From the NCBI GenBank assembly GCA_017544005.1, contig JAFYEZ010000008.1:1-45724 (forward strand): a DNA stretch of 45,724 nucleotides, written 5' to 3'. The stretch is from Bacteroidales bacterium. GTDB lineage: Bacteria; Bacteroidota; Bacteroidia; Bacteroidales; UBA932. Positions 1 through 45,724 of the stretch are shown in pieces (the first letter of the stretch is position 1; each line of letters starts with the position of its first letter). The notes under the pieces were generated by a model. It had not been told where the DNA came from and searched no databases. It saw nothing but the letters and a program-made list of their open reading frames with translations. The translations under genes and the position numbers were made by a program.

Positions 1-866
1 ACGCCACGAACGAGACCGACAACTACATGCCGCTCCCGCTGACCCTCTCGCATCACATCCTCCATGAGTTGGCCGCCATCCGCCGGGAGAACCCCTCCCC
101 CATGCCCTACCTCAGGCCGGATGCGAAAAGCCAGTTCACCCTCGAATATGACGAGGACGGCACGCCGCTCCGCATCCACACCATCGTCCTCTCCACGCAG
201 CATGATGAAGGCATCTCGCGCAACCGCATCGAGGCCGATGTCCGCAACATTCTGATTCCGAGGCTTGTGGCTCAGCTTCCGGAAAAGACCGCCCGCCTCT
301 TCCGCGGCGACTACATCCTGCACGTGAACCCCACCGGCCAGTTCATCATCGGCGGGCCGCACGGGGACACCGGCCTGACGGGCCGCAAGATCATCGTGGA
401 TACCTACGGCGGCAGCGCCTCGCACGGCGGCGGAGCCTTCTCCGGCAAGGACACGAGCAAGGTGGACCGCAGCGCCGCCTATGCAGCGCGCCATATCGCC
501 AAGAATCTCGTGGCCGCCGGCGTGGCGGACCGCCTCCTCATCCAGCTTTCCTACGCGATCGGCATCGCCCGTCCGGTGAGTATCTTCGTAAATACCTACG
601 GAACCTCGCACAGCCACCTGAGCGACAGCGAGATCGCCGTGCGGATCGGCGAAAACTTCGACCTGCGACCGGCCGCCATCATCGCGCGTTACGGACTCAA
701 GAATCCCATCTACGAACCGACTGCCGCTTACGGCCACTTCGGCCGCGACCCGTACGTCAAGGAGGTGGAACTCAAGCGCGAAGGTCGGATCGTCCGGAAG
801 GAGGTCCAGTTCTTCGGCTGGGAAAAGCTCGATGTCGTAGATCTCTGCCGCGAGAAGTTCCTGTAG
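1..866 (+). CDS. metK: S-adenosylmethionine synthetase, 3' part
   Basis: This enzyme makes S-adenosylmethionine from ATP and methionine in the cytoplasm. The window starts inside the gene; the first whole codon is at 3 and the frame reads [13 protein letters not shown], which is internal MetK sequence, so the ATG at 27 is not the real start. Visible family motifs are [20 protein letters not shown] and, next to it, [18 protein letters not shown], which carries the substrate/phosphate-binding Lys and Arg. About 287 residues are present; Bacteroidota MetK is usually around 430, so roughly the first third is missing. The gene ends at TAG 864-866, and the next 230 bases hold no gene. The family assignment is secure from the motifs. 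Confidence 0.97.
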
Positions 867-1097
867 GCGGGTGCCGGCTCCATGCGCCGGCCACGACCCC
901 GGCCCGGCGCCCCTGCGCCGCCGACGCTCGACCCCGAAGATCGGCAGCTACAACCGGACCGTCTGCGGGGAGATTACGCAGTCTCTCCTCTGCGGGCGGT
1001 TGTTGCCGACAGAGCCGAACGGGCGGCGGACGGCGAGGGGCTGTTGACTACGGGAACGGACTACAGACGGGGCGGGGCGGCGGCGAAAAGGGACCGA
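867..1097. other. Non-coding GC-rich spacer
   Basis: This stretch lies between metK and palindromic copy 1. It is very GC-rich, with runs of CCGGC and CGGCGG. I see no gene, RNA or convincing terminator in it. A weak GCCGG/CCGGC inverted pair occurs just after the metK stop, with no T-run. Confidence 0.5.
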
Positions 1098-1210
1098 ACC
1101 TTGGCATTTAACTAACTGAGAATCAGTCAGTAGCATAAAGTACTACCCCCTTCCAGCGGGGGTAGTACTTTATACATCTCGCTGTGACACAGCGAGATAG
1201 GTGCCAAGGC
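1098..1210 (-). repeat. 113-bp palindromic element, copy 1 (stem version I)
   Basis: The outer inverted repeat is CCTTGGCAT (1099-1107) against GTGCCAAGG (1201-1209). The central hairpin has a perfect 16-bp stem, 1135-1150 with 1158-1173 (ATAAAGTACTACCCCC), and a 7-nt loop. Two side arms also pair: 1112-1119 with 1123-1130 (one mismatch) and 1176-1185 with 1189-1198 (perfect 10 bp), giving a cloverleaf-like fold. Outer and inner palindromes share one centre. Its right-hand base, C1210, is also the last base of the TAG stop of the neighbouring minus-strand gene. Orientation is given relative to the copies that flank the RAYT gene. Confidence 0.93.
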
Positions 1211-1710
1211 TAAAAGTTCAGCGCGAAACCGACGCCATTTTTCGTAGGGCCAAACGAGACGGAAGCGGTCGTGGGCTTAGGTCCATAGCGTCGGGAGTAA
1301 TCATTCAGCATCCAGTCAAGTTCTTTCCGGCCTTTTGTCCATAATGGAATACCTGCGCCCAAACTGCCCCCCAGAGCTACTCCGCCTATGACAGCGGGAA
1401 CAAAACCGCCCTCATCGATTCCATAAGCGAGCAACAAGCCGCTCAAGGGCGCAACGAGCGTGGAAAGGAAAATGCCCCAGCCTTGATTGTCTTTTGCCTT
1501 GCGATAGCGGCTCCCATATACGGAATAGCCGACGGCATCACTGAAAGGGACCCAGCCATTGATACCATAGCCAATCGTGATATTCTGACCGGCCGGATCG
1601 ACAAAGATTTGATTTGTTTCTTGCTCTTGAGGCCATCCATAATTGATGCGCTGGGCATTGGTGACGAGCCCGAGGGAAAGCAGTGCAAAAAACAGCAAGT
1701 ATCTTCTCAT
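1210..1710 (-). CDS. Secreted or outer-envelope protein of unknown function
   Basis: I do not recognise the family. The 166-residue product has a clear signal peptide (MRRYLLFFALLSLGLVTNAQ). Two hydrophobic, glycine-rich stretches lie in the middle (FLSTLVAPLSGLLLAYGI and FVPAVIGGVALGGSLGAG), and it ends in GVGFALNF, with the terminal aromatic residue typical of outer-membrane beta-strands. It may be a small envelope protein. The gene lies between palindromic copies 1 and 2. Its TAG stop shares a base with copy 1, and copy 2 begins about 120 bp upstream of its start. Base composition is lower in GC than that of metK and the susCD operon, which suggests an accessory gene. Confidence 0.75.
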   Translation of the reverse strand: MRRYLLFFALLSLGLVTNAQRINYGWPQEQETNQIFVDPAGQNITIGYGINGWVPFSDAVGYSVYGSRYRKAKDNQGWGIFLSTLVAPLSGLLLAYGIDEGGFVPAVIGGVALGGSLGAGIPLWTKGRKELDWMLNDYSRRYGPKPTTASVSFGPTKNGVGFALNF

Positions 1711-1829
1711 AGCATCAGATGTAAGAATTCATTGAACCATAGTACAAAAACCATACCGTGCGACTTTCATTTCCAACGTCGGGGGCGAACCAGACGCATC
1801 AGCGAAAGCGAAGAGCGAGCGAAAGAGGA

Positions 1830-1942
1830 GCCTTGGCGCTTAACTGACTGTCAATCAGTCAGTAGCTCAAAGCACTACCCCCGCCTGATGGGGGTAGTAC
1901 TTTAAGCATCTCGCTGTGAAACAGCAAGATAGGCGCCAAGCT
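1830..1942 (-). repeat. 113-bp palindromic element, copy 2 (stem version I)
   Basis: The outer stem pairs CTTGGCGC (1832-1839) with GCGCCAAG (1933-1940). The central stem AAAGCACTACCCCC (1869-1882) pairs with 1890-1903 with one C-A mismatch and a 7-nt loop. Side arms are 1843-1850 with 1856-1863 (perfect 8 bp) and 1908-1917 with 1921-1930 (one mismatch). This is the closest relative of copy 1. Unusually for the family it lies between divergent genes, directly upstream of a promoter. Confidence 0.92.
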
Positions 1943-1962
1943 TTTTTTCGAAAATTATAGTG

Positions 1963-1970
1963 TATATTTG
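1963..1970 (+). promoter_or_regulatory. Promoter -7 box (TATATTTG)
   Basis: This is an exact match to the Bacteroidota -7 consensus TAnnTTTG, 26 bp upstream of the ATG at 1996 and about 20 bp after palindromic copy 2. No clear -33 TTTG is visible; a T-run (1942-1948) lies in that area. Confidence 0.6.
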
Positions 1971-1995
1971 CAACGAACCACTACCATTGATTACC

Positions 1996-2574
1996 ATGAA
2001 AAAAGCTTTAGCTGTCATTTGTGCGACGCTGTTCTCGTTCGTATCTACAACTGGGTTTGCGCAGGCGGGGAGATTTATCCCGGAGTTGGAGTTGACGGGA
2101 GGAATCGGGTTCCGTTTTGGACAGATTGCATCCGTCACTCCGCAAATCAGCTTTCTGACGGATATCGGAAAAGGGTTTTCATGTGGACCCGGAATTGGAA
2201 TCCGAGGCGGGATTATCACCGTTGATTATCAGATACCCGATAAAATCAGGCATACACAGGAAGAGTTGGATTTGACGCTATATTACCGGTTCCGTTATGC
2301 GCCGGGCGTTTTTTGTGCTGTTCTTGATGCAGGAGGGGCCTTCGGCCTCTATTCTTATGACAAACGAACCATTCCCTCTGAGTGCAGGTATTCAGGTTTC
2401 TTTGTTGAACCGCAAGTCGGCGCTTGCTTCAATCGATGGTCACTGGCGTTGGGCGTACTCCTAAACCAAACCGATTATACGCAGCATGAACGGAAAGGGG
2501 ATATGGTCTTCAGTACCACGACCAAAGACAAATTGACGCCGGCGCTGACATTGCACGTCGGATACGCGCTGTAG
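1996..2574 (+). CDS. Small outer-membrane beta-barrel-like protein
   Basis: The 192-residue product has a signal peptide (MKKALAVICATLFSFVSTTGFAQ) followed by alternating polar/apolar strands rich in Gly, Tyr and Phe, such as YYRFRYAPGVFCAVLD and LHVGYAL at the C-terminus. This pattern fits an outer-membrane beta-barrel of the porin/PorT type, but I cannot name the family. I chose the ATG at 1996 because it precedes the signal peptide and follows a TATATTTG promoter; an in-frame ATG at 1960 lies before that promoter. It converges on rsmE with a 15-bp gap. Composition is lower in GC than the operon that follows. Confidence 0.72.
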   Translation: MKKALAVICATLFSFVSTTGFAQAGRFIPELELTGGIGFRFGQIASVTPQISFLTDIGKGFSCGPGIGIRGGIITVDYQIPDKIRHTQEELDLTLYYRFRYAPGVFCAVLDAGGAFGLYSYDKRTIPSECRYSGFFVEPQVGACFNRWSLALGVLLNQTDYTQHERKGDMVFSTTTKDKLTPALTLHVGYAL

Positions 2575-2589
2575 TCCTCGGATCAATAC

Positions 2590-3390
2590 TTAATCAGCGA
2601 AATTGAAATAGACGGCGGCGGTTGCAGCGATGGCCGCCGTTTCTATGCGCAGGCGGCTGGAGCCGAGGGAGACGGGCTGCCAGCCGAGGGAAACGGCCTG
2701 GGCGATCTCCGCGCGGGAGAAGTCCCCTTCCGGGCCGATCATCACGATGACAGGACGGGGCGCGACAGCGGCACCTGAGGGGGCGGCGGAAGCCGCGGAA
2801 GCCGAGGGACCAGCAGCAGTGCCTGAGGGGAAGGCCTCGCGCAGAACTTCCGTCAGCGGACGTTTCTCCACGCCCAGCGAAGCCGTCTCATCGCAATAGC
2901 AGATGCAGCGCAGGGCATCGTCTGCGGCGTGGGCCGCCAGAAAATCAGCCACCCGGGCGGCTGGCTCCAGCGTGGGAACCGTCCCCTTGTGCGACTGCTT
3001 AGCCGCGCTCACGAGAATGCGCTCCACCCGCTCCGGTTTGAAGACCTTGCGCTCGGAATACTCCCCGAAGAGCGGGGTGATGATATCGACGCCGATCTCG
3101 GTGGCCTTTTCAGCAAACCATTCGAAACGGTCAATATTCTTGGGCGGGGCGACCGCCATCTGAAGGTGGTAGGGATGCGAACCGTAGCCCTCCTGCCGCT
3201 CCAGGATCCGGAAGCGGAGGGCACGCGGGTCGGCATCGAGTATTTCGCAGCGGTAGAGGCAACCCGCACCGTCCACGACGTGGATCGTCTCCCCCGCCCG
3301 GTGCCGCAACACCCGGACGCAGTGGGAAGATTCCTCTGCGTCCAGGGTCGTGGCGCCGCTTGCGATATCGCGGCAGTAGAAAAGTTCCAT
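2590..3390 (-). CDS. rsmE: 16S rRNA m3U1498 methyltransferase
   Basis: RsmE methylates U1498 of 16S rRNA using SAM. The 266-residue product shows the SPOUT-class C-terminal knot motifs IGPEGDF (218-224) and SLGSSRLRIETA (241-252), and the N-terminal PUA-like part with HCVRVLRHRAGE. Residues 188-211 form an Ala/Ser/Pro/Gly-rich insertion just before the knot (SGTAAGPSASAASAAPSG), probably a flexible loop. The gene begins only 4 bp after the stop of the BACON lipoprotein gene, so it appears to be the last gene of the susCD operon, an odd place for a housekeeping methyltransferase. It may also have its own promoter, which I did not find. Confidence 0.95.
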   Translation of the reverse strand: MELFYCRDIASGATTLDAEESSHCVRVLRHRAGETIHVVDGAGCLYRCEILDADPRALRFRILERQEGYGSHPYHLQMAVAPPKNIDRFEWFAEKATEIGVDIITPLFGEYSERKVFKPERVERILVSAAKQSHKGTVPTLEPAARVADFLAAHAADDALRCICYCDETASLGVEKRPLTEVLREAFPSGTAAGPSASAASAAPSGAAVAPRPVIVMIGPEGDFSRAEIAQAVSLGWQPVSLGSSRLRIETAAIAATAAVYFNFAD

Positions 3391-3394
3391 CCGC

Positions 3395-4864
3395 CTACTG
3401 TTTGACGAGCGTCAGGGGCAGGTATGCGCGGTCGAGCACGCGGTTGGTAAAGGAGGTGGTGCCGTTGTTCTTGCCGTTGCCGCGCAGCAGCAGCTGCACG
3501 AAAGGACACCAGTTGTTGCTCACCTTGGTCCAATGGCCCATCAGGACGGCATTTGCCCCGCCCCGCTGCGCGCCGAAGCCGATCTTGTAGGAAGCGCCGG
3601 TCAGCACGGTGGAGGTGTTGTTGCGGGAGTATGCACCCAGCGTGTAGAGGGTGGAATACTCATACGTTCCGGACACATAGGGCGTCGTGATGATGCCCGA
3701 AGTGGAGGAACCGGTCAGGGAGAGCGTACCGTCGGCATTGTAGAGAGCATTCATCGGAAGGTCGTGCCCCTTGAGTCCGGAGACCGTATAGGAGACGCCC
3801 GCCTCTTTCTGCGCGATGGTCAGGGTGAAGTTGAACCCGCGGTCGTCCGTCGCAGCCCAGGTACCGAGCCACGACGCATAGGTCGCAGCCGCATTGGAGA
3901 GCAGCGTGGCGGCGTATTTGCCGGTAGGCTCACCCTCTGCCGTCAGGCCGACTGCAATCAGGTACCAGTCTCCGGCGGGATAATCCGCGGCAGCAAGGGT
4001 GTCAACCACCGAATCGGTGTAGAGCACTTCGGAGAGCGTCTTGCCGCCCTCCATCTTCGCCTTCATCCCATCGAGCGCGTCGCTCCAGCCGGTGAAGGTG
4101 ATATAATCGTTCATCGTCTGGCCTTTGGCATCGAAATCCGCTTTGGAGAGAAGCAGCGTTCCGTAGGTCTTGCCCACAGCTGCCGGATCGACGTCAATGG
4201 CGAAAATCTCCTGTACGACATCCTGGTAGATGGATTTGCCCTTGTAGGCAGGCGTCCAGTCCGTCGTGACGGAGAAGGTCGGATACTGCTTGATATCGAA
4301 GCTGCCCTTGAGGCTGCCCAGTTCATAATTGACCAGGCCCTTGCGGACACCGTCCGCGTTGGAGGCGACGGTAATCGTGACGGCCCCGTCCGCCTGCGCC
4401 ACGGTGATCCACTCCTGCGGGGAGGAGATCACCAGGGTGCCGCTGTTGGAGGTGTAGTTGTATTTCAGGGCGTGCTGGCTGCCGTTCAGGATGGTATCGG
4501 CCGGGGTAAAGCCCTTGACGATGATACCGGCCTGCTGGACGGTGATGCCGAGTTTCTCCGTGCCGGAGGTGAGGTTCACGCGGGCATAGCGCGTCTCGTT
4601 GTGCGGGTTGGCCGTCACCGTCACCGCCACCTCCGAACCGCTTGCCACGGCCGTGCACCAGTCGCGGTCTGTCGCCACCGTGAAGGGGTTCTCTGCCTTT
4701 ACCGTGAAGGAACTCGAACCGCCGAGGGGCTCGAAGACCAGGTCGGACTGCTCCACGGTCATCGTGTGGGTGGGCTCCACCCAGACAGGTTCTTTCTCGC
4801 CGCAGGAAACGGCGGCCAGGGAAAGAGCTGCCAGTAAAAAACTACTATAGAGGAATCTGTTCAT
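3395..4864 (-). CDS. BACON-domain lipoprotein of the susCD operon
   Basis: A 489-residue lipoprotein with signal peptide and lipobox (LAAVSC, Cys21). Residues about 36-200 contain two BACON-like Ig folds, seen in the pattern FTVKAENPFTVATDRDWCTA ... ITVQQAG and ISSPQEWITVAQADGAVTI. BACON domains are common in Bacteroidota surface lipoproteins, where they bind ligands or act as spacers. The C-terminal half (about 200-489) is beta-rich and I do not recognise it. The gene lies 11 bp after the DUF4302-like gene and 4 bp before rsmE. Probable role: surface-exposed accessory protein for the SusCD importer, with unknown ligand. Confidence 0.85.
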   Translation of the reverse strand: MNRFLYSSFLLAALSLAAVSCGEKEPVWVEPTHTMTVEQSDLVFEPLGGSSSFTVKAENPFTVATDRDWCTAVASGSEVAVTVTANPHNETRYARVNLTSGTEKLGITVQQAGIIVKGFTPADTILNGSQHALKYNYTSNSGTLVISSPQEWITVAQADGAVTITVASNADGVRKGLVNYELGSLKGSFDIKQYPTFSVTTDWTPAYKGKSIYQDVVQEIFAIDVDPAAVGKTYGTLLLSKADFDAKGQTMNDYITFTGWSDALDGMKAKMEGGKTLSEVLYTDSVVDTLAAADYPAGDWYLIAVGLTAEGEPTGKYAATLLSNAAATYASWLGTWAATDDRGFNFTLTIAQKEAGVSYTVSGLKGHDLPMNALYNADGTLSLTGSSTSGIITTPYVSGTYEYSTLYTLGAYSRNNTSTVLTGASYKIGFGAQRGGANAVLMGHWTKVSNNWCPFVQLLLRGNGKNNGTTSFTNRVLDRAYLPLTLVKQ

Positions 4865-4875
4865 AGGGCAATCCG

Positions 4876-6288
4876 TTATTTCTTGGTAAGGGTATTGAGA
4901 TACTGCATACGGTAGTCGCCTTTCACCAACCAGGCGCTGTTGGTCACCTTTCCTGCGGAAGCGCCATCTTTCTCATAGTAGAGAATGAAGGAGTTGATGG
5001 GCTTGCCGGCCACGGAAGGACCCGCCGTCCAGTTGAGGACGAAGTGGGCGGGATCAGCGGTATAGGAAGCCTGGTCGAGGGAGGTGCGCATACCGTACTT
5101 GGTGGAGCGCCAGAGCGAGTTGGATGCGGTGCTGAGCCACCAGGGGCAGAGCCAGACGACATTGCCGTCCACCTCGCCGAGGGTCTGGCCGTAGAGGTAG
5201 AGGCTGCCGGAGGCGAGGTCATAATTGACCACCGGCGCAAAGTTGGCGTTCAGGCCGGTCATCCGGAAGGACTTCCGGTTCTCCAGCACCTCGAGGGTGA
5301 CATCGATGCTCTTGGAACTGTCGTAGGTGAGCGTGTAATCGCCTGCGTAGGCGTCATATGCCAGCCAGCCTGCGGGCAGGTTGCCGGTCATCGCGAGATC
5401 GTAGAAGGAGAGTGTCTGCGCCGTGGCGTTCCATACGAAATCCTGCACATCCATGCCCGCGAGATAATCCACCACCGGCTGCAGGGCCGCATCGACCGAT
5501 TTGCCGGAGAGCGCCTTCTTGAGGGTACGGTTGGTGAAAATGCCCGTTTCCGTGTATACGAAAGGCAGTTCCACCACCGGCTTCTCGATAGCCTCTTCCG
5601 TTGCCGTAGCCGGCGTGTAGTGGTTGAAGACGATATGGCGGTTCTCCATATCCAGGGTCACGCTCAGGTTCTTCTCCGGAGCGATGAAACTGGAGATGTA
5701 GAAGCCGTCACGCATATTCACGACATTCTGCATGAAGGTAGCGGGTGCCTTGTCGAGCGGGAAGAGGTAATAGGTCCGTCCGCCGCGCTTGCCCTTGAGT
5801 TTCACGCACTCGGCTTTGGCCTCGAGAATCAGGAACTCGAAGTCGCCGCCCAGGGCCTGGTAGTGGCCGGTCTGGCCGTAGCCGTTCAGGCTGGTACCCG
5901 ACGGGGTGCAGTAGTAGTGAAGAACATAGTTGTTGTCGTCAAAGGAGAGCACCGGACCGTCGTCCGTCGTCATCTTGTAGAGCGACGTATAGGAGGTTGC
6001 CGGATCGCTGCACATCTCGCCCCAGGCCGTCACCTTGTCGGTGGTGAACTTCAGAGCGACCATGTAGCCGCCGTGGATGGCCGTGGTATTCTCCTCGTTC
6101 ATGAACTGATACATGGCCCATCCGTTGGGCGCGGCCACGAGAATATCCTGGCAGGCTTTCAGGGCCTCCTGCATACGCACGGTCGGCTTCTTGTCAAAGG
6201 CGGGTTCGCGGTCTTTCACGCAGGAAGCGGCTGCAGCCACCGTCAGGGCGGCCATCAGCAGGAAGGAAAGAATTCTGTTGTGTTTCAT
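4876..6288 (-). CDS. DUF4302-like surface lipoprotein
   Basis: A 470-residue predicted lipoprotein with lipobox AAAASC (Cys23). The N-terminal part (ALKACQDILVAAPNGWAMYQ, then a GGYMVALKF strand) resembles the DUF4302 proteins that travel with SusCD pairs and HExxH lipoproteins in Bacteroidota; this assignment is from memory of the family and needs a profile check. Function is unknown. It sits 15 bp after the metallohydrolase gene and 11 bp before the BACON lipoprotein gene, in the same transcription unit as susC and susD. Probable site of action: outer membrane, outward-facing. Confidence 0.78.
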   Translation of the reverse strand: MKHNRILSFLLMAALTVAAAASCVKDREPAFDKKPTVRMQEALKACQDILVAAPNGWAMYQFMNEENTTAIHGGYMVALKFTTDKVTAWGEMCSDPATSYTSLYKMTTDDGPVLSFDDNNYVLHYYCTPSGTSLNGYGQTGHYQALGGDFEFLILEAKAECVKLKGKRGGRTYYLFPLDKAPATFMQNVVNMRDGFYISSFIAPEKNLSVTLDMENRHIVFNHYTPATATEEAIEKPVVELPFVYTETGIFTNRTLKKALSGKSVDAALQPVVDYLAGMDVQDFVWNATAQTLSFYDLAMTGNLPAGWLAYDAYAGDYTLTYDSSKSIDVTLEVLENRKSFRMTGLNANFAPVVNYDLASGSLYLYGQTLGEVDGNVVWLCPWWLSTASNSLWRSTKYGMRTSLDQASYTADPAHFVLNWTAGPSVAGKPINSFILYYEKDGASAGKVTNSAWLVKGDYRMQYLNTLTKK

Positions 6289-6303
6289 CGTGCTGTCCTC
6301 CTT

Positions 6304-7218
6304 TTAATATACTTCCACGGAATGAAGATCCACCAGCCCGGCCATCACCTCCGCCTCACGGCGCAGGATGGCGTCGCGCAGGTCGTCCAGGTTGATGTCG
6401 AAGGTCTCGGCCATGTACGACTTGACGATACCCATCTTGGTGGCCAGTTTGGCGGAGCCGTCCTTGGTTTCGCCCTTGGCGGCAGCCAGCTGGGCCTCCC
6501 ACCAGGCTGCGTCATGGGTGACATACATGGACATGCACTCGGCGAAGTCCTCCCGGTCGGAGTGCTGCGAGTAGCGGGTGATGAAGCCACGCTGCAGGTG
6601 ATCAGCCGAATAGTCGGCGGCATTCCAGCTGTCGGCCAGGTAGCCGTCTTCGCTGGCGCCCGAAACCTGCGAGAAGGTCACCGGGAAATCCTTGGTCTGG
6701 TTGAGAATGTGAGTAAACTCGTGGTGAATGGTTTTCAGGTAGTAGTAGTTGAGGTTCTCCGCCGTGGTGGAGTACTTGGGCAGGTAGTTGATCCCCATCA
6801 GGATGATCTTCTTGCCGCCCTCTGCAGTACCCAGGGTGTAAACACCGTTGTTCTTGTACTCCCACTCGCCCATCAGGAAGAACTCCTTGGGGAAGTAGGT
6901 GCGGGTGAAGGTCACGCCGGCCACCTCGTCGTAGGAGTCGATGCAGAGGTACTTCACGAGATGCGCCATGACAATCGCATTGTCGTAGGCAGCCGGAACC
7001 GAATAGTAGTTCAGGTCGCTCTCGTTGTTCTCATAACGGTACTTGAACTCGATGTTGTAGGGATAGACGAAGTTGGCGTCCAGCCACAGATCGAAGGCGT
7101 TCTTTTCATAGCTGTCCACCGTGATGATGCTGTTCGGATCCAGGGGCGCCTCCGAGCAGGAGGTAGCCGACGGCAGAAGAGCCAGCAGAGACAGCGCTAA
7201 AATGAGATATCTTTTCAT
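6304..7218 (-). CDS. SusCD-associated zinc metallohydrolase lipoprotein
   Basis: A 304-residue lipoprotein (lipobox SATSC, Cys21) with the zinc-protease motif HEFTH at residues 166-170 (KTIHHEFTHILNQ), which supplies two His ligands and the catalytic Glu. A downstream acidic segment, DREDFAECMSMY, is a candidate for the third metal ligand. It matches the substrate import-associated zinc metallohydrolase lipoproteins encoded beside susC/susD. The ATG at 7218 is preferred because AAGGAG lies about 9 bp upstream; another in-frame ATG at 7239 overlaps the susD stop. Likely role: trimming a peptide or other bound substrate at the cell surface before import. Substrate unknown. Confidence 0.88.
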   Translation of the reverse strand: MKRYLILALSLLALLPSATSCSEAPLDPNSIITVDSYEKNAFDLWLDANFVYPYNIEFKYRYENNESDLNYYSVPAAYDNAIVMAHLVKYLCIDSYDEVAGVTFTRTYFPKEFFLMGEWEYKNNGVYTLGTAEGGKKIILMGINYLPKYSTTAENLNYYYLKTIHHEFTHILNQTKDFPVTFSQVSGASEDGYLADSWNAADYSADHLQRGFITRYSQHSDREDFAECMSMYVTHDAAWWEAQLAAAKGETKDGSAKLATKMGIVKSYMAETFDINLDDLRDAILRREAEVMAGLVDLHSVEVY

Positions 7219-7238
7219 AAATGTACGCTCCTTATTCA

Positions 7239-8831
7239 TTATCTGGGGTTCGGAGTAAAGCCGCCCTGGATGACCTTGTACGGGATCTGGAGGGCGAAAC
7301 GGGGATCGCGGGCCTCGAGCGAGTCGGTCACGGCGACCGGCACGTAGCCTGCTTCGGTGATGTTGATCTGGCGGCGGTGAACCGTGATGCCGTAGCGGCG
7401 CAGATCCTGCCAGCGGTGACCGAATCCGATCAGTTCCAGACGCTTGCAGTTGAGCAGGCACTGGAGCATCGTCTCCTTGTCGCCTCCCTCCTCACCGATA
7501 TCGAAGCCCGGGTGGAGGTGCTTCTTGACGGTGGCCTTGTTCCAGCCGTGGTAAGCCACGCCATTGTAGAAGGCCTTGATGTTAGCAGGCGTCAGGGTGT
7601 AGGTGCTGGTGGTGATGTTGTGCAGCCAGAGGTTCAGATCGTCGCACGCATCCTGGTAGTTGCCCAGCAGGATGTTGGCCTCGGCGCGGTTGAGCAGCGT
7701 CTCATCGGTGCTCAGCGAGAGGCAGATCGTGCGGACGTAACCGGTACCGGCCACCGGGTCGGTGTACTGGAAGATGCGCGGCACGCGCCAGAAAATGATC
7801 TTGTCCATGCTGCCGGAGTAGGTCTTCACGCCATCCCGGAAGGTTGATTTGCCCCAGGGATAGGTTGCCTCCATGTCCTCCGTGGAGGAGACGTAGGAAC
7901 CATGCGAGAAGCGGTTGTAGCTGGAGTAGTTGGCCCAGACATAACCGTGCGTGGAGTAGCAGGCCTGCAGCAGCAGGTTGGCCGGCGAGTTGGAGTCGCA
8001 GTAGCCCGTCGCGTGGAGCAGCGGACCGTTGGTACCCGTAGGCAGCGAGCCCAGGTAAGCCCAGTCCTTCAGCATCGTGGCCGGCGACTCGCCGAGCACG
8101 TGGTTGGCACATTCGATCGCCTTGTCATACTTGCCGTAGAAGAGGTAGAAACGGGTGGCGAAGGCGTAGGCCGCATTCTGGTTGAAGTGATACTTGGGAA
8201 CCCGGTAGCGGGAGTCGCCCACCAGCGGGAGACCGCGTTCGATATCCTTTTCGATGGCCGCATAGAGATCCGCCACCGAACCGCGATCGTGCTGGATGTT
8301 GAAACCCTTCTCGACGGCGGTCAGGTAAGGCAGGCCGGGATCCGAAGCGGCGTGCGTCGGATCGTAGGGCATGCAGAACATCGTACCCAGGATAAAGTGG
8401 TTGTAAGCGCGGGCGATGTAAGCCTCGCCGTAGATCTCGCGCAGGTCGGGACGGGCCTCGGGGGTACCGAGCTCGGCAAGTCCCTCGAGCACCACGTTGG
8501 TCGCCGCGATAGCACGCCAGTAGTCGGACCAGCAGTTCTCGGGGCTCTCGTTGTCGCTCTCGGTAATCTCCTCGAACTTGTAAACCTGCTCCAGGAAGCG
8601 CTTGCTGTTGTTGAAGGAAGTCAGGCCGAAATCGTCGATGTTGTCGCTCATCATCTCGGCCATGGAAATCATCACGTGGGTCGTATAGGCAGAGCCCAGC
8701 AGGGAGCTCATCTCCTCCTTGGTGTCAACCTCGGCACGCTTGTCGGGGTTGACGTCCAGGAACTTGTCGCAGGAAGTGAGGGCGAAGAGCGCTGCGGCCG
8801 CCAGTATGATGGTAAGTTTGGTTGCTTTCAT
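7239..8831 (-). CDS. SusD/RagB-family substrate-binding lipoprotein
   Basis: A 530-residue SusD-like protein: lipobox LFALTSC (Cys21), then CDKFLDVNPDKRAEV, the usual SusD N-terminus, TPR-like helices, and a RagB-type C-terminus (RLELIGFGHRWQDLRRYG, close to the family ERxxEFxxEGxRWxDLxR motif). SusD proteins form the lid of the SusC pore and capture ligand. I chose the ATG at 8831 because AGGAGG lies 6 bp upstream; the ATG at 8837 abuts that ribosome-binding site directly. It begins 12 bp after the susC stop. The HExxH and BACON partners suggest a peptide or protein-linked substrate rather than a plain glycan, but no hydrolase in the operon settles this. Confidence 0.95.
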   Translation of the reverse strand: MKATKLTIILAAAALFALTSCDKFLDVNPDKRAEVDTKEEMSSLLGSAYTTHVMISMAEMMSDNIDDFGLTSFNNSKRFLEQVYKFEEITESDNESPENCWSDYWRAIAATNVVLEGLAELGTPEARPDLREIYGEAYIARAYNHFILGTMFCMPYDPTHAASDPGLPYLTAVEKGFNIQHDRGSVADLYAAIEKDIERGLPLVGDSRYRVPKYHFNQNAAYAFATRFYLFYGKYDKAIECANHVLGESPATMLKDWAYLGSLPTGTNGPLLHATGYCDSNSPANLLLQACYSTHGYVWANYSSYNRFSHGSYVSSTEDMEATYPWGKSTFRDGVKTYSGSMDKIIFWRVPRIFQYTDPVAGTGYVRTICLSLSTDETLLNRAEANILLGNYQDACDDLNLWLHNITTSTYTLTPANIKAFYNGVAYHGWNKATVKKHLHPGFDIGEEGGDKETMLQCLLNCKRLELIGFGHRWQDLRRYGITVHRRQINITEAGYVPVAVTDSLEARDPRFALQIPYKVIQGGFTPNPR

Positions 8832-8843
8832 GATCATCCTCCT

Positions 8844-11800
8844 TTATAAACCGATTTTGAGAGACATGGTCATCTGCTTCGGCATCGGGACGGCCACGCC
8901 GCCGGTGTTGAAGAATTCAGGATCCTGTCCGTTGAGTTTGGAGTCCGAATAGAGCAGGAACAGGTTGGTAGCCTGCAGTTTGAGAGAGAGCGAGCCGAGA
9001 TGCAGCATCTTCGTCACCTTCTTGGAGAAGTCGTAGCTGACGGAGATCTCCTTGAGGCGGACGAAGTCGCCTTTGGCGATTCGCTCGGTGGAGTAGTTGT
9101 ATGCGTTGTAGGCATAGCTCAGGTGCGAGTCGTTCCGGTTCTGGATGCGGGAGGCGATGACCGGGACGGTGGTGTAGTTTTCATCACCCGGCACCACCCA
9201 GCGGTCGTTGAACTCCTTCGGCATCGAAGTGAGGTCGTTGTAGCGGGCCTTGAAGACCGGGTCCAGACGGATCACGTTGCCGAAGCTTCCCGTGAAGAAG
9301 ATATTCAGACGGAAGCCCTTCCACTGGAGGGTGTTGCCCAGGGAGGCCACGTCGGTCGGATCGGCGGTTCCGGAGTACTCCAGGAAGCCCAGCTTGGTGG
9401 GATCGGAGGTCTGGAAATAGATGCCCGTGGTGGTGACGTTGCCGTCCTGATCGAGGAAGGTCGGCAGACCCTCGTTGTTCAGGCCGCGGAACGGAATGGA
9501 GAAGATACTGTGGTTGGGATACCCCTGCATCGCGAAGCCCGTACCGGAGACGAGGTCGATGACGCGGCGCGTGGAGAGCAGCTCGGTCACCTCGTTGTGG
9601 GTGTGGGAGTAGATGAAGTTGGTGGTCCAGGAGAAGTTCTTCTTCTTGATGTTGGTCGTGGTGAGCGAGAGCTCGAAACCGCTGGACCGCATCGAAGCCA
9701 CGTTGCCGTATTTGGTCACGGCGCCGGTGGTACCGGTGGTATAGGTCGGACCGATCAGGTCGAAGTTGTTACGCATGTACCAGTCGCCCGCAAAGTTGAT
9801 GCGGTTATCCAGCAGACCCAGCTCCAGACCAATATTCAGCTCATGCTTCTTCTCGTAGGTCAAATCCGGGTTGGCCGGCGAGGAGATGTAGAGGATGGTT
9901 TCGCTGTCGGTGGTCGAGTAGCGCCACGGGGTGTCGGCGCGGATGATCATCAGCGAGTTATTCACCGGACCGCGCTCGGCCGTCAGGGAGTAGGATGCCT
10001 TGAGGGCCAGGTGCGAGATCTTCTCGCGGGTATTCTTCATGAAGGGTTCGTCGGAGACATTCCACTTGGCGGAGAGGTTCCAGGTCGGCAGCCAGCGTGC
10101 CTTGCGGCTCTTGCCCAGCTGGTTGGATCCCTCGTAGCGGATGGTTCCGTTGAGGCTGTAGCGTCCTTTATAAGAATAGGTAGCGGTGCCGAAGAAAGCG
10201 GCGCGGCGGTCGTAGGTGTGACCAATCGTGAAGTAGTCGTTGCCGTCTTCCTTGCCGCGCTTGAAGATGCGGTAGTCGTAGTTGGCCTCCTCGCCCAGGT
10301 CGTACTGGATACCCCAGCCGCGGAACCAGACCGCCTCACGGTCAATCGAGTTGGTCTCCATACCGCCGTAGAGGTTGATGATGTGGTCCACCGCAAAGGT
10401 GTCGTTGTAGGTGGCCGTAGCACGGAAGTCCCAGCCGAACATCTTGTTGTCGTTTCGCTCGTAGATACCGCCGTAGGGCAGGATGATCTCAGGCAGGGCG
10501 AACGGGTCGTCCGGGTCCGTATAGAGGTAGGAGTTGTTGTTCTGGATGGTGGTCGTACCGGCTGCGCGGTAGGCCATCGCCTGGTTGGAGTCGTCCTTGA
10601 TGTAGTGCTGACGCACGGAAGCCGTGTATTTGGCGGCGCCCAGGACGGAAAGTTCCAGCTTGGGGATGGGTTTGTACTTCAGCTCGGCCTGGAAGCGGAG
10701 GTTGGCCACGTCGATATCGATGTAGTTGTTCTCCAGCTCGTGGAAGATGTTGAAGGGCGCATAGTTGCGCGTATAGAACTCATCCGGGTCCAGGGTACGC
10801 GAGGTATTCAGCGCGTAGGAATACGGGTTGATGTCGAAGTCACGCTTGACCTCACCGTTGACGGCATCGATCTTGGAACTCAGGGTTCCCGGCGCACGCT
10901 GCTTGCGGTAGGAGGCGTTGCTGATGATGTTCATCGTGAGGTTGTCGAAGATGCGGTGGGTGGCGTTCAGGTTGCCCGTGAAACGCTGCACCGAACTCTG
11001 CGTGGTCCAGCCCGGGTCATCCATGACGGAAAGGGAAGCGTAGTAGTTGCCCTTGTCGGTACCGCCCGTCATCGAGACGGAGTGGTTGTGCTGGATGCTG
11101 TAGGAGAAGAGCTTGTCGAACCAGTCGGTGTTGCGGTACTCAGCCGCACGCAGGTAAGCCGCCTTGGCCTCGGCCGTGTTGGCCAGGCCGAACTGGCCGG
11201 AGGTCTCATCGTAGAGCGTGATCAGCTCGTACATCTTGCCGTACACACCGCTGGAAGCCGCATTGGCCGTTCCCGCATAGGAGAGATAACCCTTCTGCTG
11301 CAGTTCCTGGTAGATGGACATCTGGTCCTGCGAGTTCATGATGTTGAAGGTCGAGTAGACCGGCTTGAGACGCATCGTGTATTCGCCCGAATAGCTGATG
11401 CTGCTGTGGCCGGCCTTGCCTTTCTTGGTAGTCACGACAATGACGCCGGCCATGGCGCGGGCGCCGTAGATGGAGGTAGCCGAGCCGTCCTTGAGGATGT
11501 CGAACGACTCGATATCGTCCGAGTTGAGGCCGGCGATGGCGGAGGAAATCAGGGTGTTGGCATCACCCGAAGAGAGGCTCTCGGCATCCACCTCGACCAC
11601 GTCTTCCATGATGACGCCGTCCACCACCCACAGCGGTTTGGAGCTGCCATAGATGGAGGTGGCACCGCGGACGCGGATCTTCGGGGCGGTACCGAACGTA
11701 CCGGAGACATTCTGGACAGAGACACCTGCGGCGCGACCCTCCAGCGAACGGGAGATGTCGGCGATACCGGCGATTTGGGCATCACTGGCAGAAACTTTGG

Positions 11801-12167
11801 TGGAGGATCCGGTGAACAGTCGTTTGTCCACCTTCTGCATGCCGGTGACGACGGCCTCCTCGAGCACCTGGGAATCGGTGCTGAGAATCACCTTCACGTT
11901 CGGCTGCACGGGCACTTCCTTCGTCTTCATACCGGTGTAGGAGATCACCAGGGTCTTGACGGAAGGCGGAACCTCGAGGGTGAACTGGCCGTCGATGTCG
12001 GTCACGGTACCGATCTTGGTATCCTTTCCGAAAACCGCAGCCGCAATCACCGGCAGTCCGTCTTCCTCGGCGATCACCACACCCTTGACCACCATATTCT
12101 GTGCGAAGGCTGGGGTCAGCAGGAGCGAAAATGCCACCACCGTGAAAAACAGTTTCAGTTTTTTCAT
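8844..12167 (-). CDS. SusC/RagA-family TonB-dependent transporter
   Basis: A 1107-residue outer-membrane importer. Order: signal peptide (1-22, ending AFAQ), carboxypeptidase-D-like regulatory domain (about 26-110, GTVTDIDGQFTLEVP), TonB-box region, plug domain (about 118-230, including the SusC signature VRGATSIYGSSKPLWVVDGV and ILKDGSATSIYGARAMAGVI), then a 22-strand barrel ending MTMSLKIGL. It forms the pore of a SusCD complex, with energy from TonB-ExbBD. It is the first gene of a six-gene minus-strand operon (susC, susD, metallohydrolase, DUF4302-like, BACON, rsmE). A -7 box lies at 12230-12237. No FecR-type signalling extension is present. Confidence 0.97.
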   Translation of the reverse strand: MKKLKLFFTVVAFSLLLTPAFAQNMVVKGVVIAEEDGLPVIAAAVFGKDTKIGTVTDIDGQFTLEVPPSVKTLVISYTGMKTKEVPVQPNVKVILSTDSQVLEEAVVTGMQKVDKRLFTGSSTKVSASDAQIAGIADISRSLEGRAAGVSVQNVSGTFGTAPKIRVRGATSIYGSSKPLWVVDGVIMEDVVEVDAESLSSGDANTLISSAIAGLNSDDIESFDILKDGSATSIYGARAMAGVIVVTTKKGKAGHSSISYSGEYTMRLKPVYSTFNIMNSQDQMSIYQELQQKGYLSYAGTANAASSGVYGKMYELITLYDETSGQFGLANTAEAKAAYLRAAEYRNTDWFDKLFSYSIQHNHSVSMTGGTDKGNYYASLSVMDDPGWTTQSSVQRFTGNLNATHRIFDNLTMNIISNASYRKQRAPGTLSSKIDAVNGEVKRDFDINPYSYALNTSRTLDPDEFYTRNYAPFNIFHELENNYIDIDVANLRFQAELKYKPIPKLELSVLGAAKYTASVRQHYIKDDSNQAMAYRAAGTTTIQNNNSYLYTDPDDPFALPEIILPYGGIYERNDNKMFGWDFRATATYNDTFAVDHIINLYGGMETNSIDREAVWFRGWGIQYDLGEEANYDYRIFKRGKEDGNDYFTIGHTYDRRAAFFGTATYSYKGRYSLNGTIRYEGSNQLGKSRKARWLPTWNLSAKWNVSDEPFMKNTREKISHLALKASYSLTAERGPVNNSLMIIRADTPWRYSTTDSETILYISSPANPDLTYEKKHELNIGLELGLLDNRINFAGDWYMRNNFDLIGPTYTTGTTGAVTKYGNVASMRSSGFELSLTTTNIKKKNFSWTTNFIYSHTHNEVTELLSTRRVIDLVSGTGFAMQGYPNHSIFSIPFRGLNNEGLPTFLDQDGNVTTTGIYFQTSDPTKLGFLEYSGTADPTDVASLGNTLQWKGFRLNIFFTGSFGNVIRLDPVFKARYNDLTSMPKEFNDRWVVPGDENYTTVPVIASRIQNRNDSHLSYAYNAYNYSTERIAKGDFVRLKEISVSYDFSKKVTKMLHLGSLSLKLQATNLFLLYSDSKLNGQDPEFFNTGGVAVPMPKQMTMSLKIGL

Positions 12168-12229
12168 AGGTATGGGTTAGTAATAAATTGTATCCAAAAG
12201 CCGCCCGAAAAGCGGGCATTATAAGTGCG

Positions 12230-12237
12230 CAAATATA
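12230..12237 (-). promoter_or_regulatory. Promoter -7 box for the susCD operon (TATATTTG)
   Basis: On the minus strand the sequence is an exact TAnnTTTG match, 63 bp upstream of the susC ATG. I see no -33 TTTG at the right distance. A divergent -7 box on the other strand lies 19 bp away, so the two promoters probably compete or share control. Confidence 0.65.
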
Positions 12238-12256
12238 AGGTTTTTCCAAGAATTGC

Positions 12257-12264
12257 TATCTTTG
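12257..12264 (+). promoter_or_regulatory. Promoter -7 box (TATCTTTG) for the phosphodiesterase gene
   Basis: Exact TAnnTTTG match, 20 bp upstream of the ATG at 12285. It shows that the open frame running in from 12225 is too long, since transcription would start after about 12270. Confidence 0.6.
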
Positions 12265-12284
12265 ACTCCCGGAATTCGCTTGAA

Positions 12285-12794
12285 ATGGCTTTCATCGGAC
12301 TCATATCGGATACGCACTGCCTCTGGGACAAGCGGGTACGGGACTTTCTCGCACCGGTGGACGCGATATGGCATGCGGGCGATTTCGGCAATCTCGCCAC
12401 CTTCGATGCGATTGCCGCCTTCAAGCCGCTGACGGCCGTTTACGGCAACTGCGACGGGGCGGAAATCCGCCGCTGCTGCCCGCCGGTCCAGGCCTTCACC
12501 CTGGAGGGGATGAAGGTCCTCTTGATGCATATCGGCGGCTACCCCGGACGCTATGACAGCAAGGCGCTCCAGCTGATTGCGGCGCACCGGCCGAACCTCT
12601 TCGTCTGCGGGCATTCGCATATCCTGAAAGTGATGAACGACAAGCATTTCGGCATGCTGACGCTCAACCCCGGCGCGGCCGGAAACTTCGGATTCCACAC
12701 CGTCCAGACCGCCCTGCGCTTCCGCATCGAGGCGGGACGCATCTCCGACATGGAGGTCGGGGAATGGCCCAAGATGATTCAAACAACTTTATAA
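12285..12794 (+). CDS. YfcE/MJ0936-type metallophosphoesterase
   Basis: A 169-residue cytoplasmic phosphodiesterase of the calcineurin-like superfamily. All metal-binding blocks are visible in order: SDTHCLWD (D9, H11), HAGDFGN, GNCDG, MHIGGYPG, and FVCGHSHI. Length and motifs match the small YfcE/MJ0936 family, which hydrolyses phosphodiester bonds; the natural substrate is generally unknown. The start at 12285 is set by the -7 box at 12257-12264. Four bases separate its TAA from the dipeptidyl peptidase ATG, so the two genes are probably co-transcribed. Confidence 0.92.
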   Translation: MAFIGLISDTHCLWDKRVRDFLAPVDAIWHAGDFGNLATFDAIAAFKPLTAVYGNCDGAEIRRCCPPVQAFTLEGMKVLLMHIGGYPGRYDSKALQLIAAHRPNLFVCGHSHILKVMNDKHFGMLTLNPGAAGNFGFHTVQTALRFRIEAGRISDMEVGEWPKMIQTTL

Positions 12795-12798
12795 CCTT

Positions 12799-15273
12799 AT
12801 GAAAGACAGACTGACTCTCCTGCTGGTCCTCCTGCTGTGCTGCGGCACGGCGCTCGCCCAGCCCAACTACGAACTCGCCGACCAGTACTCCGCCAAGAAG
12901 GTGCAGGCCATGGTCCATTCCCTCAAGGTTGAGCCGCACTGGTTCAGCACCTCCTATAAATTCTGGTACAAATGGGAGACTTCCCAGGGCGTACAGTATT
13001 ATGTCGTAGATGCTGCCCGCGGCACCCGCACCCCCGTCTTCGACATGGAGAAGCTCGCCATGCAGCTCTCTGAAATCGTCAAGGATCCCTTTGACGCCCA
13101 GCACATTCCCTTCCAGAAGTTCCGCCTGAAGGACGACGCCAAGTTCACCTTCGAAATCAAGAGCTCGCTGAAGGTCGAGAAGAAGGACAAAAAGAAAAAG
13201 GAGGAGGCCGTGAAGGAGGGCGAAGAGAAGAAAGAGGAGAAGAAACCCGCCGAGAAGCCCAAGAAGGAGAACAAGATCTTCCGCTTTGAATACGATATCG
13301 CCTCCAACACCCTGAAGGACGTGACCGAAGAGGAAGAGGTCAAAGAATACCCGCGCTGGGCCAGCATCTCGCCCGACGGCACGCGCGCGGTCTATACCAA
13401 GAACCGCGACCTGTACTGGATGAGCATCGACGACGTGAAGAAGCTGATGGAAGACAAGAAGGATACGACCGTCGTGGAGCACCGCCTGACCGACGACGCC
13501 ACCGCGGAATTCTACTATGGCGGCAGCAACTACCGCGCGGTGACGGTGAAGGATACCACGGAACGGATGAGTGCGAGCGTGCGCTGGTCGCCCGACGGCA
13601 AGTACTTCGCCATCGAGAAGTTCGACATGCGCCCCGTGAAGGAGCTCTGGGTGATCAAATCCACCGCTCAGCCCCGCCCTACCCTGCAGACCTACAAATA
13701 CCAGATGCCGGGAGAACCGGGTCCGATCGATTATCTCTGCCTCTTCGATGTGGAGGCGGGCACGCAGCGCACGATCGATGTCGCCGCCTGGAAAGACCAG
13801 GCTATCGACATCCTCAACCGGCCCCACCTCAAGCGCGATCTGAACGAGGACTACCTCAAGAGCATCTGGCTGGGTGACAACGAGAAGTTCTATATCCAGC
13901 GCACCAGCCGCGACCTCAAGCGGGTGGATATCTGCGTGGTCAATGTCAACGACACCGTGGCGAAGCCCGTGATCGAGGAGCGCCTCAACACCTATGTAGA
14001 GACACGCCCCCTGCGCCTGCTCGAGAGCGGCGACATGCTCTGGTGGAGCGAACGCAACGGCTGGGCCAACCTCTATCTCTACGGTCCGGACGGCACCCTG
14101 AAGAACACCGTGGCGGAGGGACCCTTCCATGTCGACGAGATTCTTTCGGTGGATGAGAAGGGCCGCGCTGTCTTTTTCCTCGCCATGGGCGTGGACAAGG
14201 AGGAGAACCCCTACAACGGCCACGTCTATCGTGTGGGCCTCGACGGCAAGGGGATGAAGCGCATCGACGAAGCCGGCTATAACTCCACCGTGACGAGTTT
14301 CTGCGACGACTCCCGCTATTTCGTGAGTACCTATTCCCGCGTGGACTGCGCCCCGATGGCGACGGTCTTCGACGCGAACGGCCGCAAGGTCAGCGCCCTG
14401 GACACCGCCGATTTCTCCCAGCTGCTCGCAGCCGGCTACCAGTTCCCGACCCCGTTCAAGGTCAAGGCGGCCGACGGCATCACAGACCTCTACGGTTACA
14501 TGTACAAGCCCTATGACTTCGACTCCACCAAGACCTACCCGATCATCGACTACGTCTATCCGGGTCCGCAGGTCGAGGGCAACTCCGAGGCTTGGAGCAG
14601 CGGTTTCACCCGCAAGGACCGCCTGGCCCAGATCGGCTTCATCGTCGTCACCGTGGGTAACCGCGGCGGCCACCCGAACCGTTCCAAATGGTACCACAAC
14701 TTCGGCTACGGCAACCTGCGCGACTATGGCTTGGAGGACCAGAAATATGCCATCCAGCAGCTGGCTGCACGCCATCCGTTCATCGACATCACCCGCGTGG
14801 GTATCCACGGTCACAGCGGCGGCGGCTTCATGTCAACGGCAGCCATTCTCAAGTACCCCGACTTCTTCAAGGCAGCCGTCTCCTGCGCCGGCAACCACGA
14901 CAACAGCATGTACAACCGCTGGTGGAGCGAACAGCACCACGGCATTCTCGAGGAGATTACCGCCAAGGGCGACACCACCTTCCGCTACAGCGTGGACAAG
15001 AACCAGTCCCTGGCCAAGAACCTCAAGGGCCACCTGCTGCTCGTGCACGGCGACGTGGACGACAACGTCCACCCGGGCAACACCATCCGCGTGGTGGATG
15101 CCCTCATCCGCGCCAACAAGCGTTTCGAAATGCTGATCCTGCCGGGCCAGAAACACGGCTTCGGCGATATGAACGAGTACTTCTTCTGGCGGATGGCCGA
15201 CTGGTACAGCGAGTGGCTCCTCGGCAGCTCCCGCCGCGACCAGGTCGACATCCGCGAACTGAACAACGACTAG
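12799..15273 (+). CDS. S9-family dipeptidyl peptidase (DPP IV-like)
   Basis: An exported 824-residue prolyl-oligopeptidase-family peptidase. Signal peptide 1-20 (GTALAQ), beta-propeller domain to about residue 540, then alpha/beta-hydrolase domain. Catalytic triad candidates are Ser673 (GHSGGGF), Asp754 (HGDVDDNVHP) and His786 (KHGFGD). S9 enzymes of this type remove dipeptides from peptide N-termini in the periplasm. Residues 126-159 form a strikingly charged Lys/Glu-rich stretch (KKDKKKKEEAVKEGEEKK), probably a flexible insertion in the propeller. The gene follows the phosphodiesterase by 4 bp; palindromic copy 3 starts 38 bp after its stop. Activity is inferred from the triad; exact specificity is not. 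Confidence 0.94.
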   Translation: MKDRLTLLLVLLLCCGTALAQPNYELADQYSAKKVQAMVHSLKVEPHWFSTSYKFWYKWETSQGVQYYVVDAARGTRTPVFDMEKLAMQLSEIVKDPFDAQHIPFQKFRLKDDAKFTFEIKSSLKVEKKDKKKKEEAVKEGEEKKEEKKPAEKPKKENKIFRFEYDIASNTLKDVTEEEEVKEYPRWASISPDGTRAVYTKNRDLYWMSIDDVKKLMEDKKDTTVVEHRLTDDATAEFYYGGSNYRAVTVKDTTERMSASVRWSPDGKYFAIEKFDMRPVKELWVIKSTAQPRPTLQTYKYQMPGEPGPIDYLCLFDVEAGTQRTIDVAAWKDQAIDILNRPHLKRDLNEDYLKSIWLGDNEKFYIQRTSRDLKRVDICVVNVNDTVAKPVIEERLNTYVETRPLRLLESGDMLWWSERNGWANLYLYGPDGTLKNTVAEGPFHVDEILSVDEKGRAVFFLAMGVDKEENPYNGHVYRVGLDGKGMKRIDEAGYNSTVTSFCDDSRYFVSTYSRVDCAPMATVFDANGRKVSALDTADFSQLLAAGYQFPTPFKVKAADGITDLYGYMYKPYDFDSTKTYPIIDYVYPGPQVEGNSEAWSSGFTRKDRLAQIGFIVVTVGNRGGHPNRSKWYHNFGYGNLRDYGLEDQKYAIQQLAARHPFIDITRVGIHGHSGGGFMSTAAILKYPDFFKAAVSCAGNHDNSMYNRWWSEQHHGILEEITAKGDTTFRYSVDKNQSLAKNLKGHLLLVHGDVDDNVHPGNTIRVVDALIRANKRFEMLILPGQKHGFGDMNEYFFWRMADWYSEWLLGSSRRDQVDIRELNND

Positions 15274-15310
15274 CGGCTGCCCCTGCCGGGAACGCCGCCC
15301 GCCAAAAGAA

Positions 15311-15423
15311 GCCTTGGCGGTCAACTCGCTGAGGGACAGCCGATAACATAAAGCACTGGTACCCAAAACGGATACCAGTGCTTTATACATCTAGTTGATT
15401 TACTGTGAGTTGTCCGCCAAGGC
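15311..15423 (-). repeat. 113-bp palindromic element, copy 3 (stem version II)
   Basis: Outer stem GCCTTGGCGG (15311-15320) with 15414-15423, continued by CAACT/AGTTG (15322-15326 with 15408-15412). Central stem 15348-15364 with 15370-15386 (ATAAAGCACTGGTACCC, one mismatch), loop 5 nt. Its reverse complement aligns closely with copies 4 and 5, including the right-hand motif CTGTCCCTCAGCGAGTT. It lies between two convergent genes (S9 peptidase and C69 dipeptidase), 37 and 21 bp from their stops, and could also end transcription from both sides. Confidence 0.94.
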
Positions 15424-15444
15424 CGTTCGGAGAGGCCCCGGCCG

Positions 15445-17121
15445 CTACTTCACCTCTTTGACCTTGACGACATCCCCGTGGTCCTGGACGATGGCGCGGA
15501 GCCAGCGCTCGCGGAACTTGGGATGGAGCGGGGAGGCGGGAATGTCCTTGCCGGAGCCGTTGTCGCGGAAGGAGCCGTCGGCGTTCTGCCGTTTGACGTT
15601 GCCGTCCATAAACTTCACCAGCAGATAGTTCTCCAGTTCCTTCCAGTCGCTCATCAGCCGCTCGCAGCGGTCTCGGCAGAACTCGGTCATCGCGATGTGG
15701 GCGCTGCGGCTATTGCCGCCGGCAAGTATCGCGCCGAGGCGCGCATCCATTTCCTGCAGGCGGGAGAGTCCGTCGGCCTCCCAGGCGTCGATCCTGGTCC
15801 GGATCTCGGGCGCGACGCGGTCGTAGAAGAGGTATGCGAAGTGGGTGACGCGGTTCACCAGCCAGAAAGCGGAGGTGTCGCTGTATTTGAGCATCGAGCC
15901 GTTGCCCTCGGCAAAGCACTTCGGAACGGCATTGATACCTACGTAGATAGGGGTCAGCGGGGAGGTGGCGGCGTCATCCACGCCGAACCAGGTGACGGCG
16001 CCGATCGCATCGGGCAGCCAGCCGCGCGCCTGGGCCACGAACCAGAAACCGGTCTGCTGCGTGGCAATCGAACGCTCGAAGACATACTTCAGGCCGTCGA
16101 CTTCCCAACTCATCGGACGCCAGCGGTAGGGCAGACGGCTGGGGCCGGCACCGACATCCTCGGAAAAGTCCATCGGGGTGCCCTCGAAGTGGTCCCTCAT
16201 CACGGCGGCCACGTCTGCCACGGTCACCGGCTTTTCCGGTTTGACATAGAGCGGCATCTTGTTGCGCGGGTTGTAGCCCATTGCGAAGTCGAGGTAACGG
16301 TCCGCCTCGAAGTTGGCTCCGCCCAGCAGCCGCAGGGCGCTCCAGGCGCGGGCTTCGCAGGCACGCATTCCGCCGAAATCCAGCGGGTTATAGACATCGC
16401 AGAAGCTGAAATCCGCATCGCTGCCGCTGTAGAAACCGGCCTTGCGGGCAAAGGAGATGACATCCTTGGCGTAGAGGCAGTTCTCCGGATCGTTCAGCGG
16501 GAAGTGGTGGATGCGGCTTTGGTTGGCGTGGGCGCAGACATAGCCGTCGGGAATGCGGACGGCCACCCAGACAGCACCCTTTTCATAGTCGCCCTTGCCG
16601 ATGATCTCCATGATCCAGCATTCGTCCTTGTCGGCAATTGAGAAGGATTCGCCGGAGGAGGCGTAACCGTAGGTCTGCAGCAGATCGTCGATGACCCGGA
16701 TGGCCTCACGGGCGGTCCGGGCTCTCTGCAGCGTGATATAGATGAGCGATCCGTAATCCACCACGCCGTTGGGCTTCTCCAGCTCCGCGCGGCCGCCGAA
16801 GGTGGTCTCGCCGATGATTAGCTGATGCTCGTTGATGTTTCCCACCGTCTGGAAGGTATGCGCCACCTGCGGGATCTGCCCCAGGTACCGCCCGGTGTCC
16901 CACTCATAGACGTTCAGCATCTCTCCGCGGGCCCAGTCCCGGGCCGGGTGGAAATAGAGTTCGCCATAGAGCTGGTGGGAGTCGGCGGCGTAGCTGACCA
17001 TGCAGGAGCCGTCGGCGGAAGCGCCTTTGGTGACGATGACATTGGTGCAGGCGCGCGTATCCGGCGCGACGGAAAGCAGGAGGGCGACGAGCGCCACGAT
17101 AAAGAATCGGATCGTTTTCAT
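15445..17121 (-). CDS. C69-family dipeptidase
   Basis: A 558-residue exported Ntn-hydrolase of the PepD/C69 family, which cleaves dipeptides. After the signal peptide (ending DTRA) comes Cys25 in ACTNVIVTKGASADGS; in this family the exposed N-terminal Cys is the nucleophile. Further family blocks are GETTFGGRAEL, SGESFSIADKDECWIMEI and VCAHANQSRI. A sequence close to the -7 consensus (TACTTTCG) is present on the minus strand upstream. It faces the S9 peptidase gene, with palindromic copy 3 between. Together with the S9 and S46 enzymes it suggests complete breakdown of imported oligopeptides. Confidence 0.94.
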   Translation of the reverse strand: MKTIRFFIVALVALLLSVAPDTRACTNVIVTKGASADGSCMVSYAADSHQLYGELYFHPARDWARGEMLNVYEWDTGRYLGQIPQVAHTFQTVGNINEHQLIIGETTFGGRAELEKPNGVVDYGSLIYITLQRARTAREAIRVIDDLLQTYGYASSGESFSIADKDECWIMEIIGKGDYEKGAVWVAVRIPDGYVCAHANQSRIHHFPLNDPENCLYAKDVISFARKAGFYSGSDADFSFCDVYNPLDFGGMRACEARAWSALRLLGGANFEADRYLDFAMGYNPRNKMPLYVKPEKPVTVADVAAVMRDHFEGTPMDFSEDVGAGPSRLPYRWRPMSWEVDGLKYVFERSIATQQTGFWFVAQARGWLPDAIGAVTWFGVDDAATSPLTPIYVGINAVPKCFAEGNGSMLKYSDTSAFWLVNRVTHFAYLFYDRVAPEIRTRIDAWEADGLSRLQEMDARLGAILAGGNSRSAHIAMTEFCRDRCERLMSDWKELENYLLVKFMDGNVKRQNADGSFRDNGSGKDIPASPLHPKFRERWLRAIVQDHGDVVKVKEVK

Positions 17122-17174
17122 TCTTCAAAAATTTTCCCGAAAGTAACAAAAACTGCGGGCAATTCAAAAAAACG

Positions 17175-17182
17175 TACCTTTG
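17175..17182 (+). promoter_or_regulatory. Promoter -7 box (TACCTTTG)
   Basis: Exact TAnnTTTG match, 25 bp upstream of the ATG at 17208. No clear -33 box. Confidence 0.55.
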
Positions 17183-17207
17183 TCAGGTAAAACAGAACAG
17201 GTATCTC

Positions 17208-17636
17208 ATGAAACGAATTGTATTTCATCTGGCGTTCGTCGCGCTGACGCTCTTTGCGACAGCCGCTTCGCTTTCTGCGCAGAATCCGGACGAAAAGCCC
17301 AAGAGCATCCCCGAGATTGCCGCCGAGCGGGCGGATGAACTGATGAAATACCTCAAACTGGAGGATTACCAGGTGTTCCAGATCGATTCCACCATGTCCC
17401 ACAACATGCAGGCCATGCAGGATGAGCTGGACCGTATGCAGAAGGCTGGTATCAGCAATCCGGATTTTTACGGAGCCACGATCGACCGTTGGTACAATGC
17501 CACCGACTCCACCTTCGAGCATATCTTCACGCCCCAGCAGTGGACCCGGTATATCAAATCCACCTACGGAAAAGCCAAGCGGCAACGCGATAAACGCATT
17601 GCCGCCTGGAAAGCCAGAACCGAGGCTGCCCGCTAG
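17208..17636 (+). CDS. Small secreted helical protein of unknown function
   Basis: A 142-residue product with signal peptide (cleavage near SLSAQ) and a mature part that is predominantly helical and charged: KSIPEIAAERADELMKYLKL, then a long helix with QAMQDELDRMQKAG and a basic tail (GKAKRQRDKRIAAWKA). The outline is like small periplasmic Spy/CpxP-type proteins common in Bacteroidota, but no diagnostic motif (such as LTxxQ) is obvious, so I leave it unnamed. Its stop and that of the facing barrel gene share the palindrome CTAG (17633-17636), so the two genes overlap tail to tail by 4 bp. Confidence 0.7.
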   Translation: MKRIVFHLAFVALTLFATAASLSAQNPDEKPKSIPEIAAERADELMKYLKLEDYQVFQIDSTMSHNMQAMQDELDRMQKAGISNPDFYGATIDRWYNATDSTFEHIFTPQQWTRYIKSTYGKAKRQRDKRIAAWKARTEAAR

Positions 17637-18859
17637 AAGAGAAATCCCGTATTGATGTAGAGCGAACCGAACTTGGTTCCGTTGCGGTCCTGGGCATTGA
17701 AAGGAATGCCGTATTCGACCGCAATGATGAAGTTGCGGTTCATGATGAAACGGAATCCGCCGCCCGCTGCAACGTGCATTCCCTCCTTGGCGGGGTAGCC
17801 GCCGCCGTAGGCCTGCAGCACGCGGCCGCCGTCGAAGAACCCGCTCAGGGCGAGTCCCACATTTTGGTTGAAGAGGTGGAAATCGATGAAGCGGTAGCGC
17901 AACTCCGTGTTGAAATAGCCGATGCTGCGGCCCTGGATGCGGTCGCGGACGATACCGCGGATGGTGCGGTAGCCGCCGAAGCCGTCCCGGTCGTAGCCGT
18001 AGCCGAGCACGGTTTCATAGGGCAGCATGTAGAAGGCAGGATCCCAGGCAAAACCCTGGGCGTTCAGGCGGTATGCAAAGACGAGCCGGTCGCCGACGAG
18101 GGGCAGGTAGTGGCGCAGGGCAAAGTAATATTTGATATACGGGGTGCTCGTGCCAAGCCAGCCGGGGGCAAATTCGGCGTTGAGCTCCGCCCAGATGCCG
18201 CGCGAGGGGGCAGCTTCGAAGTCGCGGCTGTCGTACATCAGACCGGCGCGCAGGGAGCTGGAAATGCCACCGTCAGCCTGATCGGCCGGGATGGTTCCGT
18301 CGGCGAGGCAGAGGTCGAACAGGGTGGGAACGGTTTTGCCGTCCGGTTTGAAGGAGTTGATGGCGAAGTATTTAAAGTGGTAGCCCGCCTTCCAGTAGAA
18401 GTGCGGCAGGATCTCGCCGGTGAAATCTGCCTTGAAGTAGGGCACCGACCGGCCGATCCGGTAGTAGGCCGACGAGAGCGATGCGTCGTAGTTGGTCGCA
18501 TAGCCGTTGAATCCGTAGAAATCCAGCGCCTTCTCGTGCTGGAACATGCCCGCCACGCAGAAGCGTACGCCCGGAATCAGGGTGCGGTTGTCGTAGTTGA
18601 CCGTGAAGAGCATCGACCCCTTGGTGAAGAACGACGCCTCGAGGTACCACTGCGACTTGGGAACCGGATACCAGCTGCCGTCGCCGAAGTTGTAGATATT
18701 CAGCAGCGCCCCGTACTGAAAGCCCTTGTCCTGGTCGTAGGCCACGATGGGAAGCGGACCGAACGAGAGCCCCTTCTTGACGATATCGTCTGCGCTGCGT
18801 CCGGGCACCTCCGGAAGCAACAGCGCGAGGGTGAGGAAAAGTACAAGGTATTTTTTCAT
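17633..18859 (-). CDS. Omp85/BamA-type outer-membrane barrel without POTRA domains
   Basis: A 408-residue outer-membrane protein with a signal peptide (to about residue 20) and a 16-strand surface-antigen (D15/Omp85) barrel. The segment GYRTIRGIVRDRIQG corresponds to the conserved (V/L)RG loop motif of Omp85 barrels, and the chain ends in a Phe (INTGFLF), the usual assembly signal. There is no room for POTRA domains, unlike BamA; POTRA-less members are common in Bacteroidota and poorly understood. Its ATG overlaps the stop of the acyltransferase gene (ATGA, 18856-18859), so the two are translationally coupled. A role in lipid or outer-membrane traffic with that enzyme is an inference. Confidence 0.85.
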   Translation of the reverse strand: MKKYLVLFLTLALLLPEVPGRSADDIVKKGLSFGPLPIVAYDQDKGFQYGALLNIYNFGDGSWYPVPKSQWYLEASFFTKGSMLFTVNYDNRTLIPGVRFCVAGMFQHEKALDFYGFNGYATNYDASLSSAYYRIGRSVPYFKADFTGEILPHFYWKAGYHFKYFAINSFKPDGKTVPTLFDLCLADGTIPADQADGGISSSLRAGLMYDSRDFEAAPSRGIWAELNAEFAPGWLGTSTPYIKYYFALRHYLPLVGDRLVFAYRLNAQGFAWDPAFYMLPYETVLGYGYDRDGFGGYRTIRGIVRDRIQGRSIGYFNTELRYRFIDFHLFNQNVGLALSGFFDGGRVLQAYGGGYPAKEGMHVAAGGGFRFIMNRNFIIAVEYGIPFNAQDRNGTKFGSLYINTGFLF

Positions 18860-20157
18860 AAAGTGTCAATCTTGGTTTTCAGGGAGTCGTACTGCCTGCG
18901 AACGGCCGCTCCGCGCCGGGTGAGGCTCCGCCAGTGGGATGCCGTTACGCGCCAGAGCTCAAAGAAATCGTAGCTGACCATGGGAGCGGGCAGCAGCAGG
19001 AGTGCGGCGGCCAGCGCCCAGTACCCGGGCAGGAAGCAGAAGAGCAGTATGGTCTCGATGATATAGAGCAATGTCCAGAGAACCAGGGAAGTACCCATAC
19101 GGGCCGTGTTGCGGAAGGCGGCGTCCTTGATGCGGCCCGCGATCTTTTCGGCCGTCAGCCAGACGGGCAGCGAGGCGAGGGCGCAGGCGGCGAACAGAGG
19201 GAGCGAAACCAGGCAGAGCAACGTGTTCCACAGGGCTGCCCGGAGCGGATGCTGCCTGTGGAGCGAGTGGAGGCTGATGCGGGCTGCGCGCCGCTCGTGG
19301 CGGAAGGCGAGCGCTGACTCATAGAGCGCCGCGGCCGCTTCCGGCTGCGCCGCGCCGAAGGCTTCGATGCGTGCAATTGCACTCCGGTTGGCCTCCAGCC
19401 GCTGTTTCATCCGCAGGGCGGGAATCCTGCCGCTGGCAATCTTGGCCAGTTCCCAGATGGCCTCGTAGTGGGCCTCGTCGCGCACGCAGGAGATGGTTTC
19501 GGAGAGTTTCTCGGTGAGCAGCGCCCGGAGCCCCTGCATAAGGTCGTGGTCGTTCAGTTCGGGATGTGCCTGGATATAGGCCGTGGCGTCGATCGGCTCG
19601 CCGACCTGGGCCAGCAGGGTGCCGCGGTAGCGGAAGAAGTCGCCGTACTCCAGTCCGATCGGAACAATCCAGACCGGACGGTCGCCGCCGGTGGCCTGAT
19701 AGGTTCCCAGCGCGATGCGGGCCACCCCCTTGCCGATGGGGAGCAGTCCGTGCATCGGGCAGTGCGTTCCCTCCGGCATGATGCAGAAGTGGCAGCCGCT
19801 GGCGAGCACCTCGATGGATTTTTCGATGGTCTCCTCCGCTTTATACATATTCTTCAAGCCGTCGCGGCGGCGGTTGATCGGCATGATTTTCAGGTAGTTC
19901 AGGATAGAGGCGACCTTCGGATTCCGGAAGACGTCGGCCCGGGCCACGAACACCTTCCGCCGGCGGCTCATCGCCAGCACGGCAAGCGGATCCATCAGGG
20001 CGTCACAGTGGTTGGGGGCGTAGATGACGGCTCCCTCAGAGGGAATCTTCTTCAAACCGAGATAGCGGACCCGGCGGTAGGAGCCTCGGATGAAGGCATC
20101 CGTCCAGAAGCGGAGAAGCGAGTAGCCCAGGGACTTTTCGTAGATTTTCTTGCCCAT
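18856..20157 (-). CDS. PlsC-type lysophospholipid/glycerol acyltransferase
   Basis: A 433-residue membrane-bound acyltransferase of the LPLAT superfamily, which transfers acyl chains to glycerol-phosphate or lysolipid acceptors. The acyltransferase core covers about residues 35-215: PNHCDALMDP (49-57; His to Asp spacing one residue longer than HX4D, as I recall for this subgroup), VARADVFRNP, and FCIMPEGTH with PEGT. The C-terminal part (about 290-400) has hydrophobic membrane segments. It is larger than classical PlsC (about 245). It overlaps the downstream Omp85-type gene by 4 bp. A near-consensus -7 box (TACCTTGC) lies upstream on the minus strand. Confidence 0.9.
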   Translation of the reverse strand: MGKKIYEKSLGYSLLRFWTDAFIRGSYRRVRYLGLKKIPSEGAVIYAPNHCDALMDPLAVLAMSRRRKVFVARADVFRNPKVASILNYLKIMPINRRRDGLKNMYKAEETIEKSIEVLASGCHFCIMPEGTHCPMHGLLPIGKGVARIALGTYQATGGDRPVWIVPIGLEYGDFFRYRGTLLAQVGEPIDATAYIQAHPELNDHDLMQGLRALLTEKLSETISCVRDEAHYEAIWELAKIASGRIPALRMKQRLEANRSAIARIEAFGAAQPEAAAALYESALAFRHERRAARISLHSLHRQHPLRAALWNTLLCLVSLPLFAACALASLPVWLTAEKIAGRIKDAAFRNTARMGTSLVLWTLLYIIETILLFCFLPGYWALAAALLLLPAPMVSYDFFELWRVTASHWRSLTRRGAAVRRQYDSLKTKIDTL

Positions 20158-20202
20158 ACCTGATTATTTGTGCCGCAAGGTACGAAATAATGTCGAATTT
20201 GT

Positions 20203-20210
20203 TAAATTTG
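20203..20210 (+). promoter_or_regulatory. Promoter -7 box (TAAATTTG) almost touching a start codon
   Basis: Exact TAnnTTTG match ending 4 bp before the ATG at 20215. If used, the transcript would begin at or just after that ATG, giving a leaderless message or translation from the second ATG at 20230. Confidence 0.5.
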
Positions 20211-20214
20211 CGGT

Positions 20215-21201
20215 ATGGCATACACGCTGATGTTCTACAACCTGGAGAACCTCTACGACACCGTGGACGACCCGCTCACAAACGACGATGAGTACACGCC
20301 CGGCGGGGAAAAACGGTGGACCCAGGAACATTATCTCACCAAGCTCAACAACTTGAGCGACGTGGTCGGCACCGTCGCAAGCGCCTATGGCGGGTTTCCG
20401 GTGGTGATCGGCGTCTCGGAGGTCGAGAACATGAGCGTGATGCGCGATCTGGCCGCCCGGAAGCGGATGCAGGGCGGGCACTACAAGTGCATCCATTATG
20501 AATCGAACGATGCCCGCGGCGTGGATGTCGGCGCTTTCTACCGCCCCGACAAGTTCACCCTGCTGGGCAGCGAACCGGTCAAGCTGGTGCTTCGCAGCGG
20601 CCGGGAATACATCGGCCGGGATATCCTTGCGATGTGGGGACTGCTGGACGGCGAGATGTTCGCATTCTACATCTGCCACTTCCTCTCCCGCCGGGCCGGG
20701 ATCGAGTCCTCCGCCGGATTCCGCCGCGCCGGCGCCGAGACCGCGCGTGACCACGCGGCCGCCCTGGCCAAGCGCTATCCGGGGCTGAAGGTGGTGATCA
20801 TGGGCGACATGAATGACAATCCGGACGACGTCTCCCTGTCCGAGCTCCTGCCCGCCCGCCGCAACCTGTTCGCCGTCAAGCCCGGAGAATACTTCAATCC
20901 TTTCTGGCAGCTGCACGACGAGGGGATCGGCAGCAGCCTCCACGGCAGCCGATGGACGATGTACGACAACATCATCGTCAGCCATTCACTGCTCGACCAG
21001 TCCTCCACCGGCGGCCGCACCCTCTTCGGCGGCCATACCTCCCGCGGCCTCACCTTGGCCAAGACCGACGCCCGCCACTGGGGCGAGGTCTTCCGCCGCA
21101 GCTTCATGATGCAGAAAGGCAAGCCCAAGCGCTGCTACAACGGCAACCACTTCCAAAGCGGCTACAGCGACCACCTCCCGGTCCTGGTCAAACTCCGCTA
21201 G
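20215..21201 (+). CDS. Endonuclease/exonuclease/phosphatase-family protein
   Basis: A 328-residue metal-dependent phosphoesterase of the DNase I-like superfamily, without a signal peptide. Motifs in order: FYNLENLYDTVDDP near the N-terminus, IGVSEVEN (metal-binding Glu), the strand FYICHFLSRRAG, VIMGDMNDNPDD (catalytic Asp/Asn) and GYSDHLPVLV (catalytic Asp-His). The substrate cannot be read from sequence; relatives act on DNA or phospholipids. The second in-frame ATG (20230) would still leave the first motif intact and better fits the -7 box at 20203-20210. The gene ends 39 bp before palindromic copy 4. Confidence 0.92.
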   Translation: MAYTLMFYNLENLYDTVDDPLTNDDEYTPGGEKRWTQEHYLTKLNNLSDVVGTVASAYGGFPVVIGVSEVENMSVMRDLAARKRMQGGHYKCIHYESNDARGVDVGAFYRPDKFTLLGSEPVKLVLRSGREYIGRDILAMWGLLDGEMFAFYICHFLSRRAGIESSAGFRRAGAETARDHAAALAKRYPGLKVVIMGDMNDNPDDVSLSELLPARRNLFAVKPGEYFNPFWQLHDEGIGSSLHGSRWTMYDNIIVSHSLLDQSSTGGRTLFGGHTSRGLTLAKTDARHWGEVFRRSFMMQKGKPKRCYNGNHFQSGYSDHLPVLVKLR

Positions 21202-21240
21202 CCCCTCGCCCGGGGGCGTCGCCGTGTCGTTCCTAGTCGG

Positions 21241-21353
21241 GGTTTGGCGGCTAACCATCAGTATGTCAGCGAAATGATGAAAGCACTGGTATCCGTTTGG
21301 GGTACCAGTGCTTTACATTATTAACTATCCTACAGCGAGTTAACCGCCAAGGC
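21241..21353 (+). repeat. 113-bp palindromic element, copy 4 (stem version II), left of the RAYT gene
   Basis: Outer stem TTTGGCGGCTAAC (21243-21255) with GTTAACCGCCAAG (21339-21351), with one mismatch and one G-T pair. Central stem AAAGCACTGGTATCC (21280-21294) with 21300-21314, one G-T wobble, loop GTTTG. It lies in the same orientation as copy 5, from which it differs at many positions. It ends about 70 bp before the RAYT start; the RAYT promoter lies just outside it. Confidence 0.95.
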
Positions 21354-21363
21354 GAAAAATCGC

Positions 21364-21394
21364 TTGCTTTTCCCGAACGAATGCCCTACCTTGC
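21364..21394 (+). promoter_or_regulatory. Promoter of the RAYT gene (TTG-N20-TACCTTGC)
   Basis: A -33 TTG at 21364-21366 and a -7 box TACCTTGC at 21387-21394 (one mismatch to TAnnTTTG) are 20 bp apart, the expected spacing. AGGAGG follows at about 21406-21411, upstream of the ATG at 21421. The transposase therefore has its own promoter outside the palindrome. Confidence 0.5.
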
Positions 21395-21420
21395 GAACAA
21401 ATAATAGGAGGCGTAAGACG

Positions 21421-22410
21421 ATGAAGGGACGAGACTCTTTCGACAGCCAGGCTGTCTATCACATCTACCAACGGACGATTGACGGTTTTCTGCTGTTCTA
21501 CCGCGGAAAAGATTACATCATTTTCTATACGATGGTTGCCGTTGCGGCAAGACGCTGTGGAATCAAAGTACTGGGATTCTGTCAGATGGTAGATCATACC
21601 CATCTTTTGGTAAAAGCCCCTTCCCTGGATAGTATCCGTCGCTTCGTCCAATACTACAACAAGTGCTACACTGTGTATTTCCATCAACAGTATGGAACGA
21701 GCGGAGAACTCTTCGCCGGTCCTTTCGGTATCGCCAAAAAGGTGGGCGCCAAGGCCATACGGACCGCCATCGCCTATCTCTACAACAATCCCGTCGAAAA
21801 GAAACTCTGCCGTCGGGCGGAGGAGTATCATTGGAACTACCTGGCTTATGCGGACAATCCGTATCCTTTTTCCGAGCGGCGCAACTTGGCGCACTCCTCC
21901 AACGCTTTTCGCCGGGCGGTCCGCGAAATAACTGATCTCTCCTCGAGAAACCGCCCCTTGAATGGGGTGATGCTGTCTCAAATAGAGGCCAGGCTGGATT
22001 CAGAGGAGATCAAGCGCCTCGTTGACAGGGTCGTCGGAATCTACCAACTGGTCGACTATCCGTTGATGCTTTCTTTCTATGGAGATTATGAAACGATGCT
22101 GTTGGCCTTTCACTCGAACACGGGAAGCGAATATGACATCGACGAGGAGTTTTCGCCGGAGTCGGACACGATCTATTACCGAATCGCAAAGGCTGCCGTG
22201 AATCTTTTTGGGAAGGATTGTTTCAACGGGATATTGTCCGCGACAGAGGCGCAACGGGAAAAGTGGGCGGCCAGACTCGCGAACTACACCCGCGCCTCCC
22301 GCCGCCAGCTGTTCAAGTTTCTGCATCTGCCTCGACCGGTCCCCGTGAGAGCTGAGGCACCTTCTTCGTCCCGCGTTCCGGCCCCTCCGTATCCCCGTTC
22401 GCCCCGTTGA
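21421..22410 (+). CDS. REP-associated tyrosine transposase (RAYT, TnpA_REP family)
   Basis: A 329-residue HUH-type single-strand nuclease of the Y1/IS200-like superfamily. The HUH motif is H59-T60-H61 in QMVDHTHLLVKA. A further family block is YGTSGELFAGPF, and IAYLYNNPVEKKLC corresponds to the RAYT Y-I-x-x-N-P-V signature, in which Tyr119 is the likely catalytic residue. RAYTs bind and cleave REP palindromes and are thought to move them. Residues about 150-329 form a C-terminal extension of unknown function ending in a Pro/Ser-rich tail. The gene sits between two like-oriented version II palindromes; copy 5 begins at the base after its TGA. GC is lower than its neighbours. ATG 21421 follows an AGGAGG. 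Confidence 0.92.
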   Translation: MKGRDSFDSQAVYHIYQRTIDGFLLFYRGKDYIIFYTMVAVAARRCGIKVLGFCQMVDHTHLLVKAPSLDSIRRFVQYYNKCYTVYFHQQYGTSGELFAGPFGIAKKVGAKAIRTAIAYLYNNPVEKKLCRRAEEYHWNYLAYADNPYPFSERRNLAHSSNAFRRAVREITDLSSRNRPLNGVMLSQIEARLDSEEIKRLVDRVVGIYQLVDYPLMLSFYGDYETMLLAFHSNTGSEYDIDEEFSPESDTIYYRIAKAAVNLFGKDCFNGILSATEAQREKWAARLANYTRASRRQLFKFLHLPRPVPVRAEAPSSSRVPAPPYPRSPR

Positions 22411-22523
22411 GCCTTGGTGGCTAACTATCAGTGAATCAGTGAAATAATGAAAGCACTGGTATCTGTTTGGGGTACCAGCGCTTTGTGTTATCGACTGTCC
22501 GTCAGTGAGTTAGCTGCCAAGGC
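22411..22523 (+). repeat. 113-bp palindromic element, copy 5 (stem version II), right of the RAYT gene
   Basis: The outer stem is 16 bp long, 22411-22426 with 22508-22523, with two G-T wobbles (T22418-G22516 and G22419-T22515), so pairing is kept where the sequence differs from other copies. Central stem 22450-22464 with 22470-22484 (AAAGCACTGGTATCT side), loop GTTTG. It starts directly after the RAYT stop codon. Confidence 0.95.
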
Positions 22524-22537
22524 GCTGCGGGGCGGGA

Positions 22538-22602
22538 GCGGCGGAGGGGGACCGTGACGAGGCGGACTGGCGGGGTCGCGGCGGAGGGGGACCGTGACGA
22601 GG
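22538..22602. repeat. Direct repeat, two copies of 25 bp
   Basis: The 25-bp unit GCGGCGGAGGGGGACCGTGA plus CGAGG occurs at 22538-22562 and 22578-22602, a period of 40 bp, between palindromic copy 5 and the end of the BACON lipoprotein gene. No coding role is apparent. It could be a replication-slippage duplication. Confidence 0.85.
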
Positions 22603-22615
22603 TGGGCCGGAGGGA

Positions 22616-22975
22616 CTAGAGGCCGGGGGCCTGGATGACGGTCAGGCGTTTGCGGAGGGTTTCGCTGGTGAAGGTGATGGTGGCCTTGCGCTCGTCGTCG
22701 GTGTTGGCGGTGGCCTCGAAGCCGACCGTCAGGTTGCCGGAGCCGGCCGTTTCGCCGGCCGTGAGCCAGGAGGAGGCTTCCGTGGGAACCGTGAGCGTCC
22801 ACTTGACATTGGCCTCAACCTCAACGGGAAGCACGCCGCCGGAAGCCGTGAAACGAAGGGTATCCGGATTGAGCGAGATGCCGGGCAGGACAAACTGCTC
22901 GCAGCTGCTGAAGGAGAGGGTCAGCAGGAGTCCGGCCAGGAGCGGCGCCAAAATCAGGAGCGATTTCTTCATCAT
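22616..22975 (-). CDS. Small BACON-like lipoprotein
   Basis: A 119-residue predicted lipoprotein: signal peptide, lipobox SFSSC, then one Ig-like domain with the BACON pattern (LRFTASGGVLPVEVEANVKW, then WLTAGETAGSGNLTVGF and RLTVIQAPG). A stand-alone single BACON domain is short for the family. The gene is divergent from another BACON lipoprotein gene at 23042, and their promoters overlap. Likely outer-membrane or periplasm-facing; ligand unknown. Confidence 0.82.
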   Translation of the reverse strand: MMKKSLLILAPLLAGLLLTLSFSSCEQFVLPGISLNPDTLRFTASGGVLPVEVEANVKWTLTVPTEASSWLTAGETAGSGNLTVGFEATANTDDERKATITFTSETLRKRLTVIQAPGL

Positions 22976-22992
22976 CGAGGGGTATTGCGGCC

Positions 22993-23020
22993 CAAAGTTA
23001 TGAAAAAAAGCATAACTTTA
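22993..23020. promoter_or_regulatory. Divergent promoter pair between two BACON lipoprotein genes
   Basis: The minus strand has TAACTTTG (22993-23000), an exact -7 match, 18 bp upstream of the ATG at 22975. The plus strand has TAACTTTA (23013-23020), one mismatch, 21 bp upstream of the ATG at 23042. The two boxes form an inverted pair 12 bp apart. Confidence 0.5.
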
Positions 23021-23041
23021 CGACTCATTCACAGAAACACC

Positions 23042-23647
23042 ATGAGAACAAGGATACTTCTCCCCCTTTGCATCCTGCTGGCCCTGACCGCCTGCAAGAA
23101 AACCATCGACCCCAAAATCGCCCTTGACCGGGCAACCGCATCGGTTGCCAGCGCAGGCGCCACGGAAACGCTTTCGATGACCTGCAACTGCAGCTGGACG
23201 GCTGCCGTCTCCAACGAAGTGATCACCGTTGATCCGCTCTCCGGGGAAGGAGACGCCACGGTTCGGGTCACCATCCCGGCCAATACCACCGGAGAGACCC
23301 GGTCGCTCCGCGTCACCTTTACGGCCAAAGGCACCGAAAAGAGCGCCACGGCCAAGTTCGCCGTCACCCAGGAGGCCAACCCGTTCGTCCAGTTCCCGAC
23401 GGCCACGGGTACCCTCACTGCGGCGGGGGGCGGCCTGCAGACAGCTCTCGAAGCCAATGAGGCCTGGAGCGCCACCCCCTCCGCCACCGGCATCACCGTC
23501 TCCCCTGCGAGCGGGAATGCCTCCCAAACCCTGACTCTCACCGTTCCTGCCAACACCACGGGTGCGCCCGTCGTTCATACCGTTACCGTCGCCCTGACCG
23601 CCCATCCCGCCGTCACGGCGACCTTCACCTTAACGCAATCCAACTGA
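23042..23647 (+). CDS. Two-domain BACON lipoprotein
   Basis: A 201-residue lipoprotein (lipobox LALTAC, first residue of the mature protein Cys17) with two tandem BACON-like Ig domains, each ending in the typical VTQ/LTQ strand (AKFAVTQEANP; TFTLTQSN). Each has the signature Trp of the fold (NCSWTAAVSNE; NEAWSATPS). The ATG at 23042 precedes the signal peptide; an upstream TTG in frame lies before the promoter. Its TGA overlaps the ATG of the S46 peptidase by one base, so the two are translationally coupled. It may anchor or present the peptidase or its substrates (inference). Confidence 0.88.
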   Translation: MRTRILLPLCILLALTACKKTIDPKIALDRATASVASAGATETLSMTCNCSWTAAVSNEVITVDPLSGEGDATVRVTIPANTTGETRSLRVTFTAKGTEKSATAKFAVTQEANPFVQFPTATGTLTAAGGGLQTALEANEAWSATPSATGITVSPASGNASQTLTLTVPANTTGAPVVHTVTVALTAHPAVTATFTLTQSN

Positions 23648-25809
23648 TGAAACTCCGCAAGTTCTGTTTCGCCGCCCTGTTGCTGGCGGCTGTCGCCATG
23701 CCCGCATCCGCCGACGAGGGCATGTGGCTTGTCAATATGATCGAGAGCAAGCTGCACAAGCAGATGGCTGCAGCCGGCCTCAAACTCAAATCGAACGTCC
23801 TCTACGACGAGAACAACGTCTCGCTGAGCGACGCCGTGGTCTCGCTGGCCTTCGGCTGCAGCGGCAGCATGATCTCGAACGATGGCCTGATGATCACCAA
23901 CCACCACTGCGCCTACGGGGATCTTCACGCCCTGAGCACCCCGGAGCACAACTACCTCGAGGATGGCTTCTGCGCCCTCTCGCGCAAGGATGAGATGCCC
24001 GTCAAGAGCGAAGGCATCTACTTCCTGAAGAAGGTGCTGGACATCACCGACGAGGTGCAGGCCCTGCGCGACTCGTTCCACGTGGAAAAACGTCCGATGG
24101 CCATGCGCCGCGTCTATGCCATCGTCGAAAACAAGTACCAGAAGGCCTTCGAAGGCCAGGGCGAGGTGATCTGCACCTCCTACTGGTCCGGTCAGCGCTA
24201 TATGCTCGCCCTTTACGAAGTGTACAAAGACGTTCGTCTGGTGGCGGCGCCGCCCGTCTGCATGGCCTCCTTCGGCGCCGAGGTGGACAATTGGGAATGG
24301 CCGCAGCAGAAGTGCGATTTCACCATCTACCGCATTTATACTGCGCCCGACGGATCGCCGGCCGAGTATTCTCCGGAGAATGTTCCGATGCATCCCAAGC
24401 GGGTGCTGACCATCAATGCGGGCGGCGTCCACGACGGTGACTTCGTGATGGTGATGGGCTATCCCGGCCGTACCGACCGCTACGCCTCCTCGTTTGCCGT
24501 GCACAACACCGCATCGCAGGTCAATCCCATCCAGGCCCGCTACCGCAAGGAACAGATGAAGATCATCGACAAGTGGTCCAACCTCGATCCGAAGGTGCGC
24601 CTGCTTTATGCCGACCGCTACTTCATGCTGAGCAACGTGCAGGAGATCCGCGAAGGCGAGATCTACTGCTACAACCGTTTCGACGTGCCGGCCATCAAAC
24701 GCCGCACGCAGGAGGCGCCCCTGCAGGAATGGATTGACGCCGATCCGGAGCGCAAGGCGCAGTGGGGCACGCTGATTCCCGACCTGGAAAAGAAATACAA
24801 GGATCTGGAATGGATCAACGCCCAGATCAACTACTACCGCGAGACCCTCGTGAACGGCTACCGGCTCGGCCGCGTGAGCAGCTCGGTGACGCGGTCCGCC
24901 GCCAAGGCCAGTGCGCCGGAAGTGGTCATGGCCGACAGCGCCGCCATCATGCACCAGGTGGATCGCAACTACAGCCAGCTGGACCTCCGCGTGGAGCGGG
25001 AACTGTTCGACTTTTCGCTGAGCGAGTACTTCCGCCACGTGGACCGTCAGTTCTGGGGCACGTTCCTGCAGGGTCTGTACGACCAGTTTGAAGGGAATGC
25101 CGCCGCCATCTGCGACTATCTCTGGACCCATTCCATCTATAGCGACGAAGCCCGGCTGCGCGCCACCCTCGCAGAGGCGCACACGCCGGAGTTTTATGCC
25201 AAGGATCCGCTCCAGCAGATGTTCGCTTCGGTGAACATGCTCGCTTTCAATAAGGTCCGCAATCAGATCGAGAACGGCCAGTCGCTCTCGCAGGCCGAGA
25301 CCCGCTACAAACGGGTGCTCTACAAGATGCGCCTCGACAAGGGAGAAGTACAGTATGCCGACGCCAACTCCACGATGCGCCTGACCTACGGCAAGGTGGG
25401 GCCGATCTCCCCGCGGGACGCCGTCACCGTGGCTTCGCGCACCAGCGTAGCGGGCATCCTCGAGAAGTACAACCCCGACGAGTACATCTTCTCCCTCAAG
25501 CCCGAGATTCTCGCGCTCTATCAGAAAGGGGACTGGGGCCGCTGGGGCGAGAAGGGAAAACTCTACGCCAACTTCCTGAGCAACTGCGACATCACCGGCG
25601 GCAACTCCGGCAGTCCGGTCTTCGACGCCCGCGGCCGGCTGGTGGGCCTGGCCTTCGACGGCAACAAGGAGGGCCTCGCCGGCGATACCTACTTTGATCC
25701 GCAGATGAACAAGACCATCAGCGTGGATATCCGGTTCGTCCTCTGGACGCTGGACAAGTACATGCACGCCGACGCCGTTCTCTCGGAGCTGGATATCGTC
25801 ACCAAATAG
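23647..25809 (+). CDS. S46-family dipeptidyl peptidase (DPP7-like)
   Basis: A 720-residue exported serine peptidase of family S46, which releases dipeptides from oligopeptides in the periplasm. Signal peptide ends MPASA. Triad candidates: His86/87 (ITNHHCAYG), Asp214 (EVDNWEWP) and Ser654 (GGNSGSPV). The residue that sets P1 specificity, Gly in DPP7 and Arg in DPP11, appears here as Gly672 (LAFDGNKEG), which predicts a preference for hydrophobic or aliphatic P1 residues rather than Asp/Glu. Length is normal for the family. The gene overlaps the BACON lipoprotein gene by one base and is followed by palindromic copy 6. Confidence 0.95.
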   Translation: MKLRKFCFAALLLAAVAMPASADEGMWLVNMIESKLHKQMAAAGLKLKSNVLYDENNVSLSDAVVSLAFGCSGSMISNDGLMITNHHCAYGDLHALSTPEHNYLEDGFCALSRKDEMPVKSEGIYFLKKVLDITDEVQALRDSFHVEKRPMAMRRVYAIVENKYQKAFEGQGEVICTSYWSGQRYMLALYEVYKDVRLVAAPPVCMASFGAEVDNWEWPQQKCDFTIYRIYTAPDGSPAEYSPENVPMHPKRVLTINAGGVHDGDFVMVMGYPGRTDRYASSFAVHNTASQVNPIQARYRKEQMKIIDKWSNLDPKVRLLYADRYFMLSNVQEIREGEIYCYNRFDVPAIKRRTQEAPLQEWIDADPERKAQWGTLIPDLEKKYKDLEWINAQINYYRETLVNGYRLGRVSSSVTRSAAKASAPEVVMADSAAIMHQVDRNYSQLDLRVERELFDFSLSEYFRHVDRQFWGTFLQGLYDQFEGNAAAICDYLWTHSIYSDEARLRATLAEAHTPEFYAKDPLQQMFASVNMLAFNKVRNQIENGQSLSQAETRYKRVLYKMRLDKGEVQYADANSTMRLTYGKVGPISPRDAVTVASRTSVAGILEKYNPDEYIFSLKPEILALYQKGDWGRWGEKGKLYANFLSNCDITGGNSGSPVFDARGRLVGLAFDGNKEGLAGDTYFDPQMNKTISVDIRFVLWTLDKYMHADAVLSELDIVTK

Positions 25810-25841
25810 CCCGTACTTCCTCCGCCCAGGACCGCAGACAG

Positions 25842-25954
25842 GGCTTGCAATGTAAATCACTGGCACACTGAAAGTTAGTCAATGTCCTACCCTCCACTGC
25901 AGGGGGTAGGACATTGTGTTATTGCCAGAGAATCAGTAACTTGCATTGCAAGGA
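25842..25954 (+). repeat. 113-bp palindromic element, copy 6 (divergent, stem version IV)
   Basis: Outer stem CTTGCAATGTAA (25844-25855) with 25941-25952 (one G-T pair); the termini differ from the family (GCAATG instead of GGCGGC) but stay complementary. A second stem CTGGCA (25860-25865) with TGCCAG (25923-25928) replaces the side arms. Central stem CAATGTCCTACCC (25880-25892) with 25904-25916, perfect 13 bp. Length and centre agree exactly with the other copies. Its right end supplies a TTG at a -33 distance from the sigma-factor promoter. Confidence 0.85.
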
Positions 25955-25969
25955 AAAAACCTAAATTTG
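25941..25969 (+). promoter_or_regulatory. Promoter of the sigma/anti-sigma operon (TTG-N18-TAAATTTG)
   Basis: TAAATTTG at 25962-25969 matches the -7 consensus exactly. A TTG at 25941-25943, within the right arm of palindromic copy 6, lies 18 bp upstream. The first gene starts at 26021, leaving a leader of about 45 nt. This is a housekeeping-type promoter; an additional sigma-specific promoter for autoregulation is not evident to me. Confidence 0.55.
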
Positions 25970-26020
25970 TAAGACGTACTTTGTGGGTATCCACGTTATA
26001 TAAGCAGAGAGATAGAAAAC

Positions 26021-26572
26021 GTGTTGGAAGAAACGGATTTGATCAAATCGTGTTCCGCTGGGGAACGTGCGGCGCAGGAGGAGTTGTATACCCGTTATGC
26101 AACCAAGGTTTTCACGTGCTGCAGACGATACTGTGATAACGATGCTGATGCAGAAGATATCCTGCAAGATACGTTTCTGGTGGCCTTTGACCGAATATCG
26201 TCTTTCAACTACAGGGGGAGCATTTCCTTGCAGGCGTGGCTCTGCAGGATCGCCATCAACCAGGCGATAGATAGAATTCGGAAGCGTCGGCGGTGGCCGG
26301 TGTTGATTCGCGATTCGGAGAAGGACGACGTGGCGGCGCCGGAGGAAGAGGAACTCGAAGGGGTTCCTCCAGAAAAGTTGCTGGAGATGATTGCCGCACT
26401 GCCTGAGATGAGAAGAGCCGTTTTCAATCTCTACTGTTTAGATTGTTACACGCATCGGGAAATAGGCGAGATGTTGGGTATCAGCGAAAAAGGTTCAGCG
26501 AGCATATTGGCGAAGGCCAGGAACCAGTTGAAACGGGAGATAAACAAGTATTTAAAGGTAAAAAGGTTGTAA
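26021..26572 (+). CDS. ECF-type RNA polymerase sigma factor
   Basis: A 183-residue extracytoplasmic-function sigma factor. Region 2 spans about residues 15-85, with the core-binding part DAEDILQDTFLVAFDRI and the -10-recognition helix LQAWLCRIAINQAIDRIRKR. Region 4 spans about 115-178, with the helix-turn-helix CYTHREIGEMLGISEKGSAS. No region 3, as expected for ECF factors. The start is GTG at 26021 or TTG at 26024. Its TAA abuts the ATG of the next gene, a membrane protein that probably sequesters it. It should direct RNA polymerase to envelope-stress or vesiculation genes, by analogy with its partner's family. Confidence 0.95.
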   Translation: MLEETDLIKSCSAGERAAQEELYTRYATKVFTCCRRYCDNDADAEDILQDTFLVAFDRISSFNYRGSISLQAWLCRIAINQAIDRIRKRRRWPVLIRDSEKDDVAAPEEEELEGVPPEKLLEMIAALPEMRRAVFNLYCLDCYTHREIGEMLGISEKGSASILAKARNQLKREINKYLKVKRL

Positions 26573-27727
26573 ATGGAACGGTGGGAACAGATCATCAAAG
26601 ATAAACTGGAGGCTTACGAAAGTCCGCTTCCCGCTGGCGGTTTTGCCCGACTGAGCGAAGCCCACGCAGTGAAAGCGGCCGCCAGCCGTCGGTTCCGCCT
26701 CGCCCTTGGCTTTACAACAGCTGCTGTAGCGGCAGGTCTCGCCTTATTCCTCTTGTTGAAAGGACCCGAAGAAACCAAAGAGACCCCTACCCTTCAGGAG
26801 GAAGCCATTGCACAGGTGCAGCCCGCACCGCAAGTATCTCCCACGTTGCCAGTTCCCTCTGCGCCGCAGATGCCGCCCACTCAACGGGTAGTGCCACGGC
26901 CTGTGAAAACGCCAAACGCAGCGATGGAGCCGGTGAAATCCACCGCGGAGGTAAGCGTCACAGAAGCGCCATCCATCGCGGAGAACCTCTCCACGGCGAA
27001 TCCTGCTCCCGAAAACCAGGCATCTGCCCCTGCAATTGAAATCGGGCCGGAGCCCAAAACTCGTGCTTCCCGAACTCTTCACATCGGCACGAAAGACCTC
27101 AAGATCGCCGGTGTCGGCACCGCTGGTCTCCTTGCCACCTCCTTGTTGGCGAATCATCTACAGACGATACAATCCGGCATATCTGGTGAACCGGTTGATT
27201 CTGCTCCGCATGAAGGTCCGGATGCCGGAACTAAACCCACGACCCCTCCGCGTCATTTCTTTCCTTTCAGGGCGGGACTCTCAGTAGGATATCCGATATC
27301 AGAGCGGACGCGCATCACGAGCGGACTTGACTATTCCCTGTATTCTTCTCAAATAGAAGTATACGCGGAGAATCAATACAAATGGGTAACGCAAAAAGTT
27401 CATTATTTAGGAATTCCGTTCCGTGTGGATTTGAGCATTCTCTCCGGTAACCGATATGACATCTATATAGGAGGCGGATTGGAGGCTGAACTTTGCCTGG
27501 CGGGAACTGTGGATGGAAGAAGGGTATATGGTTGTGACGGAATAGAATTCTCGCTACTGGGGGCCGCCGGCGCCCAGTGGATGATGACGAAGCATGCGGG
27601 CCTCTACTTGGAGCCCACCCTCTCCTGGCTGCCGCTGGCAGACGATATTATTCCTAAAACCTATCGCACGGAACATCCTGTGATGTTGTCCGTTATCTTT
27701 GGTATCCGGTTCATGATCGATAAATAA
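26573..27727 (+). CDS. Putative dual membrane-spanning anti-sigma factor (Dma-like)
   Basis: A 384-residue protein whose parts lie in three compartments. Residues 1-40 are soluble and charged and would face the cytoplasm and the sigma factor. Residues about 42-62 form one transmembrane helix (LALGFTTAAVAAGLALFLLL). A Pro/Ala/Thr-rich linker runs from 63 to about 225, long enough to cross the periplasm. Residues about 229-384 look like an outer-membrane beta-barrel (FPFRAGLSVGYPISERT; IFGIRFMI at the end). This order matches the dual membrane-spanning anti-sigma factors described in Bacteroides thetaiotaomicron, which sense the outer membrane. It starts immediately after the sigma stop. Sigma binding here is inferred from order and position. 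Confidence 0.82.
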   Translation: MERWEQIIKDKLEAYESPLPAGGFARLSEAHAVKAAASRRFRLALGFTTAAVAAGLALFLLLKGPEETKETPTLQEEAIAQVQPAPQVSPTLPVPSAPQMPPTQRVVPRPVKTPNAAMEPVKSTAEVSVTEAPSIAENLSTANPAPENQASAPAIEIGPEPKTRASRTLHIGTKDLKIAGVGTAGLLATSLLANHLQTIQSGISGEPVDSAPHEGPDAGTKPTTPPRHFFPFRAGLSVGYPISERTRITSGLDYSLYSSQIEVYAENQYKWVTQKVHYLGIPFRVDLSILSGNRYDIYIGGGLEAELCLAGTVDGRRVYGCDGIEFSLLGAAGAQWMMTKHAGLYLEPTLSWLPLADDIIPKTYRTEHPVMLSVIFGIRFMIDK

Positions 27728-27748
27728 TCAATAAATAATCACAAGACT

Positions 27749-28987
27749 ATGAAAAGACTCATTACCCTATTTGCATTCATGCTCGCGTTGGCTTCGCTGC
27801 CCAGCTGCGGTAATGATACGCCCATTACAATGGACGACAATCCCTATGCTCCCATCGTCCTGACTTCGGAGCAGGATGCGATGGTATATTCCGGCAACCA
27901 GTTTGCACTCAAATTGCTGGCCGCTGTAGATGCGAAAGCCGACGGTAGTTACATCATTTCTCCGCTTGGCCTTCAGTATATCCTGGGCATGTTGCTTGAC
28001 GGGGCTGATGGCCAGACCGCGCAGGAGATTTGCGAAGTTCTCGGATATGGGAAAGATGCTGCTGCCGTGAGCGAGTTCTTTGGCAGGCTGATCCGGGAAT
28101 TGCCGGAACAGGATAAACTGACGGAAGTTTCCTCTGTCCGGAGTGTCCTGACAGCTCCTACATTGAACCTGAAGGCTAATTACGTCTCCTCTGTTTCCGA
28201 AACCTACAAAGCCCTTTTTGAACAAGTGGATTTCACCAAGACTTCTGCCGTCCGGGAGAAGGTCAACAACTGGTGTTCAAAGAATACCAACGGAATGATT
28301 AAGGAGATGCTGCTGAAAGCGGACGAAGCCTGGTTGAATGAAGTTTGCATCATGTTTCTTGATGCACTTTGGTTCAAAGGCGTCTGGGCAGACAAATTCG
28401 ATAAATCAGCCACGGAAAACGGACAATTTACGAAAGCAGACGGGACCAGGGAATCGGTCAAGTTTATGAAAAAGACCGCGTCCTTCAATCTCAATCCTTC
28501 TCCGGACGGGCAGGGCGGGTATTTGTCGCTGCCGTATGGAAATGGCGCTTATTCCATGCTGATAGCTCTTCCCGCTGGGAATGCTACTGCGCAGGACATT
28601 ATTCAGACACTGAGCAGCACGGGCCAACTTCCTCATCCCGGGCATGGTTTGAAAGCCGAGGTATGGCTACCACGATTCGAAATAGACTATAAAGTGGAGT
28701 ATCAGGATATCATGAGAGAAATGGGGATGACAACGGCGTTCTCCCCAAAGGCCGACTTCAGCAGGATGACAGATGAGTACGTCCTTTTGAATCGCATCCT
28801 TCAGAAATCTGTTGTCAAGGTGGACGAATCCGGTACGGAAGCCGCTGCGGTTACGATTGCATCCATGGAAACACTGGGAGCGCACCCGTCTATGTATTAT
28901 TTCCACGCCGACCGCCCGTTCCTATTCTTTATCACAGAGAATAGCACCGGTACAATTCTCTTCGCCGGCAAGTATGGCGGTAAGTAA
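27749..28987 (+). CDS. Lipoprotein serpin (serine protease inhibitor)
   Basis: A 412-residue serpin with signal peptide and lipobox LASLPSC (Cys20). Serpin hallmarks: SPLGLQYILGMLLDGA (helix B region), WCSKNTNGMIKEML, FLDALWFKGVW, the hinge ESGTEAAAVT, and FHADRPFLFFI before the C-terminal strand. Counting from the hinge (Gly P15, Thr P14) puts P1 at about Leu376 with Gly at P1', which would suit elastase- or chymotrypsin-like targets; this is an estimate. The Ala-rich hinge indicates a working inhibitor rather than a dead homologue. It lies 21 bp after the anti-sigma gene. Likely role: protecting the cell surface from host or neighbour proteases, or controlling a protease in the sigma pathway. 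Confidence 0.93.
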   Translation: MKRLITLFAFMLALASLPSCGNDTPITMDDNPYAPIVLTSEQDAMVYSGNQFALKLLAAVDAKADGSYIISPLGLQYILGMLLDGADGQTAQEICEVLGYGKDAAAVSEFFGRLIRELPEQDKLTEVSSVRSVLTAPTLNLKANYVSSVSETYKALFEQVDFTKTSAVREKVNNWCSKNTNGMIKEMLLKADEAWLNEVCIMFLDALWFKGVWADKFDKSATENGQFTKADGTRESVKFMKKTASFNLNPSPDGQGGYLSLPYGNGAYSMLIALPAGNATAQDIIQTLSSTGQLPHPGHGLKAEVWLPRFEIDYKVEYQDIMREMGMTTAFSPKADFSRMTDEYVLLNRILQKSVVKVDESGTEAAAVTIASMETLGAHPSMYYFHADRPFLFFITENSTGTILFAGKYGGK

Positions 28988-29012
28988 TGAAACAGGATAG
29001 TACGCTATTACC

Positions 29013-29564
29013 ATGAAAACGAAGTATTATTTCATCTATTTCATTGTCGGGGCCGCATTTCTGGCGGCGTCTGCCTGGGTGTTTTTCTCCCGTGGGAAGA
29101 ATGCAAAAGCCATATGGGCGAAGTATCGTCTGGGCGGGATCATGCTCACCTGCCTGGCTATGCTGTCAGCGGCATCCTGCGAGCATGACGGGGTAATGGT
29201 CACCTGTTACGACGTGGCGGTGGAGCCCCTGAAAAACAATATCGTTTCGCTTTCGATCAAGCATAACGAGCCCTCTTACCGGTATTATCAAATTAGTCCC
29301 GGAGACATCTTCTCCATATCCATCAAGGCCCCCTCTTTCGAGAAGTACATCCTCAAGGTTATCCCGAACAATACGGAAGGAACGGAATTGCAAAGGGCGG
29401 AACTGGTCATCACGGATACCGGGGTTTCGACCTTTGAGGTTCCGCTGTCCGGGAGTGTAACCTACAGGGGTGAAGCGGTTGTCCAGATACATGGGGTAAT
29501 CAGGGAGAATCCTGAAGAACTGGACAAGGTGGCGTATGGTGCCACTGTCATTCAAATTCTCTGA
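29013..29564 (+). CDS. Small membrane/lipoprotein paired with a radical SAM enzyme
   Basis: I do not recognise this 183-residue product with certainty. Residues 5-25 are a transmembrane stretch (YFIYFIVGAAFLAASAWVFF), then a basic segment (RGKNAKAIWAKYR), then a second hydrophobic stretch ending in a lipobox-like site (MLSAASC, Cys56). The rest (about 57-183) is a soluble beta-rich domain with one further Cys (VTCYDVAVEP, Cys65). Start codon use is uncertain: translation from the ATG at 29142 would give a very short signal. Its TGA overlaps the radical SAM ATG (TGATG), so the two proteins are made together. It may be the substrate or partner of that enzyme, as in the rSAM/lipoprotein gene pairs known in Bacteroidota. 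Confidence 0.68.
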   Translation: MKTKYYFIYFIVGAAFLAASAWVFFSRGKNAKAIWAKYRLGGIMLTCLAMLSAASCEHDGVMVTCYDVAVEPLKNNIVSLSIKHNEPSYRYYQISPGDIFSISIKAPSFEKYILKVIPNNTEGTELQRAELVITDTGVSTFEVPLSGSVTYRGEAVVQIHGVIRENPEELDKVAYGATVIQIL

Positions 29565-30640
29565 TGGCAAGGGCTTACATCGATAATGTCGTTTTCGAGA
29601 TCACGGAAGCCTGCAACCAGTGTTGCAGGTTCTGTTATAATTATTGGAGGGACGGCAACGCTCCCATTCCGGCGCCCGATCCGGCATTGGCCCGGAAGAC
29701 TTTAAAAAAACTGCTTTCCCAGGCGTCTGTCGGTAATCTTTCACTTTCAGGAGGTGAGCCGCTTCTGCTGCCCAACGTACACGATCTGGTTCTTCATGCC
29801 AGGTTCAAAGGCTGCAAGGTGAACATTCTTACCAACGGCACCCTCTTAGATGAGGATGCCCTCCATAACTTTATCAGTCTGGGCGTTGGCGCTATCCAGA
29901 TTCCCCTGCTCAGTTCAGATGCCGCTATCCATGAAACCCTTACCGGTCTGCCCGGTTCCTGGGGAAAGGCATTTGATGCATTGAAACGAACGGGGAAGAC
30001 AGGTATCGGCGCTGCGGTTCTGGTGATTACCCGGGTAAATGCTCCCTATGTGACGGCCACCCTTTCGCTCATCAGGGACTGCGGCATCCGGACCGTGATG
30101 GTGAACCGGTTCAATATCGGCGGAAACGGGATCCGGAATCTGCGGGAACTCGTCCCGGACAGAATAATGCTGGAAGAAGCTTTTGCCGGGGTTGAGGCGT
30201 TTGCCGTCGCGAATCCGGAGATGCGTTTCGTCAGCGGTGTATGTACCCCTCTTTGCCTGATGGATACGGAAAAGTATCCTCACATTTCCTTTACCCGCTG
30301 CACCACAGAACTGTCCGGCCGTCCGCTCACGGTAAACTATAGCGGGGACGTACGCTTCTGCAACCATTCTCCCCGAGTGTTGGGGAATATTTATTCCAGG
30401 GACATTGGCGACATCCTTGGCGATCCCCGGATTAAGGAATACTACGCTGCCGTTCCGGAAGAATGCGGCAAATGCCCATCATTCCAGCGTTGTGGCGGAG
30501 GTTGTCGGGCGGCATCGGAACAGGTCTATGGCAGTTTCGCCGTCAAGGATCCTATTTGCAGGGAGATTTCTTCACTCCACGAAGGCAATGGTGGCCACGC
30601 TGACGCGGAAGTGCGGCAGCAGGGGCCTGATGGCCTCTGA
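29564..30640 (+). CDS. Radical SAM/SPASM-domain maturase
   Basis: A 358-residue radical SAM enzyme. The [4Fe-4S] site is C17-C21-C24 in EACNQCCRFCYNYW (CX3CX2C, with an extra Cys20), followed by the SAM-binding SGGEP (62-66) and the strand NILTNGT. The C-terminal part carries a SPASM-type Cys set for auxiliary clusters: FTRC, DVRFCNHSP, and ECGKCPSFQRCGGGC near 315, with a last Cys at 332. SPASM enzymes usually modify peptides or protein side chains (anaerobic sulfatase activation, RiPP crosslinks). No sulfatase or obvious short precursor peptide is adjacent; the overlapping upstream lipoprotein is the best candidate substrate. Its last 23 codons overlap the end of comF on the other strand. 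Confidence 0.93.
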   Translation: MARAYIDNVVFEITEACNQCCRFCYNYWRDGNAPIPAPDPALARKTLKKLLSQASVGNLSLSGGEPLLLPNVHDLVLHARFKGCKVNILTNGTLLDEDALHNFISLGVGAIQIPLLSSDAAIHETLTGLPGSWGKAFDALKRTGKTGIGAAVLVITRVNAPYVTATLSLIRDCGIRTVMVNRFNIGGNGIRNLRELVPDRIMLEEAFAGVEAFAVANPEMRFVSGVCTPLCLMDTEKYPHISFTRCTTELSGRPLTVNYSGDVRFCNHSPRVLGNIYSRDIGDILGDPRIKEYYAAVPEECGKCPSFQRCGGGCRAASEQVYGSFAVKDPICREISSLHEGNGGHADAEVRQQGPDGL

Positions 30641-31375
30641 GAGGGTTGCACCGGTCGTCATGACATCGTCCACAATCAAGAGATGACGGATGCCCTGCGC
30701 CTGCAGGCGGGCCGCCGCTTTGGGCCTCAGGACAAAGGCCCCGGCCACGTTGCGCCGCTTGCCTTCCGCATCCAGACGAGTCTGGGTGCGGGTATAGCGA
30801 GCGCGCCGCAGCAAATCCGTCACGACGGGCAGCGGCCGGTCCTGCAAACCTTCCGCAAGGCCGCGGGCAATTACCTCCGCCTGGTTGTAGCCGCGCCTCA
30901 GGCGACGCAGCACATGGAGCGGAACCGGCACGAGCGCCTGCACCGGAGGAACCGCCTCTCCGGAGAGTTCTTCGACAAACGGCTGCAGGAAACGGCTCCG
31001 CATCCGCAGCCCCAGTTCCCGGCCCAGCGCTCGCCCCAGGCGCAGATTGCCGGCATATTTGACCTCCTGCACCAAACGGGTATAGTCACTCCCCTGCCGG
31101 TAGAAATAGAGCGAGGCGGCCCGCAGGATGCCCACCCGGTGCCAGAGCTGCTGCTCAGCGGGGTTTTCCTCCCAGCTCCAGAAATAGGTTTCGGGAAGAT
31201 CCTCCAGACAATCCGGGCAGAGATGCTCCGGAAGCCCGTAACGGGGTGCTCCCACCGGCACGGTCTCCAACGATGAGCCGCAGACCAGACACCGCCGGGG
31301 CACCAGCAAATCCGCCAGTGAGCGCAGCACGTAGGCCAGCCGCGCAGTAAGACCGCTCCAACCGCTCTCCTCCAT
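30572..31375 (-). CDS. comF: ComF-family phosphoribosyltransferase-like protein
   Basis: A 267-residue ComF/GntX-family protein. The N-terminal part has a Cys pair arrangement for zinc (CLVCGS ... LCPDCL), then a phosphoribosyltransferase fold with the PRPP-binding loop LIVDDVMTTGATL near 235-247. ComF homologues take part in DNA uptake in naturally competent bacteria; elsewhere the role is unknown. It is the last gene of the minus-strand operon, 12 bp after mutS2, and its last 23 codons overlap the 3' end of the radical SAM gene. The overlap marks the border between the AT-richer sigma/rSAM operon and the GC-rich housekeeping block. Confidence 0.9.
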   Translation of the reverse strand: MEESGWSGLTARLAYVLRSLADLLVPRRCLVCGSSLETVPVGAPRYGLPEHLCPDCLEDLPETYFWSWEENPAEQQLWHRVGILRAASLYFYRQGSDYTRLVQEVKYAGNLRLGRALGRELGLRMRSRFLQPFVEELSGEAVPPVQALVPVPLHVLRRLRRGYNQAEVIARGLAEGLQDRPLPVVTDLLRRARYTRTQTRLDAEGKRRNVAGAFVLRPKAAARLQAQGIRHLLIVDDVMTTGATLSEAIRPLLPHFRVSVATIAFVE

Positions 31376-31387
31376 CCTGTCCGGGAT

Positions 31388-33919
31388 TTACAGATCGAAT
31401 TCTACCACCGTGATGCCGGCGCCGCCCAGGTCGATTGCCTCGTCGCGGGCAGAAGCCACGCCCGGCACCGTGCGCAAATACTTGCGGATCTCCTCACGCA
31501 GCACGCCGTTGCCCTTGCCATGCAGGATCTTCACCTGCCCCATGCCGAGCATCATGGCGTCGTCGATAAAGCGCACCACGATCTCCATGGCATCGTTCAG
31601 CCGTTCGCCGCGGATATCGATGCTCGGGGAGAACTGCAGCCGCCGCTCGGACAGCGAGGAGGAATTGTAGCTCTTGCGGACCGGAGCGGTGCCCTTGGTC
31701 AGTTCGCGGTATTGCGTGGCGGAGACGCGCTCCACCTTGTCGGCCTTCATGCGGCTGGTGATGCTGCCGATGACGACAAAAAGGTCGCGGCCGCTGATGC
31801 GGGAAATCTCGCCTGGCAGGCCGTTGGAGCGGACAATCACCTTGTCGCCCACCGCCAGCGGAGCGTCGGCGGGTTTTTCGCCGGCACGCACGGGCGCCAC
31901 CGGCTTGGGAAGCGCCTCCTTGATGGCCTCCACAGCCGCTGCCTCGCGTTCGCCGCGCTGGGCCTTGCGCTGCTTCTCCCGCTCCTTGCGGGCCAGGATA
32001 TGGGCCATCTTTTCCTCAATCTTGCGGTCGTTTTCGCTCAGCGTTTCGCGGTCGATTCCCTCCTTGAAATCGGCCATCTCCTTGCGGATGAGGCGCGTCT
32101 TCTCCTTGTCGGCCTGCGCCTCGCGGATGTCGCGGATGGTGCGCTCCACCTGCTTGTTAGCGCCGGCGATGATGGCGCGTGCCTCCTCGCGGGCCTCGTC
32201 GAGCATCTGTTTCTTGAGGGCCTTAACCTCGGCGAGTTCCTTCTGGTAGCGGTCCGTCAGCCCCTCGAGCGTCTTGTCGGTGGCCTTGATGTGGGCCAGC
32301 TTCTCGTCCAGCGCCTTGCGGTTGCGGGCAATCCGGCGCAGGTTGCGCTCGATGCTGACGTATTCCGTGCCGGCCCGCTCTTCGGCATCCTTCACCAGCG
32401 GCTCCGGGAGCCCCATCTTGCGGGCCAGTTCAAAGGCGAAGGAGTTGCCCGGAAGGCCCATTTCGAGCTGGAACATCGGGCGGATGGCCGCCGCGTCGAA
32501 GAGCATCGCGCCGTTGATGACGCCGGTGCTGCCCGAGGCGTAGAGCTTGAGGTTGGTATAGTGGGTGGTGACCACGCCATAGACGCCACGCCGGTCCAGT
32601 TCGCTCAGCACGGCCTCGGCAATTGCCCCGCCGGCGGCCGGCTCCGTGCCGCTGCCGAACTCGTCGATCAGCACCAGCGTGCGTTCGCCCGCCTTTTCGA
32701 GAATCTCCCGCAGGTGGGCCAGGTGCGAACTGTAGGTGCTCAGGTCGTTCTCGAGCGACTGATCGTCGCCGATATCGATGAAAATCTCGTCGAACACCGG
32801 GAGTTCCGAGATTTCCGAAGTAGGGATGAGCATACCCCACTGGAACATATACTGCAGCAGGCCTACTGTTTTAAGGCAGACCGACTTGCCGCCGGCATTC
32901 GGGCCGGAAATGAGCAGGATGTGCTTGTCGCGCGTGAGGGTGAGCGTCAGCGGCACGATCTCCTTGTGCTCGCGGCGCAAGGAGGCCTCCAGCAGCGGAT
33001 GGCGCGCCTTGCGCAGGGTCAGTTCGCCGTTGTCCGAAAGGATGGGCATGCCGGCGATCATATCTACGGCCACCATCGCCTTGGCGTGGATGAAATCCAT
33101 TTCGCCCAGGTAGTCCGACGCATGCACGAGCTCCGGCAGCGACGGGCGGATGGCTTCGGTAAACTCGAAGAGGATGCGCTGGATCTCGCGTTGCTCCTCA
33201 AACTGCAGCTCGCGGACCTGGTTCTCCAGTTCGACGACCTCCATCGGCTCGATAAAGACCGTCTTGCCGCTGGCCGATTCGTCATAGACAAAGCCCGGAA
33301 GCCGCTTCTTGGCGCCGGCAGGCACCGGAATCAGCGTGCGACCGTCGCGCACCGTGGCGGAGACCTCCTCCCCCACGATTCCTTCGGCCTTGACCGAGCG
33401 CAGGATGGCCGCGATGCGGGTGGCGATCACGCCGTCCTTTTCGCGCAGTGAGCGGCGGATTGAAGCCAACTCCGGCGAGGCGCTGTCCTTGACATTGCCG
33501 TTGCGGTCCAGGATGGCGGCGATGCGGCGGGCAATCTCCGGATCGAAGGTGACATCGGCCGATAAGGCCCGCAGATTCGGGTAGAGGTCCTCCTTGCTGC
33601 GCGCAAAGAAGGCCAGCAGCTGGCGCAGCGTCTCGAGGGCGGTGCGCAGCTTGATGAGCGAGGGCAGGTCGATGCAGCTTCCCTCGGCGTCGAGCGGCAC
33701 CAGGAAGGGACGCGTATCGACATAGCCGTTGACGGGAAAATCGTCTTCGAAGAGGCAGATGGTGCGCATCTCGTCGGTCAGGCGGAGCCGCGCGAGGATC
33801 TCCTCCCCATCGCGGGAAATCTCCTCCTCGGCCACCTTGGCCTGCGCGTAGAGGCTCTGGCAGCGGTTGTGCACCAGCCCCCGGACGCGGTCAAATCCCA
33901 GTTTCCCCTCGAGCGACAT
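31388..33919 (-). CDS. mutS2: MutS2 (Smr-domain ATPase)
   Basis: An 843-residue MutS2. N-terminal helical lever region, then the ABC-type ATPase: Walker A SGPNAGGKSVC near 345, Walker B VLIDEFGSGTEP near 420, then a coiled-coil (about 520-660, rich in Glu/Arg/Lys) and the C-terminal Smr nuclease domain with DIRGERLNDAM and LHGKGNGVLREEI (about 770-843). MutS2 lacks the mismatch-binding domain of MutS; relatives suppress recombination or split collided ribosomes. It lies 11 bp after cdaA and 12 bp before comF. Confidence 0.96.
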   Translation of the reverse strand: MSLEGKLGFDRVRGLVHNRCQSLYAQAKVAEEEISRDGEEILARLRLTDEMRTICLFEDDFPVNGYVDTRPFLVPLDAEGSCIDLPSLIKLRTALETLRQLLAFFARSKEDLYPNLRALSADVTFDPEIARRIAAILDRNGNVKDSASPELASIRRSLREKDGVIATRIAAILRSVKAEGIVGEEVSATVRDGRTLIPVPAGAKKRLPGFVYDESASGKTVFIEPMEVVELENQVRELQFEEQREIQRILFEFTEAIRPSLPELVHASDYLGEMDFIHAKAMVAVDMIAGMPILSDNGELTLRKARHPLLEASLRREHKEIVPLTLTLTRDKHILLISGPNAGGKSVCLKTVGLLQYMFQWGMLIPTSEISELPVFDEIFIDIGDDQSLENDLSTYSSHLAHLREILEKAGERTLVLIDEFGSGTEPAAGGAIAEAVLSELDRRGVYGVVTTHYTNLKLYASGSTGVINGAMLFDAAAIRPMFQLEMGLPGNSFAFELARKMGLPEPLVKDAEERAGTEYVSIERNLRRIARNRKALDEKLAHIKATDKTLEGLTDRYQKELAEVKALKKQMLDEAREEARAIIAGANKQVERTIRDIREAQADKEKTRLIRKEMADFKEGIDRETLSENDRKIEEKMAHILARKEREKQRKAQRGEREAAAVEAIKEALPKPVAPVRAGEKPADAPLAVGDKVIVRSNGLPGEISRISGRDLFVVIGSITSRMKADKVERVSATQYRELTKGTAPVRKSYNSSSLSERRLQFSPSIDIRGERLNDAMEIVVRFIDDAMMLGMGQVKILHGKGNGVLREEIRKYLRTVPGVASARDEAIDLGGAGITVVEFDL

Positions 33920-33930
33920 TCCCCAGCCTC

Positions 33931-34710
33931 CTACTTGTACGAGTTTTCAATGGCCAGGCGCAGGGCCGGCAGGCCGATATTGTTCTGCATCACGCCGTGC
34001 TCCACGAAGGAGATCTCCCCGGTCTCTTCCGAGACGACAATCACCGAAGCATCCGTGACCTCCGAGATGCCCACGGCGGCCTTGTGGCGCATACCGTACT
34101 GCGGCGGAATGTCCGGATTTTCCGAGATGGGCAGCGTACAGCGGGCGGCGATGACGGAAGCTGGACCCATGATCACGGCGCCGTCGTGCAGCGGCGTATT
34201 CTTGAAGAAGATGTTCTCGATCAGGCGGCGGTTGATGCCGGCATTCAGGGTGTCCCCCGTCTCAATGTAGCGGCTCAGGCTGCTGCCGTGCTGCAGCACG
34301 ATCAGCGCCCCGGTCTTGGTCTCCGACATCTTGCGGACGGCGGCCGTCAGTTCGCCCAGGTTCTCCGGGCTCATCCCCGTCTGCTGCCCCGAGATCAGCC
34401 GCGCAAAGAAAGAGCGCCGCGGCGCCGACTTGATGCGGTTGCCCAGGCTGAAGAGGAAGCGGCGGATTTCCGGCTGGAAGAGGATGATCAGGGCAATCAC
34501 GCCCACGCCGAGGATCTGCCCGAGGATGAACGAGAGCAGTTTCATGTTGAGCGCGCGGACAATCAGCCAGGTCACATAGATGGCCAGGATGCCCAGGAAG
34601 ACGCCCATCACCGAAGTCTTGCGGAAGAAGCGGATGATCTCGAAGATCAGCAGCCCCACCAGGACGATGTCGAGGATGTCGATGAAGGTGATATGGATGA
34701 AATCAAACAT
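33931..34710 (-). CDS. cdaA: Membrane diadenylate cyclase (CdaA)
   Basis: A 259-residue enzyme that makes cyclic di-AMP from two ATP. Three transmembrane helices lie in residues about 10-80; the DisA_N catalytic domain follows, with the DGAVIMG motif (near 176-182) and MRHKAAVGISE (the RHR-type motif, here RHK). Cyclic di-AMP controls potassium uptake and wall homeostasis in bacteria that have it. No regulator (CdaR) or glmM is adjacent, unlike in Firmicutes. It lies between mutS2 and the nucleoside transporter in the same operon. Confidence 0.95.
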   Translation of the reverse strand: MFDFIHITFIDILDIVLVGLLIFEIIRFFRKTSVMGVFLGILAIYVTWLIVRALNMKLLSFILGQILGVGVIALIILFQPEIRRFLFSLGNRIKSAPRRSFFARLISGQQTGMSPENLGELTAAVRKMSETKTGALIVLQHGSSLSRYIETGDTLNAGINRRLIENIFFKNTPLHDGAVIMGPASVIAARCTLPISENPDIPPQYGMRHKAAVGISEVTDASVIVVSEETGEISFVEHGVMQNNIGLPALRLAIENSYK

Positions 34711-34725
34711 GCGGCAAAGCGGGCG

Positions 34726-36003
34726 CTAGGCCTCCTTCGGGTTGTGTTTGTACTTGAAGACGATGGCGAAGAGGATGGCGACGGCCAGGGTGAAAGCGGC
34801 AAAGATGTACCAGGCCGTGGACCAGCCCGCCATCAGTTCGGCGCCCGTACGGCCCGCGGTGAAGCGGTTGACCACCAGCTGTGCGCAGAGCGAACCGACC
34901 GTGGCGCCGAGGCCGTTGGTCATCATCATGAAAACTCCCTGGGCGCTGCTGCGGATGCTCTCGTCGGTATTCTGGTCCACGAAGAGCGAACCGCTGATGT
35001 TGAAGAAGTCGAAGGCCACGCCATAGACGATCATCGAGAGGACGAAGAGCACCAGGCCGAATCCCGTAGGGCTGCCGGCGCCGAGGAAGGCGAAGCGGAG
35101 CACCCACGATATGAAGGCGATGAGCATCACTTTCTTGATGCCGAACTTCTTGAGGAAGAAGGGAATCAGCAGGATGCAGAGGGTTTCGGAAATCTGCGAG
35201 ATGGAAGAGAGAAAGACGTTGTTCTTCACGGCGAAGGCGTCCGCATACTCAGGCAGGCTGCCGAACGAACCCAGATACGGGCCGGCAAAGCCGTTGGTCA
35301 CCTGGAGGCACATGCCCAGCAGGAAGGAGAAGATGAAAAAGATGCACATCTTGGCGTCCTTGAAGAGGGCGAAGGCCCGCAGGCCGAACATATCCACGAG
35401 CGACTGGCCCTTCTGGCCCCGGCTCACCGGGCAGTTGGGCAGCGTGAACGCATAGACGGCGAGGATCACGCCCCAGGCGGCGGAGACGAAGAACTGGTTG
35501 TAGTTCTCCTTGAAGCCCGTGAAGTTCACGATCCACATGGAAAGGATGAAACCGATGGTGCCGAAGACACGGATGGGCGGATAGGCCTTGACCGTATCCA
35601 GTCCGTTCTGGGTCAGCGCGTTGTAGGAAACGGAGTTGCCCAGAGCGATGGTCGGCATGAAGAAGGCCACGGAGAGGGCGTACCACGGAAAGAGCTGCGA
35701 GAAGGTGACTTCCGCCCCGTAGCGCATCCCGATCCAGCCGAAGATGCCGATAAAGAGGGCGGCCAGGCCGTGGCAGATACCGAGCAGTTTCTGCGCCGGA
35801 ATCCAGCGGTCCGCCACGATGCCCATCAGGGTCGGCATGAAGAGCGAGATGATGCCCTGCATGGCATAGAACTGCCCGATCTTGCTGTCCATCCCCACAT
35901 TGTGCAGGTAAATGCCCAGCGAAATGAGGTAGGATCCCCAGACCGCGAAGATCAGGAAGTTCATCACGATCAGGCGAAATTTGATGTTGCTTTTCGGATT
36001 CAT
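34726..36003 (-). CDS. Nucleoside:H+ symporter (NupG-like, MFS)
   Basis: A 425-residue major-facilitator protein with about twelve transmembrane segments. The N-terminus (NFLIFAVWGSYLISLGIYL) and GIVADRWIPAQKLLGICH match the nucleoside:H+ symporter family (NupG/XapB/YegT). It would import nucleosides across the inner membrane. The adjacent PfkB-family kinase, similar to adenosine kinase, fits a nucleoside-salvage link, though two genes separate them. Gap to cdaA is 15 bp. Confidence 0.9.
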   Translation of the reverse strand: MNPKSNIKFRLIVMNFLIFAVWGSYLISLGIYLHNVGMDSKIGQFYAMQGIISLFMPTLMGIVADRWIPAQKLLGICHGLAALFIGIFGWIGMRYGAEVTFSQLFPWYALSVAFFMPTIALGNSVSYNALTQNGLDTVKAYPPIRVFGTIGFILSMWIVNFTGFKENYNQFFVSAAWGVILAVYAFTLPNCPVSRGQKGQSLVDMFGLRAFALFKDAKMCIFFIFSFLLGMCLQVTNGFAGPYLGSFGSLPEYADAFAVKNNVFLSSISQISETLCILLIPFFLKKFGIKKVMLIAFISWVLRFAFLGAGSPTGFGLVLFVLSMIVYGVAFDFFNISGSLFVDQNTDESIRSSAQGVFMMMTNGLGATVGSLCAQLVVNRFTAGRTGAELMAGWSTAWYIFAAFTLAVAILFAIVFKYKHNPKEA

Positions 36004-36030
36004 GGGTTTATCTGTTTGATTGATTATTCA

Positions 36031-37128
36031 CTATTTCGGCGCCAGCCGGTAGAGGGCGTAGGCAATGAAGGCATAGAGAATGTTCGGAATCCAGATGGCC
36101 AGCCCCGTGGGCAGCGTGCCGGTGTGGACGAACATCTGGGCGAAGCGCTGGAAGAGGATGTAGGAGAAACTCAGGGCGAGCCCCACGCCGATATTCAGGC
36201 CGATTCCGCCCCGCCGCCTGCGCGAGGAGAGCGAGACGGCCATCAGCGTCAGGATAAAGGCGCTGAAGGGGGTCGCGATGCGGGTATGCTTCTCGATGAG
36301 GGCATACTTGACCATGTCGTCGCCGCGCATCTTCTGCACGGAAATAAGCTTTTCCAGTTCCGGCTCCGAGAGCGACTCCACGATATTCTTGCGCCGGTAG
36401 AAATCCTCCACCGTGAGGCTGATGAGCGTATCCTTGGCACGGCCGGCGTGGACCACCTCCGACTCGCCGTAGAAGTCCCGCTGATAGTAGTTGCGCAGCT
36501 TCCAGCAGCACTTCACGCTGTCCCAGGCGGCCGATTCCGCAGAGAGTTTGGACTTGAGCTGCCCCTCCTCGATGGTCTCGAGGGTGAAGCGGTAGGCGGT
36601 ATTGGACCAGCTGCTGAACTGCTCCACATAGACGAACTGGCCGGGCGCGATCTGGTAGTGGACGTTCCGGCTGTTCAGGTTGGTCTTCTGCGTCTTGATG
36701 TACTTGTTCTCAAAGTCCAGCCGGTGCTGGTTGGCGGGCGGGATGATGTAGAATCCCAGCACGAGGTAGAGCGCCGCCAGCAGGGTGGCCGAGGCCATGT
36801 AGGGCAACAGCAGCCTGCGGAAACTCACGCCGCTGCTGAGCATGGCGATAATCTCGCTGTGCGAGGCCAGCTGCGAGGTGAAGAAGATGGCGGCAATGAA
36901 GACGAGCAGCGGTCCGAAACTGTTGAGAATCCAGGGGATGAAGCCGCCGTAGTAGTCGAAGATGATCTCGCCGAGGGGCACCTCGTTGTCCACGAACTTG
37001 TCAATCTTCTCGCTGACGTCGAAGATGACCACGACGAGGATCACGATGAGAATCGTGAAGAAGTAGGTACCGATGTACTTCTTGATGATATACCAGTCGA
37101 GCTTGTTGAACAGGAACTTCTTTTTCAT
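36031..37128 (-). CDS. LptF/LptG-family permease (YjgP/YjgQ)
   Basis: A 365-residue inner-membrane protein of the LPS export permease family. Three transmembrane helices in the first 105 residues (KKYIGTYFFTILIVILVVVI and two more), a periplasmic jellyroll-like domain (about 115-260), then three more helices with TPFSAFILTLMAVSLSSRRR. In Gram-negatives LptF and LptG form the LptB2FG transporter that extracts LPS. Only one copy is here; the partner must be elsewhere. It begins 2 bp after tgt, an arrangement I recall as common in Bacteroidota. Confidence 0.92.
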   Translation of the reverse strand: MKKKFLFNKLDWYIIKKYIGTYFFTILIVILVVVIFDVSEKIDKFVDNEVPLGEIIFDYYGGFIPWILNSFGPLLVFIAAIFFTSQLASHSEIIAMLSSGVSFRRLLLPYMASATLLAALYLVLGFYIIPPANQHRLDFENKYIKTQKTNLNSRNVHYQIAPGQFVYVEQFSSWSNTAYRFTLETIEEGQLKSKLSAESAAWDSVKCCWKLRNYYQRDFYGESEVVHAGRAKDTLISLTVEDFYRRKNIVESLSEPELEKLISVQKMRGDDMVKYALIEKHTRIATPFSAFILTLMAVSLSSRRRRGGIGLNIGVGLALSFSYILFQRFAQMFVHTGTLPTGLAIWIPNILYAFIAYALYRLAPK

Positions 37129-37130
37129 GG

Positions 37131-38261
37131 CTACAACCGGTTTTCAAGTTGAGGGGTGACGGACTCCTTCCAAGCGTGGAAGTCGCCGGCGAGGATATGG
37201 GCACGGGCCTGACGGACCAGCTCCAGGTAGAAGGCGAGGTTGTGCTCGCTGGCAATCTGGGCGGCGAGCATCTCCCCGGAGACGAAGAGGTGGCGCAGGT
37301 AGGCGCGGGTATAGGTGCGGTCCACGAAGGAGGTGCCTTCGGGATCGAGCGGGGAGAAATCGTCCTCCCACTTGCGGTTGCGCAGGTTGATCTTGCCCTG
37401 CCAAGTGAAAATCATGCCGTTGCGGCCGTTGCGCGTAGGCATCACGCAGTCGAACATATCCACGCCGCGGTCGATGGCCTCCAGCAGGTTGGCCGGCGTT
37501 CCCACCCCCATCAGGTAGCGGGGTTTGTCGGCGGGCAGCAGCGGATGGAGCACCTCGAGCATCTCGTACATCTTCTCCGTGGGCTCACCCACGGCCAGAC
37601 CGCCGATGGCATAGCCGGCGCGGTCCATCCTGACGGCATGCTCGGCCGCCGCCTTGCGCAGGTCCGGATAGATGCACCCCTGCACGATCGGGAAGAAAAC
37701 CTGCTCGTAGCCGTAGAGCGGCGCTGTTTCGTCGAACCGGCGGGCGAAGCGCTCCAACCAGCCCTGGGTCAGTTTCAACGACTTGGCGGCATAGGCGTGG
37801 TCGGCGTCGCCCGGGCAGCACTCGTCGAGCGCCATCATGATGTCGGCGCCGATGATACGCTGGGTATCGACGTTGTTCTCCGGGGTGAAGGTGTGACGCG
37901 AGCCGTCGATATGGCTCTGGAAGGTGCAGCCCTCCGCCGTGATCTTGCGGATCTGCGTCAGCGAGAAGACCTGGAAGCCGCCGCTGTCGGTGAGGATCGG
38001 GCGGTCCCACGCGGTGAAGGCGTGCAGGCCCCCGGCGCGGCGCAGGATCTCCAGTCCGGGACGCAGGTAGAGGTGGTAGGTGTTGCCGAGGATGATCTGC
38101 GCGCCGATATCCTCCCGCAGGTCGCGGTGATAGACCCCCTTCACGCTGCCGACGGTGCCGACCGGCATGAAGATGGGGGTCTCGACCACCCCGTGATCCG
38201 TGGTGAGCCGGCCCGCCCTGGCTGCAGAAGCCCTATCGCGTGATACAACCTCGAACTTCAT
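37131..38261 (-). CDS. tgt: tRNA-guanine transglycosylase
   Basis: A 376-residue enzyme that exchanges guanine 34 for preQ1 in tRNAs with GUN anticodons, the base step toward queuosine. Motifs: PILTDSGGFQVFSL (active-site Asp), GGLAVGEPTEKMYE, YLMGVGTPANLLEAIDRG and FDCVMPTRNGRNG. The C-terminal zinc ligands CxCxxC usual in Tgt are not visible: the place corresponding to DPxCxCxxC reads DPEGTSFVDRTYTRAYLRHL. I recall the same change in other Bacteroidota, so the enzyme is probably active. It lies 12 bp after the PfkB kinase gene and 2 bp before the Lpt permease. Confidence 0.95.
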   Translation of the reverse strand: MKFEVVSRDRASAARAGRLTTDHGVVETPIFMPVGTVGSVKGVYHRDLREDIGAQIILGNTYHLYLRPGLEILRRAGGLHAFTAWDRPILTDSGGFQVFSLTQIRKITAEGCTFQSHIDGSRHTFTPENNVDTQRIIGADIMMALDECCPGDADHAYAAKSLKLTQGWLERFARRFDETAPLYGYEQVFFPIVQGCIYPDLRKAAAEHAVRMDRAGYAIGGLAVGEPTEKMYEMLEVLHPLLPADKPRYLMGVGTPANLLEAIDRGVDMFDCVMPTRNGRNGMIFTWQGKINLRNRKWEDDFSPLDPEGTSFVDRTYTRAYLRHLFVSGEMLAAQIASEHNLAFYLELVRQARAHILAGDFHAWKESVTPQLENRL

Positions 38262-38273
38262 CCTTTCGCTGTG

Positions 38274-39272
38274 TTATTCGGTGACGCCCATCAGGCGGCG
38301 GATCTCCTTCTTGACCTCGCGCCAGCGGGGAATGTCAATTTTGGTGCCGATGACCTCGACCACGCGGGCTGCCAGCGCGCTGCCCACCTGGCCGCAGATT
38401 TCGAGCGACTGGTCATTCGCCAGGGCGTAGAGGAACCCGGCGGCATAGGTGTCTCCCGCACCGGTGGCGTCCACCGCCTCGCCCGGCCAGGGGTCGATAA
38501 AGTGATACTCGTCGCCGCTGCGAACCATCGAGCCCTTCTTGCCGACCTTCACGACAGCAATCTTCGACATCTCTGCCATTGCCTTCAACGCGTCGTCGGG
38601 CTCCAGGCCGGTGAAGGCCTTGGCCTCGGTCTCGTTGGCGAAGACGATATCCACGTAGTTGCGGACAATGTCATGCAGGAAGGCGTTGTTCGATTCCACC
38701 ACGTTGTAGGAGGCCATGTCGAGCGAGATGGTCATGTGGTGGGCCTTGCCGAGTTCCACGGCGCGGCGGAAGAGGCGCTGGTTCTGAACCAGATAGCCCT
38801 CCAGATGCAGATAGTCGTGCTCATACCCTTCGAAATACTCCGGCTTGAGGTCCTCCGGCTCCAGCTGGAGCGCGGCGCCCAGGTAGGTGGCGAAGGTACG
38901 GTCGGCGTTCGGCGCGGTGATGAAGACCATGGCGCGGCCCGAGGCGGCCGTTCCCTTGAGGATGATGCTGCGGATGCCGTTCTGCTTCTGGTCGGAGTGG
39001 AAGAGCGAGCCGAGTTCGTCGTCGCCTACCTTGCCGATGAAGGCCGAGGGCATGCCGAGGATGGCGGTAGCGGAGATGGTGTTCGCCGCGCTGCCGCCGG
39101 CCACATACTGTACGCCGATCTGCTTGAGGTCCGCCCAGATCTTGTTGCCAGTCGGAGCGTCCACATGCTGCATGCTTCCCGGAGGAAGGTTGTACTTCTT
39201 CAGGAGCGAGTCGTCCGGGAGGACGGCCAGGATATCGGTCAGTGCGTTGCCGATGCCGAGAATCGATTTCAT
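38274..39272 (-). CDS. PfkB-family kinase, adenosine-kinase-like
   Basis: A 332-residue ribokinase/PfkB-family sugar or nucleoside kinase. Signatures: GGSAANTISATAILG (N-terminal PfkB motif), FVTAP-like substrate region and DATGAGDTYAAGFLYA (C-terminal motif with the catalytic Asp). The pattern is closest to adenosine-kinase-like members, which make AMP from adenosine. The start codon overlaps the stop of the upstream flippase-like gene (ATGA, 39269-39272). Confidence 0.92.
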   Translation of the reverse strand: MKSILGIGNALTDILAVLPDDSLLKKYNLPPGSMQHVDAPTGNKIWADLKQIGVQYVAGGSAANTISATAILGMPSAFIGKVGDDELGSLFHSDQKQNGIRSIILKGTAASGRAMVFITAPNADRTFATYLGAALQLEPEDLKPEYFEGYEHDYLHLEGYLVQNQRLFRRAVELGKAHHMTISLDMASYNVVESNNAFLHDIVRNYVDIVFANETEAKAFTGLEPDDALKAMAEMSKIAVVKVGKKGSMVRSGDEYHFIDPWPGEAVDATGAGDTYAAGFLYALANDQSLEICGQVGSALAARVVEVIGTKIDIPRWREVKKEIRRLMGVTE

Positions 39273-40282
39273 ATCTGTTGGGTTGGTTGTTTCTTGTTTT
39301 TACGGTGACAGATGGCCCAGGAGGCCCAGGCGACGAGGCCGCAGACCAGCATCTGTACGATCTGGGATTCGTGGGAAATGGTGGCAAAAGCCAGGCCGGT
39401 CGATTCCGCAAAGCCGTAGATGGGCACCAGCGTCATCGTGACCAGGAAGTGGTAGGCCCCGAATCCCCCCTGCACCGGCACCACCCAGCCCAGCGAACCC
39501 ACCACCATCAGGAAGAGGGCGTCCAGGCCGGTCAGCGATTCGGTGCCCGGGAAGGCGTAGATGGTCCAGAGGCAGCAGAGCCAGTAGGAGACCCAGATCA
39601 GGAGCGTGTAGCCGAAGAAGGCCCACTTGCGCTCCATCCGGAAGCCCGCCTTGAAGCCCTCCACCAGCCCCTTCCAGAAGCGGATGAGGGCGGCTCCGGC
39701 CTTGGTGGCGGCAATTCTGTGCCGGAAGGCGCGCAGCACGAAGAAGAGCGCGACGAGCACCGCCAGCACGATGACCCCCAGCCAGAACCAGCTGAAGGGC
39801 ATTGACTCGGCGGCCGGGGCGAACATCTTCTCCACGAGGAAATCGCGGAAGCGGCCCACGAAGAAGAGCGGCAGGACGGCCAGCACGATGCAGAGCAGGT
39901 CCCAGGTCCGCTCGATGACCACCGTACCCAGGGTCCCCTCGAAGGTGGCCTTCCCGGTACTGGCGATCATTCCGCAGCGCACCACCTCGCCGGAGCGGGG
40001 CAGCGCCATGTTGGCCAGGTAACAGACGGCATAGGCGTCGTAGCTCTCGTGGCGGGAGATCTCCTTGCTCAGGGGGCGCATCATAATCCGCCAGCGGTTG
40101 CCGCGCATGAGGGTAATTACGGCCTGCAAAACCATCGTCGCCAGGATCCACCAGTAGTTGCAGTCACCCAGGATGGTCCAGAACTCCCCCCAGTCCACCT
40201 TGCGGAAGGCGAGCCAGAGGAGTACCGCCGCCAGGCCCAGGAGCAGCACATATTTGAGGAAACGCTTGAGGGTGATCTTCAT
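39269..40282 (-). CDS. Flippase-like integral membrane protein (UPF0104/LPG-synthase TM family)
   Basis: A 337-residue multi-pass protein of the lysylphosphatidylglycerol synthase transmembrane (flippase-like) family, with about eight hydrophobic segments. Family blocks: RGNRWRIMMRPL, ANMALPRSGEVVRCGMI and ERTWDLLCIVLAVLP, plus a glycine-rich late loop GWVVPVQGGFGAYHFLV. Function is uncertain; relatives move lipids or lipid-linked sugars. I chose the ATG at 40282 because MKITLKRFLKY starts the first helix; a longer open frame upstream runs into the previous gene. It overlaps the PfkB gene by 4 bp. Confidence 0.87.
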   Translation of the reverse strand: MKITLKRFLKYVLLLGLAAVLLWLAFRKVDWGEFWTILGDCNYWWILATMVLQAVITLMRGNRWRIMMRPLSKEISRHESYDAYAVCYLANMALPRSGEVVRCGMIASTGKATFEGTLGTVVIERTWDLLCIVLAVLPLFFVGRFRDFLVEKMFAPAAESMPFSWFWLGVIVLAVLVALFFVLRAFRHRIAATKAGAALIRFWKGLVEGFKAGFRMERKWAFFGYTLLIWVSYWLCCLWTIYAFPGTESLTGLDALFLMVVGSLGWVVPVQGGFGAYHFLVTMTLVPIYGFAESTGLAFATISHESQIVQMLVCGLVAWASWAICHRKNKKQPTQQI

Positions 40283-40298
40283 GCCGCGGGGAAGGCGC

Positions 40299-41216
40299 TT
40301 ATTTGACGTTCCAGAGGTTGTGCGGATAGAGACCGGCGTCGCAGAGGCTGCGAAGCTTCTCCACCACAAAAGGACGGTCTTCCTTGTAGGTGACCCCGAA
40401 CCACTTGGCGTCGCAGTCGATCACCTTGAAGGTGGAGCGGCCGCTCTGGATGAGATGATCCACCACATAGGGGATGAAGAATTCAGCCTTGAGGTTGGTC
40501 TTGCTCTCGGGTGCATCCAGGAAGCGGCGGAAGAGGTGCTCGCTGTGCTTGAAATAGTCGGGGGTAAAGCCCCAGAAGTTCATCGAGACGGGGCAGCCGG
40601 CCGGCAGGGGAAGTTCCTTCTCATCCACCACGTGGATCACTCGGTCGCCCTTGCGCTCGATCTTGAAGCGCTCGGTGATGGTCTTCAGGAAACCGTTTTC
40701 GTCGGTCTCGCAGACGCCGCGGGAGACGCCGCCGAAGTCGGAAAGGGTATTCTCGAGGCGGTAGCCCACCATCGCATAACGGTCGTGCTCCTTCTCCACG
40801 CTGCAGAGGAAATCCGCCATGGCCTTGAAACTCTCCGGTCCGTAGTAGTCGTCGCCGTTGATCACGGCGAAGGGCTCGTGGATGACCGGAGCGGCCATCA
40901 TCACGGCGTGGTTGGTGCCCCAGGGCTTTTCGCGGCCTTCCGGCACGGTGTAGCCTTCCGGCAGATAGTCAAGTTCCTGATATACATATTCAACGGCCAC
41001 TCTGCCGCCGAACTTCTCCGCATTGTACATGGCCTTGAAGGGCTCGGCAAAGGAGTGGCGGATTACAAAGACGATCTTGCCGAAGCCGGCACGGATGGCG
41101 TCGTAGATGGAGTAGTCGATGATGGACTCGCCGCTGGGGCCGAGGCCGTCCATCTGCTTGAGCGAGCCGTAGCGGGAACCCATTCCGGCTGCCAGGACGA
41201 GGAGCGTAGGTTTCAT
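40299..41216 (-). CDS. Nucleotidyltransferase (sugar-phosphate NTP transferase type)
   Basis: A 305-residue GT-A-fold nucleotidyltransferase. The N-terminus VLAAGMGSRYGSLKQMDGLG holds the NTP-binding GxGxR motif, and AVINGDDYYGPESF the metal-binding Asp pair. Relatives transfer NMP to sugar- or alcohol-phosphates; the substrate here is unknown. It is the first gene of the nine-gene minus-strand operon. The start at 41216 is set by MKPTLLVLAAG; TAAATTTG (41274-41281) is its likely promoter. Confidence 0.9.
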   Translation of the reverse strand: MKPTLLVLAAGMGSRYGSLKQMDGLGPSGESIIDYSIYDAIRAGFGKIVFVIRHSFAEPFKAMYNAEKFGGRVAVEYVYQELDYLPEGYTVPEGREKPWGTNHAVMMAAPVIHEPFAVINGDDYYGPESFKAMADFLCSVEKEHDRYAMVGYRLENTLSDFGGVSRGVCETDENGFLKTITERFKIERKGDRVIHVVDEKELPLPAGCPVSMNFWGFTPDYFKHSEHLFRRFLDAPESKTNLKAEFFIPYVVDHLIQSGRSTFKVIDCDAKWFGVTYKEDRPFVVEKLRSLCDAGLYPHNLWNVK

Positions 41217-41273
41217 ATCTTTAATCGTTTTTTCGTTTTGGGGTGCCTTTCCCCTTCGGGGAATGGCAATTTG

Positions 41274-41281
41274 CAAATTTA
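41274..41281 (-). promoter_or_regulatory. Promoter -7 box (TAAATTTG) for the nine-gene operon
   Basis: Exact TAnnTTTG match on the minus strand, 57 bp upstream of the nucleotidyltransferase ATG. No good -33 box at the expected spacing. Confidence 0.6.
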
Positions 41282-41314
41282 CGCCATATTTCGGGAAATA
41301 ACATATTTATTTTT

Positions 41315-41322
41315 TACCTTTG
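41315..41322 (+). promoter_or_regulatory. Promoter -7 box (TACCTTTG) for the C26-like hydrolase gene
   Basis: Exact TAnnTTTG match, 30 bp upstream of the ATG at 41353, in an AT-rich stretch divergent from the nine-gene operon promoter. Confidence 0.6.
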
Positions 41323-41352
41323 CTCCCGGTCCGAAAACCCACAATACCCGAT

Positions 41353-42144
41353 ATGAAAAAGATCCTATTATCGCTCGCAGCAATGATTGCAACCGTCAGC
41401 CTTTCCGCCAAGGCCCCCATCGTGGGCGTCTCCGGCTATGTTGAAGGCAGTACCAACCGCGTCAACACCACCTACACCAGCGCAGTCCGTCTGGCTGGCG
41501 GCGTCCCCCTCATTATTCCGGTAACCAACTCCGACGCCCAGATCGAGGCCGTCGTGAACGCGATCGACGCGCTCGTGATGACCGGCGGTTCAGACTTCGA
41601 CCCGCTCAAGTATTTCAACGAAGAGCCGATCCGCGACTTGGGCGATGTCGTTCCCACCCGTGACGAATTCGACGTGAAACTGATCCGCGCCGCCGTCAAG
41701 CGCGGCATTCCGGTCCTGGGCATCTGCCGCGGCGAACAGCTGATGGCCGTCGCCTTCGGCGGCAGCCTCTGGCAGGATATCCCCTCGCAGATCAAATCCA
41801 GCTATATCAAGCATCGCCAGAGCAATACTCCGGGCTCCTACGGCACCCACAGCATCAAGATTGAGAAAGGCAGTTTCCTCGAGAAAGCCCTCGGCGCCAA
41901 CAAGGCCGTGGTGAACTCCTTCCACCACCAGGCCATCAAAGCCGTTCCGCAGGGATTCAAGGTGATTGCCAAGTCTCCGGACGGCATCATCGAAGGCGTT
42001 GAAAGAGTCGCTCCGCTGAAGAACTACGAAGACGGCGGCGGCATCATCATCGGCACCCAGTTCCACCCCGAAGCCCTCTGCACCGGCGGTGAGACCATCT
42101 TCACCAACATCTTCAAGATTATCGTCGAGGCCGCCGGCAAATAA
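41353..42144 (+). CDS. Exported gamma-glutamyl-amide hydrolase-like protein (peptidase C26)
   Basis: A 263-residue class I glutamine-amidotransferase-fold hydrolase with a signal peptide (MKKILLSLAAMIATVSLSA). Catalytic candidates: Cys125 in LGICRGEQL, and the His-Glu pair in GTQFHPEAL near 236. It resembles the gamma-glutamyl-gamma-aminobutyrate hydrolase (PuuD) branch; an exported form would act on gamma-glutamyl compounds in the periplasm. The ATG at 41353 follows the promoter at 41315. Its last 21 codons recur, degenerate, at 45143-45211, upstream of the first TonB receptor gene. Palindromic copy 7 starts 21 bp after its stop. Confidence 0.92.
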   Translation: MKKILLSLAAMIATVSLSAKAPIVGVSGYVEGSTNRVNTTYTSAVRLAGGVPLIIPVTNSDAQIEAVVNAIDALVMTGGSDFDPLKYFNEEPIRDLGDVVPTRDEFDVKLIRAAVKRGIPVLGICRGEQLMAVAFGGSLWQDIPSQIKSSYIKHRQSNTPGSYGTHSIKIEKGSFLEKALGANKAVVNSFHHQAIKAVPQGFKVIAKSPDGIIEGVERVAPLKNYEDGGGIIIGTQFHPEALCTGGETIFTNIFKIIVEAAGK

Positions 42145-42164
42145 ACAACATAACAGGCCTCACA

Positions 42165-42277
42165 GCCTTGGCGGACAAACTCCTGACCCATAGGCAACTA
42201 CGCAAAGGCGCACCCCACTTCTGACGGGGTGCGCCTTTGCATTACAATCTATCTCTCAGCGTGTTAGCCGCCAAGGC
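42165..42277 (-). repeat. 113-bp palindromic element, copy 7 (stem version III)
   Basis: Outer stem GCCTTGGCGG (42165-42174) with 42268-42277, perfect 10 bp. Central stem GCAAAGGCGCACCCC (42202-42216) with 42226-42240, perfect 15 bp, loop 9 nt. It lies between convergent genes: C26-like hydrolase (stop 42144) and TonB receptor (stop 42298). Loop and stem sequence differ from versions I and II, while length and centre are the same. Confidence 0.94.
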
Positions 42278-42297
42278 CAGAAGCGAAGACCCCGGCA

Positions 42298-45039
42298 TTA
42301 ATTGAGATTCATCCTGACGCCAAGGGATACCGTACGGGAGGGAACCTTTCCACTCATGAGCGTGGATGTTCCGTAGGTCACCATTCTGGGATAGAGCCCC
42401 TGACGGGCGGAAATCATCAGGAAATTATTTGCGGAGACATAAAGTGTAATTCCTTTAATTCCCTTTTGCCATCCCCTGATGTCATACGAGATACACGCCC
42501 GCGTGAGCTCAAGCATATCTGACGATACTAACCAGCGCGAAGTAGTATAGGACGCCCATCCGTTGCCGCTATCCAGTTGCGGGATATCTGTCTGGTCTCC
42601 AACTTTTTCCCAGGAATTGGCAAGGTCTGTATGAAGCCGATGCATGGTGTCGGGATTATTGGTTATCATCAGATCATGATACCCCCAGTCAAGAATCAAG
42701 CCCCCAAACTGGAAATAACCATCCAGCGCAAGGGAGAGCGCCTTATACTTGAAAGATATAACGAATCCGCCCACAACGGGCGGGGCGCTGGGACCGGAAT
42801 GCTCTCTTTGAGCATAAGTCGCTTTATTCGTACACATTTCGCCGTTCACCTTGTAGTAATTGGCAGACGAAGAAAAGGATTCATAATTCGGATCGTCAGG
42901 AGGGAGGGCTTTGTAAATGCACTTTCCGGTAGCGGGATCCACACCAAGCCAGACCGGAAGATAATAATCCCCAATAGCATAGCCCTCTTCATAGATAACA
43001 TTCCCCGATCTGATCACACCGCGCGGGATGCTCATGATGCGATTATGAATGCAACTGAAATTTCCGCCGAAGGATAGAAACGAATTACTGGTTTTCAATA
43101 AGGTAGCATCCACAGATGCTTCCCATCCACGGTTGCGGATCGTGGGTCCGAAAGTATTTAAACCCCCATCAGCCATGGTTATAAAAAAAAGCGTGTCGCT
43201 GACCCGCCGGTCAAAAAAACAAAAGCTTCCGACAACTCTTTTTGCCAACCCGAAATCCAATCCGGCATTCCACTCCCCAAAATACCCTCTTCCCTGATTG
43301 GACATCTTGCCACAACTGATACGAATCCGGGCCTTGTCCAACCAGGGAATGGCAGCACAGAAGTTTTCCCGGTCAATCATCCACGAAACAGATCCACCAT
43401 ACGTAGGGAGACCGGGTTGACTGGAAGTATGTGTTCCTGCCGGAAAAATACTGGTGTTTTCCTCAGTTCGATTCCGGGATAGTTGCCTATAGTTCAAAGA
43501 AAATGCGTATTTTCCCTTGAATACATAGTCCGCGTTCAAAAACCAATCCTCATAGAATGTGTCTGTTTTTGTCGTATCACGTAGGGTACTGTTTTCGTAG
43601 TGGTTGAGCAACTGGAACTCTTGGTATGTTTCATAGGAAAAACTACGGTGTTCCGCTCTTACACCGAAATGATGATCGCCGACGGTTTTCCGATAGCGGA
43701 CGGTCTCTTTGACACAGAAATCTGTTTCATCCGTATTGTAACAGTATTCATAGTTTCCATCTATCCCACGGGCAAACGAACGGCGACTATTTGACAGAAG
43801 GCCATTCCCAGTCACTTCAAACAAAAGATCCGGTATCGGTTCCCAACTGAGAGAGACAAGTCCCTGTCCCATTTTTTCTTCATCATAATCCTCCTGCCAC
43901 TTCTTCAATGATTCGATGGCGTTATAATTCTGGTACAGATTCCTGGATGTCCTTATATACCCATTCTGATCGGTAACAAAGCCGAAATCCAGTTGTCGTT
44001 CTTCATTCGACAACATGTAACTGCCATCTTCCGCGTGTTGGTGAACCGGATATATATTGCCTATCATCCGCACGAATGTGAAGGGATCCACCTCAGAATC
44101 CCTTGATGTCTGTATATCCACCGGCCCTGTATTTCTTGAAACTGCGCCTTGAAAAGAAGCCGAAATACGAAGATTCCGGAGCGGAGACGCTTGTGAGAAG
44201 AGAGATGTGGTATATCTGTGTCCTCCGATACCGACAGCGTAACTGTCTTCATCGGTTATGCCAACGGATCCGCGCAAGTTAGCCTTCTTCCAGCCGCCTT
44301 CAATGGTGACCAGACCATCGTGGCGCAATCCTATTCGCTCCAACTGTTTGCGCCAGTCCAAATCTTCGCCCCAAAGCAGGCCTGCCGCCGGATTGACGGT
44401 TCCATCCTTCGGATCGAAGACCTGAGTAATGGGACGGTCAAACGGGTTAATTTTCATATAATCCGTCAAAAGCCACTGACTAATATCGTTCCCGTTCGGA
44501 GCCGTCCCACTGCTTAAGAGGTGACGGTTGTAGTAAGCCTGCCACCAGTGTTGCAGGTATTGCGGCAAATCTGCCGTTTTGTAATCTGGCCCCTGGCGTG
44601 CGACAATACCGGAGTCCCATTTGACAGAAACGGACCACCCTTCCGATGAACCTTTTTTCAAACGGATAGAAATGATTCCTCCGGATGCGTTTGGCTCATA
44701 GCTCAGAATACCCGCCACATCCTTGAGAACGGTTATGCTCTCTATGTCCTGAGGATTGATGAGGGATAGTGATCCGAAATACGGAACGCCGTCGATCAAC
44801 GTAAGCGCTGAATTCGAGATTAAGTCATTCCGGCCACGGATGACAACCCCCGGTTCGGAACAGGGCATGCCGTCGGTCGCTGTAATATGAACCCCTGGAA
44901 TCCTGCCGGTGAGCAAATCCAGAAGATGACTCTGTGTCGTAAGCGAATCAACCATGACAGTATTCGGGTCCCACTCTTGCGCCACGGCATTCACCATTGC
45001 AAGATACATCAGCAAGACGAAATAAAGGGCCTTTTTCAT
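42298..45039 (-). CDS. TonB-dependent receptor (SusC-like), orphan and short
   Basis: A 913-residue outer-membrane receptor. Signal peptide (MKKALYFVLLMYLAMVNAVAQ), then directly the plug domain (LLTGRIPGVHITATDGMPC, VVIRGRNDL, GVPYFGSLSLINPQDIESIT), and a barrel ending SLGVRMNLN. The carboxypeptidase-like N-terminal domain of usual SusC proteins is absent and no susD follows. The start at 45039 is set by the signal peptide and a promoter at 45094-45125; the frame extends further upstream only as an artefact over the C26 remnant. GC is low: I count 22 G/C in 43501-43560, against 37 in 38041-38100 of the housekeeping operon. This points to acquisition from elsewhere. Substrate unknown. Confidence 0.9.
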   Translation of the reverse strand: MKKALYFVLLMYLAMVNAVAQEWDPNTVMVDSLTTQSHLLDLLTGRIPGVHITATDGMPCSEPGVVIRGRNDLISNSALTLIDGVPYFGSLSLINPQDIESITVLKDVAGILSYEPNASGGIISIRLKKGSSEGWSVSVKWDSGIVARQGPDYKTADLPQYLQHWWQAYYNRHLLSSGTAPNGNDISQWLLTDYMKINPFDRPITQVFDPKDGTVNPAAGLLWGEDLDWRKQLERIGLRHDGLVTIEGGWKKANLRGSVGITDEDSYAVGIGGHRYTTSLFSQASPLRNLRISASFQGAVSRNTGPVDIQTSRDSEVDPFTFVRMIGNIYPVHQHAEDGSYMLSNEERQLDFGFVTDQNGYIRTSRNLYQNYNAIESLKKWQEDYDEEKMGQGLVSLSWEPIPDLLFEVTGNGLLSNSRRSFARGIDGNYEYCYNTDETDFCVKETVRYRKTVGDHHFGVRAEHRSFSYETYQEFQLLNHYENSTLRDTTKTDTFYEDWFLNADYVFKGKYAFSLNYRQLSRNRTEENTSIFPAGTHTSSQPGLPTYGGSVSWMIDRENFCAAIPWLDKARIRISCGKMSNQGRGYFGEWNAGLDFGLAKRVVGSFCFFDRRVSDTLFFITMADGGLNTFGPTIRNRGWEASVDATLLKTSNSFLSFGGNFSCIHNRIMSIPRGVIRSGNVIYEEGYAIGDYYLPVWLGVDPATGKCIYKALPPDDPNYESFSSSANYYKVNGEMCTNKATYAQREHSGPSAPPVVGGFVISFKYKALSLALDGYFQFGGLILDWGYHDLMITNNPDTMHRLHTDLANSWEKVGDQTDIPQLDSGNGWASYTTSRWLVSSDMLELTRACISYDIRGWQKGIKGITLYVSANNFLMISARQGLYPRMVTYGTSTLMSGKVPSRTVSLGVRMNLN

Positions 45040-45093
45040 CGCTCCAGCGATTCTTTCATAGGTTCGACTCTGAAATTCAACGACTTCCTCCGT

Positions 45094-45125
45094 CAAAATT
45101 AAACAATAGTTTACAATAATCCAAA
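45094..45125 (-). promoter_or_regulatory. Promoter of the orphan TonB receptor gene (TTTG-N20-TAATTTTG)
   Basis: On the minus strand TTTG (45122-45125) and TAATTTTG (45094-45101) are 20 bp apart, a full match to the Bacteroidota -33/-7 consensus. It lies 55 bp upstream of the ATG at 45039 and just inside the C26 remnant. Confidence 0.7.
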
Positions 45126-45142
45126 TTAGCATCAGAATAGTC

Positions 45143-45211
45143 ACCGGCGGTGAAACCATCTTCGCCAACATCTTCAAACTGCTGGTGGACGCCGCAGCCG
45201 CAGCCAAATAG
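45143..45211 (+). pseudogene. Remnant of the 3' end of a C26-like hydrolase gene
   Basis: Read on the plus strand these 23 codons give TGGETIFANIFKLLVDAAAA and an AK end before a TAG, against TGGETIFTNIFKIIVEAAGK and TAA at 42082-42144 of the intact gene. Similarity starts abruptly at CACCGGCGGTGA, with nothing of the gene upstream. The remnant is followed directly by palindromic copy 8, as the intact gene is followed by copy 7 after a 20-bp gap. Its stop TAG shares its G with the first base of copy 8. The divergence (for example ATT ATC against CTG CTG) shows that the copy is not recent. Confidence 0.88.
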
Positions 45212-45323
45212 CCTTGGCGGCTAACTCGCAGAGAAATAGCCGATTATGCAAAGGCGCCCCCCCATTCGAGAGGGGTGCGTCTTTGCATATCGTACTGTAT
45301 TACAAGTGGTTAACCGCCAAGAC
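45211..45323 (-). repeat. 113-bp palindromic element, copy 8 (stem version III)
   Basis: Outer stem GCCTTGGCGGCTAAC (45211-45225) with 45309-45323, two C-A mismatches. Central stem 45246-45262 with 45272-45288 (ATGCAAAGGCGCCCC core), one mismatch and one G-T pair. It is the same version as copy 7. Its right end is translated: the last codons and the TAA of the neighbouring receptor gene lie inside it. Confidence 0.93.
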
Positions 45324-45724
45324 TAAACCGGGCACCGAGGGAGAAAGAGCTCGCGGGGGCGCTGACACTGCCGGATATGGCGGAATTGAAGATACGCTGC
45401 CTCGGATACACGCCCTCGCGGGCGGAAATCATCAGGAAGTTGTTGGCTGTGAAATAAATGGTGACACCGGAAACGCCTTTGACGGAAGGAAGGGCCAAAT
45501 CGTAGGAAAGGCATGCGCGGGTAAACTCGAACGCATCCGTAGAGACGAGCCATCGGGAAGAAACCGATTCATAAAGATCGCCAGTTGCGTTGACGGCCGG
45601 GACATCTGTATGATCGCCCGGATTCTTCCAGCGGCGTTCAAGGTCAGTATGAAGGCGACCGAAGGAACGATTGTATTTAGCCGACATCAAATCGCGGTAT
45701 TGAATGTCAAGTCGCGTTCCACCG
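45310..45724 (-). CDS. TonB-dependent receptor (SusC-like), C-terminal part
   Basis: The C-terminal 137 residues or so of a second SusC-like receptor; the gene runs off the window. It is a paralogue of the preceding receptor: SRWLVSTDAFEFTRACLSYD against SRWLVSSDMLELTRACISYD, and ANNFLMISAREGVYPR against ANNFLMISARQGLYPR. Its end, SLGARFSLGG, is partly encoded by palindromic copy 8: the codons for Leu-Gly-Gly and the TAA stop (45310-45321) are the repeat's terminal CTTGGCGGTTAA. The copy therefore inserted at or over the original stop. The terminal aromatic or Asn residue of normal receptors is replaced. Confidence 0.88.
   Translation of the reverse strand, partial: GGTRLDIQYRDLMSAKYNRSFGRLHTDLERRWKNPGDHTDVPAVNATGDLYESVSSRWLVSTDAFEFTRACLSYDLALPSVKGVSGVTIYFTANNFLMISAREGVYPRQRIFNSAISGSVSAPASSFSLGARFSLGG

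Follow-up and report, generated by a model that had tools for sequence, protein, structure and literature searches.

The window analysed here, a 45,724-nucleotide stretch of DNA from a Bacteroidales bacterium, carries eight copies of a double palindrome with the same length and the same centre, and the question is what kind of element keeps such a geometry while its sequence diverges. Copies 1, 2, 3, 6, 7 and 8 lie on the plus strand (1098..1210, 1830..1942, 15311..15423, 25842..25954, 42165..42277 and 45211..45323) and copies 4 and 5 on the minus strand (21241..21353 and 22411..22523). Copies 1 and 2 share the CTACCCCC subtype and a four-way cloverleaf as the predicted single-strand fold, copy 3 is of the GGTACC subtype, and copy 6 is a divergent subtype with the outer stem TTGCAATG; copy 7 stands between convergent genes. 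A sequence-only reading had described eight 113-bp copies with a fixed inner block, one deviating copy and a common midpoint, and we confirmed this description: all eight are 113 nt and align without gaps over 113 columns, the inner block of seven copies spans 35 nt, with AAAG at columns 40-43 and CTTT at columns 71-74, the copy at 25842 carries AATG/CATT, and the inner and outer stems are centred on the same point (pair sum 114). The sequences on either side of copies 7 and 8 resemble each other (compared over 42081-42443 and 45142-45458; 54 nt at 83% and 58 nt at 79% identity), so one of them may derive from a segmental duplication.

The stems of the eight copies pair beyond what their base composition gives. 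Over the 45 named pairs, 79.2% of cells are paired. Sliding the partners by 1-3 columns lowers this to 33-43%, and letter shuffles give 69.8% (sd 1.5), none of 500 being as high; the covariation score was 0.379 versus 0.195 in shuffles (0 of 500 as high). Two weaker measures were matched more often: 15 of 500 shuffles reach the 21 pairs changed on both sides, and 74 of 500 are as high as the 38 further pair types. Folding z-scores, calculated for single-strand DNA, ranged from -5.1 to -10.6; the exact cloverleaf was the predicted fold of two of the eight copies, and the rest gave mixed or long-hairpin folds.

Copies 4 and 5 flank a gene at 21421..22410 (plus strand, 329 aa), copy 4 occupying its upstream flank and the first base of copy 5 directly following its stop codon. 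The ORF is intact, with the likely start at the ATG at 21421, and encodes an HUH/Y1 transposase of RAYT type with the motifs DHTH and YLYNNP at an HUH-to-Tyr distance of 60. The protein matches Pfam PF01797 (1.6e-7) and NCBIfam NF047646, REP-associated tyrosine transposase, with 26.2 bits (5.9e-6); the latter is below the cut-off of 80, so we use the label RAYT-type and do not file it as a member of that equivalog. The PDB sequence search gave weak matches to transposases (best 0.0034), and the PHROGs search gave no match. Comparison with the 94%-identical orthologue of a sister genome yielded dN 0.033 and dS 0.296 (one pairwise estimate), and this low dN/dS suggests that the gene is under purifying selection. 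[DN]HxH and YxxNNP are present in 19 of 19 aligned homologues, and the HUH-Tyr distance is 57-60 in all those homologues, 33 of 36, in which both motifs were found. An IS200/IS605 insertion sequence was rejected on the grounds of a single full copy in the window's genome, where the nearest other homologue is 29% identical and four more are weaker. A defence-system identity was rejected as well; its sole match, SspG (E 0.007), covers a C-terminal stretch and was taken as chance.

Since a RAYT-type gene lies between two copies, the repeats appear REPIN-like and not an orphan family. We consider it very probable that they are a REPIN-like, RAYT-mobilised, non-autonomous miniature element, half of a REPtron-like pair, on the basis of the architecture, the covariation of two stems, the transposase between copies, co-occurrence, co-divergence, site polymorphism and the low dN/dS.

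The element is dispersed in the window's genome (1.57 Mb, 85.8% complete). The covariance model R1, built from the window's eight copies only, gave at least 51 matches at E<=0.1 in at least 26 loci, with 150 of 168 candidates scored; owing to the near-symmetry of the element, 25 of the 26 loci match on both strands. These loci fall into 18 of 113 bp, seven of 111 bp, which form a second subfamily differing in outer and central sequence, and one of 67 bp, a deletion form that lacks the central hairpin and is the weakest R1 match (E 0.015). The single length of 113 bp described for the window has to be amended at the genome scale to two, 113 and 111, plus the 67-bp deletion form. As a length check free of the length-fixed model, the pattern CTTGGC-N{82..112}-GCCAAG, which allows 31 spacings, gave 13 forward matches in the genome, ten of them copies, all with a 97-nt gap; the remaining three (spans 100, 102 and 120) resemble coding sequence, and the reversed control pattern gave eight matches. 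Two genomes of a second genus, g4, gave 66 model matches with length modes of 112 (38 matches) and 109 (11), all within 107-114 bar three (100, 99 and 73), and the 73-bp match again misses the central hairpin. The Rfam 15 search of the window gave 0 matches at the gathering score.

Elements also stand beside relatives of the transposase. A homologue at E<=1e-20 is present in 18 of the 149 family genomes; of the 38 matches in total, 30 are included in the locus counts below. At E<=1e-3, R1 detected elements at 14 of the 35 other loci with a Y1 homologue, on both sides in nine cases, and the broader model R2, built from an alignment of diverse elements (A2, below), detected them at 23 of 32; nine of these 23 loci gave R2 no sequence, one of the nine (L063) being nearly identical to a trained locus. 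The layout of the flanking elements is the same and their sequence is different. No elements were found by R2 at four generic Y1 genes of the window's own genome (L046-L049), and none at E<=1e-3 within ~1.5 kb of the homologues (E<=1e-20) at L045, L064, L068, L076 and L077, of which L076 and L077 are otherwise typical loci. At L045 (G000:C50), where the 29%-identical paralogue lies, the hairpins on its flanks (1272-1335 and 2434-2473) are of another kind, TTTTGCCC(C/T)GGGG...CCCCGGGGCAAAA, and the element model gives no better than E 0.42.

Element divergence follows transposase divergence (Mantel r 0.69, p 2e-4) over 26 loci, a set of element-bearing loci only from which L063 was omitted as a near duplicate. 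The sister genome's second transposase and that of genome G015, 76% identical to each other, have the CTACCCC subtype in common, and the window's transposase, with 54-57% identity to those two, has the GGTACC subtype. Presence follows as well: within the genus (40 genomes, including the sister genome, since G163 has the coordinates of G149), elements occur in 23 of 23 genomes with the transposase (A3, E<=1e-50) versus 4 of 17 without it (Fisher 2e-7), shared ancestry of the genomes remaining in this count as in the family count below and in the divergence statistics. The transposase-bearing genomes of the genus have 6 to at least 95 model matches each, both strands counted, and the genomes with elements and no close transposase are G159 (68 matches), G052 (36), G177 (10) and G092 (2).

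Across the family, R2 detected elements in 43 of 149 genomes, that is in 17 of 18 with the transposase (G031 has none by R2) versus 26 of 131 others (Fisher 6e-10). Because R2 was partly trained on transposase-flanking elements, this presence is inflated, and the many dispersed copies are not; the six transposase-bearing genomes of the window's genus in this set have 22 to at least 25 scored R2 matches each. A sample of 295 genomes from the order yielded the transposase (E<=1e-30) in the window's own genome only, and just one other genome has weak element matches (E 5e-6); the search used stricter filters with 12 candidates scored per genome, and the stems diverge freely, so the absence is limited to this level of sensitivity. 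Within one family the distribution looks patchy, and outside it the system looks rare.

The placement of the elements brings in another reading. According to home-made, rough gene calls with orthologous copies kept, 50 of 52 elements in two genomes are intergenic (no gene overlap above 20 bp). Where both neighbours were called (49 elements), 31 lie between convergent and 18 between tandem genes and none between divergent ones, although copy 2 would count as divergent if the caller-omitted ORFs at 1210-1710 (minus) and 1960-2574 (plus) are genes; the 139 background gaps above 100 bp, element-holding gaps included, divide into 37 convergent, 67 tandem and 35 divergent. The distance to a gene's 3' end is at most 40 bp in 40 of 82 cases, and the nearest 5' end is 66 bp off. 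This fits insertion at gene ends, or tolerance limited to them, and it also suits elements that are mainly functional RNA: selection on transcripts would maintain them as bidirectional terminators or as stabilisers of 3' ends, and the transposase link would be secondary. The central stem with its A-rich 5' and T-rich 3' edges, a terminator scan that flagged the central hairpins of two of four elements, and a sister-genome element standing where the window's genome has a hairpin and T-run are also consistent with RNA. However, terminator-like sites were not in excess (14 versus 11.7 expected, sd 3.7, in 13 kb with four copies), a single one of the 225 standard-paired cells of the central stem is G-U, this reading leaves the outer stem and the side motifs unexplained, and element presence tracks the transposase. 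We regard an RNA function as the main explanation as possible and not probable; a terminator role for the element is possible.

The architecture was examined in the alignment A2, hand-assembled from 35 diverse elements over 118 columns (flanking elements with clear palindromes and the 111-bp copies of the window's genome). Stem sequence is little shared among relatives, with outer stems such as CTTGGCGG, CTGGAG, CTGCAACG and CTGCCGC, and the half-unit consensus is SSSTGSMR-nn-TAA-nnnn-YTGA-nnn-TCAG-nnnn-WW-nnnn-AAA, in which T5, G6, A13 and A28 are conserved at >=0.90. Covarying pairs lie in the outer (columns 5-11) and central (columns 43-49) stems, and over the whole structure 253 cells are changed on both sides versus 126 in shuffles and 91-101 with slid partners; by the weaker measures, 68 of 500 shuffles were as high for pairs changed on both sides and 62 of 500 for further pair types. 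RNAalifold predicted both stems and one lone pair. The side motif YTGAnnnTCAG is conserved in sequence over the 35 elements and its stem hardly covaries; its foot is T/A-rich, with no GT[AG]G column run beside it in the consensus, GT[AG]G occurring somewhere in 31 of 70 half-units. Summed excess pairing in the 35 elements favoured the left-with-right register (sum 119), and local cloverleaf registers were weak or outside the best, whereas in the eight window copies a left-with-right side-arm hairpin was paired in 59.1% of cells versus 59.2% in shuffles. In the cloverleaf the side motif would form a small hairpin of its own, and in the alternative, a long imperfect hairpin, the two mirror-image motifs would pair with each other; given the scarce covariation and the favoured register, a local side hairpin is possible rather than demonstrated.

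Pairing in the two long stems is strict. The central stem has 224 Watson-Crick, one G-U, three A-C and nine other cells, and the outer stem 222, eight, six and nine, respectively. Near-absence of G-U and near-symmetry favour DNA, or copying between arms, over one RNA strand, which is less likely. Selection on a folded strand, DNA or RNA, had been proposed from the eight copies; the geometry does extend genome-wide and to related genera, with both stems covarying, and the RNA form of the proposal is disfavoured. The pairing could also be mutational and not selected. Quasi-palindrome correction, the copying of one arm of a palindrome onto the other, would keep stems perfect and mimic compensatory changes, in agreement with the near-pure Watson-Crick central stem, the mostly so outer stem and the restriction of covariation to the two long stems, the side motif taking no part. 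We consider this explanation unlikely, as it does not account for the fixed total length, the side-motif offset, the conserved side-motif sequence of the 35 elements and the transposase association.

The sister genome, goat-rumen MAG RGIG3539 (G149), is largely syntenic with the window. The segment between the inverted copies 3 and 4 (15311..21353) is inverted in its interior, to 21213, relative to G149, an inversion of about 5.9 kb with a copy at each boundary; further synteny breaks lie at elements, the compared stretches having been selected round elements and being a biased sample. G149 has an element at a gene's stop codon, its first G completing the stop, and the window's genome has none there; the gene's last codons read like groEL, which we presume it to be. 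A second site is probably also empty, with one flank aligning poorly. At L125 (~7004-7039), an element-free site of the window's genome, we observed a hairpin with a T-run; the hairpin arms (CTTGGCA/TGCCAAG) are identical to the outer arms of some elements, which may reflect a remnant or chance. Passive palindromes spread by segmental duplication and rearrangement, with the transposase an accidental neighbour, would explain the synteny breaks and the similar stretches around copies 7 and 8, but such an origin is very improbable given that subtype tracks transposase lineage, that co-occurrence is 23/23 versus 4/17, and that single elements are present or absent with the neighbouring sequence in place.

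One site has a full 111-bp element in the window's genome and a 40-bp palindrome in G149, a symmetric internal loss of 71 bp. Its junction can be placed in two ways that differ by one base, as 20+20, which puts CT at both cuts, or as 21+19. We infer the polarity and cause of this single event; the excision-like loss could be replication slippage over the palindrome. We saw no insertion flanked by a clean target duplication. In three genomes the strict short-derivative pattern found nothing but the 40-bp case, a short-derivative scan of 688 kb found the 40-bp case and the 67-bp form (control 0.33 per pass), and genus g4 adds three more short derivatives (73, 99 and 100 bp). The g4 genomes G097 and G108 are mostly too diverged for such comparison; two sites are conserved with exact flanks, one is a probable empty site (L212/L182), and two intervals have different subtypes. 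Different subfamilies occupy related intervals at L110 9550/L128 9347 (one flank only aligned), L188 9995/L204 10012 and L189 9903/L200 9939 (where the interval length differs too), as if gene-end slots were reused, or elements replaced, in related genomes. The interval between metK and an RNA methyltransferase gene was compared between the window (878-2598) and L117 (412-2065): the window has copies 1 and 2 and the ORFs at 1210-1710 and 1960-2574, both lacking a Pfam match, and in the sister genome this place is taken by a second RAYT-type gene (54% identical), itself flanked by elements.

How a REPIN-like element of this form would work can be outlined. We infer a single-stranded substrate, its binding and cleavage by the transposase, and transposase-driven spread. 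The element, 113 or 111 bp long in the window's genome and roughly 107-114 bp in relatives, consists of two inverted half-units, each running inward from an outer stem arm through the side motif with its T/A-rich foot to a central-hairpin arm starting AAA. Once the region is single-stranded, as it may be on the lagging-strand template, folding of the outer and central stems would expose both side motifs; the transposase would bind these, cut via its HUH/Tyr centre and move the element to new intergenic sites, chiefly gene 3' ends, the fixed length holding two recognition motifs in register. More doubtfully, the family may represent a new class of RAYT substrate, in which outer and central stems of free sequence act as a ruler spacing two YTGAnnnTCAG recognition motifs, whether in a cloverleaf or a long imperfect hairpin, and the transposable unit is the inner 71-bp core, cut after CT in each of the two side motifs and leaving a 40-bp outer palindrome that can be refilled. 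If true, this would explain the exact length, the CT-to-CT loss and the related sites with different subfamilies.

According to the consulted part of PMC8266576, the way in which TnpAREP enzymes spread REPs has yet to be elucidated. The 26 transposase loci with an adjacent element, one geometry with changing stems, amount to a natural mutagenesis series that separates the letters that seem to be recognised (side motif, outer-arm TG, T/A foot) from those that only pair; they also predict specifically that cleavage falls at CT inside the side motif, and related genomes provide empty, refilled and deleted sites on which to test this. An intergenic repeat and some rearrangement breakpoints would thereby be explained in genomes of this family.

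Several features of REPINs and REPtrons were found here: a transposase flanked by the repeat family (21241-21353 and 22411-22523), two repeat units in inverted orientation around a hairpin-forming spacer of set length, and many extragenic copies, though fewer than in classical REP families; GT[AG]G at the hairpin foot is replaced by a T/A-rich foot. REPINs are described, in the part of PMC3116915 consulted, as inverted, RAYT-linked, extragenic units of fixed spacer length with compensatory hairpin changes, and excision-like deletions are reported there for Pseudomonas and relatives. By comparison with that part of PMC3116915, our element has no GTRG-type REP unit, possesses a separate strong central hairpin and an outer closing stem, is about 110 bp in total and is present in tens rather than hundreds of copies. 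The sequence-only reading knew of no described Bacteroidota element with this geometry; lineage and layout appear to be new, but the kind is known from REPINs, as that portion of PMC3116915 describes them.

Among named classes, the window's protein has the class 2 Y1 (RAYT/TnpAREP) signature, an HUH motif and Y---NP in a Y1_Tnp domain. TnpAREP subclass 2.6 (RAYT group 5) of Bacteroidetes has, in the consulted text of PMC6006769, 'atypical secondary structures' flanking the gene, without GT[AG]G and with copies elsewhere in the genome. That subclass was rejected for the window's transposase by distance and Tyr motif: its HUH-Tyr median is 82 versus 57-60 here, its motif YIH[QN]NP versus mostly Y[LVI]xNNP (YLYNNP in the window), and a table value of 179, read as length, compares with 329 aa in the window; the flanking structures, compared by their description in that part of PMC6006769, may share the layout of our element. 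Subclass 2.1 (RAYT group 1) is similar in its longer protein, C-terminal extension and Y---NP; the same text gives HUH-Tyr medians of 58-67 for most subclasses, 2.1 not being named there among the exceptions, and describes no REP-like sequence alongside 2.1 genes, whereas elements flank the window's gene (PMC6006769, as consulted).

TIRYTs and TIRtrons resemble our system in that RAYT-like genes are flanked by long inverted repeats, which are self-complementary in part, bear no relation to GTAG REPs and in some cases occur repeatedly in the genome; the species named in the portion of PMC3733652 used (Stenotrophomonas, Koribacter, Acidobacteria, Pseudomonas) are unlike ours, the repeats were compared by description, and the TIRYT motif GGGGWSAS is absent from the element consensus. 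The E. coli TnpAREP is likewise an HUH/Tyr enzyme acting on single-stranded hairpin DNA and cleaves at CT, which is found at the 71-bp loss junction under one of its two placements, but the E. coli REP is GTAG-dependent and a single bulged hairpin, unlike the element here (PMC8266576, in the part consulted). No description of this element was found in the literature covered, the PMC6006769 supplement and most subscription journals lying outside that scope. The element is provisionally filed as REPIN-like, outside any named subclass, and it would differ from known systems in lacking the GT[AG]G foot, in having a closing stem as well as a distinct central hairpin, and in its transposase branch.

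Two further observations concern the surroundings of the elements. Flanks of 44 elements from the window's genome, G149 and G015, with seven orthologous copies dropped, are enriched in C at -9 to -7 (0.42-0.48) and in T at -5 to -2 (0.38-0.45) on both outer sides, hinting at a target preference or at a longer, looser element. At L120 (8819-9946, G000:C43), a 113-bp and a 111-bp subfamily element bracket a small two-gene unit, presumably a toxin-antitoxin pair as its translations resemble HicA/HicB.
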